Shown here piece by piece: positions 1-64,000 of a stretch of 64,000 nt of DNA. This DNA comes from Celeribacter baekdonensis (lineage in GTDB: Bacteria > Pseudomonadota > Alphaproteobacteria > Rhodobacterales > Rhodobacteraceae), in NCBI RefSeq assembly GCF_003047105.1, contig NZ_CP028475.1:1860001-1924000 (forward strand). The letters are read 5' to 3'. A program made the translations under genes and the position numbers. Every line of letters starts with the position of its first letter. Position 1 is the first letter of the stretch. A model generated the notes under the pieces. That model was not told the DNA's origin. It saw only the letters and a program-made list of their open reading frames with translations, and did not search any database.

Positions 1-555
1 TTCCACGACTTTCTCAGTGTCCGCCGTGTCAGAGGTGGCCTCCACCGGCGCATCCGAAATCTCCGGTTGCGGCTCAGGCGTGGACACGACCTGATCGGAA
101 ATACGCGGCACCGGGCGTGGTGTCGGTTTGCGATCTGGAATATCAGGCAAGCCCGCCCCCGGATCTTCCTGTGAAAGTTCCGGCTCGACCTGTGGGCTGG
201 GCGGGGTTGGATCGACCTCAACCGGCGCAGGCAAGCTCTCGCTCACCTCCGGGCGTGGTTCTGGCACGTCTGGAGGGGGTGCCTCCGAGGGCTGAACCTC
301 TGGCGTGCTGTCCTCAATCGGGGTCGGTGCGGGCGCTGTTTCGGCCACTGGCGCCTTCAATGTCTCGGCCTCGGCAAAGGTGTCGGGCGCGGTGCTTGTG
401 GTGCTCAGCGCGGCAAATTCCGCCTCAGAAATCAGTGCAACTTCCTGAACATCAACAGACTCCGTCTTCTTCGGCGAGAGAAACATCCCACCGAAAATCA
501 TATAGGCGATGAGGCCCAAATGGCCCGCGCCGGAGATATATTGGCCTGTGTTCAC
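1..555 (-). CDS. tolA: TolA-like cell envelope protein, partial (C-terminus beyond the left edge)
   Basis: Links inner-membrane TolQR to outer-membrane partners in the Tol-Pal envelope system. The start is a GTG at 555, inside the ATG-GCG-TGA left by another frame and 12 bases after the tolR stop. A short N-terminus (MNTGQYISGAGHLGLIAYMI) carries one membrane segment. It is followed by a long Pro/Glu/Thr/Ala-rich periplasmic stretch to the window edge. This low-complexity composition is normal for roseobacter TolA. The call rests on position after tolR and on composition, because the C-terminal domain is outside the window. Confidence 0.8.
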   Translation of the reverse strand, partial: MNTGQYISGAGHLGLIAYMIFGGMFLSPKKTESVDVQEVALISEAEFAALSTTSTAPDTFAEAETLKAPVAETAPAPTPIEDSTPEVQPSEAPPPDVPEPRPEVSESLPAPVEVDPTPPSPQVEPELSQEDPGAGLPDIPDRKPTPRPVPRISDQVVSTPEPQPEISDAPVEATSDTADTEKVVE

Positions 556-567
556 GCCATGCGCCCT

Positions 568-1035
568 TTAGTTTCCGGACCCATCAAGACGCGGACCGCC
601 TTGCTCCGTCACCAAACCGATCTTGCGAAAGCCTGCGGCATTGAGCGCGCCCATGATCTGCGCCACGCGTTCATAGGTCACAGACCCGTCAGCGCGTAGG
701 AACACCTTGTCATCCTGACGCTCTGCGGCAATGGCCCGCAATTTTGTCACCAGATCGGCCTCATTTTCCTCGTTGGACATCAACAACACCCGACCATCGG
801 CGGTCAGTGTGATGCTCAACGGTTCTTCTTCCTCTTGCGGCAACGCCGTGGCAGCGGTTTCTGGCAATTCAATCGGCACACCCACGGTCATCATCGGCGC
901 CGCGACCATAAAGATGATCAACAACACCAGCATGACGTCAACGAAGGGCGTGACGTTGATCTCGCTCATCGCTGCCGGGCGACGGCGGCCACGACGGCCT
1001 CCCTTGCCCTGTTTTTGAACCACACCTGCGCCCAT
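568..1035 (-). CDS. tolR: Tol-Pal system proton channel subunit TolR (ExbD/TolR family)
   Basis: Partner of TolQ in the proton-driven motor of the Tol-Pal complex. 155 residues: a basic cytoplasmic N-terminus, the family motif SEINVTPFVDVMLVLLIIFM with the membrane aspartate in FVD, then a periplasmic ExbD/TolR domain. I chose the ATG at 1035 because it lies one base after the tolQ stop (TGA-G-ATG), which indicates translational coupling. An alternative start further upstream would lie inside tolQ. Confidence 0.93.
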   Translation of the reverse strand: MGAGVVQKQGKGGRRGRRRPAAMSEINVTPFVDVMLVLLIIFMVAAPMMTVGVPIELPETAATALPQEEEEPLSITLTADGRVLLMSNEENEADLVTKLRAIAAERQDDKVFLRADGSVTYERVAQIMGALNAAGFRKIGLVTEQGGPRLDGSGN

Positions 1036-1036
1036 C

Positions 1037-1732
1037 TCAGCTGTCCAATTCGCGCGAGAGGATGGTGGCGAATTCGTCGGCAAAGGCCTCGTATCCGCCC
1101 AAAATGCGGTCGCTGTCGGCGTTGAGCTTGTTGTAGAAAATCACCGCGGGAATAGCGGCCAACAGGCCTAAAGCAGTGGCGAGCAAGGCTTCGGCAATCC
1201 CCGGTGCCACAACGGCCAAATTGGTCGATTGCGCCATGGCGATGTCTTCAAACGCGGTTTTGATGCCCCAAACGGTGCCGAACAGACCGATAAATGGTCC
1301 AGTCGAACCGACGGTGGCCAAAAACGACAGCCCCGAGTTCATGTTTTCGGCCTCTTTGGAAATCGCCACATCCATCGAACGATCAATGCGCGATTGTGCC
1401 CCTGCGATCAGCCCGCCATCCGCCTTGTGCGAGCGCCGCCATTCGGTCATCCCGGCGGCAAACACCCGTTCGGGCGCAGAGATCGGATTGCCCTGAAGCT
1501 GGTCATAAAGTTCATCCAAAGGCTCACCGGACCAGAACGAATGATCGAACGCCTCGGCTTCGGCCCGCGCTTTGCGAAAGGCGATGAATTTTTGCACGAT
1601 GATCGACCATGACCAAAACGAGGCCACGATCAAAAGGATCATCACGATTTTCACAATGAAGGTCGCGCGCATGAAAAGCGCCAGCAGGGAGAAATCTATC
1701 TCCTGCGCCATAGCAAGGGTGTTTTGGTCCAT
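1037..1732 (-). CDS. tolQ: Tol-Pal system channel subunit TolQ (MotA/TolQ/ExbB family)
   Basis: Inner-membrane proton channel component that powers outer-membrane constriction at division. 231 residues, the usual family length. An N-terminal membrane helix lies near residues 25-45. Two C-terminal helices contain the family signature around LATVGSTGPFIGLFGTVWGI and a later GIAEALLATALGLLAAIPAV segment. First gene of tolQ-tolR-tolA, transcribed with ybgC 182 bases upstream. Confidence 0.95.
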   Translation of the reverse strand: MDQNTLAMAQEIDFSLLALFMRATFIVKIVMILLIVASFWSWSIIVQKFIAFRKARAEAEAFDHSFWSGEPLDELYDQLQGNPISAPERVFAAGMTEWRRSHKADGGLIAGAQSRIDRSMDVAISKEAENMNSGLSFLATVGSTGPFIGLFGTVWGIKTAFEDIAMAQSTNLAVVAPGIAEALLATALGLLAAIPAVIFYNKLNADSDRILGGYEAFADEFATILSRELDS

Positions 1733-1914
1733 GAACCTGCTCTTTTGTTCCGCTTAAAACGTTGCCTGAGTGCCTGACAGATTGGTCGCCAGATCATTAT
1801 GGGTGGGCCGTCTTTACACGGCTCTCATCTTAACCCCAGATTTACCTGAACGTCAGGGCACACGCCAACACTAACCTGTGAGACAGGGGGTAAAATCGGT
1901 GAATTTTCGCAGAT

Positions 1915-2304
1915 TTAGTGAAGATTTCGGCGAAGAACCGCCGGGAGACGCGCCGGATGGCCGGTGGATGAGAGAGTGACGATGGTCACAACCGCCTCAA
2001 ACAGCACCTCTTGCCCGCGTTTGACCACCTGTTCGACCACAATCCGCACGCCGGTGAGGGCTTTGAGCCGGGTTTCAACGGTCAATTCATCATCGAATTT
2101 CGCCGGGGACAGGTAATCCGCCTCAACCCGGCGCACCGCAAACACCAAACCCTCATCCGCTTTCAACGCCACCTGATCGACGCCCAGATCGCGCACCCAT
2201 TCGGTCCGCGCGCGTTCGATATATTTGAGGTAATTGGCGTAATAAACGATGCCCGCCAGATCGGTGTCCTCGTAATAGACATGGACGGGGAAAATATGGG
2301 TCAT
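1915..2304 (-). CDS. ybgC: Tol-Pal associated acyl-CoA thioesterase YbgC (hotdog fold)
   Basis: Acyl-CoA thioesterase that usually opens tol-pal operons. 129 residues with the 4-hydroxybenzoyl-CoA thioesterase signature YYEDTDLAGIVYYANYLKYI near residues 9-29, including the conserved Asp-x-x-Gly-x-Val/Ile-Tyr-Tyr-x-x-Tyr pattern. It sits upstream of tolQ on the same strand, which supports the assignment over a generic hotdog protein. Confidence 0.9.
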   Translation of the reverse strand: MTHIFPVHVYYEDTDLAGIVYYANYLKYIERARTEWVRDLGVDQVALKADEGLVFAVRRVEADYLSPAKFDDELTVETRLKALTGVRIVVEQVVKRGQEVLFEAVVTIVTLSSTGHPARLPAVLRRNLH

Positions 2305-2349
2305 CGTGCAGGCCTTTCTGATGTCGTCTTGATTTAAAGGCTCAAAAGA

Positions 2350-2391
2350 TCGCGTGCAAGCCCGCCATAATCGCGTGCAAGCCCGCCATAA
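2350..2391. repeat. Perfect tandem duplication of a 21-base unit
   Basis: The unit at 2350-2370 (begins TCGCGTGCAAGCCCGCCATA) is repeated exactly at 2371-2391. It lies in the 108-base gap between ybgC and the next minus-strand gene, in the presumed ybgC leader. Confidence 0.9.
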
Positions 2392-2412
2392 AAGGGACGA
2401 CCAAAGGTCAGA

Positions 2413-3057
2413 TTATCCCGCCATCACCCGCGCATAAAGCCTGAGCGCATGAGACGCCTCGCGTGCGGCAGAGGGCAACATCGGATCGTAAGCCGCGCGC
2501 AACAGGTTTGCCACATCCGGGCGGATCACCGTACCTGCGGGTGACAGCGCCAAGGGACTGTCTTGGGTGAACGCCGCATCAGACCAGAGCAGCATCGCCT
2601 GAACCGCCTGCGACAATGCGATCACTTCGGCGGGGACCTCCGCCATCGCGTCACTCATGCGCACAAAGGTAAAGCATGCCTTGATCGCACCCGCATCATC
2701 AAACCGGAAGGCGCGATATTGATGGGCATTCTTGGCCTGAAGCGTCTCAACCCGCGCTGCCAAATCGGGGATCAGATCGCCCATATGCGGCACATCCAAA
2801 AGCTCGGCCCAATCGGACAGGAAAAACACCATCAGGTTTGACCCCAACTCCGGGTCCATTTCCTCGATCCGGTGGCCCGCGATGGCGACACAGGCCTCGA
2901 TCGCACTTTTAACCACGGTGAGGGTTTCGTCCTCGACGCCAAACACCACCGGCGAAATCGGCCGCCCCCAGCGGGCAAACACATAGTCCCCGCTTGCGCG
3001 CGTGAAAAACGCCTCAACCTGTTCTGGTGTGGCCTGTTCCGTGCTGTCCGTGCTCAT
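2413..3057 (-). CDS. Conserved protein of unknown function
   Basis: A 214-residue soluble protein with no signal peptide or membrane helix that I can see, and no family I recognise. The start at 3057 (MSTDSTEQATPEQVEAFFTR) is two bases after the stop of the preceding small gene, so the two are probably co-translated. The C-terminal half looks helical, ending in ASHALRLYARVMAG. Function is unknown. Confidence 0.75.
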   Translation of the reverse strand: MSTDSTEQATPEQVEAFFTRASGDYVFARWGRPISPVVFGVEDETLTVVKSAIEACVAIAGHRIEEMDPELGSNLMVFFLSDWAELLDVPHMGDLIPDLAARVETLQAKNAHQYRAFRFDDAGAIKACFTFVRMSDAMAEVPAEVIALSQAVQAMLLWSDAAFTQDSPLALSPAGTVIRPDVANLLRAAYDPMLPSAAREASHALRLYARVMAG

Positions 3058-3059
3058 GT

Positions 3060-3269
3060 TCACTCCGCCGTTTGCACCGCTGTTTGCGATGTCTCGCCAT
3101 ATTTCGGCACAGCAATACCACGCTGTGCCATGATGTTCAAAAGCGAGGCCGGAATGGGCCGACAGCCGCAATGGGCAGTATGCTCCAAATGCCAGCTCAG
3201 GCGTTCTTCGGTGGTTGGATTTTTGTCCATCGGGTGGTCTGCATGCCACTCTTTGTTCAGTTTGCTCAT
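3060..3269 (-). CDS. Small conserved protein of unknown function
   Basis: A 69-residue protein starting MSKLNKEWHADHPMDKNPT, with a His/Cys cluster (WHLEHTAHCGCRP) that could bind metal. I recall homologues in other proteobacteria but no known function. It ends two bases before the 214-residue gene on the same strand, and the pair looks like an operon divergent from aroQ. Confidence 0.7.
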   Translation of the reverse strand: MSKLNKEWHADHPMDKNPTTEERLSWHLEHTAHCGCRPIPASLLNIMAQRGIAVPKYGETSQTAVQTAE

Positions 3270-3436
3270 TGATTTCGCTCCCCTGATTATGCATGCGGTA
3301 ACATGCCTTGCGGCTTTGTCCAATCCTCATATTTCACCCAAACGATACGAGGCAAAACCGCCTCAGCTCTTGCACTGCGCCCGGGGCTCTGCATAACTCA
3401 CACCCAACACCGCATTTCGGCATCAGTGAGGGCCCT

Positions 3437-3874
3437 ATGAACAAGAAAATCTATATCCTGAACGGGCCGAACCTCAATCTTTTGGGCAAACGCCAACCTG
3501 AGATTTATGGCGCAGACACTTTGGCCGATGTCGAAGCGCTCTGTATGCGCGAAGCCACAACGCAGGGGCTGGACATCGTGTTTGCCCAGTCAAACCATGA
3601 GGGTGAGATCATTGATCTGATCCATGAGGCGCGTGACACAGCAGCCGGAATCGTGATCAACCCCGCCGCCTATACCCACACCTCGGTCGCCATTCTGGAC
3701 GCGTTAAATACGTTCGACGGCCCGGTGATTGAGGTCCACATCTCTCAGGTCCACAAACGCGAAACCTTCCGCCACAAGTCCTACGTGTCAATGCGTGCGG
3801 ATGCGGTGATGGCCGGGTTTGGGGTCCATGGCTATGCCTTGGCTGTGGCTCATATGGGCAAACTCTTAGGGTAA
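3437..3874 (+). CDS. aroQ: Type II 3-dehydroquinate dehydratase
   Basis: Converts 3-dehydroquinate to 3-dehydroshikimate in the shikimate pathway. 145 residues, typical of the type II family. Family signatures include [19 protein letters not shown] near the N-terminus with the active-site Arg and Tyr, [13 protein letters not shown] (Asn and His region), and [21 protein letters not shown] chose the ATG at 3437. The open frame upstream lacks family similarity. Confidence 0.96.
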
Positions 3875-3877
3875 GCC

Positions 3878-4684
3878 TCATTTCGCCTTGGCAAAGACCT
3901 CGCCTACGGTCGTCGGCAAGGGAATGCCCTTCGGATTTCCCCAAAGTCGCACACCTGTCTCAGCCTCCCACAGCGCCACGATCACGGCAGATCCATCACC
4001 GTTCATTGCAATGGCACCAAATGTGTCGGTACAATTGTGGGGCTGGCATCCCGACGCGGTAAGCCACCCTCGGTCCCACGACATCTTTATGCCAACCTGA
4101 AGAATTCTACGGGCATCTGCCAAGTCTGCCGCGGACATGAACGACAAAAAATAGGCCTCCCAGTCCGCATCCCCTATTGGCTCTGAGACATGGTGTCCTT
4201 CCCAACCCGACACAGTCGCAACCCCAACCTGTTTGCGCTCTCCTGGCACCTCACGAATGCCGCGCCCGTCGTAGACAAATGTGACGCTATGGTTCGCGCC
4301 CGTTCGCATCGACGGCATACTGACCGACACGGTTTCACTATCATAGGTGACATCAAACGAGTCAGAACATGTGCCAAACCTCTCGCTCAAACGAACAGCA
4401 CCTGGAACGGAATGCGCCCAGACGAATTGCGCCGGACAGCCATTGCCGCCAAAAGAATAAGAAATCAGCAAGAGATCACCGATCTGATAAGGAAAGCTGA
4501 TGTACCGTACACCCTCGGGCAAAGACAGCCGCGTGTCACCGATATAAGCCGCGTTGTCTGGATAGGTCCCAACCTCCCGCGCAAGCCCTGCACGGGTTTG
4601 CACAGAATCCTGTGCCCAAAGGCTCAGAGGCAAAAAACAAAGACAAACAGCACTCAAAAAACGCAACATAGCCGATACCCGCAA
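3878..4684 (-). CDS. Predicted periplasmic protein of unknown function
   Basis: 268 residues with a clear Sec signal peptide (hydrophobic FLSAVCLCFLPLSLWAQ, probable cleavage after AQ or WA). The mature part contains several cysteines in a beta-rich context, for example FGGNGCPAQF and SGCQPHNCTD, consistent with disulfides in an exported protein. I recognise no domain. It converges with aroQ, only 3 bases apart. Confidence 0.72.
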   Translation of the reverse strand: MRVSAMLRFLSAVCLCFLPLSLWAQDSVQTRAGLAREVGTYPDNAAYIGDTRLSLPEGVRYISFPYQIGDLLLISYSFGGNGCPAQFVWAHSVPGAVRLSERFGTCSDSFDVTYDSETVSVSMPSMRTGANHSVTFVYDGRGIREVPGERKQVGVATVSGWEGHHVSEPIGDADWEAYFLSFMSAADLADARRILQVGIKMSWDRGWLTASGCQPHNCTDTFGAIAMNGDGSAVIVALWEAETGVRLWGNPKGIPLPTTVGEVFAKAK

Positions 4685-4738
4685 AAATGATTGTCATAGT
4701 TACGCGTTGAACGGAGCATGAGGTCAAGCCCCCAGGCC

Positions 4739-5767
4739 TCACCCGCCAAACAGTTCCGACTGATCCGGGCCTTTTGGGGCCTGCATCCCCAGATGGTGCC
4801 ATGATTTTTGCGTCAACATCCGGCCGCGCGGAGTGCGTTGGATCAGACCTTGTTGCAACAGATAGGGTTCGATCACATCCTCGATCGCATCACGGCTCTC
4901 TGATAAGGCGGCGGCGAGGGTTTCCACACCCACTGGCCCGCCTTGGTAATTCTCCGCGATCAGGCGTAAATACCGCCGATCCGCGCCATCAAGACCCAAA
5001 AGGTCCACGCCCAGCCGGGTCAGAGACCTGTCAGCCAGCTCTTTGGAAATCCGACCACCGCCTTCGACCACCGCAAAATCCACCACCCGACGGAGCAACC
5101 GACCGGCGATGCGTGGCGTGCCACGGGCGCGTTTGGCGATCTCAAGCGCACCGGCATCCTCGGTTGGAATATCCAACAGACGCGCGCCACGGGTGACAAT
5201 TTCATGCAACTCCTGTGTGGTGTAAAATTGCAGTCGGGTCGGGATGCCAAAACGGTCGCGCAACGGCGTGGTCAAAAGCCCAAGCCGGGTGGTCGCGCCG
5301 ACCAGCGTGAAGGGCTGCAATTCAATGCGCACCGTGCGCGCAGCGGGGCCTTCGCCAATCACCAGATCAAGTTCGAAATCCTCCATCGCCGGATAGAGAA
5401 TTTCCTCGACCACCGGGTTCATCCGGTGAATTTCGTCGATAAACAACACGTCGCGCGCGTCCAGATTGGTCAGGATCGCCGCCAAATCGCCCGCGCGTGC
5501 CAAAACCGGCCCGGAGGTCATTTTGAAATTCACGCCCAATTCGCGCGCCATGATTTGCGCCAGCGTGGTTTTGCCCAATCCCGGCGGACCGTGAAACAAC
5601 ACATGATCCATCGCCTCTTCGCGCATCCGGGCGCTCTCGATGAACACGGCCAAGTTGGCACGGGCCTCGTGTTGGCCGATGAATTCGCTCAACACCTGCG
5701 GGCGCAGGGCGCGGTCGGCATCCTCTGGTCGGCGCCCAGCGCGCAGGGTTGGGTCAGGCTGATCCAT
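4739..5767 (-). CDS. ruvB: Holliday junction branch migration ATPase RuvB
   Basis: Hexameric AAA+ motor that drives branch migration with RuvA. 342 residues. Walker A is in [19 protein letters not shown] and Walker B in [10 protein letters not shown]. Sensor and arginine-finger segments ([18 protein letters not shown]) and the C-terminal winged-helix domain ([17 protein letters not shown]) are intact. Last gene of ruvC-ruvA-ruvB, three bases after ruvA. Confidence 0.98.
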
Positions 5768-5770
5768 CTT

Positions 5771-6457
5771 TTACCCTTTCGGCGCAAGCAGTTTGAGCGC
5801 CGCACGGATCAAGGCCGAGGTGTCGGCCTCCGGCGCATCTTGGGCGGATTGCGCCACGGCCTGAACCGCGTCCGACGGCGAATAGCCAAGATTTTGCAGC
5901 GCTGACATCGCCTCGGCCTCAGATGAGGCATTGGGTTTGGCCACAGGGGCTTTGGAGGGGCGGGATTTCGGTGCGGGCGCGTCGGCCTCGATCACCTCGT
6001 CCATACCCGGCGCCTCGGCCAAGGTTTTGGCCAATGTGCCCCCCATCGCCATCACGGCGGGGGCTTTGTCTTTCAATTCATTGACGACGCGCTGCGCGAT
6101 CTTTGGCCCGACGCCCGGCGCGGCCTTGACCGCGTTCCAATCGCCCAAGGCAATCGCGCGACCCGTGGCCTCCGGCCCCAATGTCCCGAGCACCGCCATC
6201 GCCGCCTTTGATCCGATGCCTTGAACCGAGATCAACAGCCGATACCATTCCTTTTCCAACAGGGAGGAAAAGCCGAACAATTGCATCAAATCTTCGCGCA
6301 CCAACATGTCGGTATAGAGCGACACCGGCGCGCCCTGCCCCGGCAGGCTCATCCGGGTGCGTTCGTTGATGTGGACAATATAGCCGACACCGCGCACGTC
6401 GATCATCACGTGATCCGTGCCGATATAGTCGATGACGCCTGTTAATTTACCAATCAT
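5771..6457 (-). CDS. ruvA: Holliday junction DNA-binding protein RuvA
   Basis: Tetrameric protein that holds the Holliday junction and loads RuvB. 228 residues. The N-terminal OB domain starts [20 protein letters not shown]. Helix-hairpin-helix segments are at [18 protein letters not shown] and [19 protein letters not shown] Pro/Ala-rich linker leads to the C-terminal RuvB-binding three-helix domain. The start at 6457 overlaps the ruvC stop by four bases (ATGA), deciding the start within a longer open frame. Confidence 0.97.
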
Positions 6458-6963
6458 GCTGAGGCCCTTTTGACCGCATCCGCGAGGCGGGAATTTGAAT
6501 GTGCATGGAAAGAATGACAAATCGCAATGGCCAGCGCATCCACCGCATCCGCGCCCGCGAGTTTTGCGCCGGGCAATTGCAGTTTGATCATATGCTCCAC
6601 CTGTTGCTTGGCGGCATGGCCGACGCCGACAACGGCCTTTTTCACCGCATTCGGAGCATATTCTCCGATCGGCAGGCCCGCGCGCGCCGGGGCCAAAAGC
6701 GCCACGGCACGAGCCTGGCCGAGTTTGAGCGTGGCAACAGCGTCTTTGTTGACAAAGGTCTGTTCGACGGCGGCACAATCAGGCGCGTAGGTGGCAACCA
6801 CGTCTGAAAGCTGGTCAAACAGCGACAAAAGCCGGATCGCGAGGTCGTCGGAGGCCAAGGAATGGCAAATGCCATTGGCCACATGGCTGATGCGCGAGCC
6901 TTGAACATCAATGATGCCCCAGCCCATATTGCGCAGCCCCGGGTCGATGCCCATCACTCGCAT
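6454..6963 (-). CDS. ruvC: Holliday junction resolvase RuvC
   Basis: Endonuclease that resolves Holliday junctions. 169 residues, RNase H fold. The first catalytic Asp is in [16 protein letters not shown], the Glu in [19 protein letters not shown], and the last acidic residues in [15 protein letters not shown]. First gene of ruvCAB, coupled to ruvA by ATGA. Confidence 0.98.
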
Positions 6964-7120
6964 GGTCTCATCCTGCTCGTTTGTTTTTAGTTAAAAGGGA
7001 GTTAGCACGAAACAAGAACATTTGCCAAGACAAAGCTGTCTTTGGGGACGGATTGGTCTGTTCTTCGGGGAGATGACACTGTCGCCCTGTGCGCGATCAA
7101 AGCATGAGATCAAACATGTG

Positions 7121-7151
7121 AAAACCCGCACCGGAGGGAGGTGCGGGTTTT
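7121..7151 (-). terminator. Rho-independent terminator hairpin
   Basis: Perfect 12-bp stem AAAACCCGCACC / GGTGCGGGTTTT around a 7-base loop, downstream of the membrane gene ending at 7220 and upstream of ruvC. The ends are T-rich on both strands, and the minus-strand gene is the likely user. Confidence 0.75.
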
Positions 7152-7219
7152 GACGTGGATGAGACAGAAGGCGGCGCATTGGGGAAACAGCCGCACGTCA
7201 GGCCCCGGAATATCTTGTC

Positions 7220-7567
7220 TTAGCTTAGCAACATTTTGCCCTGAAGCGCGATCCAGACCGTGATCGGATCTGCGGCCATAACCCAAGCCCCAGCCTGTTC
7301 AATCACAGTGCCAGACGCGAGTTCGCTCACGCGGTTTGTGTAAGTGGCGGAGCCCAGCGTCGCATAAAGCACCGCCTTAAAAGCAATCACCCCCGCAAGG
7401 GCGAAAAAAGCAAGGTGCAATGGGCGGCGCATGCCGCGGCGACGCGGGCGTGCGATGATCAGGCCATCTTGGTTAACGGAGTACACGACACCGTGGCTGA
7501 GCGCACGACGACGCGCCTCAATCCGGGTCACTCTTTTCTCTAATTGCTGCGAACCGGCGTAAGCCAT
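7220..7567 (-). CDS. Small membrane protein of unknown function
   Basis: 115 residues from the ATG at 7567. The N-terminus is basic and probably coiled (QQLEKRVTRIEARRRAL), followed by a short beta-like segment and one membrane helix (LAFFALAGVIAFKAVLYATL, about residues 52-71). The C-terminal part is probably periplasmic. It lies between ruvC and prmA. I recall similar unnamed proteins in roseobacters but no function. Confidence 0.68.
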   Translation of the reverse strand: MAYAGSQQLEKRVTRIEARRRALSHGVVYSVNQDGLIIARPRRRGMRRPLHLAFFALAGVIAFKAVLYATLGSATYTNRVSELASGTVIEQAGAWVMAADPITVWIALQGKMLLS

Positions 7568-7681
7568 GGCAGCCTCCTCATACATCGGCCCCCACCGACA
7601 ATGACAAGATTGCGGCGAAATGTGGCAGAATTGGGGCAAACTGGCCCAAAGCAGGCAAAACCGGGGCTTTTCCCGCTATTT

Positions 7682-8554
7682 TTAGGAAACCCGCGCCATA
7701 GTGAGCGTTGTCCAGTCAACAATCTCAGTGCGATCCACAAGATTAAATCCAGAGCGTGTATAAACCGAAATCACGTCCTCCGCCTGCGGGTTGAGAATCC
7801 CTGAGAGAATCACATAGCCACCCGGCTGAACATGGGCGGCCATGTCGGGCGCGAGAGCCACAAGCGGGCCTTTGAGGATGTTGGCAAAGACCAAATCAAA
7901 CGGCGCGGCCTCAGCCAAATCTTTATGGTTAAAGCCCGCCGCCTCGACACAGAGCACACGCCCCGTAAGATCATTGGCATCGACATTGCTTTGCGCCACA
8001 TCAACGGCCACTTCGTCGATGTCCGAAGCCAAAACCACCTTGTCCGACACTTTCGCCGCAGCCATGCCCAAAACAGCGGTGCCGCAGCCGATGTCTGCGA
8101 CGTTTTCAAAACGCTTACCCGCGTCCAGCAATGTATCAAGCGCCCGAAGACATCCCAAAGTGGTGCCATGATGCCCGGTGCCAAAAGCCATCGCCGCCTC
8201 AATCAAAAGGCCGATCTTGCCCTCGGGCAACTTATCGGCATCATGACCGCCATAGACAAAAAACCGCCCCGCCTCGACCGGGGACAGATCCCGGCGCACT
8301 TTCGCGACCCAATCTGTGTCCGGCACGTCGGAAATGATAAAATCACGCGCGCCATGCATTTTGGCCAAAAGCGCCAGTTCGATGTCATTGGGTTCGTCGG
8401 TGAAATAGGCTGCAACCTCCCAAAGACCTGAGCCATCTTCCATTTCAAACACACCAACACCGGTCGGCTCTGGCATGATGGTCTCAAGCGCTTCACCCAA
8501 AGCATCGGCTTTGGCTTTGGCATCGGTTTTGGTGAAGGCGGTGTAGGTGGTCAT
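7682..8554 (-). CDS. prmA: Ribosomal protein L11 methyltransferase
   Basis: SAM-dependent methyltransferase that modifies ribosomal protein L11. 290 residues. The catalytic domain has AFGTGHHGTTLGCLRALD, the SAM-binding loop VADIGCGTAVLGMAAAKV and the active-site segment DLVFANILKGPL. These signatures fit PrmA rather than a generic methyltransferase. The start at 8554 was taken over alternative starts upstream because the protein then begins at the family N-terminus (MTTYTAFTK). Confidence 0.93.
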   Translation of the reverse strand: MTTYTAFTKTDAKAKADALGEALETIMPEPTGVGVFEMEDGSGLWEVAAYFTDEPNDIELALLAKMHGARDFIISDVPDTDWVAKVRRDLSPVEAGRFFVYGGHDADKLPEGKIGLLIEAAMAFGTGHHGTTLGCLRALDTLLDAGKRFENVADIGCGTAVLGMAAAKVSDKVVLASDIDEVAVDVAQSNVDANDLTGRVLCVEAAGFNHKDLAEAAPFDLVFANILKGPLVALAPDMAAHVQPGGYVILSGILNPQAEDVISVYTRSGFNLVDRTEIVDWTTLTMARVS

Positions 8555-9024
8555 GGCGGCTCTCCGGTTGGCTTTGGCCCAGTGGCTTTGTCCCATTGGC
8601 AACATGCCAATGTAAAGCGTTTGGGACAGCCGGTGTTGATTGTTTTCGAAACATATGCGCCCGAGGCAAGGGACGCGACAGTGTGCCCCCGGCCCGACGT
8701 TCAGACCGCTTTAGGTCCAAGTCACAGACGACTCAAGGGGGTGGCGGGGGATATCTGCGTGCAAAACCTGTTTCGCGCCTGCCAAAGCTTTATGCACACA
8801 TTCTTTTCGCGACTACATCCATGGCAAAACTCAAACCATTCGAGATTTACAGCATCAATTTTGCTACCCTAAGTTGACTGATCCCGATGATGCGCCGACC
8901 CTTACAGTTGAGCGCTTGTTTCCTGTTTTCACTCCCTGTTTTCACTCCTGTTTCTCAGTGACCCGCTCGCATTTACCCCAAGTCACATGTTGCTACACCC
9001 TCTCATCTCAGTCAGGCCAATGCC
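8555..9024. other. 470-base intergenic region
   Basis: Lies between the divergent prmA and a plus-strand membrane gene. The open frames here look unlike real proteins. The only structure I see is a 13-base tandem duplication at 8922-8947. Promoters for both flanking genes must lie here but I cannot place them. Confidence 0.6.
8922..8947. repeat. Tandem duplication of a 13-base unit
   Basis: CCTGTTTTCACTC occurs at 8922-8934 and again at 8935-8947, followed by a partial third copy (CTGTTT). It lies about 80 bases upstream of the plus-strand gene at 9025. Confidence 0.85.
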
Positions 9025-9423
9025 ATGTATTCCCATACTCCATATTCCCGGCGCTATATCGCCATCCCCTATTTCACGCTCGCCTTTTTGATCGGCTTTC
9101 TAGGCTGGCAGATTTGCGTCGGCTTCGGCGTCTCGTTTCGCTCTGACCCGTCAGCCCTGTCCAGACTGTTCGCCAAAACATTGATCTGGGGGAGTGTGAT
9201 CTATGCCCTTGCCGTGATGGGCCTTTTGATCGCCATCGTCTGGACAGTGTCCACAAGACTGGGCTTTAGCCGGCACCGCAAAAAGCAACAGATGAAAATA
9301 TGTTTGTATCTGTTCATCGCGGGGATCGGCCTGTCTCTGTTGGGGATAGCCATAGATCTGACCAACGCACCGCCGTTGGATATCCTCTATACCCCGCTTC
9401 TCAATGCGGATTTGGACACCTGA
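9025..9423 (+). CDS. Predicted integral membrane protein of unknown function
   Basis: 132 residues with three hydrophobic segments: IAIPYFTLAFLIGFLGWQI (about 12-30), VIYALAVMGLLIAIVWTV (about 57-75) and ICLYLFIAGIGLSLLGIAI (about 91-110). A basic loop (RHRKKQQMK) favours a cytoplasmic connection between the last two. I recognise no family. It converges with msrA. Confidence 0.6.
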   Translation: MYSHTPYSRRYIAIPYFTLAFLIGFLGWQICVGFGVSFRSDPSALSRLFAKTLIWGSVIYALAVMGLLIAIVWTVSTRLGFSRHRKKQQMKICLYLFIAGIGLSLLGIAIDLTNAPPLDILYTPLLNADLDT

Positions 9424-9455
9424 TCGGGTCACGCTTTGTCCTTGGCTGTCACAGA

Positions 9456-10121
9456 TTATGAAAGACCGGTCGCCACCCCAACGCCAATCGGACAGCTCAC
9501 GCCCGTGCCTCCGATCCCGCAATAGCCTTGAGGATTTTTGGCCAGATATTGTTGATGATAGGCTTCGGCATAATAAAACGCCCCTGCGGGCAGCACTTCC
9601 GTGGTGATGGCGCCAAAGCCCTTGTCCTGAAGCAAGACGTTATAGCCCGCAAGACTGGCCTCCGCGGCGTGATGTTGCGCGGGCGTGGTGTAATAAATGC
9701 CGGACCGATATTGTGTGCCTTGGTCATTGCCCTGGCGCATGCCTTGGGTCGGATCGTGACCCTCCCAAAACACCGACAACAAAGCCTCATAGCTGATCTT
9801 GGCAGGATCATAGACCACGCGCACCACCTCATTGTGGCCGGTTTTGCCGGAACACACCTCTTCATAGGTCGGGTTGGGCGTATAGCCCGCAGCATATCCT
9901 ACTGCGGTGTTGATCACCCCCGGCACTTGCCAAAAGATGCGCTCAACGCCCCAAAAACAGCCCATGCCAAACACCGCCTCTTCCTGCCCCTCGGCGAGAG
10001 GTTCAATCAAAGGCCGGTGAAAGACAAAATGCTCATCCGCCGTCGGGATCGGCGTGGTCCGTCCAGACAGTGCCTCATCTGGCGTGGGCATGGATCGTTT
10101 CTTGGTCAAAGCACCGAACAT
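9456..10121 (-). CDS. msrA: Peptide-methionine (S)-S-oxide reductase MsrA
   Basis: Repairs oxidised methionine. 221 residues. The catalytic Cys55 lies in the [11 protein letters not shown] motif, and a candidate resolving cysteine in [15 protein letters not shown] near the C-terminus. Conserved segments [13 protein letters not shown] and [15 protein letters not shown] are present. It has the roughly 40-residue N-terminal extension of the longer MsrA type. Confidence 0.95.
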
Positions 10122-10201
10122 CGCAAATCTCCATTGTCACCGTTTCATACCAGAATATAGGTCAGACTGCGGATCAAACCAGAGGTGGGATCACTCTGCC
10201 C

Positions 10202-10238
10202 GATTATTTGGCCGATCACTCGGCCAGATCACTCGGCC
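10202..10238. repeat. Short tandem repeat spanning a stop codon
   Basis: GATCACTCGGCC occurs at 10214-10225 and 10227-10238, with a diverged copy GATTATTTGGCC at 10202-10213. The last copy contains the stop codon of the MFS gene on the minus strand, so the array covers the gene's 3' end. Confidence 0.8.
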
Positions 10239-11470
10239 GGTGTTGTGGCGCGCACCAAAGGCAAAAACCGCCATTCATTGCCCTTTTCGGGATGGCGCGG
10301 GATGAGTGAGGCCAAGCCCAAAGACACCATCGCCATCGCAGCCGCCAAGATGAACACCCCGTCAGGCGACACCACCCAAAGATACCCCAGCAGCGCAGGC
10401 AAAAACACCGCTGCGATGTGGTTGATGGTAAAGGCCACGGCGGCCGTGGGGGCGATGTCTTGCGGGTCTGCGATCTTTTGGAAATAGGTTTTGAGCGCAA
10501 AGGCCAAACCAAACAACATGTGATCAATGACATAAAGCGTCGCCGCAATCACCACGCCCCAGCCCAGCCAATAGATGCCACCATAGGCCAAAAACACCAC
10601 CGTCAGGCCGATATATTCAAACATCAACACAAAGCGCTCGCCTTTGCGGGCAACGATTTGGCCCATGAAGGGGGCGACGACCATATTGGCGACGAAATTG
10701 ATCAAAAACAGGGCCGTCACCTGATGCACTTCAAAGCCGAATTTCTCGACCATCATGAAGGCGGCGAAGACGACAAAAATCTGCCGCCGCGCCCCCGCCA
10801 TGAATTGCAGCGCGTAATAGAGGCCATAGCGACGTTTGAGCACGAAACTTTTGGTTTGCGGATGCGGCGATTGGAACTGCGGATAGGCAAGGAACGCGAA
10901 CACCGCCACCACCGCCGTAAACCCGCCCGACACCATGTAGACAAAGCCATAGGACAGATCGAACGTCTTCCACGTCACCACCAACAGCCCATAAGCCACC
11001 AAGGAGGCCGCAGATCCCGCCGCCACAAGCCGCCCGATCACAATCGGGGCCCGCTCTTTCGTCAACCATTGCAATTGCAGCGATTGGTTCACCGTTTCGA
11101 AATAGTGAAAGCCGATGGATGACAACATGGTGATGGTCAAAATCCCACCCAATGAGGGGAAAAACGCGGTTACAGCCGTGGCCGCGCCCAAAAGCAAAAG
11201 CGCCGCAATCCCCAACACCTGTTCGCGGATGAACATGATCAAGGCAATCACACCGATGGCCAAAAATCCGGGGATCTCGCGCACCGAATGCAACCAACCG
11301 ATTTCCACCCCGGTGAACCCGGCGGCCTCAATGACAAAGTTGTTGAGCAGCGCATTCCATGTGGCAAAGGCCACAGGCATTGCAAAGGCCATGAGGAACA
11401 ACAACGATTCAGGCCTGCGCCACAGCGGCAGGGACCCGGTTTCAGACAGGGGGATCGGCATTTTTTTCAT
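10229..11470 (-). CDS. MFS family transporter
   Basis: 413 residues with about 12 hydrophobic segments, consistent with a major facilitator secondary carrier. The helices alternate with short basic loops (for example VLKRRYGLYY and ARKGERFV). Substrate cannot be read from the sequence. It stands alone on the minus strand with no adjacent metabolic gene that would suggest one. Confidence 0.8.
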   Translation of the reverse strand: MKKMPIPLSETGSLPLWRRPESLLFLMAFAMPVAFATWNALLNNFVIEAAGFTGVEIGWLHSVREIPGFLAIGVIALIMFIREQVLGIAALLLLGAATAVTAFFPSLGGILTITMLSSIGFHYFETVNQSLQLQWLTKERAPIVIGRLVAAGSAASLVAYGLLVVTWKTFDLSYGFVYMVSGGFTAVVAVFAFLAYPQFQSPHPQTKSFVLKRRYGLYYALQFMAGARRQIFVVFAAFMMVEKFGFEVHQVTALFLINFVANMVVAPFMGQIVARKGERFVLMFEYIGLTVVFLAYGGIYWLGWGVVIAATLYVIDHMLFGLAFALKTYFQKIADPQDIAPTAAVAFTINHIAAVFLPALLGYLWVVSPDGVFILAAAMAMVSLGLASLIPRHPEKGNEWRFLPLVRATTPAE

Positions 11471-11675
11471 CCCATTTCCTTACGGCGCGATGTGGATTTT
11501 GGATAGCCAGAATTCTTGCACACCCCCCTACGCGCTGCACAAAACCCTTGGCACAGACGCCCAAAGAGCCTCAGGATGCATTCAAACATGCGAAACCATG
11601 TGACTTAGATCAAGGCACGCCCCTGCCCTGCCCCTAAACTCAGTCAAATTTCGCGCGCGGGAGGACATCTACAGC

Positions 11676-12755
11676 ATGGACATTTTAGCCCTTGTCGAAC
11701 GGATCGGCGAAAGCCCAACTGCGGCGTTGTTTGGTCTGGTCACCGGTCTCATTTTTGGCGTCTCGGCGCAGAGATCGCAGTTTTGCCTGCGTGCCGCCAC
11801 GGTCGAGTTCGCCCATGGCAAAGGCATCGACGGCAAGCTTGGGCCGAAAGTGGCGGTTTGGCTTTTGACCCTCTCGACCGCCATCGTCTGGGTACAGGGC
11901 GCGCAGATGCTGGGCCTGTTTCGCGCCTCTGATGCACGCATTATGGCCGTGCCCGGATCATGGTCCGGGGCCATCATTGGCGGGTTGATGTTTGGCGCGG
12001 GCATGGTGTTGTCGCGCGGCTGTTCGGGCCGCCTTTTGGTTCTGGCCGCCACCGGAAATCTGCGCTCGGTGGTCTCCGGTCTGATCTTTGCCGTCACCGC
12101 CCAAATGAGCCTCCACGGCATCCTCGCCCCCTACCGCGACACATTGGCCAGCCTGTCGATCACGCCGGGAGGCGAAAACGTCAACCTTTTGAATGCGCTA
12201 CACTTGCCTTCAGGCACAGGGCTGGTGCTTGGCTTGGCCTTCGCGGCCCTCGCACTCTACCTCGCTGCCCGCCATCAGATCGGGCCAAAGACATGGATTT
12301 TCGCCTCAGGCGTTGGCTTTTCGGTCGCGGTCGGTTGGGTCCTTACATGGTCCTTGGCACAAATCGCCTTTGACCCGGTGCCGGTCACCTCGGCCACCTT
12401 CTCCGGCCCTTCCGCCAACACATTGATGTTTTTCTTAGACCGAAACGCAGTGTTGGAATTTGACGTCGGGCTTGTTCCCGGCGTCGTGCTCGGGGCGTTT
12501 TTGGCCGCGCTGATCTCGGGGGAATTCCGTTGGCAAAGCTTTGATTCCGTGCCCGTCATGCGCAAGTCGATGATCGGCGCGGTGCTGATGGGGTTCGGCG
12601 CCATGCTCGCGGGGGGCTGCGCCATCGGTAACGGCGTCACTGGCGGATCGGTCTTTGCCGCCACAGCTTGGCTCGCTCTGTTGAGCATGTGGATCGGTGC
12701 GATTGCCACGACACTCGTCTTTGATCGCCAAGCGAATCCTGCGCTGGCCTGCTAG
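11676..12755 (+). CDS. YeeE/YedE family membrane protein (probable sulfur-compound importer)
   Basis: 359 residues with about nine or ten membrane segments. The family's repeated cysteine-containing motifs are present: FGVSAQRSQFCLRAA near residue 30, AGMVLSRGCSGRLLVLAATG in the first half and AMLAGGCAIGNGVTGGSVFA near the C-terminus. In characterised members (TsuA) such cysteines relay thiosulfate. Here the substrate is inferred from family only. A hairpin terminator follows. Confidence 0.85.
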   Translation: MDILALVERIGESPTAALFGLVTGLIFGVSAQRSQFCLRAATVEFAHGKGIDGKLGPKVAVWLLTLSTAIVWVQGAQMLGLFRASDARIMAVPGSWSGAIIGGLMFGAGMVLSRGCSGRLLVLAATGNLRSVVSGLIFAVTAQMSLHGILAPYRDTLASLSITPGGENVNLLNALHLPSGTGLVLGLAFAALALYLAARHQIGPKTWIFASGVGFSVAVGWVLTWSLAQIAFDPVPVTSATFSGPSANTLMFFLDRNAVLEFDVGLVPGVVLGAFLAALISGEFRWQSFDSVPVMRKSMIGAVLMGFGAMLAGGCAIGNGVTGGSVFAATAWLALLSMWIGAIATTLVFDRQANPALAC

Positions 12756-12810
12756 CTCGCGTATTCTTTTGTCCTAAAATATCCTGGGGTGAATTGTGCC
12801 GCAGGCGCAA

Positions 12811-12834
12811 GAGGGGCAAAGCCCCTTCCTTTTA
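12811..12834 (+). terminator. Probable rho-independent terminator after the YeeE gene
   Basis: Stem AGGGGC-AAA-GCCCCT at 12812-12826 followed by a T-rich run. It abuts the 3' end of the convergent priA gene. Confidence 0.6.
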
Positions 12835-15027
12835 CCAAAACGACTGCGGATCAATGTCGATCTGAAGACGCACAGAATTGGGCCATTTCACCTGCCCGAC
12901 CCAGGCGCTGATCGCCGCCTGCAATGGCGCGGCTTTCTCTGCTTTGATCAACAACCGCACCCGATGTTTGCCGCGCACCCGCGCAATCGGTGCGGGCGCG
13001 GGACCATAGAGTTGCGCGCCAACGCGCTGCAATGGCCCCGCCAGACGCGCAAGATGATTGGCCACATCCATCACCTGCGCCACATCTGGGCCTGACAGGA
13101 TGATCCCCGCCATCCGCCCATAGGGCGGCACCCCGGCCATTTTGCGCTCGGCGGCCTCCGCGCGCCAAAACCCCTCTTCATCCCCGGCGATGATCGCTCG
13201 GATCACCGGATGTTCTGGCTGATAGGTCTGCAACAAAGCCACGCCTTTTTTCGCCGCCCGCCCCGCCCGGCCCGCCACCTGACGCATCAATTGAAACGTA
13301 TGCTCAGCGGCGCGCAGGTCCGATCCTTGCAGACCAAGATCGGCATCAATCACGCCGACAAGCGTGAGGTTCGGGAAATTGTGGCCTTTGGCCACCAATT
13401 GCGTGCCGATGATGATGTCGGTGTCGCCCTGTGCGATCTGGCGGATTTGATCTTTGAGCGCGCGGGCCGACGCGAAAAGATCCGAGGACAGCACCGCGCA
13501 TTTGGCATTTGGAAACCGCTCTGCCACCTCTTCGGCCAACCGTTCGACACCGGGACCGACGGGGGCCAATCGCCCCTCGACCTTGCAGGACGGACAGGCC
13601 GTGGGCATCGGTTTGGTTTCGCCGCATTGATGGCACATCAGGCGGCCCAAGAACCGATGTTCAACCATCCGCGCATCGCAGTGATCGCAGGCGATTTGGT
13701 GCCCACAAGCCCGACAAATCGTCACCGGGGCAAAGCCGCGCCGGTTGAGGAACAACAGGCTTTGTTCACCCAATTCCATCCGTTTGCGCACCGAGCGCGC
13801 CAGAGCCTCAGAAATGAACTGGGTCGATGGCAATTTCTCGACCCGCATGTCCAAAGCATGCATATCTGGCATCACCGCCGGGCCAAATCGGCTTTCCAGA
13901 TCAAGGCGGTGGTATTTGCCCGCCTCAACATTGGCCCAGGTTTCAAGCGAGGGCGTGGCCGAGGCCAAAACCACGGCAGCCGAACACAGCGAGGCGCGCA
14001 GCACCGCCATGTCGCGGGCATTGTAAAGCACGCCGTCCTCTTGTTTATACGATCCGTCATGTTCCTCATCGACCACGATCAGACCAAGATTTTGGAACGG
14101 CAAAAACAGCGCCGAGCGCGCGCCGATCACCACTTGTGCCCCGCCGATACCAACCATTTTCCACACTCGGCGGCGTTCGGTCATAGTCACGCCCGAATGC
14201 CATTCGGCGGGGCGCGCGCCAAAACGGTCCTCGAACCGGGTGAGAAATTCTGCCGTCAGGGCAATTTCGGGCAGGAGCACCAAGGCCTGACGCCCTTTGG
14301 CGAGACAGGCGGCGACGGCCTCCAAATAGACCTCGGTCTTGCCCGATCCGGTGACGCCCTTCAAAAGCGTGGTGGAATAGGCCTCGGCGGAGACCGCAGT
14401 GCGCAGCGCCATGGCGGCCCCGATTTGGGCATCGGTCAACTCTTTGCCCGGGGCGCTCGCATCCAGTCGCGGATAGGGCAGATCACGCGGGCAATCTTCT
14501 TCGCATACAGCCCCCGAGGGCACCATGCCTTTGATCACCGAGGGCGTCACCCCCGCCGTTTCGGCCAGTTCTTTGAGCGTAAAAGACAGCCCGCCGTACT
14601 CTTCTAATGTGTCGATCACCCGCGTGCGGGCCTCGGTTTCGCGCGGCGGACGGCCTGTCCCACGCAGGTAAATCTTGCGCATCGACGGCGGGTTCATCAG
14701 CCCCGGTGCGCGTGTCGCAAGCCGCAGCATCGCGGTCATCGGGGTCAGCGTATAGGCGGCGGTCTTTTCCAAAAACTGCCGCATCTCCTCGCGCATCGGT
14801 GCGACATCCAAGACATGCGACACGGAGCGGGCCTTTTTCAGGTCAAACCCACCGGCCCCCGGCCCCCAGACACAGCCCAACACTTTGCGCGGTCCAAGTG
14901 GGACTTCGACAAAAGCACCGCGCGCCACGCCGCCCTCAGGCGCCTTGTAATCAAGGAGCCGATCAATCGGTTCGGTCGTCAACACCGCGACCAACGCGCC
15001 GTCAGAATAATGCTCTGCCTCATCCAT
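12832..15027 (-). CDS. priA: Primosomal protein N' (replication restart helicase PriA)
   Basis: 3'-to-5' helicase that reloads the replisome at stalled forks. 731 residues from the ATG at 15027. Walker A lies in LLKGVTGSGKTEVYLEAV and the DEEH box in VVDEEHDGSYKQEDG. A zinc-binding insertion has paired cysteines (CRACGHQIACDHC, then MCHQCGE and CPSC). The C-terminal helicase motifs (VAGRAGRA) are intact. A GTG 33 bases upstream is a weaker start. Confidence 0.97.
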   Translation of the reverse strand: MDEAEHYSDGALVAVLTTEPIDRLLDYKAPEGGVARGAFVEVPLGPRKVLGCVWGPGAGGFDLKKARSVSHVLDVAPMREEMRQFLEKTAAYTLTPMTAMLRLATRAPGLMNPPSMRKIYLRGTGRPPRETEARTRVIDTLEEYGGLSFTLKELAETAGVTPSVIKGMVPSGAVCEEDCPRDLPYPRLDASAPGKELTDAQIGAAMALRTAVSAEAYSTTLLKGVTGSGKTEVYLEAVAACLAKGRQALVLLPEIALTAEFLTRFEDRFGARPAEWHSGVTMTERRRVWKMVGIGGAQVVIGARSALFLPFQNLGLIVVDEEHDGSYKQEDGVLYNARDMAVLRASLCSAAVVLASATPSLETWANVEAGKYHRLDLESRFGPAVMPDMHALDMRVEKLPSTQFISEALARSVRKRMELGEQSLLFLNRRGFAPVTICRACGHQIACDHCDARMVEHRFLGRLMCHQCGETKPMPTACPSCKVEGRLAPVGPGVERLAEEVAERFPNAKCAVLSSDLFASARALKDQIRQIAQGDTDIIIGTQLVAKGHNFPNLTLVGVIDADLGLQGSDLRAAEHTFQLMRQVAGRAGRAAKKGVALLQTYQPEHPVIRAIIAGDEEGFWRAEAAERKMAGVPPYGRMAGIILSGPDVAQVMDVANHLARLAGPLQRVGAQLYGPAPAPIARVRGKHRVRLLIKAEKAAPLQAAISAWVGQVKWPNSVRLQIDIDPQSFW

Positions 15028-15136
15028 GAGAGAGTGATACGGCTTTTGACCGATCCTCACCAGACCCCCTTTCTTAGAGCGCTAACATGCACTATGACTC
15101 CCCCGTAAATTCAGGCGCATGAAGAGGAGCCGCCCC

Positions 15137-15790
15137 ATGAAATTCTTTGTCGATACCGCTGATGTGGATGCAATCCGCGAACTCAACGACCTTGGCTTTG
15201 TGGACGGTGTCACCACCAACCCGTCACTGATCAAGAAATCCGGTCGTGACATTTTGGAAGTGACCAAAGAGATTTGCGACATGGTCGATGGGCCTGTCTC
15301 GGCTGAAGTTGTGGCGCTTGATTTCGACAGCATGGTCGCCGAAGGCCGCAAACTGGCGACGATTGCCGACAATGTCGTGATCAAACTGCCGCTGACGCTG
15401 GACGGGTTGAAAGCCTGTAAATTACTGTCCGGCGAGGGCCATAAAATCAACGTGACCCTGTGTTTCTCCGCCAACCAAGCCTTGCTCGCCGCCAAAGCCG
15501 GCGCGACCTATATTTCGCCCTTCATCGGGCGTCTCGATGACATCAACATCGACGGGCTTGAGCTGATCGAAGACATCCGCACGATCTACGACAACTACGG
15601 TTTTGAGACCGAAATCCTGGCCGCCTCGATCCGCACCGTGAACCATATTTCCGATTGCGCAAAAATCGGTGCCGACGTGATCACCGCCCCCGCGAATGTG
15701 ATCAAAGCCATGGCCAGCCATGTTTTGACCGACAAGGGCCTTGAGCAGTTTGTCAAAGACGCCAAAGACGCCGGGATCAAAATCGTCTGA
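15137..15790 (+). CDS. fsa: Fructose-6-phosphate aldolase / transaldolase-like protein
   Basis: Short-form transaldolase family, 217 residues. N-terminus [20 protein letters not shown] and [13 protein letters not shown] are typical, and the Schiff-base lysine lies in NVVIKLPLT. The start at 15137 follows a GAGGAG ribosome-binding site. Short members catalyse either transaldolase or fructose-6-phosphate aldolase chemistry, which sequence alone does not separate. Followed by a strong terminator. Confidence 0.9.
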
Positions 15791-15811
15791 TCCATGTCGG
15801 TTTAAAAAAGG

Positions 15812-15842
15812 AAACGCCCTCGCAATTTGCGGGGGCGTTTTT
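15812..15842. terminator. Bidirectional rho-independent terminator
   Basis: GC-rich stem AACGCCCTCGC / GCGGGGGCGTT around AATTT, flanked by AAAAAA on the left and TTTTTG on the right, so it can serve both the aldolase gene and the convergent peroxidase gene. Confidence 0.85.
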
Positions 15843-15852
15843 GTTTCGGCGC

Positions 15853-16989
15853 TCAGTTGGCGGCCTGTAACAACGGCTCATAGCGCTTGTCGGTGAGGGT
15901 TTTCATGAACGCCACCAATGCGTCGATCTCGCGATCTTCCAAGGCCGGGCCTGTGGTCAACTCCTCCATCGACAAAGTCTCTGACACCTCCGGCGCACGG
16001 AATGGATCACCCGTTTCCGGGTTGATTTTGCGCGCCTCAGATTTGGTGTTGTAGGTGTTATAAAACAGGACGACCGTGCGCAGGTCAGCAAACACGCCGT
16101 TGTGCATATAGGGTCCGGTCACCGCAACATTGCGCAGGGTTGGCACTTTGTAGCGACCCACAGTCTGCGGCGCGTCGCCCACTTCTGGGTTGGAGGCCAA
16201 GCCCCGGTCCAACGTGCCCGGTGCCACACCATTGAGCGCACGCAGATCAAGATTTTCGGGCACGCCGATGTTGTGATATTCGTAATTGGTAAAGGTCTCG
16301 CCCTCGGTGCCCGGCTGCGGTTTAAGCTGATGGCAGACGTTGCAATTGGTGAATTGCTGCGAGAAAAACAGGGTTTCCCCCAAAAGCTCTTCGCGCGTCA
16401 GCTCCGCCTCACCGCGGATGTATCGGTCATATTTGCTGTCAAAGGGCGAAAACAAATCGGTGCGCTCAAAGGCGGCAATGGCTTTGGTCATTGCGGCATA
16501 GGCTTCGTCTGAATCAGAGAAAATCTCATCCCCAAACAGAGTTTTGAACGCCGTGACATAGGCCGGGTTCTCAGCCAGCCGTGCCACAACGGCGCCTGCG
16601 TCGGCCATGCCCATTTCAATTGGGTTCAACGGCGGTCCACCCGCTTGGTCCTCCAACGTCGCAGCCCGGCCATCCAAAAATTGCCCACCGGCCCAAACGC
16701 CTTCGGCCTTCTCGAAAAACACCGGCGCAAAATGGGCATAGGCGGCGGTGGGCGCGTTGCGATCTCCGATCGACACACCGTCATCACCCGGCGAAGCCAC
16801 ACCGCGCGGATCGGCAAAGCCATGTTCGGGGTCATGACAAGAGGCGCAGGACTCGCTTCGATTTTGCGACAGGTTCACATCGAAAAACAGAGATTCTCCC
16901 AAGCTCTCCAGTGTCTCGGACGCGGCGGGTGTCGTCGCCAAACATGTCAGAGAAACGAGGGCGGCGCAGAGAGGGCGGACATGTGTCAT
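15853..16989 (-). CDS. Di-heme cytochrome c peroxidase family protein (MauG/CCP-like)
   Basis: 378 residues from the ATG at 16989, exported by a signal peptide (LCAALVSLTCLATTPAASE). There are two c-type heme sites, SESCASCHDPEHG (Cys48-Cys51-His52) and TNCNVCHQLKPQ in the second half. The family covers periplasmic H2O2-reducing peroxidases and MauG-like cofactor-maturing enzymes. No methylamine genes are adjacent, so a peroxidase or orphan MauG-like role is open. Confidence 0.88.
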   Translation of the reverse strand: MTHVRPLCAALVSLTCLATTPAASETLESLGESLFFDVNLSQNRSESCASCHDPEHGFADPRGVASPGDDGVSIGDRNAPTAAYAHFAPVFFEKAEGVWAGGQFLDGRAATLEDQAGGPPLNPIEMGMADAGAVVARLAENPAYVTAFKTLFGDEIFSDSDEAYAAMTKAIAAFERTDLFSPFDSKYDRYIRGEAELTREELLGETLFFSQQFTNCNVCHQLKPQPGTEGETFTNYEYHNIGVPENLDLRALNGVAPGTLDRGLASNPEVGDAPQTVGRYKVPTLRNVAVTGPYMHNGVFADLRTVVLFYNTYNTKSEARKINPETGDPFRAPEVSETLSMEELTTGPALEDREIDALVAFMKTLTDKRYEPLLQAAN

Positions 16990-17111
16990 GCGGTCAGCTT
17001 TCCAGTGGCTCAACGAGGAGGCGGATATACCACCCCTATTAGTTGACCTTTTCACTCGGAAAATTGATCGAGGTCAAGAGCCGAGGAAAAATGTGATCGA
17101 CACCAACAGAA

Positions 17112-18562
17112 TCAACTCAGCGCCCCACCAATGGCAAAGCCCACCGCCAACAAGCCGCAGATGCGTGAAATCCGGTCTTTGACAGCAAAGACAATCGGAT
17201 CGTCATGCATTTCGCCGCGATGGGTCGTCATCACGATCCAGCTCACCCAGAACAGTAAAACAAGGCAAATCCCCAAAGCACCGACGGGTTTGAATACAAC
17301 AGGCTGACTTGTGGTGAGTTCATATAGAGCGCCAAAACCAGCACCGAGACATAGCCCGAGGCCAGCGCCATTTGCGAAATAATGCTCAAATCATCGACAT
17401 GATAGCCACGCCCAGAGGTCGAGAGTTTCCCCGCTTTGGCTGTATCCACCAGCTCGGCTTGGCGTTTGACGGCCGCGAGGGAAAAGAACAAAAACACCGA
17501 AAAGGCCAAGAGCCAGACCGACAAAGGCACCGAGGAGGCCACACCTCCGGCGATGATCCGCATCGTGTAAAGCCCGGCCAAAACGCAGATATCAATCACC
17601 ATGCGGCGTTTGAAATAAAGCGAATATCCCGTGGTCATGGCGTAATAACAGAGCATGACAAAGAGAAATAATGGGCTGATCAAAAGCGATAAAACAAAGC
17701 CCGCTGCAAACAATCCACCCGCCAATCCAGTTCCATGAGCAATGGGCAATGTGCCCGAGGCAAAGGGCCGTTTGCATTTGCGCGGGTGCGCCCGATCAGC
17801 GGCCAAATCCAAAAGATCGTTGAGCACATAGACCGAGGAGGCAACCAGAGAGAAGGCGCAAAAAGCCAGAAAGCTGGTGAAAAACGCGGCGAAATTCAAC
17901 TGGTGCCCCAGGAGCATCGGTAAAAACACCAAGATGTTTTTGAGCCACTGATGTGGGCGCAGCGCTTTGAGATAGGGTTTGTAATCCGTCTCAGCCGTGC
18001 CCAAATGCTCGACCTCGACACCAAGCCCGGCTGCTTTTGCGCGCAAATCCGCCGGCGCATTGACCGTAATCGCGCGCCCTGCCCCAGCCCAGACCAACAG
18101 ATCCGCCTCATGATCGCCCATGTAAGCATAAGATTTTGCGCCATAGCGATCGGTCAAAAACGCGGCCTTATTGTCACCTTTGAGATTGTTGATTCCGTCC
18201 GACCCATGCACCTCGTCAAACAGATCAAGATGCGCAGCGATCCGGTTGGCCAGCCCTTGATCTGAAGCGGTCACAAGCGCGGTTTTGCCGCCCGCCGCGC
18301 GCCAGTTGCGGATATAGTCGATCACGTCGTCATTGTAGGGCAGCGTTTCGACCACCACATCCGAGGCATCCGCCAGCGCACGTTTGAGCGCCGCCTTGCC
18401 GCCTGACAATGCCTTTACCGCCGCAAGCGCCGTGCGCCAATCTTTGGTCGCGGCACTCCAAAAGCTCTCATAGAGCATGTCGGATTTTAACAGCGTTCCG
18501 TCCAAATCCACGGCCAAAACCAAATCGGCTTTCGCCGCGCCCATCACTGGAGCATCGCTCAT
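17112..18562 (-). pseudogene. HAD hydrolase / UbiA prenyltransferase fusion, frameshifted near its C-terminus
   Basis: Residues about 1-200 are a HAD domain (nucleophile motif LAVDLDGTLL with Asp19/Asp21; later AYMGDHEADLL). Residues about 200-480 are a UbiA-type membrane prenyltransferase with the Mg-diphosphate motif NDLLDLAADRAHPRKCKRP. The open frame stops at 17243 after LWGFALFYCSG. Adding one G to the run at 17271-17274 restores a frame that reads LWGICLVLLFWVSWIVM and continues through the family segment HDDPIVFAVKDRISR to a stop at 17112 (483 residues). Probably an intact gene with a consensus error. The UbiA branch resembles decaprenyl-phosphate phosphoribose synthases, but the substrate is unknown. 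Confidence 0.85.
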
Positions 18563-18783
18563 ACCATCTCACCTCATCCAACCGCTCTGTCGCATAAAAG
18601 AGGCCGAAGCCGGTCGATCATGCGTGGCGTTGCTTATCTTTACCGCAAAGATGCACAGTCATATGGGCGAGGGAAAGCCTTCGTGGGGCACAGAGGCCGA
18701 ATTGAACATGAAACGGGGCAAATCCGCCACGCGCATTCCGGCTTGACCCTCCCGCAGTCATGTCATACCTAAGGGCGCACTGC

Positions 18784-18857
18784 GCGGGCGTTGTGTAGTG
18801 GTAAGACCTTAGCCTTCCAAGCTAATGACGCGGGTTCGATTCCCGCCGCCCGCTCCA
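18784..18857 (+). tRNA. tRNA-Gly (anticodon TCC)
   Basis: Full cloverleaf: acceptor GCGGGCG pairs with CGCCCGC, anticodon arm TTAGC-CTTCCAA-GCTAA carries TCC, and the T arm is CGGG-TTCGATT-CCCG. CCA is encoded at 18855-18857. 74 bases. Confidence 0.97.
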
Positions 18858-18924
18858 ATTTCTCCCCCTTTTATCCGGCCCGAACGCAAAGTGCAGATGC
18901 TTTGGCGTCCATGTTTTGCGTCCA

Positions 18925-18956
18925 AAAACGAAAACGGGGCCCCGAAGGACCCCGTC
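18925..18956 (-). terminator. Rho-independent terminator of the DUF2892 gene
   Basis: On the minus strand ACGGGGTCC-TTCG-GGGCCCCGT is followed by TTTTCGTTTTT, 20 bases downstream of the stop at 18977. Confidence 0.8.
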
Positions 18957-18976
18957 TGTTCTGCGTTTGCTGCGTC

Positions 18977-19183
18977 TTATTTTTCGAAAGCGCACCCAAC
19001 CGGAAGACCCATTTTGGCAAAGATTTTTGCCGCAGGGCACCAGCCGGTGAAGGATGATTGCAGCAGATTCGCGCCAATAAAGACGGTGAACCAAACAAAG
19101 CCGGGATGGACGAACTGGGTCAGCAATACGCTGATCAGGACCATAATTCCGGCGAAACGAAACATAGCGCGGTCGATGGACAT
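18977..19183 (-). CDS. DUF2892 (YgaP-type transmembrane) family protein
   Basis: 68 residues starting MSIDRAMFRFAGIMVLISVL, with two hydrophobic segments and the family's FTGWCPAAKIFAKMGL segment near the C-terminus. It corresponds to the membrane domain of YgaP without the rhodanese domain. The start at 19183 gives the standard family N-terminus. A SqrR-like operator 61 bases upstream suggests sulfide or persulfide control. The function of stand-alone members is not established. Confidence 0.87.
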   Translation of the reverse strand: MSIDRAMFRFAGIMVLISVLLTQFVHPGFVWFTVFIGANLLQSSFTGWCPAAKIFAKMGLPVGCAFEK

Positions 19184-19243
19184 AGGGACAACTCCAATGA
19201 TGTATGAGATCTTTGACACCGAGCTAACATCTCTCGAAAACAA

Positions 19244-19259
19244 ATTCAATCTTTTGAAT
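19244..19259. promoter_or_regulatory. Candidate SqrR/BigR-type operator (ATTC-N8-GAAT)
   Basis: The sequence ATTCAATCTTTTGAAT lies 61-76 bases upstream of the DUF2892 start. Its form is exactly ATTC-N8-GAAT, which I recall as the SqrR persulfide-sensor site in Rhodobacter capsulatus, and a persulfide-responsive regulator fits a YgaP-like target. The site is seen; the regulator is inferred. Confidence 0.55.
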
Positions 19260-19270
19260 GAAACTGCGTC

Positions 19271-19672
19271 TTAGGATCGCACCTTAAAAGTGCCAACCCC
19301 CGTGGCGATCCATTCCCCCGTCTCATCCAAGAGCCGCCCTTCGGTGAAAAACGTTTTGGCTCCGCCGCCAACCCGCCGGCCTTCGGCAATGAGGCGCGCG
19401 CCTTTGGGCCGAGACAGATAATTGACCGTCAGTGAGAGCGTCAACGTCATCCGCAAGTCCTGCGCATCCCCCTTATAAGCGCCGGAATAGCCCATAGCTG
19501 TGTCCAACATCGCGGCATAAATCCCGCCATGTGGAATGCCAGAGCGGTTTGCCATAAACGGTGCGATATCGGCCTCGAACCGGGCAAAATCTGTGCTCCA
19601 CGCGGTCATCTCGACCCCAAGATGGGCCATGGCAGGTGATAAAGGTTCCAACAGCGGGTCGTGATCCGTCAT
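19271..19672 (-). CDS. PaaI-type hotdog acyl-CoA thioesterase
   Basis: 133 residues with the PaaI family pattern: ANRSGIPHGGIYAAMLDTAMG (His-Gly-Gly with a downstream Asp) and LSLTVNYLSRPKGARLIAEG. Overlaps the upstream yedK-like gene by four bases (ATGA). Acyl specificity is unknown. Confidence 0.85.
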   Translation of the reverse strand: MTDHDPLLEPLSPAMAHLGVEMTAWSTDFARFEADIAPFMANRSGIPHGGIYAAMLDTAMGYSGAYKGDAQDLRMTLTLSLTVNYLSRPKGARLIAEGRRVGGGAKTFFTEGRLLDETGEWIATGVGTFKVRS

Positions 19673-20334
19673 TCATCAAGCTCCTCAATAAGCTCAGGCC
19701 CTAAGGCCCGATTGGAATTTATCGCGCGGCTGACCCGGTGAAAGCGCAGCGCTTCGTCGGGGGCCGCACACATCAACGTCGCCGCCCCATGGCCCTCTTC
19801 GCCAAGCCATTTTGCCCAGTGTTCAGGACGCACCATCACTGGAATGCGATGATGAATCTCTGCCATACGACCCTGAGCCTCGGTGGTGACCATGGCGCAG
19901 GTCGACAGGCGCTGGCCATCCTGTTGCCAGTCCTGCCAAATCCCGGCAAAGACCATCGGCCCCTCACCTGCGGGCTGTATGAACCACGGCTGTTTGTCAC
20001 CCGCTTCGGGGCGATGCCATTCATAAAACCCATCCGCAGGAATGAGGCAACGGCGCACACGGCAGGCCTCGCGAAAGACGGGCTTGTCCGCAAGGGTTTC
20101 GGCGCGGGCGTTGATCAACAAGGGGCCGTCATTGGGCGCTTTGTACCATTTAGGAACAAAACCCCAACGCATTGGCACAAGGCGACGGTGGTCATCGGTG
20201 CGATAGATCACATGGATGTCCGTCGTCGGACAGACATTGTAATTGGGCACGTGAGGCAAGGTGTTCGCAGGGGCAGCATCAAACAACTGCGCCATCGCAT
20301 CAGAGGGAAGGGTATTGGCGAAGCGTCCACACAT
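19669..20334 (-). CDS. yedK: SOS response-associated peptidase (YedK/HMCES family)
   Basis: Protects abasic sites in single-stranded DNA by covalent attachment through Cys2. 221 residues. The invariant MCGRFA start places Cys2 after Met removal. INARAETLADKPVFREA, LIPADGFYEWHRP (catalytic Glu) and MAEIHHRIPVMV (catalytic His) are all present. First gene of a two-gene unit with the thioesterase. Confidence 0.95.
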   Translation of the reverse strand: MCGRFANTLPSDAMAQLFDAAPANTLPHVPNYNVCPTTDIHVIYRTDDHRRLVPMRWGFVPKWYKAPNDGPLLINARAETLADKPVFREACRVRRCLIPADGFYEWHRPEAGDKQPWFIQPAGEGPMVFAGIWQDWQQDGQRLSTCAMVTTEAQGRMAEIHHRIPVMVRPEHWAKWLGEEGHGAATLMCAAPDEALRFHRVSRAINSNRALGPELIEELDE

Positions 20335-20381
20335 GAGATGGATATACGCGCGACCCAGAGGAACGGAAAGCCTCTTTGCGC

Positions 20382-21254
20382 CTAGAAACTAAAGCCCAAT
20401 CGGTCATTCATCCAAAGGCGTCGGGTTTGCAATGCGCCCCGCGTTCCTGCCCGCGTCCCGGTCTCAAACCGATAGGCGATGGAATAGGTCATTTGCGAAT
20501 TGGAGCTGTCATGGTTGTCCGATTGCATCGCGCGCACATGGAGAGTCGAGTGATCATTCAAATTGTAAAGCATGGAGAGGCTATAAAAATCAAACGGCTC
20601 GCTGAGCTCTGCCCCAGCGTAAGCGGCCCATTTGCCCCCCAAAAGCGCACCGCCGCCAAATCCTATTGTCGGTGCGGCGTCACTGGCCTCTTTGACCCCA
20701 CCGAGAAGATAGAGAGCGCCCGCCTCATACTCGCCCCAAATTCGCGCAGTCGAGACCCCGGCATCGAGACTGTGATCCAGATGGCCATAAAGCGCCAATG
20801 CGTCCAACGGGCGGTAACGCGCCTCAAGAGACAGGAGATCATCGCCATGATCCGCAAACGCATGGCGAAGGCCCAAAACGGCCCCCAATCGGTCGGCCTT
20901 ATGGTCAAGATAGAGACCGGCATAGTCGCGATCCGTGTGATCATATTCCGCCACCAACCGCAGGGCCTCGGTCAAACTATACCCGACCCAGAACGCTTGA
21001 GACTGTAGGTTAAAGGTGGCGATCCCTGGAAATTCGGACCGCACATAGCGAAAGGAGCCGCCAAAGAACGCCGCGTCCTGCGCCCATTCGACCGCAGCGG
21101 AAGCCTCATATTCGGTCCATTCAAAACCCGATGTTCCGCCATCGGAATGGAGGGCAGAAAGTCCCAAATCGACATAGCTTGCCTGAGCATGCGCGCACAG
21201 TGGCAACAGCGTTCCAATGAACAGCAACAAAGAGCAAAGGCCAGACCGAAACAT
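20382..21254 (-). CDS. Predicted outer-membrane beta-barrel protein
   Basis: 290 residues from the ATG at 21254, with a signal peptide ending near LLPLCAHAQA. The mature protein alternates short amphipathic beta strands and ends in phenylalanine (NDRLGFSF), a typical barrel C-terminus. No porin family is recognisable. An upstream start at 21308 in the same frame is possible but weakens the signal peptide. Confidence 0.7.
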   Translation of the reverse strand: MFRSGLCSLLLFIGTLLPLCAHAQASYVDLGLSALHSDGGTSGFEWTEYEASAAVEWAQDAAFFGGSFRYVRSEFPGIATFNLQSQAFWVGYSLTEALRLVAEYDHTDRDYAGLYLDHKADRLGAVLGLRHAFADHGDDLLSLEARYRPLDALALYGHLDHSLDAGVSTARIWGEYEAGALYLLGGVKEASDAAPTIGFGGGALLGGKWAAYAGAELSEPFDFYSLSMLYNLNDHSTLHVRAMQSDNHDSSNSQMTYSIAYRFETGTRAGTRGALQTRRLWMNDRLGFSF

Positions 21255-21350
21255 GAGGATTCCCGCGATTAAAGATACGGACCCATGAACTCCGAAACGC
21301 CTTAACAAACCCCCAACAAAAATGGATTTTCGATCTTTCGCGAAAACTCT

Positions 21351-21656
21351 CTACCGATGCGCTTTGCGGGCGATGTCAATTTTGGCATCCATCATCGACA
21401 TGTCTTTCATGATTTCGGTGCGCCTGGTCCGGTCCGAAGTCTCGCGCAACTCGGCGCGCAGTTTTTCCAACTCCCGCCCCAACAACACAAACTCCGGCAC
21501 GCCGCCGTTTTCCTGAATCAACCGGTTCAAAAGCGCGTTTTCCGGATCATCGCAGTCAGGCAAAGGCTTGCCCGCACCGGGCAGGTTGTCGAACTCGCCC
21601 CGCGCTTCGGCCTCGGCTATTTTGGCGTTGATCAGATCGAGAAGCGGATGATCCAT
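21351..21656 (-). CDS. DUF1992 (DnaJ-homologue subfamily C member 28-like) protein
   Basis: 101 residues with the conserved DUF1992 core: INAKIAEAEARGEFDNLPGA, then GKPLPDC and a helical C-terminus (LGRELEKLRAELRE). No J-domain is present, as usual for bacterial members. The ATG overlaps the stop of the GFA gene by one base (TAATG). Function unknown. Confidence 0.88.
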   Translation of the reverse strand: MDHPLLDLINAKIAEAEARGEFDNLPGAGKPLPDCDDPENALLNRLIQENGGVPEFVLLGRELEKLRAELRETSDRTRRTEIMKDMSMMDAKIDIARKAHR

Positions 21657-22138
21657 TACATCCGCCCCAAGGCCACATTGCGCCGGGCGATGGCCTCCGG
21701 CGTCCAGACCTCTTTGGTCGAATAGTAGTTGGGATAAACCTTGGCGCCATCAGGAAAGCGCATCCACGGCACGGCGGTGGAGGTAAAAATGAACACGTCT
21801 GGAGTGATCTCGCGGGCCTGATCCAGCGTCCCGACCCGCACAAAGGCCAGCGCACGCCCCGCCCCGGAGTAATGTGACCACAGCGCGACATGGCAGGAGG
21901 GGCAGCGGACGATGGTCTGGCCTTTGCCAGAGTTGGACGCGGTCTCAACCTCCTCTGGCGTGCCTTTGATCACGGTCAATTTGGCCCTTTCAATCAGACC
22001 GTTGAGGGCAAAGGCCGACCCGGTTTCGCGCTGACACCATGTGCAATGACAAGAATGGACGCACATGAAGCTGTCGCCCAGCGCATATTCAATCTCTCCA
22101 CAGGTGCAGCGTCCGTGCATTTCTTTCTCCAAGCTCAT
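21656..22138 (-). CDS. GFA family (CENP-V/GFA zinc-binding domain) protein
   Basis: 160 residues with the zinc-binding pattern of glutathione-dependent formaldehyde-activating enzymes: GRCTCGEIEY, HSCHCTWCQRETG and IVRCPSCHVALWSHY. The C-terminal segment RFPDGAKVYPNYYST follows. Most members do not activate formaldehyde, so only the fold and metal site are supported. Coupled to the DUF1992 gene. Confidence 0.88.
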   Translation of the reverse strand: MSLEKEMHGRCTCGEIEYALGDSFMCVHSCHCTWCQRETGSAFALNGLIERAKLTVIKGTPEEVETASNSGKGQTIVRCPSCHVALWSHYSGAGRALAFVRVGTLDQAREITPDVFIFTSTAVPWMRFPDGAKVYPNYYSTKEVWTPEAIARRNVALGRM

Positions 22139-22159
22139 GTCCTAAAGGTCTCTGTCATA

Positions 22160-22192
22160 AGAAAAGCCCCCGCAACGGTAGCGAGGGCTTTC
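22160..22192 (-). terminator. Rho-independent terminator of the 5'-nucleotidase gene
   Basis: Minus-strand stem AAAGCCCTCGC / GCGGGGGCTTT (one G-U pair) around TACCGTT, followed by TTCTT, 38 bases past the stop. Confidence 0.75.
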
Positions 22193-22229
22193 CAACTTTT
22201 CCAGCATCTAAAGAGGAAGAAACGCCGCC

Positions 22230-23786
22230 TTATTTGACGGTGATGCGACCATCTGTGTAGGGCGTGTAGGGGCCATTCTGGATCAGATATTCGGCCACAA
22301 CATCGGCCACATCGGGACCGAAATCATAGGCATTCTCTGCCGAAATGAACATTTTGAACCCATCGCCGCCGTTGCGGACATAGTTGTTGGACACAACGCC
22401 GTAGACCTTATCAAGATCAATCGGCGCACCGCCCACCATGACGTCAGACACGCGCGCGCCAACCTCGGCAGAACCATCATAGGCATAGGTCAGGCCCGCA
22501 ACTTGCAGAAAACGACCCGCCACGTCTGTCAACTGGCTCACGCCATTTTCAAGCGCTTCGACGACGGTCGAGCCGGGCACATAGAAGGTGGAGAGGGTGT
22601 TTTGGAACGGCAGAACGGTTAGAACCTCGCCCATCGTCACCGGCCCCGCATCAATGGAAGACCGCACGCCACCGCCGTTTTGCAACGCGATTTCTATGCC
22701 TTGGTCTTTCACACGCGCCAACATGGCGTCCGCCAAAAGTGTCCCCATCTCGCATTCCATCGTGCGACAGTTGTTTTTGTCGCCATCAATCGCTGCGGTG
22801 GTTTCGGCCACGACCTTGTTGCGGATTTCCTCAAGCGGAACAGCCGCTTCGGCTATACGTGCCACGGTGACTTCGTCTTCGGACACGGCAGCGTCCATGA
22901 TGATCGGCGCGCCAACGGCTTCGGTGATCTCACCGGCGTCGTCAAAGGTCACGTTCAATTCGCCCAAGAACTTACCGTAAGCATAGGCCGACAAAATGGC
23001 GGTGTTGCCCACCATGGTCGGGTACGGCCCTTCGGCCCCGTCCATGTCGCCCAACAGCGTGTTGGTGTGACCGCCCACGATCACGTCAACGCCAGTGGTG
23101 TTGGCGGCGACGGTTTTGTCGACGTTATAGCCGGAGTGGGACAGAACGATGATTTTGTTCACGCCCTCGGCGGTGAGTTTGTCGACTTCGCCCTGAACCG
23201 CATCGGAGGGATCGGTGAAGATCACGTTCGGGCCGGGAGAGGCCAGTTCGTCCGTATCATGAGGCGTCAGGCCGATCAGACCGATCTTTTCACCGCCACG
23301 TTCGATGATCGTGGATTTAAGCAGCTTATCGGCCAGCAAAGGCTCGCCGGAGAAATCAGCGTTCGACATCAGGACCGGGAAGGTCACCGCATCCATAAAG
23401 CCGCGCAGCACTTCGGGACCGTCGTCGAATTCGTGGTTGCCCACTGTCATCGCGTCATAGCCGAGCTTGTTCATCATCTCGGCGGCAAGTTTGCCTTTGT
23501 AATAGGTGTAGAACAGCGTGCCTTGGAACTGATCGCCGCCATCGACGAGGATGGAGTTGTTCGAGCGTTTACGCGCCTCTTCCACAGCCGTCACAAGACG
23601 CGCCGAGCCACCGAAACACTTGCCTTCGGTGTTGTCCTCGCTTGAGCACCCCGCATCGTATTTCGAAATCGGTTCAAAGCGTGCGTGGAAATCATTGGTG
23701 TGGAGAATGGTGAGCGAATAATCGGCATAGGCCGCACCAGCGGAAACCATCATAGCCGCCGAAGTCAGAAGGATTTTTTTGAGCAT
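22230..23786 (-). CDS. Secreted 5'-nucleotidase / bifunctional metallophosphatase (UshA-like)
   Basis: 518 residues: a Sec signal peptide (KKILLTSAAMMVSAGAAYA), the two-metal phosphatase domain starting LTILHTNDFHARFEP with VGNHEFDDGPE, and a C-terminal 5'-nucleotidase substrate domain (IALQNGGGVRSSID and VSNNYVRNGGDGFKMF). It dephosphorylates nucleotides in the periplasm. A strong terminator follows and no operon partners are seen. Confidence 0.93.
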   Translation of the reverse strand: MLKKILLTSAAMMVSAGAAYADYSLTILHTNDFHARFEPISKYDAGCSSEDNTEGKCFGGSARLVTAVEEARKRSNNSILVDGGDQFQGTLFYTYYKGKLAAEMMNKLGYDAMTVGNHEFDDGPEVLRGFMDAVTFPVLMSNADFSGEPLLADKLLKSTIIERGGEKIGLIGLTPHDTDELASPGPNVIFTDPSDAVQGEVDKLTAEGVNKIIVLSHSGYNVDKTVAANTTGVDVIVGGHTNTLLGDMDGAEGPYPTMVGNTAILSAYAYGKFLGELNVTFDDAGEITEAVGAPIIMDAAVSEDEVTVARIAEAAVPLEEIRNKVVAETTAAIDGDKNNCRTMECEMGTLLADAMLARVKDQGIEIALQNGGGVRSSIDAGPVTMGEVLTVLPFQNTLSTFYVPGSTVVEALENGVSQLTDVAGRFLQVAGLTYAYDGSAEVGARVSDVMVGGAPIDLDKVYGVVSNNYVRNGGDGFKMFISAENAYDFGPDVADVVAEYLIQNGPYTPYTDGRITVK

Positions 23787-23912
23787 TTCTGCACCCCTGT
23801 TGAATTGATACCATAAACCCTGACGAGAGTTGACCGAAGAGTCAAAGCTCTAACCTCTCTATCAGCTACATTTCGCACGTAACGGTTTTGTAACGCACGA
23901 ATGACAGGCAGG

Positions 23913-24514
23913 TCATTGTTTTTCGACAATCCAACCAGACAGCACATCACGCGCCAACCGATGCGGGTCCGTCGCAAGCCGCCCTGTGAGCAACCTCAGC
24001 CAAGCCGCAGCCATGATGGTATCCGCGAGGGCCTCCGGTGCGACACTCTCGTGCAGTTCGCCGCATGTCTGCGCCCATCCGACCACGTCGATCAACGCCG
24101 CCAACCGCTCTAAACGATAGCGCTCTAAAGCCTCCGCCACATCCTGATCCGACTGCGCCTCGGCAATGATCAAAGGAAACACCTGCCCTTCGGGGTTTGC
24201 CAGAAGGTGAACACATAGCGATAAAACTCCGCAATGGTGTCAACCAGATTGCCCATGTCCCTGTGCTGATGCGCGCCCTTAGAGCGCTCATAGACCGCCA
24301 CCAAAAGTGCCCCCCGGTTGGGCCACCATTTGTAAAGCGTTGCTTTGCCCGCACGCGCACGCCGCGCCACCGCCTCCATCGTCAGGCCATGCACGCCCTT
24401 TTCGCGCAACAGATCACAAGCCGCATCCAGAATCGCCGCCTCGGTTGCCGGGTTGCGGCGCGCGCCAATGGACCGCCTCTGCGGCTTTGCACACTCACCT
24501 GTGACGTTTGGCAC
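23913..24514 (-). pseudogene. TetR/AcrR family regulator, frameshifted in the middle
   Basis: The N-terminal half (GTG start at 24514) is a TetR DNA-binding domain: ATEAAILDAACDLLREKGVH and MEAVARRARAGKATLYKWW. This frame ends at 24170. The next frame starts VFPLIIAEAQSDQDVAEALE and runs to 23913. Adding one base to the G run at 24192-24195 joins them as WQTPEGQVFPLIIAEA, giving 200 residues, a normal TetR length. Two palindromes just upstream are probable self-operators. Likely intact in the real genome. Confidence 0.85.
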
Positions 24515-24536
24515 AGTCGGCCTCCTTTACATATCG

Positions 24537-24576
24537 GAACGCATCGTTCATATATAAGAACGAAACGTATCGTTCT
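24537..24576. promoter_or_regulatory. Twin palindromic operators of the divergent TetR gene
   Basis: GAACG-CAT-CGTTC at 24537-24549 and AGAACGA-N6-TCGTTCT at 24557-24576 share the same half-site. They fill the intergenic gap between the TetR gene (start 24514) and the small membrane gene (start 24591). Typical arrangement for a TetR repressor controlling itself and its neighbour. Confidence 0.75.
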
Positions 24577-24590
24577 GTTTGGAGTATCAT

Positions 24591-24827
24591 ATGTCCTCTG
24601 CTGCCACCAGCCCCACAGCCTCCCGCAAACCCAGCCGCCTGCGGTTCAGCCTGTTTGTCTTTCTTGGCGTCTACCCCTTGGTCACGATCCTGATCTATGC
24701 CCTCGCTCCTGTCACATCCGACTGGCAGATTTGGCAACGCAACCTCGTCATGGTGCCGATCATCGTTCTGTCCATGGTGTTTTTCATCATCCCACGCATC
24801 CATAGACATTGCGGTCGCTGGCTCTGA
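24591..24827 (+). CDS. Small membrane protein divergent from the TetR gene
   Basis: 78 residues with two membrane helices: LFVFLGVYPLVTILIYALAP (about 24-43) and LVMVPIIVLSMVFFIIPRI (about 54-72), ending in a basic tail. GGAG lies upstream of the ATG at 24591. Its promoter overlaps the twin TetR operators, so it is the likely regulated target. Function unknown. Confidence 0.72.
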   Translation: MSSAATSPTASRKPSRLRFSLFVFLGVYPLVTILIYALAPVTSDWQIWQRNLVMVPIIVLSMVFFIIPRIHRHCGRWL

Positions 24828-24896
24828 GCCACCGACACCACGTTAGGGACACAAAGCCCCATTGACCAAAGACGACAGCACTGGCATCTGAGGGAC

Positions 24897-25232
24897 ATGC
24901 ATATTTACAAAATCTTCCGGGCCCCCGAATGGGCGGCCATGCAAGCCGGTGGCGAGACCCTTGGTGCGCCTGTTGACCTGGCCGATGGCTATGTCCATTT
25001 CTCCACCAAGGATCAGGTCAAAGAGACCGTATCCAAATGGTTTGCGGGCGAAGACGGTCTGCATATTCTCGCCTGTGACAGCGACAAAATGGCCCCGCAT
25101 ATCAAATGGGAACCATCGCGTGGTGGTGCCTTGTTCCCGCATCTCTATCGCGCCCTGCGCATGGATGACATCCTTTGGGTCAAATCCTTGCCGCTTGGCC
25201 CCGATGGGCATCTCTTTCCAGAGGATCTATGA
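24897..25232 (+). CDS. DUF952 family protein
   Basis: 111 residues with the DUF952 pattern: MHIYKIFRAPEW, DGYVHFSTKDQVKETVSKWF (conserved His-Phe-Ser) and FPHLYRALRMDDILWV. Immediately followed by pyrD with no gap (TGA-ATG), a pairing I recall in other alphaproteobacteria. Biochemical role unknown. Confidence 0.9.
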   Translation: MHIYKIFRAPEWAAMQAGGETLGAPVDLADGYVHFSTKDQVKETVSKWFAGEDGLHILACDSDKMAPHIKWEPSRGGALFPHLYRALRMDDILWVKSLPLGPDGHLFPEDL

Positions 25233-26306
25233 ATGTCTTTCTTTGAACAGGTCGGCATGGCGCTATTGCGCAGCCTCGATCCGGAGAAATCCCATCACTT
25301 TGCCCTCTCCGCCCTGCGCGCAGGCTTGGCCCCCCTGCCCGGTCCAATCACATCGGCACGGTTGAAAACCAAAATTGCCGGACTTGAGATGCCCAATCCC
25401 GTGGGCCTTGCCGCCGGGTTTGACAAAAACGCCGAAGCCATCCCGCAACTGGCGCGCGCGGGCTTTGGCTTTATCGAATTGGGTGCGGCCACCCCGCGCC
25501 CCCAGCCGGGCAACCCGAAACCCCGGCTGTTCCGCCTGAGCGAAGATCATGCGGTGATCAATCGCTTTGGCTTTAACAATGATGGGATGGAGGCGATCGG
25601 GGATCGTTTGGCGCGCTGCCGTAACTCGACCCACCGCGCCAAAATCCCCGTTGGCCTGAACCTCGGTGCCAACAAAGACAGCGCAGACCGCGCCGGTGAT
25701 TTCGCCAAAGTATTGGCTCATTGCGGCAATGCGATTGATTTCGCCACGGTGAATGTCTCCTCGCCCAACACCGAACGCCTGCGCGATTTGCAGGGGCCGG
25801 AAGCGCTTGAGGCGCTGTTGCGTGGCGTGTTGGAGGCCCGCACAGGTTTGGATCACGAGGTTCCGGTGTTCTTGAAAATCGCCCCGGATTTGGCGGCCTC
25901 CGAGCTGGCCGAACTGGCCGAGGTGGCGCGCAAATCCGGCATCGACGCGGTGATCGCCACCAACACCACTTTATCGCGCGAAGGTTTGAAATCTGCACAT
26001 AAAGGTGAGATGGGCGGTCTTTCTGGTCGTCCATTGTTCGAAGAGTCCACGCGGGTTCTGGCGCAATTGTCCCGCGATTTGGGGGATGACATGCCTCTGA
26101 TCGGGGTTGGCGGCATCGCCTCCGCGCTTGACGCCTATACCAAAATCCGCGCTGGGGCCTCGGTGGTTCAGCTCTATTCAGCGATGGTCTATCAGGGCCT
26201 CTCTCTGGCCCCGCGCATCGCGCGCGGTTTGGACGATCTGCTCAAACAAGACGGGTTTGACACGGTGACAGAGGCGGTCGGCACCAAGCGCGGTGATTGG
26301 CTTTAA
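25233..26306 (+). CDS. pyrD: Dihydroorotate dehydrogenase (quinone), class 2
   Basis: Membrane-associated FMN enzyme oxidising dihydroorotate to orotate in pyrimidine synthesis. 357 residues. An N-terminal extension that interacts with the quinone pool precedes the barrel. FMN and substrate segments include [34 protein letters not shown] (catalytic Ser of class 2) and [20 protein letters not shown]. Directly follows the DUF952 gene. Confidence 0.97.
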
Positions 26307-26313
26307 TCCACCT

Positions 26314-27638
26314 TTACCCCGCGCGCGTGGCCTGTGCCTCAAGCCCCGGATATTTCCACAAAAGCGTCGCACCCCGTGCGATATAGCTGACCATCAACGC
26401 CGCCCAAAGCCCGTGATTGCCAAACAACGGGATCAGGACAGTGGCAGCGATGACATAGGCCAAAAGCGACAGGATCATCATATTGCGCATGTCGCGGGTG
26501 CGGGTTGCGCCGATGAAAATCCCGTCCAACATCCACGCCGCCAAGCCCAACAACGGGGCCAAGACCATCCACGGTAAAAACGCCCGCGCCGCAACGCGCA
26601 CCTCGAGCGCGGTGGTCATGGTGTCGATGATCGCGCCACCAAAGACGGCAAAACCCAGCGCCAAAAGCCCAGAGGCAATCAGCCCCCAAAACGAGGCAAG
26701 CATTGCCCCGCGCCGCAGCGCGTCCCGCGAACGTGCCCCCAGCGCGTGACCGACAATCGCCTCGGCTGCAAAGGCAAAACCATCAAGGGCATAGGCGGTG
26801 ATTTCGATGAACTGCATCAGGATTTGGTTGGCCGCCAAGGTCCGGTCGCCAAACCCGGCGCCAAGGAAGGTAAAGCTGACCATAATGGCGAGCAAAAGCA
26901 CCGAGCGGATCAAAATATCGGTGTTGACCTTGGCCATATAGATCAGTCGCGCCCGGTCAAACACCCGTGCCCAATCGCGCCAACTTGGCACGTTAAACGC
27001 ATCGCGACAGAGCCAAAGCCCCATCATCGCACCGCTGATTTCGGCCAAAACCGTGGCCGCTGCGACGCCTTGGACACCCCAACCCAGCCCCAACACAAAC
27101 CAAAGATCCAACCCGATGTTGAGCCCGTTCATCCACAATTGCAGCACCAAAACGCCGCGGGTACGCTCTTGGGCGATCAACCAGCCGGTGACGCCGTACA
27201 GCGCAATGGCGAAGGGCGCGGACCAGATGCGAATGGAGATATAGCTGCGTGCAAGGCTTTCGACCTCGGGCGAGGCCGGAGACAGACGAAATGCGGCCCA
27301 AAGGATTGGGATTTGAAACGCAATCAACGCGACGCCGCCAACCACACCAATCATCAAAGCGCGGGTCAAAAGGGCGGCCACTTCGCCCGTATCGGAGGCC
27401 CGCGCGCCTGTGACACAAGCCCAGTGGTGCCCATGCGCAAAAACCCGAAGAGCCAATAGATCGACGCCAAAATGATCGCGCCAATGCCCACGGCGCCGAT
27501 CGGAGCGGCAAGCCCCATTTGCCCCACCACGCCGGTGTCGACCGCGCCAAGGATCGGCACGGTGGCATTGGAGAGCACGATGGGAATGGCGATTTTGAGC
27601 ACCCGTCTGTGGGTCAACTCGACGCCGACGTCCGCCAT
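26314..27638 (-). pseudogene. MATE family efflux transporter, frameshifted near its N-terminus
   Basis: The first frame (start 27638, MADVGVELTHRRVLKIAIP) encodes helices 1-2 through FLRMGTTGLVSQARG. The second carries the rest from ASDTGEVAALLTRALM to 26314. The junction is the C run at 27399-27401. One extra base restores SQARGASDTGEVAALLT and a 441-residue protein with 12 membrane segments, DinF-like. The start at 27638 is two bases after the thioesterase stop. Substrate unknown. Probably intact in reality. Confidence 0.85.
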
Positions 27639-27639
27639 T

Positions 27640-28137
27640 TTAAGACGCGACCGCAAGCTCGGGCATCAGAAAATGCCCCATCGCTTGCACAGTTGGGCGC
27701 GCCCGGTTGTCTTGCCAGGCTTCTACCTGCACGGAGGCATACCGCCGCCCAGCGCGCGTGATCTCGGCGCGGGCATAGGCATCGCGCGGCAGACCGGAGC
27801 GCAGATAGTCCACAGTTATGTCAATGGTCTTCGGCAAAGCGGGCATCGTCTCAACACTCTCCCCCGCCTCCATCCGCGGCCAAATCAGCGACCAGCCCAG
27901 CGCCATGATCGCCGTGACCTCCAAAAACGCAGCCAAAGCCCCGCCATGCAGCGCAGGCAGGGTGGGATTTCCAATCAAATCAGGACGATACGGCATTATC
28001 GCGGTCAACTCATCGCCGCGCCGCTCAAATTCAAACCCCATGAAGGTGATATAGGGCACCCGCGCCACCAAAGCGGAAAGCGCTGCATCGCGCCGCTCTT
28101 TGACAACTTGGACAGGTTCGGGTTTGGGTCGGCTCAT
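27640..28137 (-). CDS. PaaI-type hotdog thioesterase
   Basis: 165 residues from the ATG at 28137, overlapping the previous stop by one base (TGATG). Conserved PTLPALHGGALAAFLEVTAI and TIDITVDYLRSGLPRDAYAR segments match PaaI-type acyl-CoA thioesterases. In tandem with a second hotdog gene and upstream of a MATE pump. Confidence 0.82.
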   Translation of the reverse strand: MSRPKPEPVQVVKERRDAALSALVARVPYITFMGFEFERRGDELTAIMPYRPDLIGNPTLPALHGGALAAFLEVTAIMALGWSLIWPRMEAGESVETMPALPKTIDITVDYLRSGLPRDAYARAEITRAGRRYASVQVEAWQDNRARPTVQAMGHFLMPELAVAS

Positions 28138-28559
28138 CACATGCGCTCCACGGTAAAAGCCCCTGTGGCGGCGGCAACCGGCACGTCGGACGTGCCATCA
28201 TTGGCCGACACCCGCACGAATGCGACGGAACGTGTCATATGGTAACAAATCGCATGGGCGGTGATGGTCGCGCCGGGTTTGGCGGCCCGCATGTAATCAA
28301 TTCTCAGATCAATCGTGGCGGTGGCCGCCCCAGATTTAGGATGGCTCATCACTGACGCGCCAGCACAGGTGTCCATCAGCGCCGACACAGCACCACCATG
28401 GATTACACCCGTGTCCGGGTCGCCAATCAGCGCCTCGGAATAGGGCATGAAAATCTCTGCCTCCCCCTGACCAATCGAATCAAGTTCCATACCAAGCGCC
28501 CGGCAATGCGGCAGGGCTTCAATGAATTGGCGGGCGATTTTTGTACGTTCTTCGATCAT
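28137..28559 (-). CDS. PaaI-type hotdog thioesterase
   Basis: 140 residues with DTGVIHGGAVSALMDTCAGA (His-Gly-Gly and Asp) and TIDLRIDYMRAAKPGATITA. First of three co-directional genes (hotdog, hotdog, MATE) with stops and starts overlapping or within 2 bases, a tight operon. The two hotdog proteins are diverged paralogues, perhaps forming a heteromer, which is only inference. Confidence 0.85.
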   Translation of the reverse strand: MIEERTKIARQFIEALPHCRALGMELDSIGQGEAEIFMPYSEALIGDPDTGVIHGGAVSALMDTCAGASVMSHPKSGAATATIDLRIDYMRAAKPGATITAHAICYHMTRSVAFVRVSANDGTSDVPVAAATGAFTVERM

Positions 28560-28660
28560 GAAAGGCTCATTGGGGACGGCTTAATGGCTGTGCATAGTGG
28601 TGTTTTTGGCAGGCAGCGGGCGAAATTCGGCCTTTTGAACAGGCTCTTTGCATAATGTGG

Positions 28661-28711
28661 CTTGCAACACGGGCTGCAAGGTCTATTTTCTGCAATTAAG
28701 AATGACTTGCA
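28661..28711. promoter_or_regulatory. Candidate metal-regulator inverted repeats upstream of the manganese exporter gene
   Basis: CTTGCA-N8-TGCAAG at 28661-28680 is a perfect dyad. TGCAA-N11-TTGCA at 28691-28711 repeats the same half-site, 25 bases before the ATG at 28736. Fur/Mur-type sites in alphaproteobacteria contain TGCAA half-sites, which fits a metal transporter, but spacing differs from the usual box. Confidence 0.4.
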
Positions 28712-28735
28712 ACTAACCCGACGGAAGTTTCCTGT

Positions 28736-29905
28736 ATGACCGACATTGCCCGCTCCAATGACGCCCGCGTTGCGGTGTCCGACACTGTGCCCATGGGCAA
28801 ACTGGCGCTCCAGCGACCGCTGCGCTTCAAACGCCTCATCATCGCCCTCGCCTTTGTTGCATTGGCGCTGGCCCCGGCCCCGCTTGGCGCGCTCACCCGC
28901 GCGCAAATGACCGATGCCTTCACCCAAGTCTCAGCATTTGTCGCCGCCACGCTCATGTTGTTTTACGGCGCGGAACGGGTGTTTCGGTTCAACATGGGCG
29001 AGACGCTCAAAGGGGCGAGATGGATGCAAGTGCCGCTGGCCTCTTTGCTGGGTGCCACCCCCGGCTGTGGCGGCGCGGTGGTGGTGATCGCGGCCTATTC
29101 CAGCGGCAATGTTGGCTTTGGTGCCGTTGTGGCAACCCTCACTGCGACCATGGGCGATGCGGCGTTTTTGTTGATCGCCACCCGCCCCGACGCGGCGCTT
29201 GTGGTTCTGCCTTTGTCTTTCGCCACGGGTATTTTGTTTGGCTGGTTTGTGGATGTGATCCATCCCAATGGGGTGGCCCGCAGCGCAGGCTCCGCCTGTG
29301 AGTTGGCCCCCAAAATTGGCCGCATCCGCCCCCGTGACATCGCCTACCTTGTGCCGCTTCTGCCCGCTCTGATCGTCGGTGGCGCACAATTGGCGCAAAT
29401 CGAACTCACCACCCTGTTTGGCATCCCGGTCACGGTGTTTGCGCTGATTGGAACAGGCATCGGATTGCTGATTTGGGTGCTCTCACCGGTTCAGGCGATG
29501 ACCCATGCAGATGACGCACCGGTGACACGCATGGCCGAAGAAACCGCGTTCATCTCTGTTTGGGTGATCGGCGCCTATTTGGCCTATGAATATGCATCGC
29601 AGTTTTTGGGGCTGGACCTTGCCGCGCTGTTTTCCTCAATCGCGCCGGTGCTGCCATTGATCGCCGTGTTGATTGGGTTCATTCCCGGTTGCGGCCCACA
29701 GGTTTTGGTCACCACCCTCTATATCAACGGGCTGATCCCCTTTGCGGCGCTTTTGGGCAATGCGATTTCCAATGATGGCGACGCTTTGTTTCCCGCCATC
29801 GCATTAGAACCACGCGCTGCCGTGCTTGCGACACTCTATACTTCAATCCCGGCCTTGATCCTCAGCTATGTCGTTTACTATGGTTTCCCAAACGTTCTGA
29901 ATTAA
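28736..29905 (+). CDS. Putative manganese transporter (10-TM heavy-metal exporter family)
   Basis: 389 residues with about ten membrane segments. Two related motifs, LLGATPGCGGAVVVIAAYSS in the first half and GFIPGCGPQVLVTTLYING in the second, indicate an internal duplication with a Pro-Gly-Cys-Gly core, typical of this exporter family (ArsP_2-like). Metal specificity is inferred from family annotation. Stands alone, with TGCAA dyads upstream. Confidence 0.8.
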   Translation: MTDIARSNDARVAVSDTVPMGKLALQRPLRFKRLIIALAFVALALAPAPLGALTRAQMTDAFTQVSAFVAATLMLFYGAERVFRFNMGETLKGARWMQVPLASLLGATPGCGGAVVVIAAYSSGNVGFGAVVATLTATMGDAAFLLIATRPDAALVVLPLSFATGILFGWFVDVIHPNGVARSAGSACELAPKIGRIRPRDIAYLVPLLPALIVGGAQLAQIELTTLFGIPVTVFALIGTGIGLLIWVLSPVQAMTHADDAPVTRMAEETAFISVWVIGAYLAYEYASQFLGLDLAALFSSIAPVLPLIAVLIGFIPGCGPQVLVTTLYINGLIPFAALLGNAISNDGDALFPAIALEPRAAVLATLYTSIPALILSYVVYYGFPNVLN

Positions 29906-29956
29906 GTTGCGAAACTAAACTCATCGGTTTAGATGCGACGTGAGGAGAGTGAAGCC

Positions 29957-30331
29957 ATGTCTGACCAACGTCTCACGTTTAAGGAAATGTGCGCGCAGTT
30001 CGATGTGACGCCGCGCACCTTGCGATATTACGAATATATCGAATTGCTGGCCCCCGAAAAGGAAGGCCGGTCACGGTTTTACACCCCGCGCGAACTGGCG
30101 CGAATGAAGCTGATCCTGCGGGGACGGCGCTATGGCTTCTCTCTTGAAGAGATTCGTCAATGGCTGTCGATCTACGAAGAAAAAGGCACCGATGCGCAAT
30201 CTGCGGCCTTTATCGAATTGGCCGATCGCCAACTTCAAGCCCTCACAGAACAGCGCCAAGATCTTGATAAGGCGATTGATGAGCTCAAGAAACTGCGTGA
30301 AGCCACTCTGGCGGGCGGCAAACCCGCCTGA
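29957..30331 (+). CDS. MerR family transcriptional regulator
   Basis: 124 residues from the ATG at 29957 after GAGGAG. The MerR helix-turn-helix is seen in FKEMCAQFDVTPRTLRYYEY and the wing in EKEGRSRFYTPRELARMKLI, then a dimerisation coiled coil (IELADRQLQALTEQRQDLDK). No cysteine sensor is visible. Paralogue of the next gene. Both resemble the LiuR-type MerR branch that controls acyl-CoA catabolism. Confidence 0.87.
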   Translation: MSDQRLTFKEMCAQFDVTPRTLRYYEYIELLAPEKEGRSRFYTPRELARMKLILRGRRYGFSLEEIRQWLSIYEEKGTDAQSAAFIELADRQLQALTEQRQDLDKAIDELKKLREATLAGGKPA

Positions 30332-30834
30332 GGGCCAAGCATATCCGCAGAGCCAAAAGGATCAAAAGCCGCGGCGAGTGTTGCGCCGCTGCTGTGGTTT
30401 GACCGTCCCCTCCTTGTCATGAATGCCTATGTCGCTGTGCGCGCACCTTGTGACACAAGCGCAGCGTTTACGACGTAACGTCTTTGACGAGCCAAAATGC
30501 CTATTGCGGTTTGATTGCACTCTAAACGACGCCCCCTCAACGTCGCACGCAGCAGAATCCATATAAAAACCAAAGCGCTTTTACCGCTATTTTACATGAC
30601 ATTTTCTTGCTCTTCAGATCAATTTCCCAAACCGTTTGCAATCAATCTGCCTAATGAATATCTTTTGACTGAGACGCTCCGACGCGCAAAACTGCCTGAT
30701 CGGAAGTGACGCCACGTTTCGATTAAAGAGATGGGCAAGAAGCGAATAGGATGGGGCGAAGGCAGAGCTTGCGCGTCCCACAGTCAGAGCGTGGATCACA
30801 TCCACCCCTGACGGGAAACGGAGTAAACCGCCCG
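30332..30834. other. 503-base intergenic region between two MerR genes
   Basis: No credible gene. It is more AT-rich than its surroundings from about 30,480 to 30,720. A short perfect dyad TTACG-A-CGTAA lies at 30468-30478, similar in style to MerR/LiuR operators, and is the best candidate site for control of the downstream beta-oxidation operon. Confidence 0.5.
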
Positions 30835-31233
30835 ATGACGAAAGAGGTAATGACCATCCGCGAAATGTGTGAGGCGTTCGATGTAACGCCGCGCACTTTG
30901 CGCTTCTATGAGGCCAAAGAACTGATCTTTCCGATCCGCGAGGGACAGAAACGCCTGTTCACCAAACGCGATCGGGCTCGTTTGAAACTGATCATGCGGG
31001 GTAAAAAATTTGGCTTCTCTTTGGAGGAGATCCGGCAATTGCTTGATCTGTTCTCAGAGAAAGACGCAGGGGCAGCGCAGCTACGCGAAACGTTAAAATC
31101 GTATCGCGTTAAGCTCGCGGGGATGGAGGAGCAAAAGCAACTGCTTCTCAGTGTCATGGCCGATTTGGAACATGAGATTGAGTTCGCCGAGACCGAACTT
31201 GAAAAACAGATACGCGAGGCCAAATCAAGCTGA
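30835..31233 (+). CDS. MerR family transcriptional regulator of the beta-oxidation operon
   Basis: 132 residues from the ATG at 30835. Helix-turn-helix IREMCEAFDVTPRTLRFYEA and wing REGQKRLFTKRDRARLKLIM, then a long C-terminal coiled coil (AGMEEQKQLLLSVMADLEHE). It ends 30 bases before the acyl-CoA dehydrogenase gene on the same strand, so it probably regulates or is co-transcribed with that operon. About half identical to the MerR paralogue upstream in the DNA-binding part. Confidence 0.88.
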   Translation: MTKEVMTIREMCEAFDVTPRTLRFYEAKELIFPIREGQKRLFTKRDRARLKLIMRGKKFGFSLEEIRQLLDLFSEKDAGAAQLRETLKSYRVKLAGMEEQKQLLLSVMADLEHEIEFAETELEKQIREAKSS

Positions 31234-31263
31234 CCTCGCGAGACACGCAAAGGGAGAGCAGCC

Positions 31264-33036
31264 ATGCCGAGCTACACGGCGCCGACAAAAGACATTCAAT
31301 ATGTTCTGCACGATGTGTTGAACATCTCGAACTCCGAGGTGCCCGGCTACGCCGACCTTGATCGCGAGTTTACCGAAGCCATTTTGGACGCCGCAGGCCA
31401 ATTGGCCTCCGAAGTGATTGCGCCGCTAAACACTGTGGGCGACACCGAGGGCTGTACCTTTGAGAACGGGGTGATCACCACGCCGACCGGCTTCAAAGCG
31501 GCCTTTGAGCAAGTCAAAGAAGGCGGCTGGCCGGGACTTGATCTGCCCGAAGACTACGGCGGCCAAGGTCTGCCCTATTTGATCAGCACCGCTGTCGGCG
31601 AATTGTTTTCAGGCGCGAACCAAGCCTTTACCATGTATCAGGGCCTGACCCATGGCGCGGCATCGGCGATTTTGGTGCATGGCACCGAGGATCAAAAAGC
31701 CACCTATTTGCCGAAGATGACCTCCTGCGAGTGGACCGGGACGATGAACCTGACGGAGCCACATTGTGGCACCGATCTGGGTCTGATGCGCACCAAAGCC
31801 GAGCCGCAGGACGACGGCTCCTACAAAATCACCGGCCAAAAGATTTTCATCTCGGCCGGTGATCACGACATGTCCGACAACGTCATCCACCTTGTGCTGG
31901 GCAAGATCGTTGGCGGGCCTGAAGGGATCAAAGGCGTATCTCTGTTCATCGTGCCGAAGTTTTTGGTCAACGAAGATGGCTCCCTCGGCGCACGCAATGG
32001 TGTGTCTGTTGGGTCCATCGAAGAAAAAATGGGCATCCACGGCAACTCGACCTGTGTGATGAACTATGACGAGGCGACTGGGTATCTTTTGGGCGATATG
32101 CACAAAGGCATGCGCGCGATGTTCACCATGATGAACGAGGCCCGTTTGGGCGTCGGCATGCAGGGTCTGGCCCAAGCCGAAGCCGCCTATCAAAACGCCG
32201 TGATCTACGCCAAAGACCGCCTTCAGGGGCGGGCTGTGACAGGGGCCGAAAACCCCGATGGTCCGGCCGATCCGCTGATCGTGCATCCTGATATTCGCCG
32301 CAACCTGATGGATCAAAAGAGCTTCATCGAGGGCGCGCGGGCCTTTATGCTTTGGGGCGCGCAACTGATTGATGCGGGTCACAAAGGCGGTGACGCCGCC
32401 GCTGAAGGTCTGGTCTCCCTGATGACGCCCGTGCTCAAGGGTTTCCTCACCGACAAGGGCTATGAGGCGACCGTGAACGCGCAACAGGTCTATGGCGGTC
32501 ATGGCTATATCGAAGAATGGGGCATGTCCCAATTCACCCGCGATGCCCGGATTGCGATGATCTATGAAGGCGCGAATGGCGTTCAGGCGCTTGATCTTGT
32601 CGGTCGCAAATTGGCGCAGGACGGTGGCAAACATGTCATGGCCTTCTTTGATATGGTCAAAACCTTCTGTAAGGAAAACGGCGACGGTGATATGGCGGAA
32701 TTTGTTGATCCGCTGAAAGCCGCCTCAAAAGATCTTCAGGGCGCGGGCATGTATTTCATGCAAAACGGCATGAAAAACCCGAACGCGGCGCTGTCTGGCT
32801 CTTATGACTTCATGCATCTGTTTGGCTATGTCTGCCTTGGTCTGATGTGGGGCCGGATGGCGAAAACATCACTCACCGCGCTGGCCAATGGCACCGATGA
32901 TCCCGAATTCCACAAGAACAAGCTGATCACCGCGCGCTATTACATGGCCCGGTCTCTGCCGATGACGGGCACGCTGTTGAAACGCATCGAATCCGGTGCC
33001 GATCCGGTGATGGCGCTGGCCGCCGAAGCGTTCTAA
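31264..33036 (+). CDS. Acyl-CoA dehydrogenase (long form, FadE/DmdC-like)
   Basis: 590-residue flavoprotein, the long form with an extra C-terminal domain. FAD and substrate segments [20 protein letters not shown] and [20 protein letters not shown] are clear. The catalytic Glu is expected in [20 protein letters not shown]. Length and sequence fit both general fatty acyl-CoA dehydrogenases and DmdC (methylmercaptopropionyl-CoA dehydrogenase of DMSP breakdown). The FadA and FadB partners downstream favour beta-oxidation. A terminator hairpin follows. Confidence 0.9.
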
Positions 33037-33057
33037 ACTCGGGTCACCTTGATCTAT

Positions 33058-33094
33058 GGCCCCCTGCCCGGATGACGGGCGGGGGGTCTTTTTG
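33058..33094 (+). terminator. Rho-independent terminator after the acyl-CoA dehydrogenase gene
   Basis: GC-rich stem (GGCCCCCTGCCCG with CGGGCGGGGGGTC) around GATGA, followed by TTTTTG. It may attenuate transcription into the downstream GST-fadA-fadB genes. Confidence 0.75.
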
Positions 33095-33132
33095 TTTGTC
33101 TGCCCAAATGGGCCAAATGACGGAGCGTAACC

Positions 33133-33345
33133 ATGCCCAAGCGCTTTAGAATGACGCGGCGTTTTCCTGTTTCTATGACCGAAGATGGCTATCGTCGTCT
33201 CAAACGGTTCGCGAGGGAGGCTGGGCTGGACGAGGGAGAGGCTTTGTCTTTCCTGTTCGAAAATTTCTCCTCCGTCATAAACGAAGACAACCTTGAACAC
33301 CGGTTGCGGTTGTTCAATTCAGATTTGGAGAAGAGGAAAAAATGA
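33133..33345 (+). CDS. Small basic protein, possibly ribbon-helix-helix
   Basis: 70 residues, rich in Arg/Lys: RRFPVSMTEDGYRRLKRFAR, then EALSFLFENFSSVIN. The strand-helix-helix layout resembles ribbon-helix-helix proteins but I cannot confirm it. Its stop overlaps the start of the next ORF by four bases (ATGA). It sits inside the beta-oxidation operon. Confidence 0.6.
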   Translation: MPKRFRMTRRFPVSMTEDGYRRLKRFAREAGLDEGEALSFLFENFSSVINEDNLEHRLRLFNSDLEKRKK

Positions 33346-33503
33346 CCCACGCCGCGCGCCTTGTCAAAGCTTGCGTTTTGACGCCCCTGCTGCGCGGTGA
33401 GTATTTTTCCTGCAATGAAGCCGATCTGCGGCGCGGCTTTGCAATGCGCGCGCCCTGCCCCCATGTTTGGATCAACGTGACACCACAAGGATCGAACAAA
33501 TGA
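33342..33503 (+). CDS. 53-residue ORF translationally coupled on both sides
   Basis: ATG at 33342 overlaps the preceding stop (ATGA), and its own stop at 33501-33503 overlaps the GST start at 33500 (ATGA). The protein (begins MTHAARLVKACVLTPLLRGE) has three cysteines and no recognisable domain. Both overlaps and the lack of any spare bases make a real coupled gene plausible. Alternatively it is only a spacer that carries ribosomes to the GST start. Confidence 0.5.
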   Translation: MTHAARLVKACVLTPLLRGEYFSCNEADLRRGFAMRAPCPHVWINVTPQGSNK

Positions 33504-34141
33504 CGGCGCAGCTCTATTGTTTTGGTGAAAGCGGGCATTCCTACAAAGTGGCCTTGACCCTGACCTTGGCAGAGCTGCCTTGGGAGCCGGTCTATGTTGA
33601 CTTTTTCAACGGCGAATCGCGCGGCGAGGCGTTTCGCGCGCTCAATCCGATGGGCGAATGTCCGGTCTACGTCGATGGAGATTTGGTCCTGACCCAATCG
33701 GGCGTGATCCTTAGAGAGTTGGTCAAAAGGACCGGGAAATTTGGCGGCGCGAATGAGGCCGAGCAGCGCGAAGTGTTGCGCTGGGTGCTCTGGGACAACC
33801 ACAAAATGTCATCCCAAGTCGGCATGACCCGATTTTTGATGAACTTTGTGCCCGAGGACAAACGGCCACACGAGGTCATCACCTTTATGCAAGCCCGGCT
33901 GAAATCTGTCTATGTCACCCTGAACGGCGCTTTGGCAGATCGCAATTGGGTTGCGGGCACGACAGGCCCGACCATCGCGGATTTTTCCTGCTGTTCTTAC
34001 CTGTTTTACCCCGAACCCTTTGGGTTTGTGCGGGCCGATTGGCCCAATATTGACGCTTGGCTGGGACGGATCGAAACGCTTCCCGGCTGGAAACACCCTT
34101 ATGATATGATGCCCGGCTCCCCTATGGACCGGGCCCAGTGA
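33500..34141 (+). CDS. Glutathione S-transferase family protein
   Basis: 213 residues with an N-terminal thioredoxin-fold domain (LYCFGESGHSYKVALTLTLA, then NPMGECPVYVDGDLVLTQSG with the glutathione-binding cis-Pro and Gln-Ser) and an all-helical C-terminal domain (GTTGPTIADFSCCSYLF). The start at 33500 overlaps the previous stop. Sits 19 bases before fadA, suggesting a role in the acyl-CoA operon, function unknown. Confidence 0.88.
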   Translation: MTAQLYCFGESGHSYKVALTLTLAELPWEPVYVDFFNGESRGEAFRALNPMGECPVYVDGDLVLTQSGVILRELVKRTGKFGGANEAEQREVLRWVLWDNHKMSSQVGMTRFLMNFVPEDKRPHEVITFMQARLKSVYVTLNGALADRNWVAGTTGPTIADFSCCSYLFYPEPFGFVRADWPNIDAWLGRIETLPGWKHPYDMMPGSPMDRAQ

Positions 34142-34160
34142 CGACGAGTGGAGGATCTGA

Positions 34161-35372
34161 ATGACTGACGCATATATTTATGACGCCGTGCGAAGCCCGC
34201 GCGGCAAGGGGCGCAAGGACGGGTCCCTGCACGAGGTGACATCCGTGCGCCTGTCCGCGCAAATCCTGAACGCTGTGAAAGAGCGCAACGGGTTGGACGG
34301 TCATGCCGTCGAGGATGTGATCTGGGGGAACGTGACGCAGGTCGGCGAACAGGGTGGCTGTTTGGCACGGACCGCCGTTTTGGCCTCCGATCTGGATCAA
34401 TCCATTCCGGGTCTGGCGATCAACCGCTTTTGCGCCTCTGGCATGGAGGCGGTGAACATCGCCGCCAACCAGATCAAAGGCGGCGCGGGCATGGGGTACA
34501 TTGCCGGTGGCGTTGAAATGATGGGCCGGGTTGCGATGGGGTCGGATGGCGCAGCAATCGCCGTCGATCCGTCCTTGGCGATGAAAACCTATTTCGTCCC
34601 ACAAGGTATTTCGGCGGACATCATCGCCACCGAATATGGCTTTACCCGCGCACAGGCCGACACGCTGGCCGTGTTGTCGCAAGACCGCGCCGAGGCGGCG
34701 TGGAAAGACAACCGTTTCGCCAAATCCATTGTCCCGATCAAAGACATCAATGGCCTGACCATCCTTGATCACGACGAATATATGCGCCCCGGCACCACGG
34801 TGGAAGCGCTTGGCAATCTCAAAGCCTCGTTCAAAGACATGGGCGAAGTGATGCCCGGTTTTGATAAAATCGCGATGATGAAATACCCACATCTTGAGGC
34901 GATCAACCACATCCACCATGCGGGCAACTCCTCGGGTATTGTCGATGGCTCCGCCGCTGTTCTGATCGGCAATAAAGAGTTTGGTGAGAAATGGGGCCTC
35001 AAACCTCGCGCCCGCATCCGTGCGACAGCGAAAATCGGCACCGATCCGACGATCATGTTGACCGGCCCCGTGCCCGTGACCGAGAAAATTCTGCGCGACA
35101 GTGGCATGTCGATCTCAGATATCGACCTGTTTGAGGTCAACGAAGCCTTCGCCGCCGTGGTGATGCGCTTTATGCAGGCGTTCAACGTTGATGAAAGCAA
35201 AGTCAACGTCAACGGCGGGTCCATTGCCATGGGTCACCCACTGGGCGCGACAGGTGCGATCATCATCGGGACGATGTTGGACGAATTGGAGCGCACCGGC
35301 AAAGGCACAGGCCTTGCGACGCTCTGCATCGCCTCCGGCATGGGCGCCGCCACCATCATTGAACGCATGTAA
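34161..35372 (+). CDS. fadA: Acetyl-CoA C-acyltransferase (3-ketoacyl-CoA thiolase)
   Basis: Thiolytic last step of beta-oxidation. 403 residues, thiolase fold. Nucleophilic Cys in INRFCASGMEAVN, the active-site His in NGGSIAMGHPLGATGA and the second Cys in LCIASGMGAATIIERM. VFEVNEAFAAVV-type segment is also present as FEVNEAFAAVVMRF. Fifteen bases upstream of fadB. Confidence 0.95.
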   Translation: MTDAYIYDAVRSPRGKGRKDGSLHEVTSVRLSAQILNAVKERNGLDGHAVEDVIWGNVTQVGEQGGCLARTAVLASDLDQSIPGLAINRFCASGMEAVNIAANQIKGGAGMGYIAGGVEMMGRVAMGSDGAAIAVDPSLAMKTYFVPQGISADIIATEYGFTRAQADTLAVLSQDRAEAAWKDNRFAKSIVPIKDINGLTILDHDEYMRPGTTVEALGNLKASFKDMGEVMPGFDKIAMMKYPHLEAINHIHHAGNSSGIVDGSAAVLIGNKEFGEKWGLKPRARIRATAKIGTDPTIMLTGPVPVTEKILRDSGMSISDIDLFEVNEAFAAVVMRFMQAFNVDESKVNVNGGSIAMGHPLGATGAIIIGTMLDELERTGKGTGLATLCIASGMGAATIIERM

Positions 35373-35386
35373 GGGGAGGACGACAC

Positions 35387-37594
35387 ATGACCGATTTTCA
35401 TTATTCCGTAGACGCCGACGGCGTGGCCGTCATCACTTGGGACATCGCCAACAAAAGCATGAATGTGCTGTCCATTGAGGGCATCGCTGAGCTGAACGAC
35501 TGTGTCGATCAGGCGCTGGCGGACGAAGCCGTCAAAGGCATCGTGATCACCTCCGGCAAGGCGGATTTCGCCGGTGGCATGGATTTGAACATCATCGCCA
35601 AAATGCGCGATGATGCCGGTGCCGAGCCTGCAAAAGGTCTGTTTGAAGGCATCATGTCGATGCATGCCATCCTGCGCAAAATCGAACGCGCGGGGATGGA
35701 CCCGAAAACCAACAAAGGCGGCAAACCGATTGCCTCCGCCCTGCCCGGCACGGCGCTTGGCATTGGCTTGGAATTGCCTTTGGCAACGCACCGCATCTTT
35801 GTGGCCAACAATCCAAAGGCCAAAATCGGCCTGCCAGAAATCAAGGTCGGCATCTTCCCCGGCATGGGCGGCACCACACGCGTGTCGCGGCTTTTGGGCG
35901 CGATGGCGGCGGCACCTATCCTGTTGGAAGGTCGGATGTTGGACCCGATCAAAGCCAAATCCACAGGCCTCGTGCATGAGGTGGTTGAGCCGTCCGAGGT
36001 GCTGGCCAAAGCCAAAGAGTGGGTTTTGAACGCAAAAGACGCGGACATCCTGAAACCATGGGATGCGAAGGGTTGGAAAATGCCCGGCGGCGCGCCCTAT
36101 CACCCTGCGGGTTTCATGACCTTTGTCGGCGCATCTGCGATGGTCAATGGCAACACGATGGGCGTCTACCCGGCGGCCAAAGCGTTGCTCTCGGCGGTCT
36201 ATGAAGGCGCGATGGTGCCCTTTGACACGGCGATCAAAATCGAGGCGCGGTGGTTCACCAACGTGTTGATGAACCCATCGTCCTCCAACATGATCCGATC
36301 GCTGTTCATCAACAAAGAGGCCTTGGAAAAAGGCGCAAACCGCCCGGATGTGGCCGATCAAAAAGTCAAGAAACTCGGCGTTTTGGGCGCGGGCATGATG
36401 GGTGCGGGGATTGCCTATGTCTCCGCCAATGCGGGCATTGAGGTCGTGTTGATCGACCAAAAACAGGAGGCCGCCGACAAGGGAAAAGCGCTGTCCGAAA
36501 GCATCCTCGACAAAGGCATCGCCCGTAAAAAAGTGACGCCGGAAAAGAAAGAGGCCGTGTTGGCCAACATCACCGCCACCACCGATCTGGACGCGCTCAA
36601 GGGCTGTGATTTGATCGTCGAAGCGGTGTTTGAGGACATCGGCGTCAAGGCGGAAATGACCAAAAAGGTCGAAGCCATTGTTGGCCCGGACTGTGTTTTT
36701 GCCTCCAACACCTCGACCCTGCCGATCACCGAGCTGGCCAAGGCCTCTGTGCGCCCGGATCAGTTCATTGGCATCCACTTCTTTAGCCCGGTCGACAAAA
36801 TGCTTTTGGTCGAAATCATCAAGGGCAAAGAGACCGGCGATGTGGCCGTGGCCAAGGCGCTCGATTTCGTGCGACAAATCCGCAAAACCCCGATCGTCGT
36901 TAATGACGCGCGCTTTTTCTACGCCAACCGTTGTATCATCCCTTACATCAACGAGGGGGTGCGGATGGCCTCCGAAGGCGTAGACTTGCCGCTGATCGAG
37001 AATGCCGCGAAACTTCTGGGGTTCCCGCTTGGGCCGCTTCAGTTGATCGACGAAACCTCCATCGACCTCGGCGTCAAAATCGCCAAAGCCACCAAAGCCG
37101 CCATGGGGGACGATTACCCGGACGAGGCGGTGGACGAGGTTGTGTTTTGGATGTTCGATCAGGGCCGTTTGGGCAAAAAATCCAACGCGGGCTTTTATGA
37201 CTACGACGAAAAAGGCAAACGCGGCATGCTTTGGGACGGGTTCACCGCCGAATACCCGGTGGCGGATGTCCAGCCCGAACTCGACGAAGTCCAACACCGC
37301 CTGATGATGGCACAGGTTCTTGAGGCCGTGCGCGCGCTCGAAGACGGCGTGCTGACCGACATCCGCGAAGGCGATGTCGGCGCGATCTTGGGCTGGGGCT
37401 TTGCGCCATGGTCCGGTGGTCCGTTTGCATGGCTCGACATCATCGGCGCGGCGAAAGCCGTTGAAATCTGTGACAACCTCACAGCCACCCATGGCCCGCG
37501 CTTTGAAACCCCGGCCCTGTTGCGCGAGATGGCCGAAAAAGGTCAGTCTTTCTACGGCCGCTTCGGCGCTGGTGTGGACAGCAAAGCCGCCTAA
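35387..37594 (+). CDS. fadB: Fatty acid oxidation multifunctional protein (enoyl-CoA hydratase / 3-hydroxyacyl-CoA dehydrogenase)
   Basis: 735 residues. The N-terminal crotonase domain has GTALGIGLELPLATHR and IGLPEIKVGIFPGMGGTTR with both expected glutamates. The central NAD-binding domain starts KKLGVLGAGMMGAGIAYVSA, with the dehydrogenase His in FIGIHFFSPVDKMLLVEII. Two C-terminal helical domains follow. It hydrates enoyl-CoA and oxidises the hydroxyacyl product for the adjacent FadA. A terminator ends the operon. Confidence 0.95.
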   Translation: MTDFHYSVDADGVAVITWDIANKSMNVLSIEGIAELNDCVDQALADEAVKGIVITSGKADFAGGMDLNIIAKMRDDAGAEPAKGLFEGIMSMHAILRKIERAGMDPKTNKGGKPIASALPGTALGIGLELPLATHRIFVANNPKAKIGLPEIKVGIFPGMGGTTRVSRLLGAMAAAPILLEGRMLDPIKAKSTGLVHEVVEPSEVLAKAKEWVLNAKDADILKPWDAKGWKMPGGAPYHPAGFMTFVGASAMVNGNTMGVYPAAKALLSAVYEGAMVPFDTAIKIEARWFTNVLMNPSSSNMIRSLFINKEALEKGANRPDVADQKVKKLGVLGAGMMGAGIAYVSANAGIEVVLIDQKQEAADKGKALSESILDKGIARKKVTPEKKEAVLANITATTDLDALKGCDLIVEAVFEDIGVKAEMTKKVEAIVGPDCVFASNTSTLPITELAKASVRPDQFIGIHFFSPVDKMLLVEIIKGKETGDVAVAKALDFVRQIRKTPIVVNDARFFYANRCIIPYINEGVRMASEGVDLPLIENAAKLLGFPLGPLQLIDETSIDLGVKIAKATKAAMGDDYPDEAVDEVVFWMFDQGRLGKKSNAGFYDYDEKGKRGMLWDGFTAEYPVADVQPELDEVQHRLMMAQVLEAVRALEDGVLTDIREGDVGAILGWGFAPWSGGPFAWLDIIGAAKAVEICDNLTATHGPRFETPALLREMAEKGQSFYGRFGAGVDSKAA

Positions 37595-37629
37595 GCAAAG
37601 ACCACCGACATCACGCTTTAATCACTCTT

Positions 37630-37657
37630 GGCCCTTCCCTGCCGGGGAGGGCCTTTT
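37630..37657 (+). terminator. Rho-independent terminator of the beta-oxidation operon
   Basis: GGCCCTTCCC pairs with GGGGAGGGCC, followed by TTTT, 36 bases after the fadB stop. Confidence 0.85.
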
Positions 37658-37710
37658 GTGTGCTGTCACTCCGTGACGCATCGCTGGATCAGATCCCGCG
37701 CCTCAATACG

Positions 37711-37746
37711 AAAAGCCCATGCGGTTTCCCTCGCACGGGCTTTTTC
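37711..37746. terminator. Second, probably bidirectional terminator hairpin
   Basis: AAAGCCCATGCG pairs with CGCACGGGCTTT (one G-U) around an 8-base loop with T runs, between convergent fadB and the Hint-domain gene. It likely serves the Hint gene on the minus strand or as backup for fadB. Confidence 0.7.
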
Positions 37747-37840
37747 ACGGCAGCACCTCAGATTAAAGCGTTCCGTCATAACATTGATACGTCTGGTAGC
37801 GTCATGCCTTTCTCCTGTCTCAGGTGAAAGGCGTGATGCT

Positions 37841-38554
37841 TTAGATCGCGTAACGCGCCTCTTGTCGTTGCCGTTGTGGCTGCGCGCGCAGCCATTCGGC
37901 GTCCAAATGATCTTCATCCATCATCGCATCCACCAACATCTGCGCCACGGCAATGGACAAAACCTCATAGCCACCCGCATCGTCAGTCTCATCCAACAAT
38001 CCCAAAATCGTGGTGTGATGGTCTGCCGGGCAATGAAACAGTGCGCCAACATTGGCAAAAACCAACTGCTCCGTTTCAAAATGCAGCACAACCACTTCAA
38101 TCGGCCTGTGCGGGTTGCGGCGTTCAACGCCCTTATAGCCCTCCAAGGCCAACGCCGGGATCAAAACAAACGGATCGTCAAACATCGCCTCACCCAGATC
38201 GGATTCAACCATCACCGATTGCTCCGGCAAAAGCGTCATCGCCGCCTCATTGCCCAAGACACCCGCAGGCACAAACAGCGGCCAATGACACTTTGGGGTG
38301 GTGCCATGATTGGCAAAGCTCCAGGAGTGCGAAATGCGACACAGGGGTTGCAGGCCCGCATCAAAGGTCAGGACTTGATCGCCTTGCTGCAGCGCCTCAA
38401 CATTGCGCCACCCGTGTTGTGTGGCCACTTGTGTGCCTGCCACCAAACCAGAGGACAAAAGATCCGTCCCATGAAATGCGCCATCCCACGCCCCCGAACG
38501 TCCGTGGGCATCGCGAACAAAGCTCTTTTGAAACATCTGTCCCAGCATTTTCAT
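37841..38554 (-). CDS. Hint (hedgehog/intein-like) domain protein
   Basis: 237 residues from the ATG at 38554. The Hint-type opening GLVAGTQVATQHGWRNVEAL is followed by QQGDQVLTFD, and the later VGALFHCPADHH resembles the end of the fold. Hint domains usually self-cleave at a Cys or Ser, and here the first residue of the fold is not a clear Cys (LSSGLVAGTQV), so it may not splice. Roseobacters carry many such stand-alone Hint proteins of unknown role. Confidence 0.75.
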   Translation of the reverse strand: MKMLGQMFQKSFVRDAHGRSGAWDGAFHGTDLLSSGLVAGTQVATQHGWRNVEALQQGDQVLTFDAGLQPLCRISHSWSFANHGTTPKCHWPLFVPAGVLGNEAAMTLLPEQSVMVESDLGEAMFDDPFVLIPALALEGYKGVERRNPHRPIEVVVLHFETEQLVFANVGALFHCPADHHTTILGLLDETDDAGGYEVLSIAVAQMLVDAMMDEDHLDAEWLRAQPQRQRQEARYAI

Positions 38555-38904
38555 GGCGTCATCCCCTTGTCTTGGAGCCTCTTTATTGGGTGGCAGCCCG
38601 AGGTCTCCGTTGGCAGTGAAGAGAGAAAGCCTGCGGGGTGCGGTCACAGTTCGGCCTGTTTGGGACACAAATGAGGCATAATCCCGACACACGCATAAAT
38701 CTGCGTGATTTGCGTAAATTGTTCACGGTTTTGATAACAGTTTCTTAAGTTTTTTGTCCGGGCCACGCGATGACCCAAGCAGTCTTGGCCCTTGCGCAGC
38801 TTTCCCCAGAAAAAAGCATTTAAAATTTAAGACGATTCGACCACGATGTCCGGCCTATTCCGTCGCAGGGTCCCCCATCGGCGCACCAAAGCGTCCAACT
38901 CCAG
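38555..38904. other. 350-base intergenic region
   Basis: Lies between the Hint gene (start 38554) and the end of the sulfotransferase gene, both minus strand. I see no gene, RNA or clear hairpin. An AT-rich stretch (about 38,690-38,755) is the likely Hint-gene promoter region. Confidence 0.5.
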
Positions 38905-39570
38905 TCACATTTGCGACGCAGAGGGCGCGAACTCATAGCCAAATCGGGCAATATCTTCGGATGCTATCCGAGCCACGGTCTGCGCATCCTCATCCGAATA
39001 AAACCCGCGAAAATCGCGCGACCGCATCGAGGCATTCGCCCGCTCAATCGGAGAAAGGTCAAACCCAAGATGGGCCCAAAGTGGCGCAAGATCCGCCTCC
39101 AATGCCTCAAGCCTGGCATATAGCACAGCCCGTTCACCCCCCGCCCCATCGGTCATATAGGACCGGTACGGCACAGACAGAGCACGCAGCGTTTCGGGCG
39201 CATTCAGAAACGTCGTGAAATCGGACGCCTTTGCCAAACGCACCGCCGGATGATCCCACTGTTGCGTACGAAGCCAATGGTAATAGGACACGATCCGGTC
39301 CCAAGGATTCCGCACCAGCGTAAAAATGAAATAGTCGCCCAACGCCTCGCGCGCCACGATACCCTCGATATCCGCAAGTTGGGAATGTTTCCACAATCGC
39401 CCCTGCGCCGACAGCGATTTGACCCGAGCCCGTCGTTTGAGAGCCTTTGGCGTGTCCCCGATCAGAATATCATCCGCCATCGCACGCGTCTCCAACGCCA
39501 GCGACAGCGCCGTGCCCCCGGTTTTGGGAATATGGACAAAGATATACTTTCGGCCAGATGAGATAATCAT
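38905..39570 (-). CDS. Sulfotransferase family 2 domain protein
   Basis: 221 residues with the PAPS-binding P-loop-like motif KYIFVHIPKTGGTALSLALE at the N-terminus (5'-phosphosulfate loop) and the 3'-phosphate-binding segment LVRNPWDRIVSYYHWLRT. Probably a carbohydrate or surface-polymer sulfotransferase. The acceptor cannot be inferred because no polysaccharide cluster is nearby. Confidence 0.87.
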   Translation of the reverse strand: MIISSGRKYIFVHIPKTGGTALSLALETRAMADDILIGDTPKALKRRARVKSLSAQGRLWKHSQLADIEGIVAREALGDYFIFTLVRNPWDRIVSYYHWLRTQQWDHPAVRLAKASDFTTFLNAPETLRALSVPYRSYMTDGAGGERAVLYARLEALEADLAPLWAHLGFDLSPIERANASMRSRDFRGFYSDEDAQTVARIASEDIARFGYEFAPSASQM

Positions 39571-39742
39571 AGCGCCACTTTATACGGTTTTTGGCATTTC
39601 TGAATCCCGAAATGCGCAAATCCCCCCGGAGCCGCACAAAAGCTATGGTGGTTTTGCATCCCACCTGGGCCGGAGTGATTGTCGCCCCCAACAAACCGCG
39701 ATAGATTGCCACCAAGAGATATAATGAAAGAGCAGCTCGCGC

Positions 39743-40761
39743 ATGATCGCGCTCACCGAATTCGACCGGCTCGAAGCCAGCGCCCTGTGGCGACCCGAGG
39801 GAGACACCCAGCGGGTTGAGGTGATTGTGTCTGTCGGCGAGGCAACGCTGACCTTGTCAGACATCAAAGGCCGCGTCTTGACCCATTGGTCTTTGCCTGC
39901 GGTCATTCGGGTCTCGCCCCCGGCGAACGCCCTGTCACCTTTGCCCCCGCACCTGACACCGATGAACAGGTCGAAATCGACGATGAACTGATGATCGAGG
40001 CCATCGGGCGGATCCACCGCGCTATAGATCGCGCCCGCCCGCATCCGGGCCGCCTGCGCGGCGCGATCTATGCCGGCGTTGCTCTGGCCGCCGTCGGGCT
40101 GGCGCTATTTTGGCTTCCCGGCGCGCTCATCCGTCAAACCGTGTCTATCGTGCCAACTGTAACCCGAGCCGAGATTGGTGCTGGGCTATTGGACCGCATC
40201 CGCCGCCTCTCCGGCGCGCCCTGCGATACCGTCCATGGTGCGCGCGCGCTTGAGCGACTGAAGACCCGGCTGTTCCCCAAGGGCGGTGGACAAATTGTGG
40301 TGGTAACCAGTGGCGTTGCCGTGTCTCAACACCTGCCCGGCGGCATCCTGCTGTTGAACCGTGCCCTGGTCGAGGATCACGAAAACCCGGATGTTGTGGC
40401 CGGTTATGTGCTTGCAGAACTCGAACGCGCCGCCGAAGAAGATCCGCTTGAACGTCTCTTGCATGAGGCCGGATTGATGGCCTCAATCCGGCTTTTGACC
40501 CGAGGACACCTGTCGGAAGAGGTGCTTGACGCCCATGCCGAAAGCCTGTTGACCGCGCCCATGACGGACCCTGACATGGAACCGCTCATCGCGCAATTCG
40601 CCCGGACCCAAGTGCACAGCGCGCCCTATGCCTATGCGCTCGACATCACTGGCGAAACCGTGCTGCCGCTGATCGAGGCCGATGGCGTTCAAATCACCGA
40701 GACCCGACCCGTCTTATCCGATGGCGACTGGGTGGCACTGCAAGGGGTCTGTGGAGGTTAA
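39743..40761 (+). pseudogene. Conserved membrane protein of unknown function, frameshifted
   Basis: The first frame (start 39743, MIALTEFDRLEASALWRPEG) is followed after a shift at the C run 39917-39921 by PGERPVTFAPAPDTDEQVEI and a membrane helix (AIYAGVALAAVGLALFWLPG). The C-terminal half may be protease-like: GGILLLNRALVEDHENPDVV recalls M48 peptidase spacing but lacks a clear HExxH. Adding one C gives a continuous 339-residue protein, a layout I recall in other Rhodobacteraceae. Confidence 0.75.
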
Positions 40762-40822
40762 CCGACTGTCACAAAGGGTTAATTTCCTGTCACATAAGTC
40801 GTTAACAGCGTGTCACAAAAGA

Positions 40823-40860
40823 AAACCCCCGCCAAATGCGAGGGTTTCTTTTTATTTTTA
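40823..40860. terminator. Bidirectional rho-independent terminator
   Basis: AAACCCCCGC / GCGAGGGTTT stem with a CAAAT loop, followed by TTCTTTTTATTTTTA on the plus strand and TTTTCTTTT on the minus strand. It lies between convergent genes ending at 40761 and 40888. Confidence 0.85.
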
Positions 40861-40887
40861 TTATTGTTCTGCCTCGTTAACTCAACG

Positions 40888-42405
40888 CTATTTGCGCGCG
40901 AATGCGTCCCCATAGCCAGCCCCGCGGACTGACGCCAAAGCGGACAGGGTCTGTTCAGGCCGGGCAAACGGTCCGGCCAAAACAATCTTAAGGGGCTTCC
41001 CGTTGCGTGTTAAAATTTGCGACGAAACGGGAAAGCCCATGGACGACAAACGCGCGATTGAGCGTTCGGCATTCTCAGGCACACCAAATGTACCCACTTG
41101 AACGTAACGTAAACCGGGATGTACGGCTTGCGGTTGCGCCGCAATCGTAGGTGTCCGGTTTGGTGCCACAGATTTGGTCGACACGCGGGTCGGCGCGACA
41201 TAGGTCTGCGTCATTGGCGCACGCGCCACTTGTGTCGTGGTTTTGGATTTAAACGGCGATCCGAACAGCCACTCCCAAAATGTCTTTTTGCGCGGCGCAT
41301 ACAGATCATAGGCAGGGGTCGTCTGGGTCCAAACTTGTGCCATTTGAACATCGCCCCGTGCGGTGAGCGGCCCACGATTGGGGTTCAAACGTCCATCCGT
41401 CCATGCCCGTGTATAACCATCCGGCAGTCCGACGGATACAGGCTGCGGCAAAGCGTAGGGATCAAGCCCCGCCGCACGCGCCACCTGAACAGCATTGGAA
41501 TTTTGGGTCGAAAGGCGGGTCGATGCCCGGTTCTGAATATAGGCGGACGGATGCTGAGCTTGCGGACCACAGCGCACGGCATAGCGCCCGCCCGAGTTCA
41601 TATATTGCGCGGCATTGCCACTCAGCCCCGCGCATTGCGTGGCCATCATTTCGGGGGCAGCAGTGGCCATCATCATCGGCGCTTGCACCGCAGCCACATA
41701 GGTTGGTGCCGGGGCCACCATCACCGGGGCTTTCTTCACTGGAATGCGGACCAATGTCGGCTCGGTCAAGGTCCTGCGGCTGCCATCTGCGGTCCGTACC
41801 GTCACACCCGCAGGCAGACGTTTGAGAATATATTCCACTTCGCCCGTGTCGCAGCGCAATTGGCCGCCGGACATGGTTGCCACGCACCCCCGATCCCCAA
41901 CAGCTTTGCCGACCAACCGATCCAACGATGGCAAAGACGGTTTTTGCATGGCTTGCGTCACAGGCATCGCCACTTTCGGCGTCGCCTTGGGCAAGACAGC
42001 GGCCGTCGCCATGGGCACAGGGGCCGTAGGTTTGAGCGACGTTTTAGGGGTGACAGGCTTCGCCGGAGCGACCGCGGCAACTTGGGTTTTTGCAGGGGTC
42101 TCAACCGGATCTGGGATCACGGGCAGCTTATGCGTGGCCGCATCAAACGTCGGCTTAAACCCGCAGAGCACACGGCGATCCCGGCTGACGCGGGGCACCC
42201 ATTGCACCCCATCGCCATATCCGGCGCGCACATAGACACACCCACGGCTGTCGACAAATTGCGTGCCCTTAAAGGCGACCGGCGGGAATTCCGCAGGTTC
42301 ATCCGCCGTAAAAAGCGCATTTGCCTCGGCATCCAAGACACCGAGGCTTGCCCCACCCAACATCGCGATCAGTGCCGCGACGGAAATCGTTCTCAAAGCC
42401 TGCAT
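40888..42405 (-). CDS. SPOR domain-containing periplasmic protein
   Basis: 505 residues from the ATG at 42405. Signal peptide (LRTISVAALIAMLGGASLGV), a long low-complexity Pro/Ala/Thr middle, and a C-terminal SPOR domain (YVQVGTFGVPENAERSIARL to the end), which binds denuded peptidoglycan at the septum. The N-terminal part contains paired cysteines (RGCVYVRAGY and RRVLCGFKP). Probably cell-division or cell-wall associated. Confidence 0.87.
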   Translation of the reverse strand: MQALRTISVAALIAMLGGASLGVLDAEANALFTADEPAEFPPVAFKGTQFVDSRGCVYVRAGYGDGVQWVPRVSRDRRVLCGFKPTFDAATHKLPVIPDPVETPAKTQVAAVAPAKPVTPKTSLKPTAPVPMATAAVLPKATPKVAMPVTQAMQKPSLPSLDRLVGKAVGDRGCVATMSGGQLRCDTGEVEYILKRLPAGVTVRTADGSRRTLTEPTLVRIPVKKAPVMVAPAPTYVAAVQAPMMMATAAPEMMATQCAGLSGNAAQYMNSGGRYAVRCGPQAQHPSAYIQNRASTRLSTQNSNAVQVARAAGLDPYALPQPVSVGLPDGYTRAWTDGRLNPNRGPLTARGDVQMAQVWTQTTPAYDLYAPRKKTFWEWLFGSPFKSKTTTQVARAPMTQTYVAPTRVSTKSVAPNRTPTIAAQPQAVHPGLRYVQVGTFGVPENAERSIARLSSMGFPVSSQILTRNGKPLKIVLAGPFARPEQTLSALASVRGAGYGDAFARK

Positions 42406-42476
42406 TATCTGGCCCCACACAAGATATTGTGCACAGCCTACCCCAGAAGCGATTCGCTGTTAAGGGGGGAAATCGC

Positions 42477-43100
<624 letters not shown>

Positions 43101-43108
<8 letters not shown>

Positions 43109-44093
43109 TGGTTTGCTCCAGTTTTTTAGCAACGGCCTCTCGGGTCGCGTCATCACAAAAGGCTGCCTCAAGCGCAACCCTATTCAATTCCATGAAATCC
43201 TCGGCCTCCCAACCAAAGGTCTCGGACAAACGGTCAAATTCACGTCGCATCGTGGTGTGGAAAAACGGTGGATCGTCGGTGGAAATGGTGACTTTCACGC
43301 CGCGTTTGCGCAGCTCAGCAATCGGATGATCCGACCATTTTGGATAGACACCCAGCACCACATTCGATCCTGGACAGACCTCCAAAACAATGCCTGCCTC
43401 GGCAATCTCATCGACCAGAGCCAAGTCTTCGATCGCGCGCACACCATGACCGATCCGTTCGACTTTGAGATCACGTATGGCATCGCGCACACTGTCCGGC
43501 CCGCCCCATTCGCCCGCATGGGACGTGAGCCGCAGCCCCGCCTCGCGCGCCATGTCAAAAGCGTAGGCAAAATCACCCTGCGCCCCCATCGCCTCATCAC
43601 CGCCCATGCCAAAACCGGTGACAAATCCGCCGACAGTTTCCGCCGCACAAAGCGCCGTTTTCTTGGCCTGATCGGGACCAAAATGGCGCACACAGGTTGG
43701 GATCGCGCGCATCACGATCCCCGCCTCGCGTTCCATCTCATCGGCGGCCTGTTTGATCGCGGCAACATAATCCTGCCACGCCATCACATCGCCACCACCG
43801 CAAAAATCCGGGGCCAGAAAGCTTTCGGTGTAGATCACATTCGAGGCCGCGCTTTGCTCAAGCACGGCGCGGGTCAGGCGGTAGTAATCCTGCGGCGTTT
43901 TCAACACCGATGTCGCCGCCTCATAGACGTTGAGAAAATCCCAAAAGTCTTTGTATTTATAGGCCCCTTTGTCATCAAAAATGCCCGAAAGATCGGTCTT
44001 TTTCTCAGCGGCCAAGCCACGGATAAACGCAGGCGGGGCAGCGCCTTCGAGATGCATGTGCAGCTCAATTTTAGGCAGATCAGAAACGCTCAC
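43101..44093 (-). CDS. add: Adenosine deaminase
   Basis: Deaminates (deoxy)adenosine to (deoxy)inosine. 330 residues. Metal ligands in [13 protein letters not shown], then [12 protein letters not shown] (metal His and catalytic Glu region), [10 protein letters not shown] and [13 protein letters not shown]. Starts with GTG, overlapping the deoB stop (GTGA). Fourth gene in cdd-deoA-deoB-add-upp. Confidence 0.95.
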
Positions 44094-45301
44094 AGAAAAC
44101 TCCTTCCGGGGCCTTGGGCGGCAATACCCAGATGATCGGCAATGGAGACCGCCACATCGGTGAAGGCCACCTTGCCAATGGGTTTCACGCCCAAACCATA
44201 GCCCAAAACCGGCACCCGTTCGCGGGTGTGATCGGTGCCGGGCCAGGTTGGGTCATTGCCGTGATCGGCGGTGAAAATCAAAAGATCGCCCTCACGGGCG
44301 CGCTTATAAAGCCGCGCCATTTGGGCATCGAACCACTCAAGATGACGGGCATAGCCGGAAACATCACGACGGTGACCATAGAGGCTATCGAATTCGACAA
44401 AATTGGCAAAGGCAAACGCCCCGTCAGGGGCCTCGTCCATCACGTCGCACAGATGATCAAACAGCACCGCATCCGTGCCTTTACGGACCTCATCAATGCC
44501 CTGCATCGAAAAAATATCTCCAATCTTTCCAACGGCATAAACCGACCGTCCCGCCGCTTTCGCCCAATCGCACAGCGTTGGTGCAGGTGGGGCAATGGCG
44601 TAGTCATGCCGATTTCCGGTGCGAGAAAACCCGTCCTCAACCGTACCTCGGAAAGGACGCGCTATGACACGGCCGACCTTCATTTTATGTAGGACCGGTG
44701 CGATGTCTTGGCAAAGTTTCAAAAGCCGATCGAGGCCGAAATGCTCTTCGTGAGCGGCGATTTGAAACACGCTGTCAGCGGAGGTGTAGCAAATCGGCCA
44801 CCCGGTCTCGATGTGCTTTGCGCCCCAGTCTTTGATCACCTCGGTGCCTGAGGCATGACAATTGGCCAAAGTACCGCCCGCCCCACAAAGCTCGGCGACC
44901 TGATCCATCAGGTCTTGCGGGAAAGACGGCAGGGTCGGCGGAAAATAATGCCAGTCCCACGGCACCGGCACCCCCGCCAATTCCCAATGACCCGAGGGGG
45001 TGTCTTTCCCCGGCGAGACCTCTGCGGCAACGCCATATAGCCCCTCTGGCATGGAGGTCAGACCCGGCGCAGGATCGGAACTGGCGTGCCCCATCGCGGC
45101 CCCCAAACCAAGCGCATCCAAATGCGGGATGTGCAGCGGACCGGAGCGCCCCTCCTCGGCGCGCCCCTCGGCACAGGCCTGCGCGATATGGGCGATGGTG
45201 TTGGCACCTTCATCCGGTAAATCTCCGTTAAAAAACGCATCCGCATCCGGCGCCCCGCCAAGGCCCACGGAGTCCATCACAATTAAAAATGCACGTGTCA
45301 T
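44090..45301 (-). CDS. deoB: Phosphopentomutase
   Basis: Interconverts (deoxy)ribose 1- and 5-phosphate. 403 residues of the alkaline-phosphatase-like fold. Metal-binding segments include VMDSVGLGGAPDAD at the N-terminus and FTADHGNDPTWPGTDHTRER near the C-terminus. PSGHWELAGVP is a family signature. Overlaps deoA by four bases (ATGA). Confidence 0.97.
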   Translation of the reverse strand: MTRAFLIVMDSVGLGGAPDADAFFNGDLPDEGANTIAHIAQACAEGRAEEGRSGPLHIPHLDALGLGAAMGHASSDPAPGLTSMPEGLYGVAAEVSPGKDTPSGHWELAGVPVPWDWHYFPPTLPSFPQDLMDQVAELCGAGGTLANCHASGTEVIKDWGAKHIETGWPICYTSADSVFQIAAHEEHFGLDRLLKLCQDIAPVLHKMKVGRVIARPFRGTVEDGFSRTGNRHDYAIAPPAPTLCDWAKAAGRSVYAVGKIGDIFSMQGIDEVRKGTDAVLFDHLCDVMDEAPDGAFAFANFVEFDSLYGHRRDVSGYARHLEWFDAQMARLYKRAREGDLLIFTADHGNDPTWPGTDHTRERVPVLGYGLGVKPIGKVAFTDVAVSIADHLGIAAQGPGRSFL

Positions 45302-46617
45302 ACTGTTACCTTCTCGTAAACCAATGGCGGCTCATCAGGCACCTCGTCCGTGATCGGGATCGCGGCGCGAATGGCGGCTTCGGCCCGGTCGGCGTCCTGC
45401 GGGGTACGCGCATGAATCGTCGCAATCAAAGCGTCCTCAACCATCTCATCGCCGATCATACAGCAATTGGAAATGCCGACAGCCGGGTCGATTTTTTCGC
45501 CCCCCTGAAGGCGTCCACCGCCCAAATGCACCACAGCCATACCCAAGGCGTGACCATCCATGACCCCCACAAAGCCGGGCGTCAAAGCCTGCACATCCCG
45601 CACAATCGGCGCCGACGGCAAGCGGTCCCGCCAATGATCGACAAAATCCGCTGGGCCGCCCAATTCGGTGATCATGCGACCAAACCGTTCGGCGGCGGAC
45701 CCATCGGTCAGCGTGCCGCGAACCGCCCAAGTGGCTTGATCCACGTCATCGGACAATCCCGCCAGAACCAACAATTCCCCACCCAGCGCACAGGTGACAT
45801 CACACAGGATATTGTCCACCTCGCCCGAGGTCAGCGCCTCCATCACCGTCATCAGTTCCAATGCATTGCCCATCTCCGGGCAAAGCGGTTGGTTCATATC
45901 GGTGATCAGCGCGGAGGTTTTGCACCCAGCCCCGTTGGCCGTGGTCACAAGACTTTGCGCCAAAGCACGCGCATCCTCTGGGGTTTTCATAAAGGCGCCG
46001 GAACCGCATTTGACATCCAATACCAAGGCATCCAATCCGGCGGCGAGTTTTTTCGACAGGATCGAAGCGGTGATCAAATCAATGCTCTCGACCGTGCCGG
46101 TGACATCGCGAATGGCATAGAGCCGTTTGTCAGCAGGAGCGATCGACCCGGTGGCAGAGACGACCGCGCAGCCGACCCGTTCGACGATCTGATGAAACCG
46201 CGCCTCGGAAACTTCGGTTTTGAGGCCCGGAATGGCTTCGAGCTTGTCCAATGTGCCGCCAGTGTGGCCAAGGCCCCGGCCCGACACCATCGGCACATAG
46301 GCCCCCAAAGCGGCCAAGGCGGGAGCGAGCAGCAAGGAAACGCAATCGCCGACACCCCCGGTCGAATGTTTGTCAATCGCAGGCGCAGGCAAATCCCACC
46401 GCATCACCTCACCACTGTCACGCATTGCAAGCGTCAAAGCGACCCGTTCGGGATCAGACATGCCGTTCAAAAGCGCGGCCATGGCAAAGGCCCCAGCCTG
46501 CGCATCGGTGACCGCACCTGAGGCCAGGCCTTGGGCGAACCAAGCCAGCTCGTCTTGGGTCAGATCTCTCTTGTCCCGCAGCTTTTCGATCACCAGACGC
46601 GCGTCCATCGGCCTCAT
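45298..46617 (-). CDS. deoA: Thymidine phosphorylase
   Basis: Phosphorolyses thymidine and deoxyuridine. 439 residues. Phosphate and nucleoside motifs DKHSTGGVGDCVSLLLAP and VLDVKCGSGAFMKTPEDA are intact, with the typical VVTRWP-free C-terminal beta domain ending VYEKVTV. Overlaps cdd by four bases. An internal ATG three codons later is a possible alternative start. Confidence 0.97.
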   Translation of the reverse strand: MRPMDARLVIEKLRDKRDLTQDELAWFAQGLASGAVTDAQAGAFAMAALLNGMSDPERVALTLAMRDSGEVMRWDLPAPAIDKHSTGGVGDCVSLLLAPALAALGAYVPMVSGRGLGHTGGTLDKLEAIPGLKTEVSEARFHQIVERVGCAVVSATGSIAPADKRLYAIRDVTGTVESIDLITASILSKKLAAGLDALVLDVKCGSGAFMKTPEDARALAQSLVTTANGAGCKTSALITDMNQPLCPEMGNALELMTVMEALTSGEVDNILCDVTCALGGELLVLAGLSDDVDQATWAVRGTLTDGSAAERFGRMITELGGPADFVDHWRDRLPSAPIVRDVQALTPGFVGVMDGHALGMAVVHLGGGRLQGGEKIDPAVGISNCCMIGDEMVEDALIATIHARTPQDADRAEAAIRAAIPITDEVPDEPPLVYEKVTV

Positions 46618-47000
46618 TCCATATAATCGGGGGTAAACGCACCGGGCAAAAGTTGCTCGACGGTCATGGTCAACACTTTGCCGGACATCGACCCCATGGT
46701 GACCTTGACCGACGGATCGGCAAATTCACGCAGCTTTTGACGACAGCCACCGCAGGGCGGCGTGGGCTCTTGGCTTGAGCCGATCACGGCGACCTCTGTG
46801 ATCACAGTGTCGCCGCCCGCGATCATCGCGGCGATGGCTCCGGCTTCGGCACAGGTGCCCTCAGGATACGCAGCGTTTTCGACATTCACGCCGGTGAACA
46901 CCGCGCCCGATGGCGTGCGGATCGCCGCGCCGACTTTAAAGTTGGAATAAGGCGCATAGGCCATTTCGCGGATTTTGGTGGCATCTTCGAGCAGGGTCAT
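46614..47000 (-). CDS. cdd: Cytidine deaminase
   Basis: Deaminates cytidine/deoxycytidine. 128 residues from the ATG at 47000. Zinc and catalytic motifs GTCAEAGAIAAM (Cys and catalytic Glu) and PTPPCGGCRQKLREF (two Cys). Homotetrameric short-form family. First gene of the operon; the 343-base gap upstream separates it from divergent maeB. Confidence 0.96.
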   Translation of the reverse strand: MTLLEDATKIREMAYAPYSNFKVGAAIRTPSGAVFTGVNVENAAYPEGTCAEAGAIAAMIAGGDTVITEVAVIGSSQEPTPPCGGCRQKLREFADPSVKVTMGSMSGKVLTMTVEQLLPGAFTPDYME

Positions 47001-47343
47001 TGCAAAACGGGACCTTATTTGGCGATATTTGGTGACATTTTTTAAAGCTTGGTCAAGATTGCGCGGGCGCGTGCTAAGATGCAAGTGGGATGCGGCGGAT
47101 GCAGACGCGGATCATGCAATTTGCCCTCGGTCTGCGGAAAAGCGCCGCAAGGAGCGTCATGTTTGCGCTAACGTCACCAATCTTTGCACTTAGGCGCTCA
47201 AACACCTCTTGCGTGAAGCCCTGCGCCGGGCGTAGACGCTGAGCAACAGCACGACATGACGTAGGGTCGCAATATTTAGTTTAGCACTAAACTAAATCAA
47301 AACCCAAAACGCCGAACCAGACGATAAAGACGCAGGAAGGGAA
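47001..47343. other. Divergent promoter region of cdd and maeB
   Basis: No gene found. It holds promoters for the nucleoside operon (left) and maeB (right), and a perfect 24-base palindrome at 47274-47297 close to maeB. Confidence 0.6.
47274..47297. promoter_or_regulatory. Perfect 24-base palindrome upstream of maeB (candidate operator)
   Basis: Half-site ATTTAGTTTAG, 2-base spacer CA, then the exact complement, 46 bases before the maeB start. The AT-rich, GNT-phased form suggests a MarR/LysR or GntR type repressor. I do not know the cognate regulator. With T-rich flanks on neither side it is not a terminator. Confidence 0.65.
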
Positions 47344-49644
47344 ATGCCAATGACCTCGGACAGCCGCACGGAGAGCCGCAATACCAGCCTAAGACAGGCG
47401 GCTTTGGACTATCACGAGTTCCCAAAGCCGGGGAAATTGGAAATCCGAGCGACCAAGCCGATGGCCAATGGCCGCGACCTGGCACGCGCCTATAGCCCCG
47501 GCGTGGCCGAAGCCTGCTTGGAAATCAAGGCCGACCCCACCACATCCTCGCGCTACACCTCGCGCGGCAATCTTGTCGCCGTGGTCACCAATGGCACCGC
47601 CGTTCTCGGCCTTGGCAATATCGGCCCCGCCGCTGCAAAGCCGGTGATGGAAGGCAAGGCGGTCCTGTTCAAAAAATTCGCCAACATCGACTGTTTCGAC
47701 ATTGAGCTGGATGAATCTGACCCGGTGAAACTGGCAGAAATCGTCTGCGCCTTGGAGCCGACCTTTGGGGCGATCAACCTCGAAGACATCAAAGCGCCGG
47801 ATTGCTTTATCGTTGAACAACTGTGCCGTGAGAAGATGAACATCCCGGTGTTTCACGATGACCAACATGGCACAGCCATTGTCGTCGGCGCGGCTGCGAC
47901 CAATGCGTTGCGGGTCACTGGCAAAAAATTCGAAGACATCAAAGTGGTTTCAACCGGCGGTGGGGCGGCCGGGATTGCCTGTCTGAATATGCTTTTGAAA
48001 CTTGGGCTTAAGCGTGAAAACGTATGGCTCTGCGACATTGCAGGCCTTGTCTATGAGGGCCGGACCGAAGAGATGACGCCGCAAAAGGCCGCTTTTGCGC
48101 AAAAGACCGATCTGCGCACGCTCGATGATGTGATCGACGGCGCGGACCTGTTCCTTGGTCTCTCCGGTCCCGGCGTGTTGAAGCCCGAAATGGTCGCCAA
48201 AATGGCACGTCAGCCGATTGTGTTTGCGCTGGCCAACCCGACCCCGGAAATCCACCCGGACGAGGTCAAAAAGGTCGCGCCCGACGCGATCATCGCCACC
48301 GGGCGCTCGGATTATCCCAACCAAGTCAACAACGTGCTGTGTTTCCCGTTCATCTTCCGCGGCGCGCTTGATGTGGCGGCGACCGAGATCAACGACGAGA
48401 TGCAAATCGCCTGTATCGAAGGCATCGCAGCGCTGGCCCGCGCCACAACAAGCGCCGAAGCCGCTGCCGCCTACCAAGACGAGCGGATGGAATTTGGCCC
48501 GGAATATTTGATCCCAAAACCGTTCGACCCGCGCCTGATGGGTGTTGTCGCCTCCGCCGTGGCCAAGGCCGCGATGGAAAGCGGCGTGGCGACCAAGCCA
48601 GTGCCGGACATGAAGGTCTATAAAGACGCGCTGGATCATTCGGTGTTCAAATCCGCCCTGATCATGCGGCCGGTCTTTGCCGCAGCGTCGCAGGCCGAAC
48701 GCCGCATCGCCTTTGCCGAGGGCGAAGATGACCGCGTGTTGCGCGCCGCCCAAGCGATGATCGAAGAGACCACCGACAAGCCGATCCTGATCGGTCGCCC
48801 CGAAGTGATCGCCGTGCGCGCCGAGCGGGCCGGTCTGAAAATCCGCCCCGGCGTGGATTTCGAGATCGTGAACCCGGAAAATGACAGCCGCTACAAACAA
48901 TACTGGCAGGCCTATCACAAGTTGATGGAACGCCAAGGCGTGACTCCCGATCTGGCCAAGGCGATCATGCGCACCAACACCACGGCGATTGGGGCCATTA
49001 TGGTGCATCAGGACCACGCAGACAGCATGATCTGCGGCACATTTGGTCAATACCTGTGGCACCTCAACTACATCACACAGATTCTTGGCACCAAGGAGCA
49101 CCAACCTGTCGGCGCGCTCTCTTTGATGATCCTCGAAGACGGGCCGCTGTTCATCGCCGACACCCATGTCCACACGGAGCCGACACCGGAGCAAATCGCC
49201 AAAACGGTCATCGCCACCGCGCGCCACGTCCGCCGCTTTGGGATTGAACCGAACATCGCGCTGTGTTCGCATTCGGAATTTGGCAACCTGCAATGCACGA
49301 CCGGGCGACACATGCGCGAGGCACTTGAAATTCTCGACAGTGAACCGCGTGATTTTATCTATGAGGGCGAAATGCACATCGACAGCGCCCTGACCCCGGA
49401 CCTGCGCGCCCGTAATTTCCCGCACTCACGCCTTGAAGGCCCGGCCAATGCATTGATCTTTGCGATTGCCGATGCGGCCTCTGGCGTACGTAACATTTTG
49501 AAAACCAAGGGCGGCGGGTTGGAAGTGGGTCCGATCCTGATGGGCATGGCCAACCGCGCCCATATTGTGACCCCCTCGATCACCCCGCGCGGCCTTTTGA
49601 ACATGTCCGCCATGGCTGGCACGCCGGTGGCGCATTACGGATAA
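47344..49644 (+). CDS. maeB: NADP-dependent malic enzyme with phosphotransacetylase-like domain
   Basis: Oxidatively decarboxylates malate to pyruvate. 766 residues: the malic enzyme domain ([23 protein letters not shown](P)-binding [20 protein letters not shown]) then a C-terminal phosphotransacetylase-like domain from about residue 440 ([20 protein letters not shown]), which in MaeB proteins is regulatory rather than catalytic. AGGAAGG precedes the first ATG, and an ATG two codons later is possible. A strong terminator follows. Confidence 0.95.
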
Positions 49645-49687
49645 CGCACCGCAAACGACACGTCACACAATCAGCACCAGTTTTGCA

Positions 49688-49718
49688 AACCGCTCCGATA
49701 TGCTCGGGGCGGTTTTTA
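49688..49718 (+). terminator. Rho-independent terminator of maeB
   Basis: AACCGCTCCGA pairs with TCGGGGCGGTT around TATGC (one G-U), followed by TTTTT. Confidence 0.85.
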
Positions 49719-49744
49719 TTTGCAACAAGCGTAGCCAAATCGAG

Positions 49745-49779
49745 AGTTTGCAAACTACTTTTCTGTAGTAGTTTGCGAA
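49745..49779. promoter_or_regulatory. Candidate PccR/ScfR-type operator of prpE
   Basis: AGTTTGCAAACT at 49745-49756 is a perfect palindrome around TTTGCAAA, with a second TTTGCGAA at 49772-49779, and GCAAACTAC / GTAGTTTGC (49750-49758, 49768-49776) form a 9-bp dyad. I recall PccR of Rhodobacter sphaeroides, a short-chain acyl-CoA regulator of propionyl-CoA assimilation, binding TTTGCAAA-N4-TTTGCAAA. Spacing differs here. Confidence 0.5.
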
Positions 49780-49959
49780 ATTTATGTAAACTTTTTCAAC
49801 AGGGTCTGATAACAACGGCAGCGGAGCGGGCATTGCCCATCTGCCCGAAACGGGCATTGCCCTCGTGCATGGTGCCAGTGACATTCCATCGCAGCAGACC
49901 TGCCTTGCAAGGAATCGCACACAGCGCCATTCACACCATGTCAGCGAGGAGGACGCAAA

Positions 49960-51852
49960 GTGGCATACAAAGATATTTATGATGGCTGGAAAGCAGACCC
50001 TGAGGCCTTTTGGATGCAGGCAGCCGAAGAGGTTCATTGGTACAAGAAGCCATCCAAAGCCCTCTTCGATGAGACCGCGCCGATTTACGAATGGTTCTCG
50101 GACGGGTTGACCAACACCTGTTACAACGCAGTGGACCGCCATGTGGACGCCGGTCGCGGCGATGAAATCGCGATCATGCACGAAAGCCCGATCACCCACG
50201 CCACCAAGGGCATCACCTACAAAGAGCTTCAGGCGCGCGTGTCCTCGCTTGCCGGTGCGCTGAAAATGCGCGGCGTGGAAAAGGGGGATCGCGTCATCAT
50301 TTACATGCCGATGATCCCCGAAGCGCTTGAGGCGATGTTGGCCTGTGCCCGCATTGGCGCGGTGCATTCCGTGGTGTTCGGCGGCTTTGCCGCGCATGAA
50401 TTGGCGGTGCGGATTGACGACTGTACACCCAAAGCGATCATTGCCGCCTCTTGTGGTTTGGAGCCGAACCGAGTGGTCCATTACAAGCCGCTTTTGGACA
50501 AAGCCATTGATATGGCTGAACACAAACCGGAGTTCTGCGTGATCTTCCAGCGCGAACAAGAGGTGGCCAAACTGAACGAGGGTCGCGATTTCTCGTGGCA
50601 CGGCTTCCAATACGGCGTCAAACCCGCCGACTGCGTCCCGGTTGAGGGCAACCACCCGGCCTATATCCTCTATACGTCGGGCACCACGGGTCAGCCCAAA
50701 GGCGTTGTCCGCGCCACAGGTGGGCATCTTGTGGCGCTCAACTGGACGATGAAAAACATCTACAACATCGACGTGGGCGACCGCTTTTGGGCCGCCTCTG
50801 ACGTGGGTTGGGTCGTCGGCCACAGCTATATTTGCTACGGCCCGCTGATCAAAGGCGCGCAAACCATTGTGTTTGAAGGCAAACCCATCGGCACCCCGCA
50901 TGCGGGCGTATTCTGGCGGATCATTCAAAACCAGCGGGTAAAAAGTTTTTTCACCGCACCCACCGCCTTGCGCGCAATCAAACGCGAAGACCCGAATGGC
51001 GACTGGATCAAGCGTTACAAGCTGCATGATCTTCAGGCGATCTTTCTGGCCGGCGAACGCGCCGACCCGGACACAATCAAATGGGCGCAAGAGAAATTCG
51101 GCGTGCCAGTGATTGACCACTGGTGGCAAACCGAAACCGGCTGGGCAATTGCCGCAAACCCGCTTGGGATCGAAGAGCTTCCGGTTAAGATCGGCTCACC
51201 TTCTGTGGCCATGCCGGGTTATGAGATCGAGATTCTCGACGAAGCCGGACATCCGGTCAAAGATGGCGAACTTGGTGCCATCGCGATCAAACTCCCGCTC
51301 CCCCCGGGGACTTTGCAAACCCTGTGGAATGCCGAAGAGCGCTATAAAAAGTCCTATCTCACCACTTTCCCGGGCTATTACGAAACGGGCGATGCCGGGA
51401 TCAAGGACGCAGACGGCTATGTCTACATTATGGCCCGCACCGATGACGTGATCAACGTCGCCGGGCACCGCCTCTCGACCGGCGCAATGGAAGAAGTCCT
51501 GTCCAATCACCCCGATGTCGCGGAATGTGCCGTCATCGGGGTGGCGGATCAGCTCAAAGGCCAGTCACCGCTGGGCTTTTTGTGCCTGAACTCAGGCTGC
51601 ACCAAGGATCACGCCACCATCGTCAAAGAAGTTGTCACGGCAGTGCGCAATGACATTGGCCCAGTGGCCGCATTCAAATTGGCCTGTGTGGTTGATCGTC
51701 TGCCCAAAACTCGGTCAGGCAAGATTCTGCGCGGGACGATGGTCAAGATTGCCGACAACCAACCCTTTAAAATGCCTGCGACCATCGACGATCCGGCCAT
51801 TTTGGACGAGATCAAAGTGGCACTTCAGGGCCTTGGATACGCAAAAGGGTAA
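49960..51852 (+). CDS. prpE: Propionyl-CoA synthetase (acyl-AMP ligase)
   Basis: Activates propionate (and to some extent acetate) to acyl-CoA through an acyl-AMP. 630 residues. ATP loop LYTSGTTGQPKGVVRATGGH; substrate motif DHWWQTETGWAI; adenylate motif FPGYYETGDAG; acetylation/catalytic Lys in LPKTRSGKILRG. GTG start after GAGGAGG. The length and the SGTTGQPKGVV context favour PrpE over AcsA, and the upstream TTTGCAAA sites support propionate control. Confidence 0.88.
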   Translation: MAYKDIYDGWKADPEAFWMQAAEEVHWYKKPSKALFDETAPIYEWFSDGLTNTCYNAVDRHVDAGRGDEIAIMHESPITHATKGITYKELQARVSSLAGALKMRGVEKGDRVIIYMPMIPEALEAMLACARIGAVHSVVFGGFAAHELAVRIDDCTPKAIIAASCGLEPNRVVHYKPLLDKAIDMAEHKPEFCVIFQREQEVAKLNEGRDFSWHGFQYGVKPADCVPVEGNHPAYILYTSGTTGQPKGVVRATGGHLVALNWTMKNIYNIDVGDRFWAASDVGWVVGHSYICYGPLIKGAQTIVFEGKPIGTPHAGVFWRIIQNQRVKSFFTAPTALRAIKREDPNGDWIKRYKLHDLQAIFLAGERADPDTIKWAQEKFGVPVIDHWWQTETGWAIAANPLGIEELPVKIGSPSVAMPGYEIEILDEAGHPVKDGELGAIAIKLPLPPGTLQTLWNAEERYKKSYLTTFPGYYETGDAGIKDADGYVYIMARTDDVINVAGHRLSTGAMEEVLSNHPDVAECAVIGVADQLKGQSPLGFLCLNSGCTKDHATIVKEVVTAVRNDIGPVAAFKLACVVDRLPKTRSGKILRGTMVKIADNQPFKMPATIDDPAILDEIKVALQGLGYAKG

Positions 51853-51992
51853 ATTTTAAGCAAAAAGAGCTGTCCCAATCCCATCCGTTGGTTAACAAAT
51901 TACTAATCGACGGATAAGACACGCAGAAACGCGGCCTCCATCGGGTCGCGTTTTCTGTGTCATAAGTCTGTATCGTATGAGTTCAACTGGGG

Positions 51993-53597
51993 GTGAGTGT
52001 GACTGAGCGCGGCCAAAAAAGCCAAAACCTATTGATCGAAGACGCCGGTCGTATTTCTCTCTTGTCACATGACATTCGGTCGACCTTTGCCGAATTACAA
52101 AGCGGGCTCTCCACGCTCGATCACATCGAGCTGCCCCCACATCTCACAGGCGACGTCCAGCAACTGGTTGCCACGGGGGCGCATTTGGGGCGTCTGCTTG
52201 ATGAGGTGGCAAGCCTTATGTTTCACGATCACAAACAACGTCCCGCCACGCGCCTCATGGTCAACCCGCGCGACATCCTGACAAAACTTGCGCTGAGATG
52301 GCAACGGATCACCACACGGTTTGGCAGCTCACTCCACCTTGAGGGGCTGGAGACCATGCCCACGCGCGCCGATTTGGATATGCTGTCGCTCGAACGCGTC
52401 CTGTCCAACCTTGTGTCCAACGCGCTGCACCATGCCGGGCCGGGGCAGATTTCTCTAAAAGTATCGCGACAGGCCACAGAGAACGGCACTAATATCATTG
52501 TGCGGATTTGCGACACAGGCCCAGGCTTTCCACCGCATGTCTTCACCAGCCACGAAGGTCGCCCCCCCATTCCGATCGGGTCTGGCGAACCCGGCTCCGG
52601 TTATGGGCTATATGTGGCCTGTGATGCGGCGCGCCGACTGGGTGGACGCTTGACGCTTCGCAATCTGCCTGAGGCAGGAGCGGAAGCCTGTTTGATTTTG
52701 CCGATACATGCGGATCAAGGGCTGGATCATTGGGCCGATCAATGGTCAGAAACGGCCCCTCCTCCACAAAAGCCGCTTTACCCTATGCTGCGCTCCTACA
52801 CCGCGCTTTTGGTCGAAGACAGCGACACCCTGCGGCTGACCATGCACCACAACCTTGAAACCCTCGGCCTGACGGTGGTTGATGCCACAGACGGCGCTGA
52901 GGCCCTCGATATCCTCTCCGACCCGGGCACGACAATCGACCTTGTCTTCCTCGACATCGAATTGCCGCTTGTGTCCGGCCCACAGGTTATTGCAGCTCTG
53001 AGAAAGCGCGGAGTAACGCCCCCGCCGGTCATCGCCGTGACCTCGCATGTGTTCGACCTAAATATGCAGGCTATCCGGGCAACCGGCGTCCATGACATTC
53101 TATCAAAACCCTTTCCGTCAAAAACGGCCATCCTTCACGTCACCTGTCGTGCGCTCGGCCTGCCCTTGCCCGTCACAGACCAAGAGCCCGCCCCTCCCGC
53201 ATATCAAACGACGAATGCGCCTCTCGGCCTACATGATCTGACCGCGCGCCTCCCCAAGGCCGTCGCCGAAGACGTCCTCACCCGGCTCTCGGCCGATCTC
53301 ACTCGCTACCTTGGCCTCGGCATATCTGCGGCCAAGAGCATCCCATCACAGGACGCCAAAAACACCCTGCGACTGGCAACACATTCCCTGTCTGGTCTCT
53401 TTGCAACCGCCCATCGCACCAAGGCCCAAAATCTGGCCCGCCATGTGTCAGAACAAGCGGATGTGATGTCGCGTGCAGAAATCATTGCGATTCTGGAGAC
53501 GCTCCGCCAAACTGTCACAGATATTCAAAAATCCATTCACCTACTCACACATAGCGAGACGGACACCAATGTCCCAAAAACCAATTTTGATCGTTGA
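51993..53597 (+). CDS. Hybrid sensor histidine kinase (kinase, receiver and Hpt domains)
   Basis: 534 residues, GTG start, no membrane segment or sensory domain, so probably cytosolic. Histidine box LLSHDIRSTFAE (His26), HATPase with N box LERVLSNLVSNALHHAG, CDTGPGFP and GSGYGLYVA. A receiver follows (about 268-390) with Asp321 in LVFLDIELP and Lys372, then a C-terminal Hpt domain with His464 in LATHSLSGLF. All phosphorelay residues are present. Overlaps the response regulator gene by 29 bases, its evident partner. Confidence 0.85.
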   Translation: MSVTERGQKSQNLLIEDAGRISLLSHDIRSTFAELQSGLSTLDHIELPPHLTGDVQQLVATGAHLGRLLDEVASLMFHDHKQRPATRLMVNPRDILTKLALRWQRITTRFGSSLHLEGLETMPTRADLDMLSLERVLSNLVSNALHHAGPGQISLKVSRQATENGTNIIVRICDTGPGFPPHVFTSHEGRPPIPIGSGEPGSGYGLYVACDAARRLGGRLTLRNLPEAGAEACLILPIHADQGLDHWADQWSETAPPPQKPLYPMLRSYTALLVEDSDTLRLTMHHNLETLGLTVVDATDGAEALDILSDPGTTIDLVFLDIELPLVSGPQVIAALRKRGVTPPPVIAVTSHVFDLNMQAIRATGVHDILSKPFPSKTAILHVTCRALGLPLPVTDQEPAPPAYQTTNAPLGLHDLTARLPKAVAEDVLTRLSADLTRYLGLGISAAKSIPSQDAKNTLRLATHSLSGLFATAHRTKAQNLARHVSEQADVMSRAEIIAILETLRQTVTDIQKSIHLLTHSETDTNVPKTNFDR

Positions 53598-54954
53598 TGA
53601 TGTCGACACACATCTGACCCTATTTACCGCAACACTTGAGGCCGCAGGCTACACCGTCCTTCCCGCACGCAGCCAAGCCGAAGCTCTCGCCTTGATCGAC
53701 ATCACATTGCCAGGGATTGCGCTGGTGGATCTGGTGTTGCCAGATGGCGACGGGATCGCGTTGATCAAACTCCTGAAAGACCGCGATCCGACGATCAAAC
53801 TGATTGCGATCACCGCCTTTGCCTCTGTCGACCGCGCCGTCTCGGCCATGCGCAACGGAGCAGAGGATTTTCTTGTCAAACCCATTGAACCCGATCAACT
53901 TAAAGCCACGATCGCCAATACACTGGCAGGACGCAGTATTGGACAATACGTGCAACCCTATCCCGTCGATGATGTGGAAGCAGAAGGCCACGTAGGCTCT
54001 TCGAGTTTGATGCAGGATATTTATAGCACAATTCGTGCCGTGGCCGGATCAGCGGCCAGCGTGTTCATAACCGGTGAAAACGGCACCGGCAAAGTCAAAG
54101 CCGCCGCCGCCATCCACAACCAGTCAGGGTTTCAAGACGGCGCTTTCGTCAAACTGGATTGCTCCACCGCAGCCCCGGACACGATCGAAGCCGAATTGTT
54201 AGGCCAAATCGGCACGCGCGAGATCCCGGAAAAGATAGGTGCGGCAGAACTGGCCTATGGTGGCACGTTGTTGTTGGATGAAATTTGCACCCTGTCTTTG
54301 CCCATGCAAGCGCGGCTTTTGAACATGTTGCAAAGTGGTATGATCACCCCCATCGGTGCAACCGCCGGCCGACCCGCCGAGTTTCGCTTGATTTGCACCA
54401 GCACGGTCGATCCGCGCGCCGAGGTGCAATCCGGGCGCTTTCGGGCCGATCTGTTTTATCGGCTGAATGTGGTGCCAATCCACCTACCGCCTTTGCGCGC
54501 CCGTGGGCTCGATGTGGTGGAAATTGCCGAGACCGAGCTGGATCGGCTCTGTGCCCGTGAGGGGCGGGAGTTTCGAACCCTTTCAACCGAGGTCAAAGCC
54601 ATCTTTTTGGATCATGCATGGCCGGGAAATATCCGCGAACTGATGAACGTCTTGTGGAATGCCATCGTGTTGCATGACGGCCCGGTGGTCAATGTGACTG
54701 ACCTACCGCCCTATTTACGTGGGGCACAACGGTCGCAAAAACCGTCCCATCTTGGCGGCACATCGCAGGCCCCCGAAAACCCCTTTGCCGGGAAAACCTT
54801 GGCTGAAATCGAACGCAACGCCGTTGAGGCCGCAATTTCGCATGCAGGAGGGTCCATCCCTACGGCGGCTCGTTCGCTTGGCGTATCGCCGTCCACGCTG
54901 TACCGAAAGTTGGAAGGCTGGGGGCGGCCAGTGCGCGGGGGACGCAAATTTTAG
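53569..54954 (+). CDS. NtrC-like response regulator lacking the GAFTGA motif
   Basis: 461 residues. Receiver domain with Asp54 (ALVDLVLPDG) and Lys104. AAA+ domain has Walker A TGENGTGKVK (Lys175), Walker B GGTLLLDEIC (Asp237-Glu238) and arginine-finger region FRADLFYRLN. Where sigma-54 activators carry GAFTGA (about residues 211-228) it reads LLGQIGTREIPEKIGAAEL. A Fis-type helix-turn-helix ends the protein. Such proteins usually act without sigma-54, as NtrC of Rhodobacter capsulatus does. Confidence 0.87.
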   Translation: MSQKPILIVDDVDTHLTLFTATLEAAGYTVLPARSQAEALALIDITLPGIALVDLVLPDGDGIALIKLLKDRDPTIKLIAITAFASVDRAVSAMRNGAEDFLVKPIEPDQLKATIANTLAGRSIGQYVQPYPVDDVEAEGHVGSSSLMQDIYSTIRAVAGSAASVFITGENGTGKVKAAAAIHNQSGFQDGAFVKLDCSTAAPDTIEAELLGQIGTREIPEKIGAAELAYGGTLLLDEICTLSLPMQARLLNMLQSGMITPIGATAGRPAEFRLICTSTVDPRAEVQSGRFRADLFYRLNVVPIHLPPLRARGLDVVEIAETELDRLCAREGREFRTLSTEVKAIFLDHAWPGNIRELMNVLWNAIVLHDGPVVNVTDLPPYLRGAQRSQKPSHLGGTSQAPENPFAGKTLAEIERNAVEAAISHAGGSIPTAARSLGVSPSTLYRKLEGWGRPVRGGRKF

Positions 54955-54968
54955 AATGAGCGCCGCAT

Positions 54969-55727
54969 TTACACGAATTGTTCGCGCAAAAGCCGTTCTT
55001 CCAATCCGTGTCCCGGATCAAACTGAATCCGATGGCGCACGTTTGGTTCTGAGGCAATTTCGACCCAGACCACATTGGCGGAATGGCGGCTGTCGGCATC
55101 GGCCATAACCGGGCGCTTTTGCGGCTCCAACACGTCAAAGCGGACCTTTGCGCTTTTGGGCAACAAGGCCCCGCGCCAGCGACGGGGGCGAAATGCCGCC
55201 ATCGCAGTCAGCGCCAAAACATCCGATCCAATCGGCAAAATCGGCCCGCGTGCGGAATAGTTATAGGCGGTCGACCCGGCAGGCGTCGAGACAAGCACAC
55301 CGTCACAGACCAGTTCGTCCATCCGCACCTTGCCGTCCACCGACACCCGCAGCTTGGCCGCCTGCGGCCCGGCACGCAGCAATGAAACCTCGTTGATCGC
55401 AAGGGCTTTGTGCTCGACCCCATCGGCGTCGGCCGCGACCATGGAGAGCGGATTGATCACCTCTTCCTCGGCGGCCAACAAGCGCTCAACCAGAGAGTCA
55501 TCTTGGAACTCGTTCATCAAAAACCCGACCGTGCCGCAATTCATGCCGTAAACCGGGATGTTGAGATGCATCGTTCCATGCAGGGTCTGGAGCATGAACC
55601 CGTCACCGCCAAGTGCCACAATCACATCCGCCTCCTCCAACGGAACGGAGGCATAACGCGCCTGCAACCGCTCAAGAGCACGCTGCGCGATTTGGGCATC
55701 GCTGGCCGCAAAGGCAATTTTGACCAT
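54969..55727 (-). CDS. nadK: NAD kinase
   Basis: Phosphorylates NAD to NADP. 252 residues. The diagnostic VIVALGGDGFMLQTLHG motif is near residues 34-49, followed by GMNCGTVGFLMNEF, the NEVSLLR segment and GVLVSTPAGSTAYNYSA. No fusion or truncation. Divergent from glyA. Confidence 0.95.
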   Translation of the reverse strand: MVKIAFAASDAQIAQRALERLQARYASVPLEEADVIVALGGDGFMLQTLHGTMHLNIPVYGMNCGTVGFLMNEFQDDSLVERLLAAEEEVINPLSMVAADADGVEHKALAINEVSLLRAGPQAAKLRVSVDGKVRMDELVCDGVLVSTPAGSTAYNYSARGPILPIGSDVLALTAMAAFRPRRWRGALLPKSAKVRFDVLEPQKRPVMADADSRHSANVVWVEIASEPNVRHRIQFDPGHGLEERLLREQFV

Positions 55728-56016
55728 CTGTGGGACTTCTCTTTGTCTGGCGAAGAGGGCGAACCGGCGTGGCCCGTGCCCTTGGTTACCAAAGCCTTAG
55801 TCGGAATTCACGCTTTTTCGCACGACGTCCCTCGCCAGACGGCACGCGACCAAACGCCCCGATCCCGAGACGCGTGGCGCGGATCGGAAACCCCTGCCCT
55901 CTCTGATCGCCCAGATCGCTCATTTCATCATCATTATGCAACGGATGAGGGTTTTCCAAATGTAACAGAATGGCTAAGAAGCCCGCGACACTCCCACGCT
56001 GCCAAGGAGCATGTGC

Positions 56017-57312
56017 ATGACGTCCAATGTCCGCGATTCCGGTTTCTTTACCGAACCCCTGTCCACCCGTGACCCCGAACTGTTTGGTTCAATCACCCAA
56101 GAGCTTGGCCGTCAGCGCCATGAGATCGAATTGATCGCCTCTGAAAACATCGTCTCCGCGGCGGTGATGGAGGCCCAAGGCTCGGTCCTGACCAACAAAT
56201 ATGCCGAAGGCTATCCGGGCCGTCGCTACTATGGCGGGTGCCAATATGTGGACATCGCCGAAAACCTCGCGCGGGATCGCGCGAAACAGTTGTTCGACGT
56301 TAAGTATGTGAACGTACAGCCAAATTCTGGCTCCCAAGCCAACCAGGGTGTGTTCACGGCGCTGCTTGAACCGGGCGACACCATCCTTGGCATGTCCTTG
56401 GACGCCGGTGGTCACCTGACCCACGGGGCCAAGCCGAACCAATCCGGCAAATGGTTCAACGCCATCCAATACGGGGTCCGCAAACAGGACCAGCGCATCG
56501 ACTATGATCAGGTGCAGGAACTGGCCAACGAACACAAACCCAAGATGATCATCGCTGGTGGCTCCGCCATTCCGCGTCAGGTCGATTTCAAGAAAATGCG
56601 TGAGATCGCTGATTCTGTTGGTGCCTATCTGATGGTCGACATGGCGCATTTCGCCGGTCTCGTGGCGGGTGGTCAGCACCCCTCGCCCTTCCCCTATGCC
56701 GATGTCGCGACCACCACGACCCACAAAACCCTGCGCGGTCCGCGCGGTGGCATGATCCTGACCAACGATGTCGAGATCGCCAAAAAAGTGAACTCCGCGA
56801 TTTTCCCAGGCATTCAGGGCGGCCCGTTGATGCATGTCATCGCGGCCAAAGCCGTGGCCTTTGGCGAGGCGCTGCGTCCCGAGTTCAAAGAATACGCCAA
56901 GCAAGTGATCGTGAACGCGCAAGCGCTGGCCGATCAGTTGATGAAAGGCGGCCTTGATATCGTCACCGGGGGCACCGACACCCATGTGTTGCTGGTCGAT
57001 CTGCGCCCCAAAGGTGTGAACGGCAAAATCACCGAGGCCGCTTTGGAGCGCGCGCATATCACCTGCAACAAAAACGGCATCCCGTTTGACCCGGAACCGC
57101 CGATGATCACCTCTGGTGTGCGTCTTGGGACACCTGCGGGCACCACGCGTGGCTTTGGCGAGGCTGAGTTCCGCCAGATCGCGGATTGGATCGTTGAAGT
57201 GGTCGACGGTCTCGCCGCCAATGGCGAAGAGGGCAACGCAGACGTCGAAGCCGCGGTGAAAGCTAAGGTGGAAGCGCTGTGCGAAACATTCCCGCTCTAT
57301 CCGAACCTGTAA
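56017..57312 (+). CDS. glyA: Serine hydroxymethyltransferase
   Basis: PLP enzyme converting serine and THF to glycine and methylene-THF. 431 residues from the ATG at 56017, chosen because AAGGAG lies 7 bases upstream; an ATG at 56011 is possible. [35 protein letters not shown] and the PLP lysine in [17 protein letters not shown] are present. Not in an operon; a terminator follows. Confidence 0.97.
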
Positions 57313-57333
57313 GAGCAATCTAAGTATGATATC

Positions 57334-57357
57334 AAAGGGGCCCCGCCGGGCCCCTTT
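57334..57357 (+). terminator. Rho-independent terminator of glyA
   Basis: AAAGGGGCCC-CGCC-GGGCCCCTTT, followed by a T-rich stretch (CTGTTTGTT), 21 bases past the stop. Confidence 0.75.
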
Positions 57358-57382
57358 CTGTTTGTTGTGTGAGTGATTTCAA

Positions 57383-58243
57383 ATGGCCCAACCGACCAAA
57401 ATCGAGCGCGCCTTAGGCGATTGGCTGCGAGCCCGCTTGCCGCATGGCGTGAGCGAACTCATCATGTTCATCGTCAAAATGGGCTGGGCCGCACTGTTTG
57501 GCGGTCTGCTTTTGATTGCGATGATGCTCACCCACAAGCTCTGGCATGACGACTGGCCCATCGCCCGCTATGACGCGCTTTTCGCCTATGCGTTGAGCCT
57601 GCAAATCCTGTTTTTGGTGTTTCGACTGGAAACTGTGGGCGAGGCCAAGGTCATCCTGCTGTTTCACCTCACCGGCACGATCATGGAGATTTTCAAACTC
57701 CATATGGGAAGCTGGGATTACCCCGGCGCAGGCCTGATCAAAATCGGCGGTGTGCCTTTGTTTTCGGGTTTCATGTATGCCTCCGTCGGTAGCTTCATGG
57801 CCCGCGCCATTCGCCTCTTTGACATGCGGTTCGCGCCCTACCCGCCCTATTGGGCCGCGCTGCTGTTTGCCTGCGCGATCTACCTCAATTTCTTCACGCA
57901 CCACTTTATGCCCGACATCCGCTTGGGCCTCTTTGCCGCCTCGCTGCTGCTCTATGCCCGCACCCGTGTGTGGTATCGCATTGGCGGTTGGTATTGGATG
58001 CCGATGCCCATTGCGGGGGGGCTCTCCGCCTTTTTCCTTTGGGTCGCGGAAAACGTCGGCACCGCCACAAAGATCTGGCTCTACTCTGGCCAAGTCCCCG
58101 GACAGCTTGTGCATTTTTCGAAAATGGGATCGTGGTATCTTTTGCTCTATGTGAGCTTTGTCACCGTCACCTTGGTCCAACGCGAGGCACTTTCACCCGA
58201 TCCGTTTAGACCAGAGCCTAAATCAGACCCTGCCACATCATAA
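57383..58243 (+). CDS. DUF817 integral membrane protein
   Basis: 286 residues with about eight membrane segments. The central segment LLFHLTGTIMEIFKLHMGSWDYP and FLWVAENVGTATKIWLYSGQ are characteristic of DUF817. Reaction unknown. Its 3' end overlaps the convergent 123-residue gene by 26 bases. Confidence 0.87.
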   Translation: MAQPTKIERALGDWLRARLPHGVSELIMFIVKMGWAALFGGLLLIAMMLTHKLWHDDWPIARYDALFAYALSLQILFLVFRLETVGEAKVILLFHLTGTIMEIFKLHMGSWDYPGAGLIKIGGVPLFSGFMYASVGSFMARAIRLFDMRFAPYPPYWAALLFACAIYLNFFTHHFMPDIRLGLFAASLLLYARTRVWYRIGGWYWMPMPIAGGLSAFFLWVAENVGTATKIWLYSGQVPGQLVHFSKMGSWYLLLYVSFVTVTLVQREALSPDPFRPEPKSDPATS

Positions 58244-58589
58244 CGCCAAGGATCAGGCAACCCGTGGCAAAAATGATAAAGGCCACGGTGCTGATCCAAT
58301 CGAGAATGCGTTTTTTGACGCGGGCTTTGGGATCTTGTCGCGTGAGAAAATAGCGCAGCTCCTTAAAGGCCCGGTTCACCTTGGCATGGTTGATCTGTTG
58401 CGCCAATTTCGGATGGGTTTCCAAGGCCATCGCCTCAACGATGACTTCCCCTTTCCGACGCGCCCAACGCGGCAAACGCCGCCCCGCCTTCGTGACCTTA
58501 GCCGCAAAGCCATCGCCCAGATGCACCCCCATACGGTCACGCAAAAGCGTGCTCAATTCTTCGGCTCTGTGGGCGATGGATGTCGTCAT
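58218..58589 (-). CDS. Small protein with C-terminal membrane helix, unknown function
   Basis: 123 residues: a basic N-terminal soluble part (GRRLPRWARRKGEVIVEAMA) and one C-terminal membrane helix (ILDWISTVAFIIFATGCLIL). The C-terminal anchor with a basic cytoplasmic head may suggest membrane-tethered function. I recognise no family. Overlaps the DUF817 gene end-to-end. Confidence 0.65.
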   Translation of the reverse strand: MTTSIAHRAEELSTLLRDRMGVHLGDGFAAKVTKAGRRLPRWARRKGEVIVEAMALETHPKLAQQINHAKVNRAFKELRYFLTRQDPKARVKKRILDWISTVAFIIFATGCLILGVMMWQGLI

Positions 58590-58641
58590 AAACTCGTTTT
58601 AAGGGGTTTGACAGGGACCGCCAAGCCGCTATCTGTGGGGC

Positions 58642-59421
58642 ATGCTCAACACCGTTCTCACCGGCTCCCCAACGGACCGCCCGCCCCTTTTGATCGTCCA
58701 CGGCTTGTTCGGGTCCGCCCGCAACTGGGGCGTCATCGCAAAACGCCTTTCCGATCAACGGCTTGTCCTTTCCGTCGACATGCGCAACCACGGCGACAGC
58801 CCGCGATTTGCAACCCAAAGCTACCCGGATATGGCCGCCGATCTGGCCGAGGTCTTGGAGGCGCATGTGGGCACCTATGGCCCCTGTCATGTGATGGGCC
58901 ATTCGATGGGCGGCAAGGCGGCGATGATGCTGGCCCTGACCCGGCCTGAACTGCTTAAATCTTTGACTGTCGCGGATATTTCGCCCGTCGCCTACGCCCA
59001 TGACAACACACCTTTGATCCATGCGATGCGTGGGCTGGACCTCTCTAAGGTTGAGAAACGATCCGACGCAGATCAAATGTTGGCGCATGATATTTTGGAC
59101 GCAGGCGTGCGGGCGTTTTTGCTCCAAAGCCTTGTCGTCAAAGAGAAAAAATGGCTTTTGAATTTGGAGACTCTAGAGGCCGAAATGGGCAAGATCGTTG
59201 GGTTCCCCGAGGTGTCCGGCACCTATGACGGCTCCGCATTTTTCCTGTCAGGCGGCGAGAGTACCTATGTGTCTCGCGACCACCGGGATGCCACCAAAGC
59301 CCTGTTCCCAAATGCAAAATTCGCTTCTATTCCCGGCACGGGCCATTGGCTTCATGCCGAGAAACCACGCGAATTCGAGGCGGCACTGCGGGCGTGGATG
59401 GACGCCGTCGACGCGCAGTGA
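58642..59421 (+). CDS. Alpha/beta hydrolase (YbfF-type esterase)
   Basis: 259 residues. Oxyanion-type LLIVHGLFGSARNWG at the N-terminus, nucleophile Ser in HVMGHSMGGKAAMMLAL, an Asp in the MRNHGDSPRF-type segment and the catalytic His in GTGHWLHAEKP. The order and length match YbfF esterases. Divergent from the 123-residue gene by 52 bases. Confidence 0.87.
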   Translation: MLNTVLTGSPTDRPPLLIVHGLFGSARNWGVIAKRLSDQRLVLSVDMRNHGDSPRFATQSYPDMAADLAEVLEAHVGTYGPCHVMGHSMGGKAAMMLALTRPELLKSLTVADISPVAYAHDNTPLIHAMRGLDLSKVEKRSDADQMLAHDILDAGVRAFLLQSLVVKEKKWLLNLETLEAEMGKIVGFPEVSGTYDGSAFFLSGGESTYVSRDHRDATKALFPNAKFASIPGTGHWLHAEKPREFEAALRAWMDAVDAQ

Positions 59422-59428
59422 ACGCGGA

Positions 59429-59614
59429 TCAAAACTCTTCGGTGATCTTTTTCGAAATGATCCAAGTCACAGGAATCGCGACCACAAATCCAATCGCTGC
59501 GGCGACCAAAATCGGCTGCAACGTGTCTTTGCCGATGGTCAAGGCCACGACAATGGCGACACCCATCAAGGTTGTCGAAATCAGCGAAAACAAAATGCCA
59601 GCAAGGCGGGTCAT
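59429..59614 (-). CDS. Small two-helix membrane protein
   Basis: 61 residues: LAGILFSLISTTLMGVAIVV and ILVAAAIGFVVAIPVTWIIS are membrane helices, with a short KKITEEF tail. I recall similar short membrane proteins in roseobacters that carry an unhelpful CTP-synthetase label, but nothing here indicates that activity. Confidence 0.68.
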   Translation of the reverse strand: MTRLAGILFSLISTTLMGVAIVVALTIGKDTLQPILVAAAIGFVVAIPVTWIISKKITEEF

Positions 59615-59781
59615 GGGGTCTCTCCGTTAAAGTCGATCGCGCATGTCGGACGATAAGATGTTTTTTTGATACCGCTTTGATCTGAAACAAACGCCCCCTT
59701 GCGCGGGACTTTGCGCATCGGTTCGCTCTCCACCGACATCACTCTATATGTGTAGAGACTGACATTTAAATGGAGTGACCC

Positions 59782-59919
59782 ATGACACGCACCCTCATGA
59801 TCGGACTGAGCCTTTTGGCCCTCGTCGCCTGCGAAACCATAGAAGGCGCGGGGCAAGACCTATCCAAAGCCGGCAATGCGATTTCTCAAGAAAGCCGTGA
59901 GGTGCAGTCGGGGATGTGA
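59782..59919 (+). CDS. ecnB: Entericidin A/B family lipoprotein
   Basis: 45 residues: MTRTLMIGLSLLALVACETI gives a lipoprotein signal with lipobox LVAC (Cys17), then GAGQDLSKAGNAISQ, the conserved entericidin core. Likely an outer-membrane lipoprotein, possibly stress-linked. A short terminator follows within 40 bases. Confidence 0.85.
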   Translation: MTRTLMIGLSLLALVACETIEGAGQDLSKAGNAISQESREVQSGM

Positions 59920-59944
59920 TGTTTGACGTGTGATTGAAATGAAG

Positions 59945-59970
59945 CGCCCGCCGTTTGGTGGGCGTTTTTT
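59945..59970 (+). terminator. Rho-independent terminator after the entericidin gene
   Basis: CGCCCGCC-GTTT-GGTGGGCG (one G-U), followed by TTTTTT. Confidence 0.8.
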
Positions 59971-60208
59971 ATTTGGGGGGAGTCGTCTACGCGGGGCCTC
60001 CTCACCGTACTGGCATAGCGGTGAGCCGTTGAAATAGGAAGTGGCGGTGAAACCGTGGCCTAACAACAGGTCAAATTAATCTTGCAACCTGACTTATTCA
60101 GAAAATAGTCTAAACGACATTTATATTTTTGAGGCCACGCCAGCCAAACAAAGACGCGCAATTTTTCTAACGTCCATACTGTTGTTTATTGTCACAAAAA
60201 CACAGGCA

Positions 60209-61018
60209 GGTAATCCCCCCATTTTTAACGGGGTGCGGTCGTAGAACTTATGCGGCCATTTTCAGTTTCATGGCGGGTGTTATGCCGCCGATGCCCATGT
60301 TGGGGCGGTCGTTGTTGTAAGTCCATAACCATTGAGTGGCGTGATCTTGGGCCTCCTCGATGCTTTCGATGATGGATTGGTCGAGCCGCTCATGCCTGAC
60401 GGTGCGGTTGTAGCGCTCGATGTAAGCGTTTTGCTGAGGCTGGCCGGGTTGGATATGCTGGATGGTGACCCCATGTTTCTCGGCCCATTTCATCAGCTTT
60501 TCACTGATGTATTCGGGGCCATTGTCGACCCGAATGGTCCCGGGTTTTCCGCGCCACTCGATGATCCGCTCAAGGCTTCGGATCACACGCTCGGCGGGCA
60601 AGGAAAAGTCGACCTCGATGCCGAGGCCCTCACGGTTAAAATCATCCAAGACGTTCAGCAGCCGAAAGGCACGACCATCGCCGAGCCGGTCGGCCATAAA
60701 ATCCATCGACCAGGTGACATTCGGTGCTTCTGGCACCGCCAGCGCATCGGGCTTGTCCCTCTTCAGCCGTTTACGCGGCTTGATCCGAAGGTTCAGTTCA
60801 AGCTCGCAGTAGATCCGGTAAACCCGTTTGTGGTTCCATGGATGCCCCTTCACGTTGCGCAAATGCAGAAAACATAGCCCGAAACCCCAAGTCTTGCGGG
60901 CATCCGTCAGACCGGTCAGCAAATCAGCGATCTGCTCGTTCTCATCCCTCAGAAGTGGCTGTAGCGATAGCAGGTCTCGCTGACACCAAAAGCCCGGCAG
61001 GCCAGCGCAACGCTGACC
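60209..61018 (-). mobile_element. IS3-family insertion sequence remnant
   Basis: Only the 3' two-thirds of the element remain: most of OrfB plus an end (GGTAATCCCCCCATTTTTAA at about 60,209-60,228). OrfA, the 5' end of OrfB and the other terminus are missing, replaced by a truncated DUF393 gene. Boundaries are approximate. Not mobile on its own. Confidence 0.75.
60248..61018 (-). pseudogene. IS3-family transposase OrfB (truncated, with a possible frameshift)
   Basis: Integrase catalytic core: [20 protein letters not shown] (first Asp), [20 protein letters not shown] (second Asp) and [20 protein letters not shown] (Glu) give the DDE triad. The upstream [11 protein letters not shown] and ETCYRYS segments read in another frame; one extra base in the GG run at 60957-60958 joins them as YRYSPLLRDEN. 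The N-terminus and OrfA are gone, so it is inactive regardless of that shift. Confidence 0.85.
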
Positions 61019-61150
61019 CCGCGCTATCGCGTTTTGGCGCGAGTGACAGGCTGGCCGATTGTGCGGCCATTCACGGTTCTGGCCTATGACCACATTCTGG
61101 CCCCTTTGATTTACCGCTGGCATATCCGGCGTCAAAGACGGTCCAAATAA
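61019..61150 (+). pseudogene. C-terminal remnant of a DUF393 (DCC-type thiol oxidoreductase) gene
   Basis: The plus-strand frame from 61019 reads [20 protein letters not shown] and then [20 protein letters not shown] to a stop at 61150, matching the C-terminus of DUF393 proteins. The CxxC N-terminal domain is absent on both sides of the IS, so the deletion that cut the IS also removed most of this gene. Overlaps the IMPACT gene by 19 bases. Confidence 0.75.
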
Positions 61151-61482
61151 TAGCGCACCGCGTCTTGGACGTGGCGAAACCGATCGCCGCCCAGATGTTT
61201 GCCGCCATACCACCGGGTGACGACGATGAGGTGGTCGGTCAGGCCTTGACGTTCCAACATCCGCAGGATCACCATCCCCGCCCCGGACTCGCCATCATCG
61301 TTTTTGATCGGCGTACCATCCGCAAGCAAAAGCCCCCATGTGTTATGGGTGGCCTTGGCGAATTTCTTTTGTTTGCAAAGGGTTTTGATCAGGGCCTTTG
61401 CCGCTTCCGCGGAGGCACAAGGCGCGCCTGAAACGGCGTATTTGGAGCCGCGATCCGAGATGATGCCATCGAAAATCTGCAT
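61132..61482 (-). CDS. IMPACT/YigZ family protein
   Basis: 116 residues from the ATG at 61482 (a longer frame upstream looks non-coding). Family core: [53 protein letters not shown] and [19 protein letters not shown]. Matches the N-terminal UPF0029 domain; the C-terminal YigZ domain is absent, as in many short forms. Molecular role not established. Confidence 0.88.
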
Positions 61483-61645
61483 AGGTCCGGTATAAATCCC
61501 CCATGCGCCGGGCACCACAGCAATCCCGCATAAAACAGGCCGGGGCCATATCAACGACAGGGTGAGCATTCATGATATTTTGTCGGTGTTTCGCGACGGA
61601 TTGGTGTGACTGTCGCGTAGAACGTGAAAGCATTGCAAAGGAAAG

Positions 61646-62188
61646 ATGATGTCCACCCTCCGTAAATTCGCAACGCCGCTGACCATCGGCACATTTTTGA
61701 TCGTCGGGATCACTGGCACATTTTGGTATTTCCATATCGTCACCGATTTGGGGCGCTGGCTGCATGAAATCATCGGCTTGGCCATGATGGCCGTGGTGGT
61801 CTTGCATGTGGTGCTGAACTGGCGCCCATTTAAACTCTATTTCAAACGCCCGATTGCTTTGGGTCTGATTTTGGCCAGTGTCGCGCTGACCGGCTATGCC
61901 TTTGTTGGCGTGGGCGAGACCGAAGGCGCAGGCGGGCCGCCGAATTTCGCCGCGTTTTCGGCGTTTTCGGACGAAAGCCTGACCACGCTGGGACCGATCT
62001 TTGACACCACAGGCGAGATTTTGGTCACGCGCTTGACCGATGCGGGCTATAGCGGCGTGTCCCCCACCTCCACCATCGCGGATGTCGCCGGTGACAATGT
62101 ACGGGCACAGATGACCGCGTTTTCGGCACTGGCTGTTGACGGGTCGGGATTTGGCGGCAAAGGTCAGGGCGCAGCCGCGCGCAATTGA
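61646..62188 (+). CDS. DUF4405 membrane protein (cytochrome b-like)
   Basis: 180 residues. Four hydrophobic segments, with histidines in FWYFHIVTD, WLHEIIGLAM and VVVLHVVLNW that could bind heme. An extra-membrane C-terminal part of about 80 residues has no recognisable domain. ATG doublet at 61646 and 61649, either could start. A hairpin terminator follows. Confidence 0.75.
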   Translation: MMSTLRKFATPLTIGTFLIVGITGTFWYFHIVTDLGRWLHEIIGLAMMAVVVLHVVLNWRPFKLYFKRPIALGLILASVALTGYAFVGVGETEGAGGPPNFAAFSAFSDESLTTLGPIFDTTGEILVTRLTDAGYSGVSPTSTIADVAGDNVRAQMTAFSALAVDGSGFGGKGQGAAARN

Positions 62189-62212
62189 TGTTGCCCGCAG
62201 TCCAGACATGCG

Positions 62213-62235
62213 AAAGGGGCCGATCTGGCCCCTTT
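62213..62235 (+). terminator. Rho-independent terminator of the DUF4405 gene
   Basis: AAAGGGGCC-GATCT-GGCCCCTTTTT with a T run, 24 bases past the stop. Confidence 0.8.
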
Positions 62236-62270
62236 TTGCTGCGTCAAATTTTTCTGCGTCAAAAAACCGA

Positions 62271-62567
62271 TCAATTCGCACTGATCTGGCCCTGAACCGC
62301 ACGCACATAGTGGAGTTCTTGCGTGTTCAAACAATAGTCCGGCGGCATATCTTGCGCCCCCTGATGATCCAAGAGCCAGATGATGCAAGCGTCATGTTGG
62401 GTGCAATTGCCGCAACGCGTGACCATATCTGTCAGTTCCTGCGATGAGATTTCGCCAGACGCAGCGGCGCGTTCGACATCGGCACCAAGGCGCTCAGCCA
62501 TCCCATGCATCAGGCAGGCATTGCCTGGGCGCGGGGACGCCTGTTGAAGGGGCTTTGTCTGTGACAT
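62271..62567 (-). CDS. DUF6455 family cysteine-rich protein
   Basis: 98 residues. Cys motif TRCGNCTQHDACIIWLLDH and a second region PPDYCLNTQELHYVR. The four cysteines and acidic/aromatic pattern match the small DUF6455 proteins of Rhodobacteraceae. Paralogous to the next gene. Possible metal- or Fe-S-binding, not demonstrated. Confidence 0.78.
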   Translation of the reverse strand: MSQTKPLQQASPRPGNACLMHGMAERLGADVERAAASGEISSQELTDMVTRCGNCTQHDACIIWLLDHQGAQDMPPDYCLNTQELHYVRAVQGQISAN

Positions 62568-62591
62568 CTTTCGTCCTCCTTTGGGCTTGGA

Positions 62592-62861
62592 TTATCGTGC
62601 CGCGAGGCGCTCAAGTTCGGCTTTGTTGCGGCAATAGCTCGGGGCCTGACGGGCGGTGGTTTCCATTTCGGCATGGGCGTCGAGAAATTTGACGCAAAGA
62701 TCGGGGCTGGTGCAGCTCAGACAGCGGTACACGCGATCACGACTTTCGTCCTCCGTCGGGCCTTCGCCGCGTTGTGTGGCCTCGGTCAGGTCCGCGCCTA
62801 ACGTGTCCGCCATTCGATCCACCAAAAGGGCATGGGTGTCATATTGTCCAAATTTGGTCAT
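62592..62861 (-). CDS. DUF6455 family cysteine-rich protein
   Basis: 89 residues from the ATG at 62861. Cys motif YRCLSCTSPDLCVKFLDAHA and a C-terminal PSYCRNKAELERL. Same Cys layout as the neighbouring paralogue 24 bases downstream, so the pair likely arose by tandem duplication and diverged. The earlier alternative start would add a sequence unlike the family. Confidence 0.76.
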   Translation of the reverse strand: MTKFGQYDTHALLVDRMADTLGADLTEATQRGEGPTEDESRDRVYRCLSCTSPDLCVKFLDAHAEMETTARQAPSYCRNKAELERLAAR

Positions 62862-63068
62862 TGCGGCCTCCGATCCTTGGGTTGCACTGCGTTGGAGTGT
62901 TCGCGGCAAAACAACCATGAGGCGGCGTACACACACTTTGATCCGTGTCAAAGACCGGTTCTGACGCCGAATATCGCCGGAAATGCTGCCCACACGCATA
63001 AAATTAAGGCGCTGTTTACCGCTTTTTTAAATCTGTCGTTGGCATGTTCTGAACGTGACAGCGCGCCC

Positions 63069-63122
63069 GAGCGAATCTGAAACCACGCCCGCGCCCGGCG
63101 CCGATGCGGTTTCAGATCGCTC
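63069..63122. promoter_or_regulatory. Long inverted repeat of unknown role
   Basis: GAGCGAATCTGAAACC at 63069-63084 pairs with GGTTTCAGATCGCTC at 63108-63122 (one bulged base). The 23-base interior is GC-rich. It lies just beyond the 3' end of the minus-strand gene ending at 63135, with no T run. Terminator or RNA structure is possible. Confidence 0.5.
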
Positions 63123-63134
63123 AGAGCGTTCAGA

Positions 63135-63566
63135 TCAACCACTTGGAATATCTATGACCAAATGCGGTGTGCCATCTGAGGTCTTGCGAGGAGACCGACC
63201 GTCAGGCCCGACCACCCCTCGGACATGGCGGCGCATGTTTGAGAAACTTTCGAACTGTACCGTATCGACCGGCTCATCCAGCTGAAGCGAAAGTTGCGTG
63301 TTTGAGCCGACCCGCGACAGGGCCACGATCCGACCCGTGAAGGCCTGTCCCAAGTACTGCCCACGCACCTTAGCATTTAATCTAAAGGGCTGCGGCTCGG
63401 CCTCTGCCAGCTTGGCTTGGAGCGTATTCCAGTCACGTAACCCGTTCTGATGGGCGATGAGTTCGAGCGCCCGCGCATGGGTGATGGCTGTGCCCTGCGC
63501 GGCAAGAGCGATCCGCAGTGCTTTGGCCTGTAATTTGGCCTCTTTCACAGAGTGCAGTTGCATCAT
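63135..63566 (-). CDS. Glyoxalase-superfamily-like protein (small conserved domain)
   Basis: 143 residues. The N-terminal helical region AKLQAKALRIALAAQGTAIT followed by ALELIAHQNGLRDWNTLQAK resembles the domain labelled Glyoxalase_8, which lacks glyoxalase chemistry. The C-terminal part is beta-rich (KVRGQYLGQAFTGRIVALSR). Overlaps the MATE stop by four bases (ATGA). Specific role unknown. Confidence 0.55.
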   Translation of the reverse strand: MMQLHSVKEAKLQAKALRIALAAQGTAITHARALELIAHQNGLRDWNTLQAKLAEAEPQPFRLNAKVRGQYLGQAFTGRIVALSRVGSNTQLSLQLDEPVDTVQFESFSNMRRHVRGVVGPDGRSPRKTSDGTPHLVIDIPSG

Positions 63567-64000
63567 GCCTCCTCCCTATCCGACAGCCCAAAGCCGACGG
63601 CATCCCGGCCCTCCCTTTGGCACGTGATCACAATCCAAAAGGCGATGGCCCCCACGATCCCGTCCGCAATCGGGAAGGCAAACCAGATGGCCTTTGCACC
63701 ATAAAGCGTTGCCAAAGTGGCAATCAACAGAGGGCCAAGTAAAAAGGGTTTGGTCAAGGTGAGAGCTGCGGTCCGTCCGGGTTTTCCAATGGCCTGAAAA
63801 TACAAGGCGAGCACAAGAACCGGCCCCGCAAAAACATAGAGAGAGGCCATGGGCCGGAGAATGTCACCGACCTGCGTTATAACGCCCAGATCGGTGACAA
63901 ACCCACGACCAATCCAGCTGTGCCCTGTCAGCAAAATCACCTCGACTGTGGCGCAATACAGACCAGATACAGTGAGTGCGAGCCGCAAGACAGCATTCGA
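63563..64000 (-). CDS. MATE-like multidrug transporter, partial (N-terminus beyond the right edge)
   Basis: 145 residues are visible, reading from the window edge with SNAVLRLALTVSGLYCATVE and four or five membrane segments (for example LYVFAGPVLVLALYFQAIGK and TLTKPFLLGPLLIATLATLY). FQAIGKPGR is typical of the C-terminal half of MATE proteins. First visible gene of a pair with the following 143-residue protein. Substrate unknown. Confidence 0.7.
   Translation of the reverse strand, partial: SNAVLRLALTVSGLYCATVEVILLTGHSWIGRGFVTDLGVITQVGDILRPMASLYVFAGPVLVLALYFQAIGKPGRTAALTLTKPFLLGPLLIATLATLYGAKAIWFAFPIADGIVGAIAFWIVITCQREGRDAVGFGLSDREEA

Follow-up and report, generated by a model that had tools for sequence, protein, structure and literature searches.

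Five ordinary genes and one insertion element change reading frame at a short run of G or C within a window of 64,000 nucleotides, the whole stretch of DNA analysed here. The window covers positions 1860001-1924000 of a contig of 3,586,785 bases (C4), in an assembly of 4,436,768 bases and 6 contigs, and we infer that it belongs to the chromosome of Celeribacter baekdonensis LH4. The published LH4 genome consists of a 3,586,885-base chromosome and five plasmids (PMC5958252). The nearest relatives, both of the same genus, were C. baekdonensis B30 and DSM 27375, with 91% and 88% identity, respectively, over one test stretch. The features concerned are the following, in window coordinates; positions elsewhere on the contig carry the prefix C4.

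17112..18562, minus strand: gene for a HAD-UbiA family prenyltransferase (the B30 protein is NCBIfam PRK08238), broken close to its 3' end, at 17271-17274
17271..17274, plus strand: run of four C in the HAD-UbiA gene, one base longer in both relatives
23913..24514, minus strand: gene for a TetR-family regulator, broken at 24192-24195
24192..24195, plus strand: run of four G in the TetR gene, one base short in LH4 and interrupted in the relatives
26314..27656, minus strand: gene for a MATE-family transporter, broken at 27399-27401
27399..27401, plus strand: run of three C in the MATE gene, longer in both relatives
39743..40761, plus strand: gene for a 339-aa protein (labelled "membrane protein" in the first-pass annotation), broken at 39917-39921
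39917..39921, plus strand: run of five C in the gene for the 339-aa protein, longer in DSM 27375 and interrupted in B30
42480..43177, minus strand: upp, encoding uracil phosphoribosyltransferase, broken at 42615-42618
42615..42618, plus strand: run of four G in upp, one base short in LH4 and interrupted in the relatives
60209..61024, minus strand: 816-bp fragment of an IS3-family element, orfB side, with rve and rve_3 domains; the orfA side is missing
60957..60958, plus strand: GG (CC on the coding strand) in the IS3 orfB; four related elements have one base more

The first-pass annotation had read six frame breaks from these runs, and all six are indeed present in the assembled sequence, at CCCC, GGGG, CCC, CCCCC, GGGG and GG, respectively. 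Its wording that all lie in G/C homopolymers is loose for the IS3 site, where the run is only two bases long. When LH4 was searched with the B30 proteins, every one of the five ordinary genes gave matches in two neighbouring frames, which join at the run named above: residues 1-434 and 411-483 of 483 for HAD-UbiA, 1-113 and 109-200 of 200 for TetR, 1-86 and 87-447 of 447 for MATE, 1-60 and 60-339 for the 339-aa protein, and 1-189 and 188-233 of 233 for upp. Domain searches located the HAD and UbiA domains in the open reading frame (ORF) at 17243-18562, TetR_N in the fragment at 24170-24514 (with TetR domains in the B30 protein) and MatE both in a window fragment and in the intact B30 protein. 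The UPRTase domain is cut short in the window and whole in B30, where the protein scores above the TIGR01091 cut-off. The B30 version of the 339-aa protein had no Pfam or NCBIfam match.

Each of the five breaks amounts to a net one-base deletion in LH4 relative to both B30 and DSM 27375, and the deletion is private to LH4 at all five sites. A comparison of frames with close relatives, proposed earlier as a check, thus came out as anticipated: LH4 is broken and the relatives are intact at 5/5 ordinary sites. The TetR regulator is a 200-aa ORF in B30 and DSM 27375, the 339-aa ORF is whole in both, and the HAD-UbiA gene is open in one frame to its end at 36/36 loci, those of B30 and DSM 27375 included. 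As for the accompanying expectation of a longer run in the relatives, an uninterrupted longer run was seen in both at 17271 and 27399 and in DSM 27375 only at 39917, but not at 24192 and 42615. At these last two sites the relatives carry a different base inside the run, as does B30 at 39917.

The polarity of single-base changes was determined from two sets of three-way gene alignments. In the first set (394 alignments, 133,036 LH4 bases), clean single-base deletions and insertions numbered 24 and 6 in LH4, 2 and 2 in B30 and 2 and 7 in DSM 27375; this set takes in ORFs on either strand as well as gene ends, so that some of the LH4 deletions fall in front of a gene rather than within it. A G/C run of at least 2 bases adjoins 18 of the 24. 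The strict set (589 alignments; 131, 126 and 125 kb for LH4, B30 and DSM 27375) admitted a site only where each of the other two genomes has an ORF across it, and gave deletions and insertions of 11/3 in LH4, 0/0 in B30 and 1/2 in DSM 27375, with a G/C run of at least 3 bases adjoining 9 of the 11 LH4 deletions. Those 11 include upp by way of an opposite-strand ORF (the real gene covers the site too), miss TetR, and comprise two deletions, at C4:1941963 and C4:1942340, that rest on a putative ORF. The placement of the 11 is uneven: 10 come from the region surrounding the window, and the rpoB/ribosomal-protein region contributes 1. Indels were excluded if another gap lay within 12 columns, if the alignment ended within 12-15 columns, or if flank mismatches exceeded 6 (394 alignments) or 7 (589 alignments).

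Since LH4 has the longest branch, at over twice the length of each of the others (11,063 substitutions, against 4,488 and 5,296, over 199,298 columns), some of its private deletions are to be expected as real. The LH4 share of deletions nevertheless exceeds its 0.53 share of substitutions, with 24/28 in the first set (p = 0.0003) and 11/12 in the strict set (p = 0.006). Scaling from the one deletion found in B30 and DSM 27375 together predicts about one real deletion among the 11 strict LH4 ones, so that each of the five window sites, taken singly, could be real rather than an error.

Some further differences were observed along the way. Two deletions found in LH4 alone lie outside the window, at C4:1936882 and C4:1936898, 16 bases apart; both entered the strict count. 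They affect the 5' part of a gene for a DEAD-box RNA helicase, ahead of the region that encodes the helicase domain. Single-base T deletions found only in LH4 occur at window positions 30693, 34149 and 47018, near gene starts or in intergenic sequence. A single 617-aa ORF of B30 corresponds to two overlapping ORFs in LH4 at 45298-47084; here DSM 27375 seems to be LH4-like.

The dependence on run length was examined over 199 tiles (about 200 kb), using runs whose length is the same in the two relatives, and counting those that are one base short in LH4. For G/C runs these were 0/2,035 at length 3, 3/374 at length 4, 4/80 at length 5, 3/12 at length 6 and 1/1 at length 7. The loss rate thus climbs with G/C run length, as homopolymer consensus error predicts. 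For G/C runs of at least 4 bases the total was 11/467 in LH4 versus 0/456 in each of B30 and DSM 27375 (p = 6e-6), and neither of these two had a single G/C run of at least 3 bases that was one base short in the same test. DSM 27375 did have one G/C run shorter by two bases and another longer by one; a few A/T changes were seen in both relatives. A/T runs of at least 4 bases were one base short in 4/987 cases in LH4, at lengths 4-6 (p = 0.001 versus G/C, a test that omitted one A/T run a base longer, so that 982 of 983 unshortened runs were used). Among 2-base runs, 2/11,794 G/C and 4/6,226 A/T runs were shortened in LH4. The rRNA operons were also compared, to see whether errors recur in repeated sequence. 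The three LH4 copies show no run-length difference over their first 4,840 bases, and substitutions and one single-base gap follow after base 4,840. Against the relatives' rRNA pieces, the sole clean-flanked single-base gap among the matches listed is not a G/C contraction. This comparison had just seven runs of 5-6 bases to draw on and carries little weight.

Single-base deletions also split genes elsewhere on the contig. The rpoB gene (C4:2304280-2308412, outside the window) breaks at residue 1075 of 1378; the two frames show 99.5% identity over residues 1-1075 and 100% over residues 1076-1378. The tilS gene, for tRNA-Ile lysidine synthetase (C4:1855225-1856480, likewise outside), breaks near residue 315 of 419, and its B30 protein scores above the TIGR02432 cut-off. 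Both genes are open in B30 and DSM 27375, and a second copy of either was not found in the assembly. A cell with broken rpoB and tilS should not grow, and these two splits are therefore taken as errors. The five window sites share their context with these splits; the rpoB and tilS sites have a G/C run in LH4 and an interrupted run in the relatives, as seen at 24192 and 42615. The folD gene (C4:1851899-1852797, outside the window) is also split near its 3' end in LH4. Because LH4 has a further two complete homologues, with 81% and 62% identity, folD was left out as evidence from essential genes.

It appears, with high probability as judged from sequence comparison, that the breaks in the five ordinary genes are consensus errors of an assembly built from PacBio reads only. 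This explanation, which the first-pass annotation had extended to all six sites, holds at the five ordinary ones because the deletions are private to LH4 and biased over insertions, depend on run length, and have also hit rpoB and tilS; in that form it is not supported at the IS3 site. The assembly would sometimes write G/C runs of at least 4 bases one base short, with a chance of shortening that climbs steeply with run length, and such errors would cause roughly one false gene split for every 12 kb of coding sequence compared. In the organism itself the five genes are very probably intact, and the reads would be expected to show longer runs. The sequencing is in line with this, as the LH4 genome was read by PacBio RS II alone with P6-C2 chemistry and assembled with HGAP 3.0, with a consensus concordance given as 99.99% (PMC5958252). 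That figure corresponds to one discordant base per 10 kb, hence about 6 per 64 kb. Less easily accommodated are the runs in the relatives at 24192, 42615, rpoB and tilS, which are interrupted rather than longer, the private losses of LH4 outside long G/C runs (those in 2-base runs and in the four A/T runs of 4-6 bases), the uneven placement of the strict deletions, and the IS3 site.

Alternatively, all breaks might be real and LH4 might be losing genes as pseudogenes, perhaps as a strain unable to repair homopolymer slippage. The deletions are private to LH4, as this would have it, and TetR, MATE and upp are, from general knowledge, plausibly dispensable. Like deletions, however, split the sole rpoB and the sole tilS found in the assembly, and on these splits pseudogenisation or a mutator strain was rejected. 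Slippage should moreover produce insertions as well as deletions and should affect A/T runs too, whereas LH4 has 24 deletions versus 6 insertions and an excess at G/C. We consider this alternative very improbable.

The IS3 element calls for separate treatment. The chromosome also has two full copies of 1,197 bp at other places, which match each other at 1,197/1,197 bases; the window fragment is identical to both over 816/816 bases, and all three share the short form of the run. Three bases are present instead in four related elements, from Rhodobacteraceae bacterium SC52 (95% identical to the LH4 element), Paracoccus versutus and Pseudorhodobacter turbinis (two plasmids). An exact-pattern search for both forms in 394 genomes of a family sample gave three matches to the short form, all in LH4; neither form was matched in the 393 other genomes, a search in which diverged elements would be missed. 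One diverged copy on a second contig (C1), about 71% alike at the DNA level, aligns without a gap at the break. The full copies are also one base shorter than SC52 and P. turbinis in a long C run of the left terminal repeat. The GG site lies outside the error-prone class of runs, being two bases long (three in the related elements), and since no G/C run of three bases was shortened in the run-length comparison, it needs another cause. Nor was the variation between copies seen that a contraction error would lead one to expect, the three copies being identical.

The element has the rve domains of the IS3 family, and the full LH4 copies carry an A6G motif at the end of orfA. In the IS3 family A6G serves programmed frameshifting. 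The LH4 break at 60957 differs from this in lying inside orfB and not at the orfA/orfB junction, and the four related elements are unshifted there; a programmed frameshift was rejected on these grounds.

The IS3 break may then have been inherited as a mutation or may reflect a reproducible error of sequence context. We give about an even chance to the former, in which an ancestral copy lost a base of orfB and then spread with transposase supplied in trans, the other five breaks being errors. In its favour are the agreement of the three copies over 816 bases, and of two over all 1,197, the extra base in the related elements, the close SC52 element among them, and the lack of any shortened three-base G/C run in the run-length comparison. 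The ungapped copy on contig C1 might, speculatively, supply the transposase, but an enzyme encoded by DNA only about 71% alike may not act on the LH4 element. Against descent, a context error common to the copies would give an identical picture, and the exact-pattern search found the short form only in LH4. The other reading, a sequence-specific miscall repeated in each copy, for example at a base modification, is a serious possibility that falls somewhat short of even odds. It is in line with the shortened C run in the left terminal repeat, the class of error measured here, and with the few private losses of LH4 in 2-base runs, but the same lack of shortened three-base G/C runs speaks against it. 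Should the break be genuine, the element would be non-autonomous yet recently copied in the chromosome with the transposase of another element, a proposal that we regard as tentative and rather unlikely.

Residual homopolymer errors of long-read-only assemblies, and the false gene breaks that result, are well described in the parts of the Polypolish (PMC8812927) and Kastor (PMC12007338) papers considered here. The LH4 breaks resemble those errors in that single-base deletions split genes and are detectable against relatives. They differ in that G/C runs dominate and the reads are PacBio RS II P6-C2, whereas the error profile of Kastor, in the part of that paper considered, is of MinION assemblies. 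A narrow literature search returned no paper on homopolymer consensus errors of P6-C2. The breaks in the five genes are very probably an instance of a known long-read homopolymer error, an ordinary artefact. A reference genome classed as "complete", that of a marine bacterium that oxidises thiosulfate, holds false gene breaks, rpoB and tilS included, and counts of gene loss, pan-genome content and pseudogenes derived from the LH4 assembly may be inflated. For the annotation of LH4, the five genes of the window should be treated as present.
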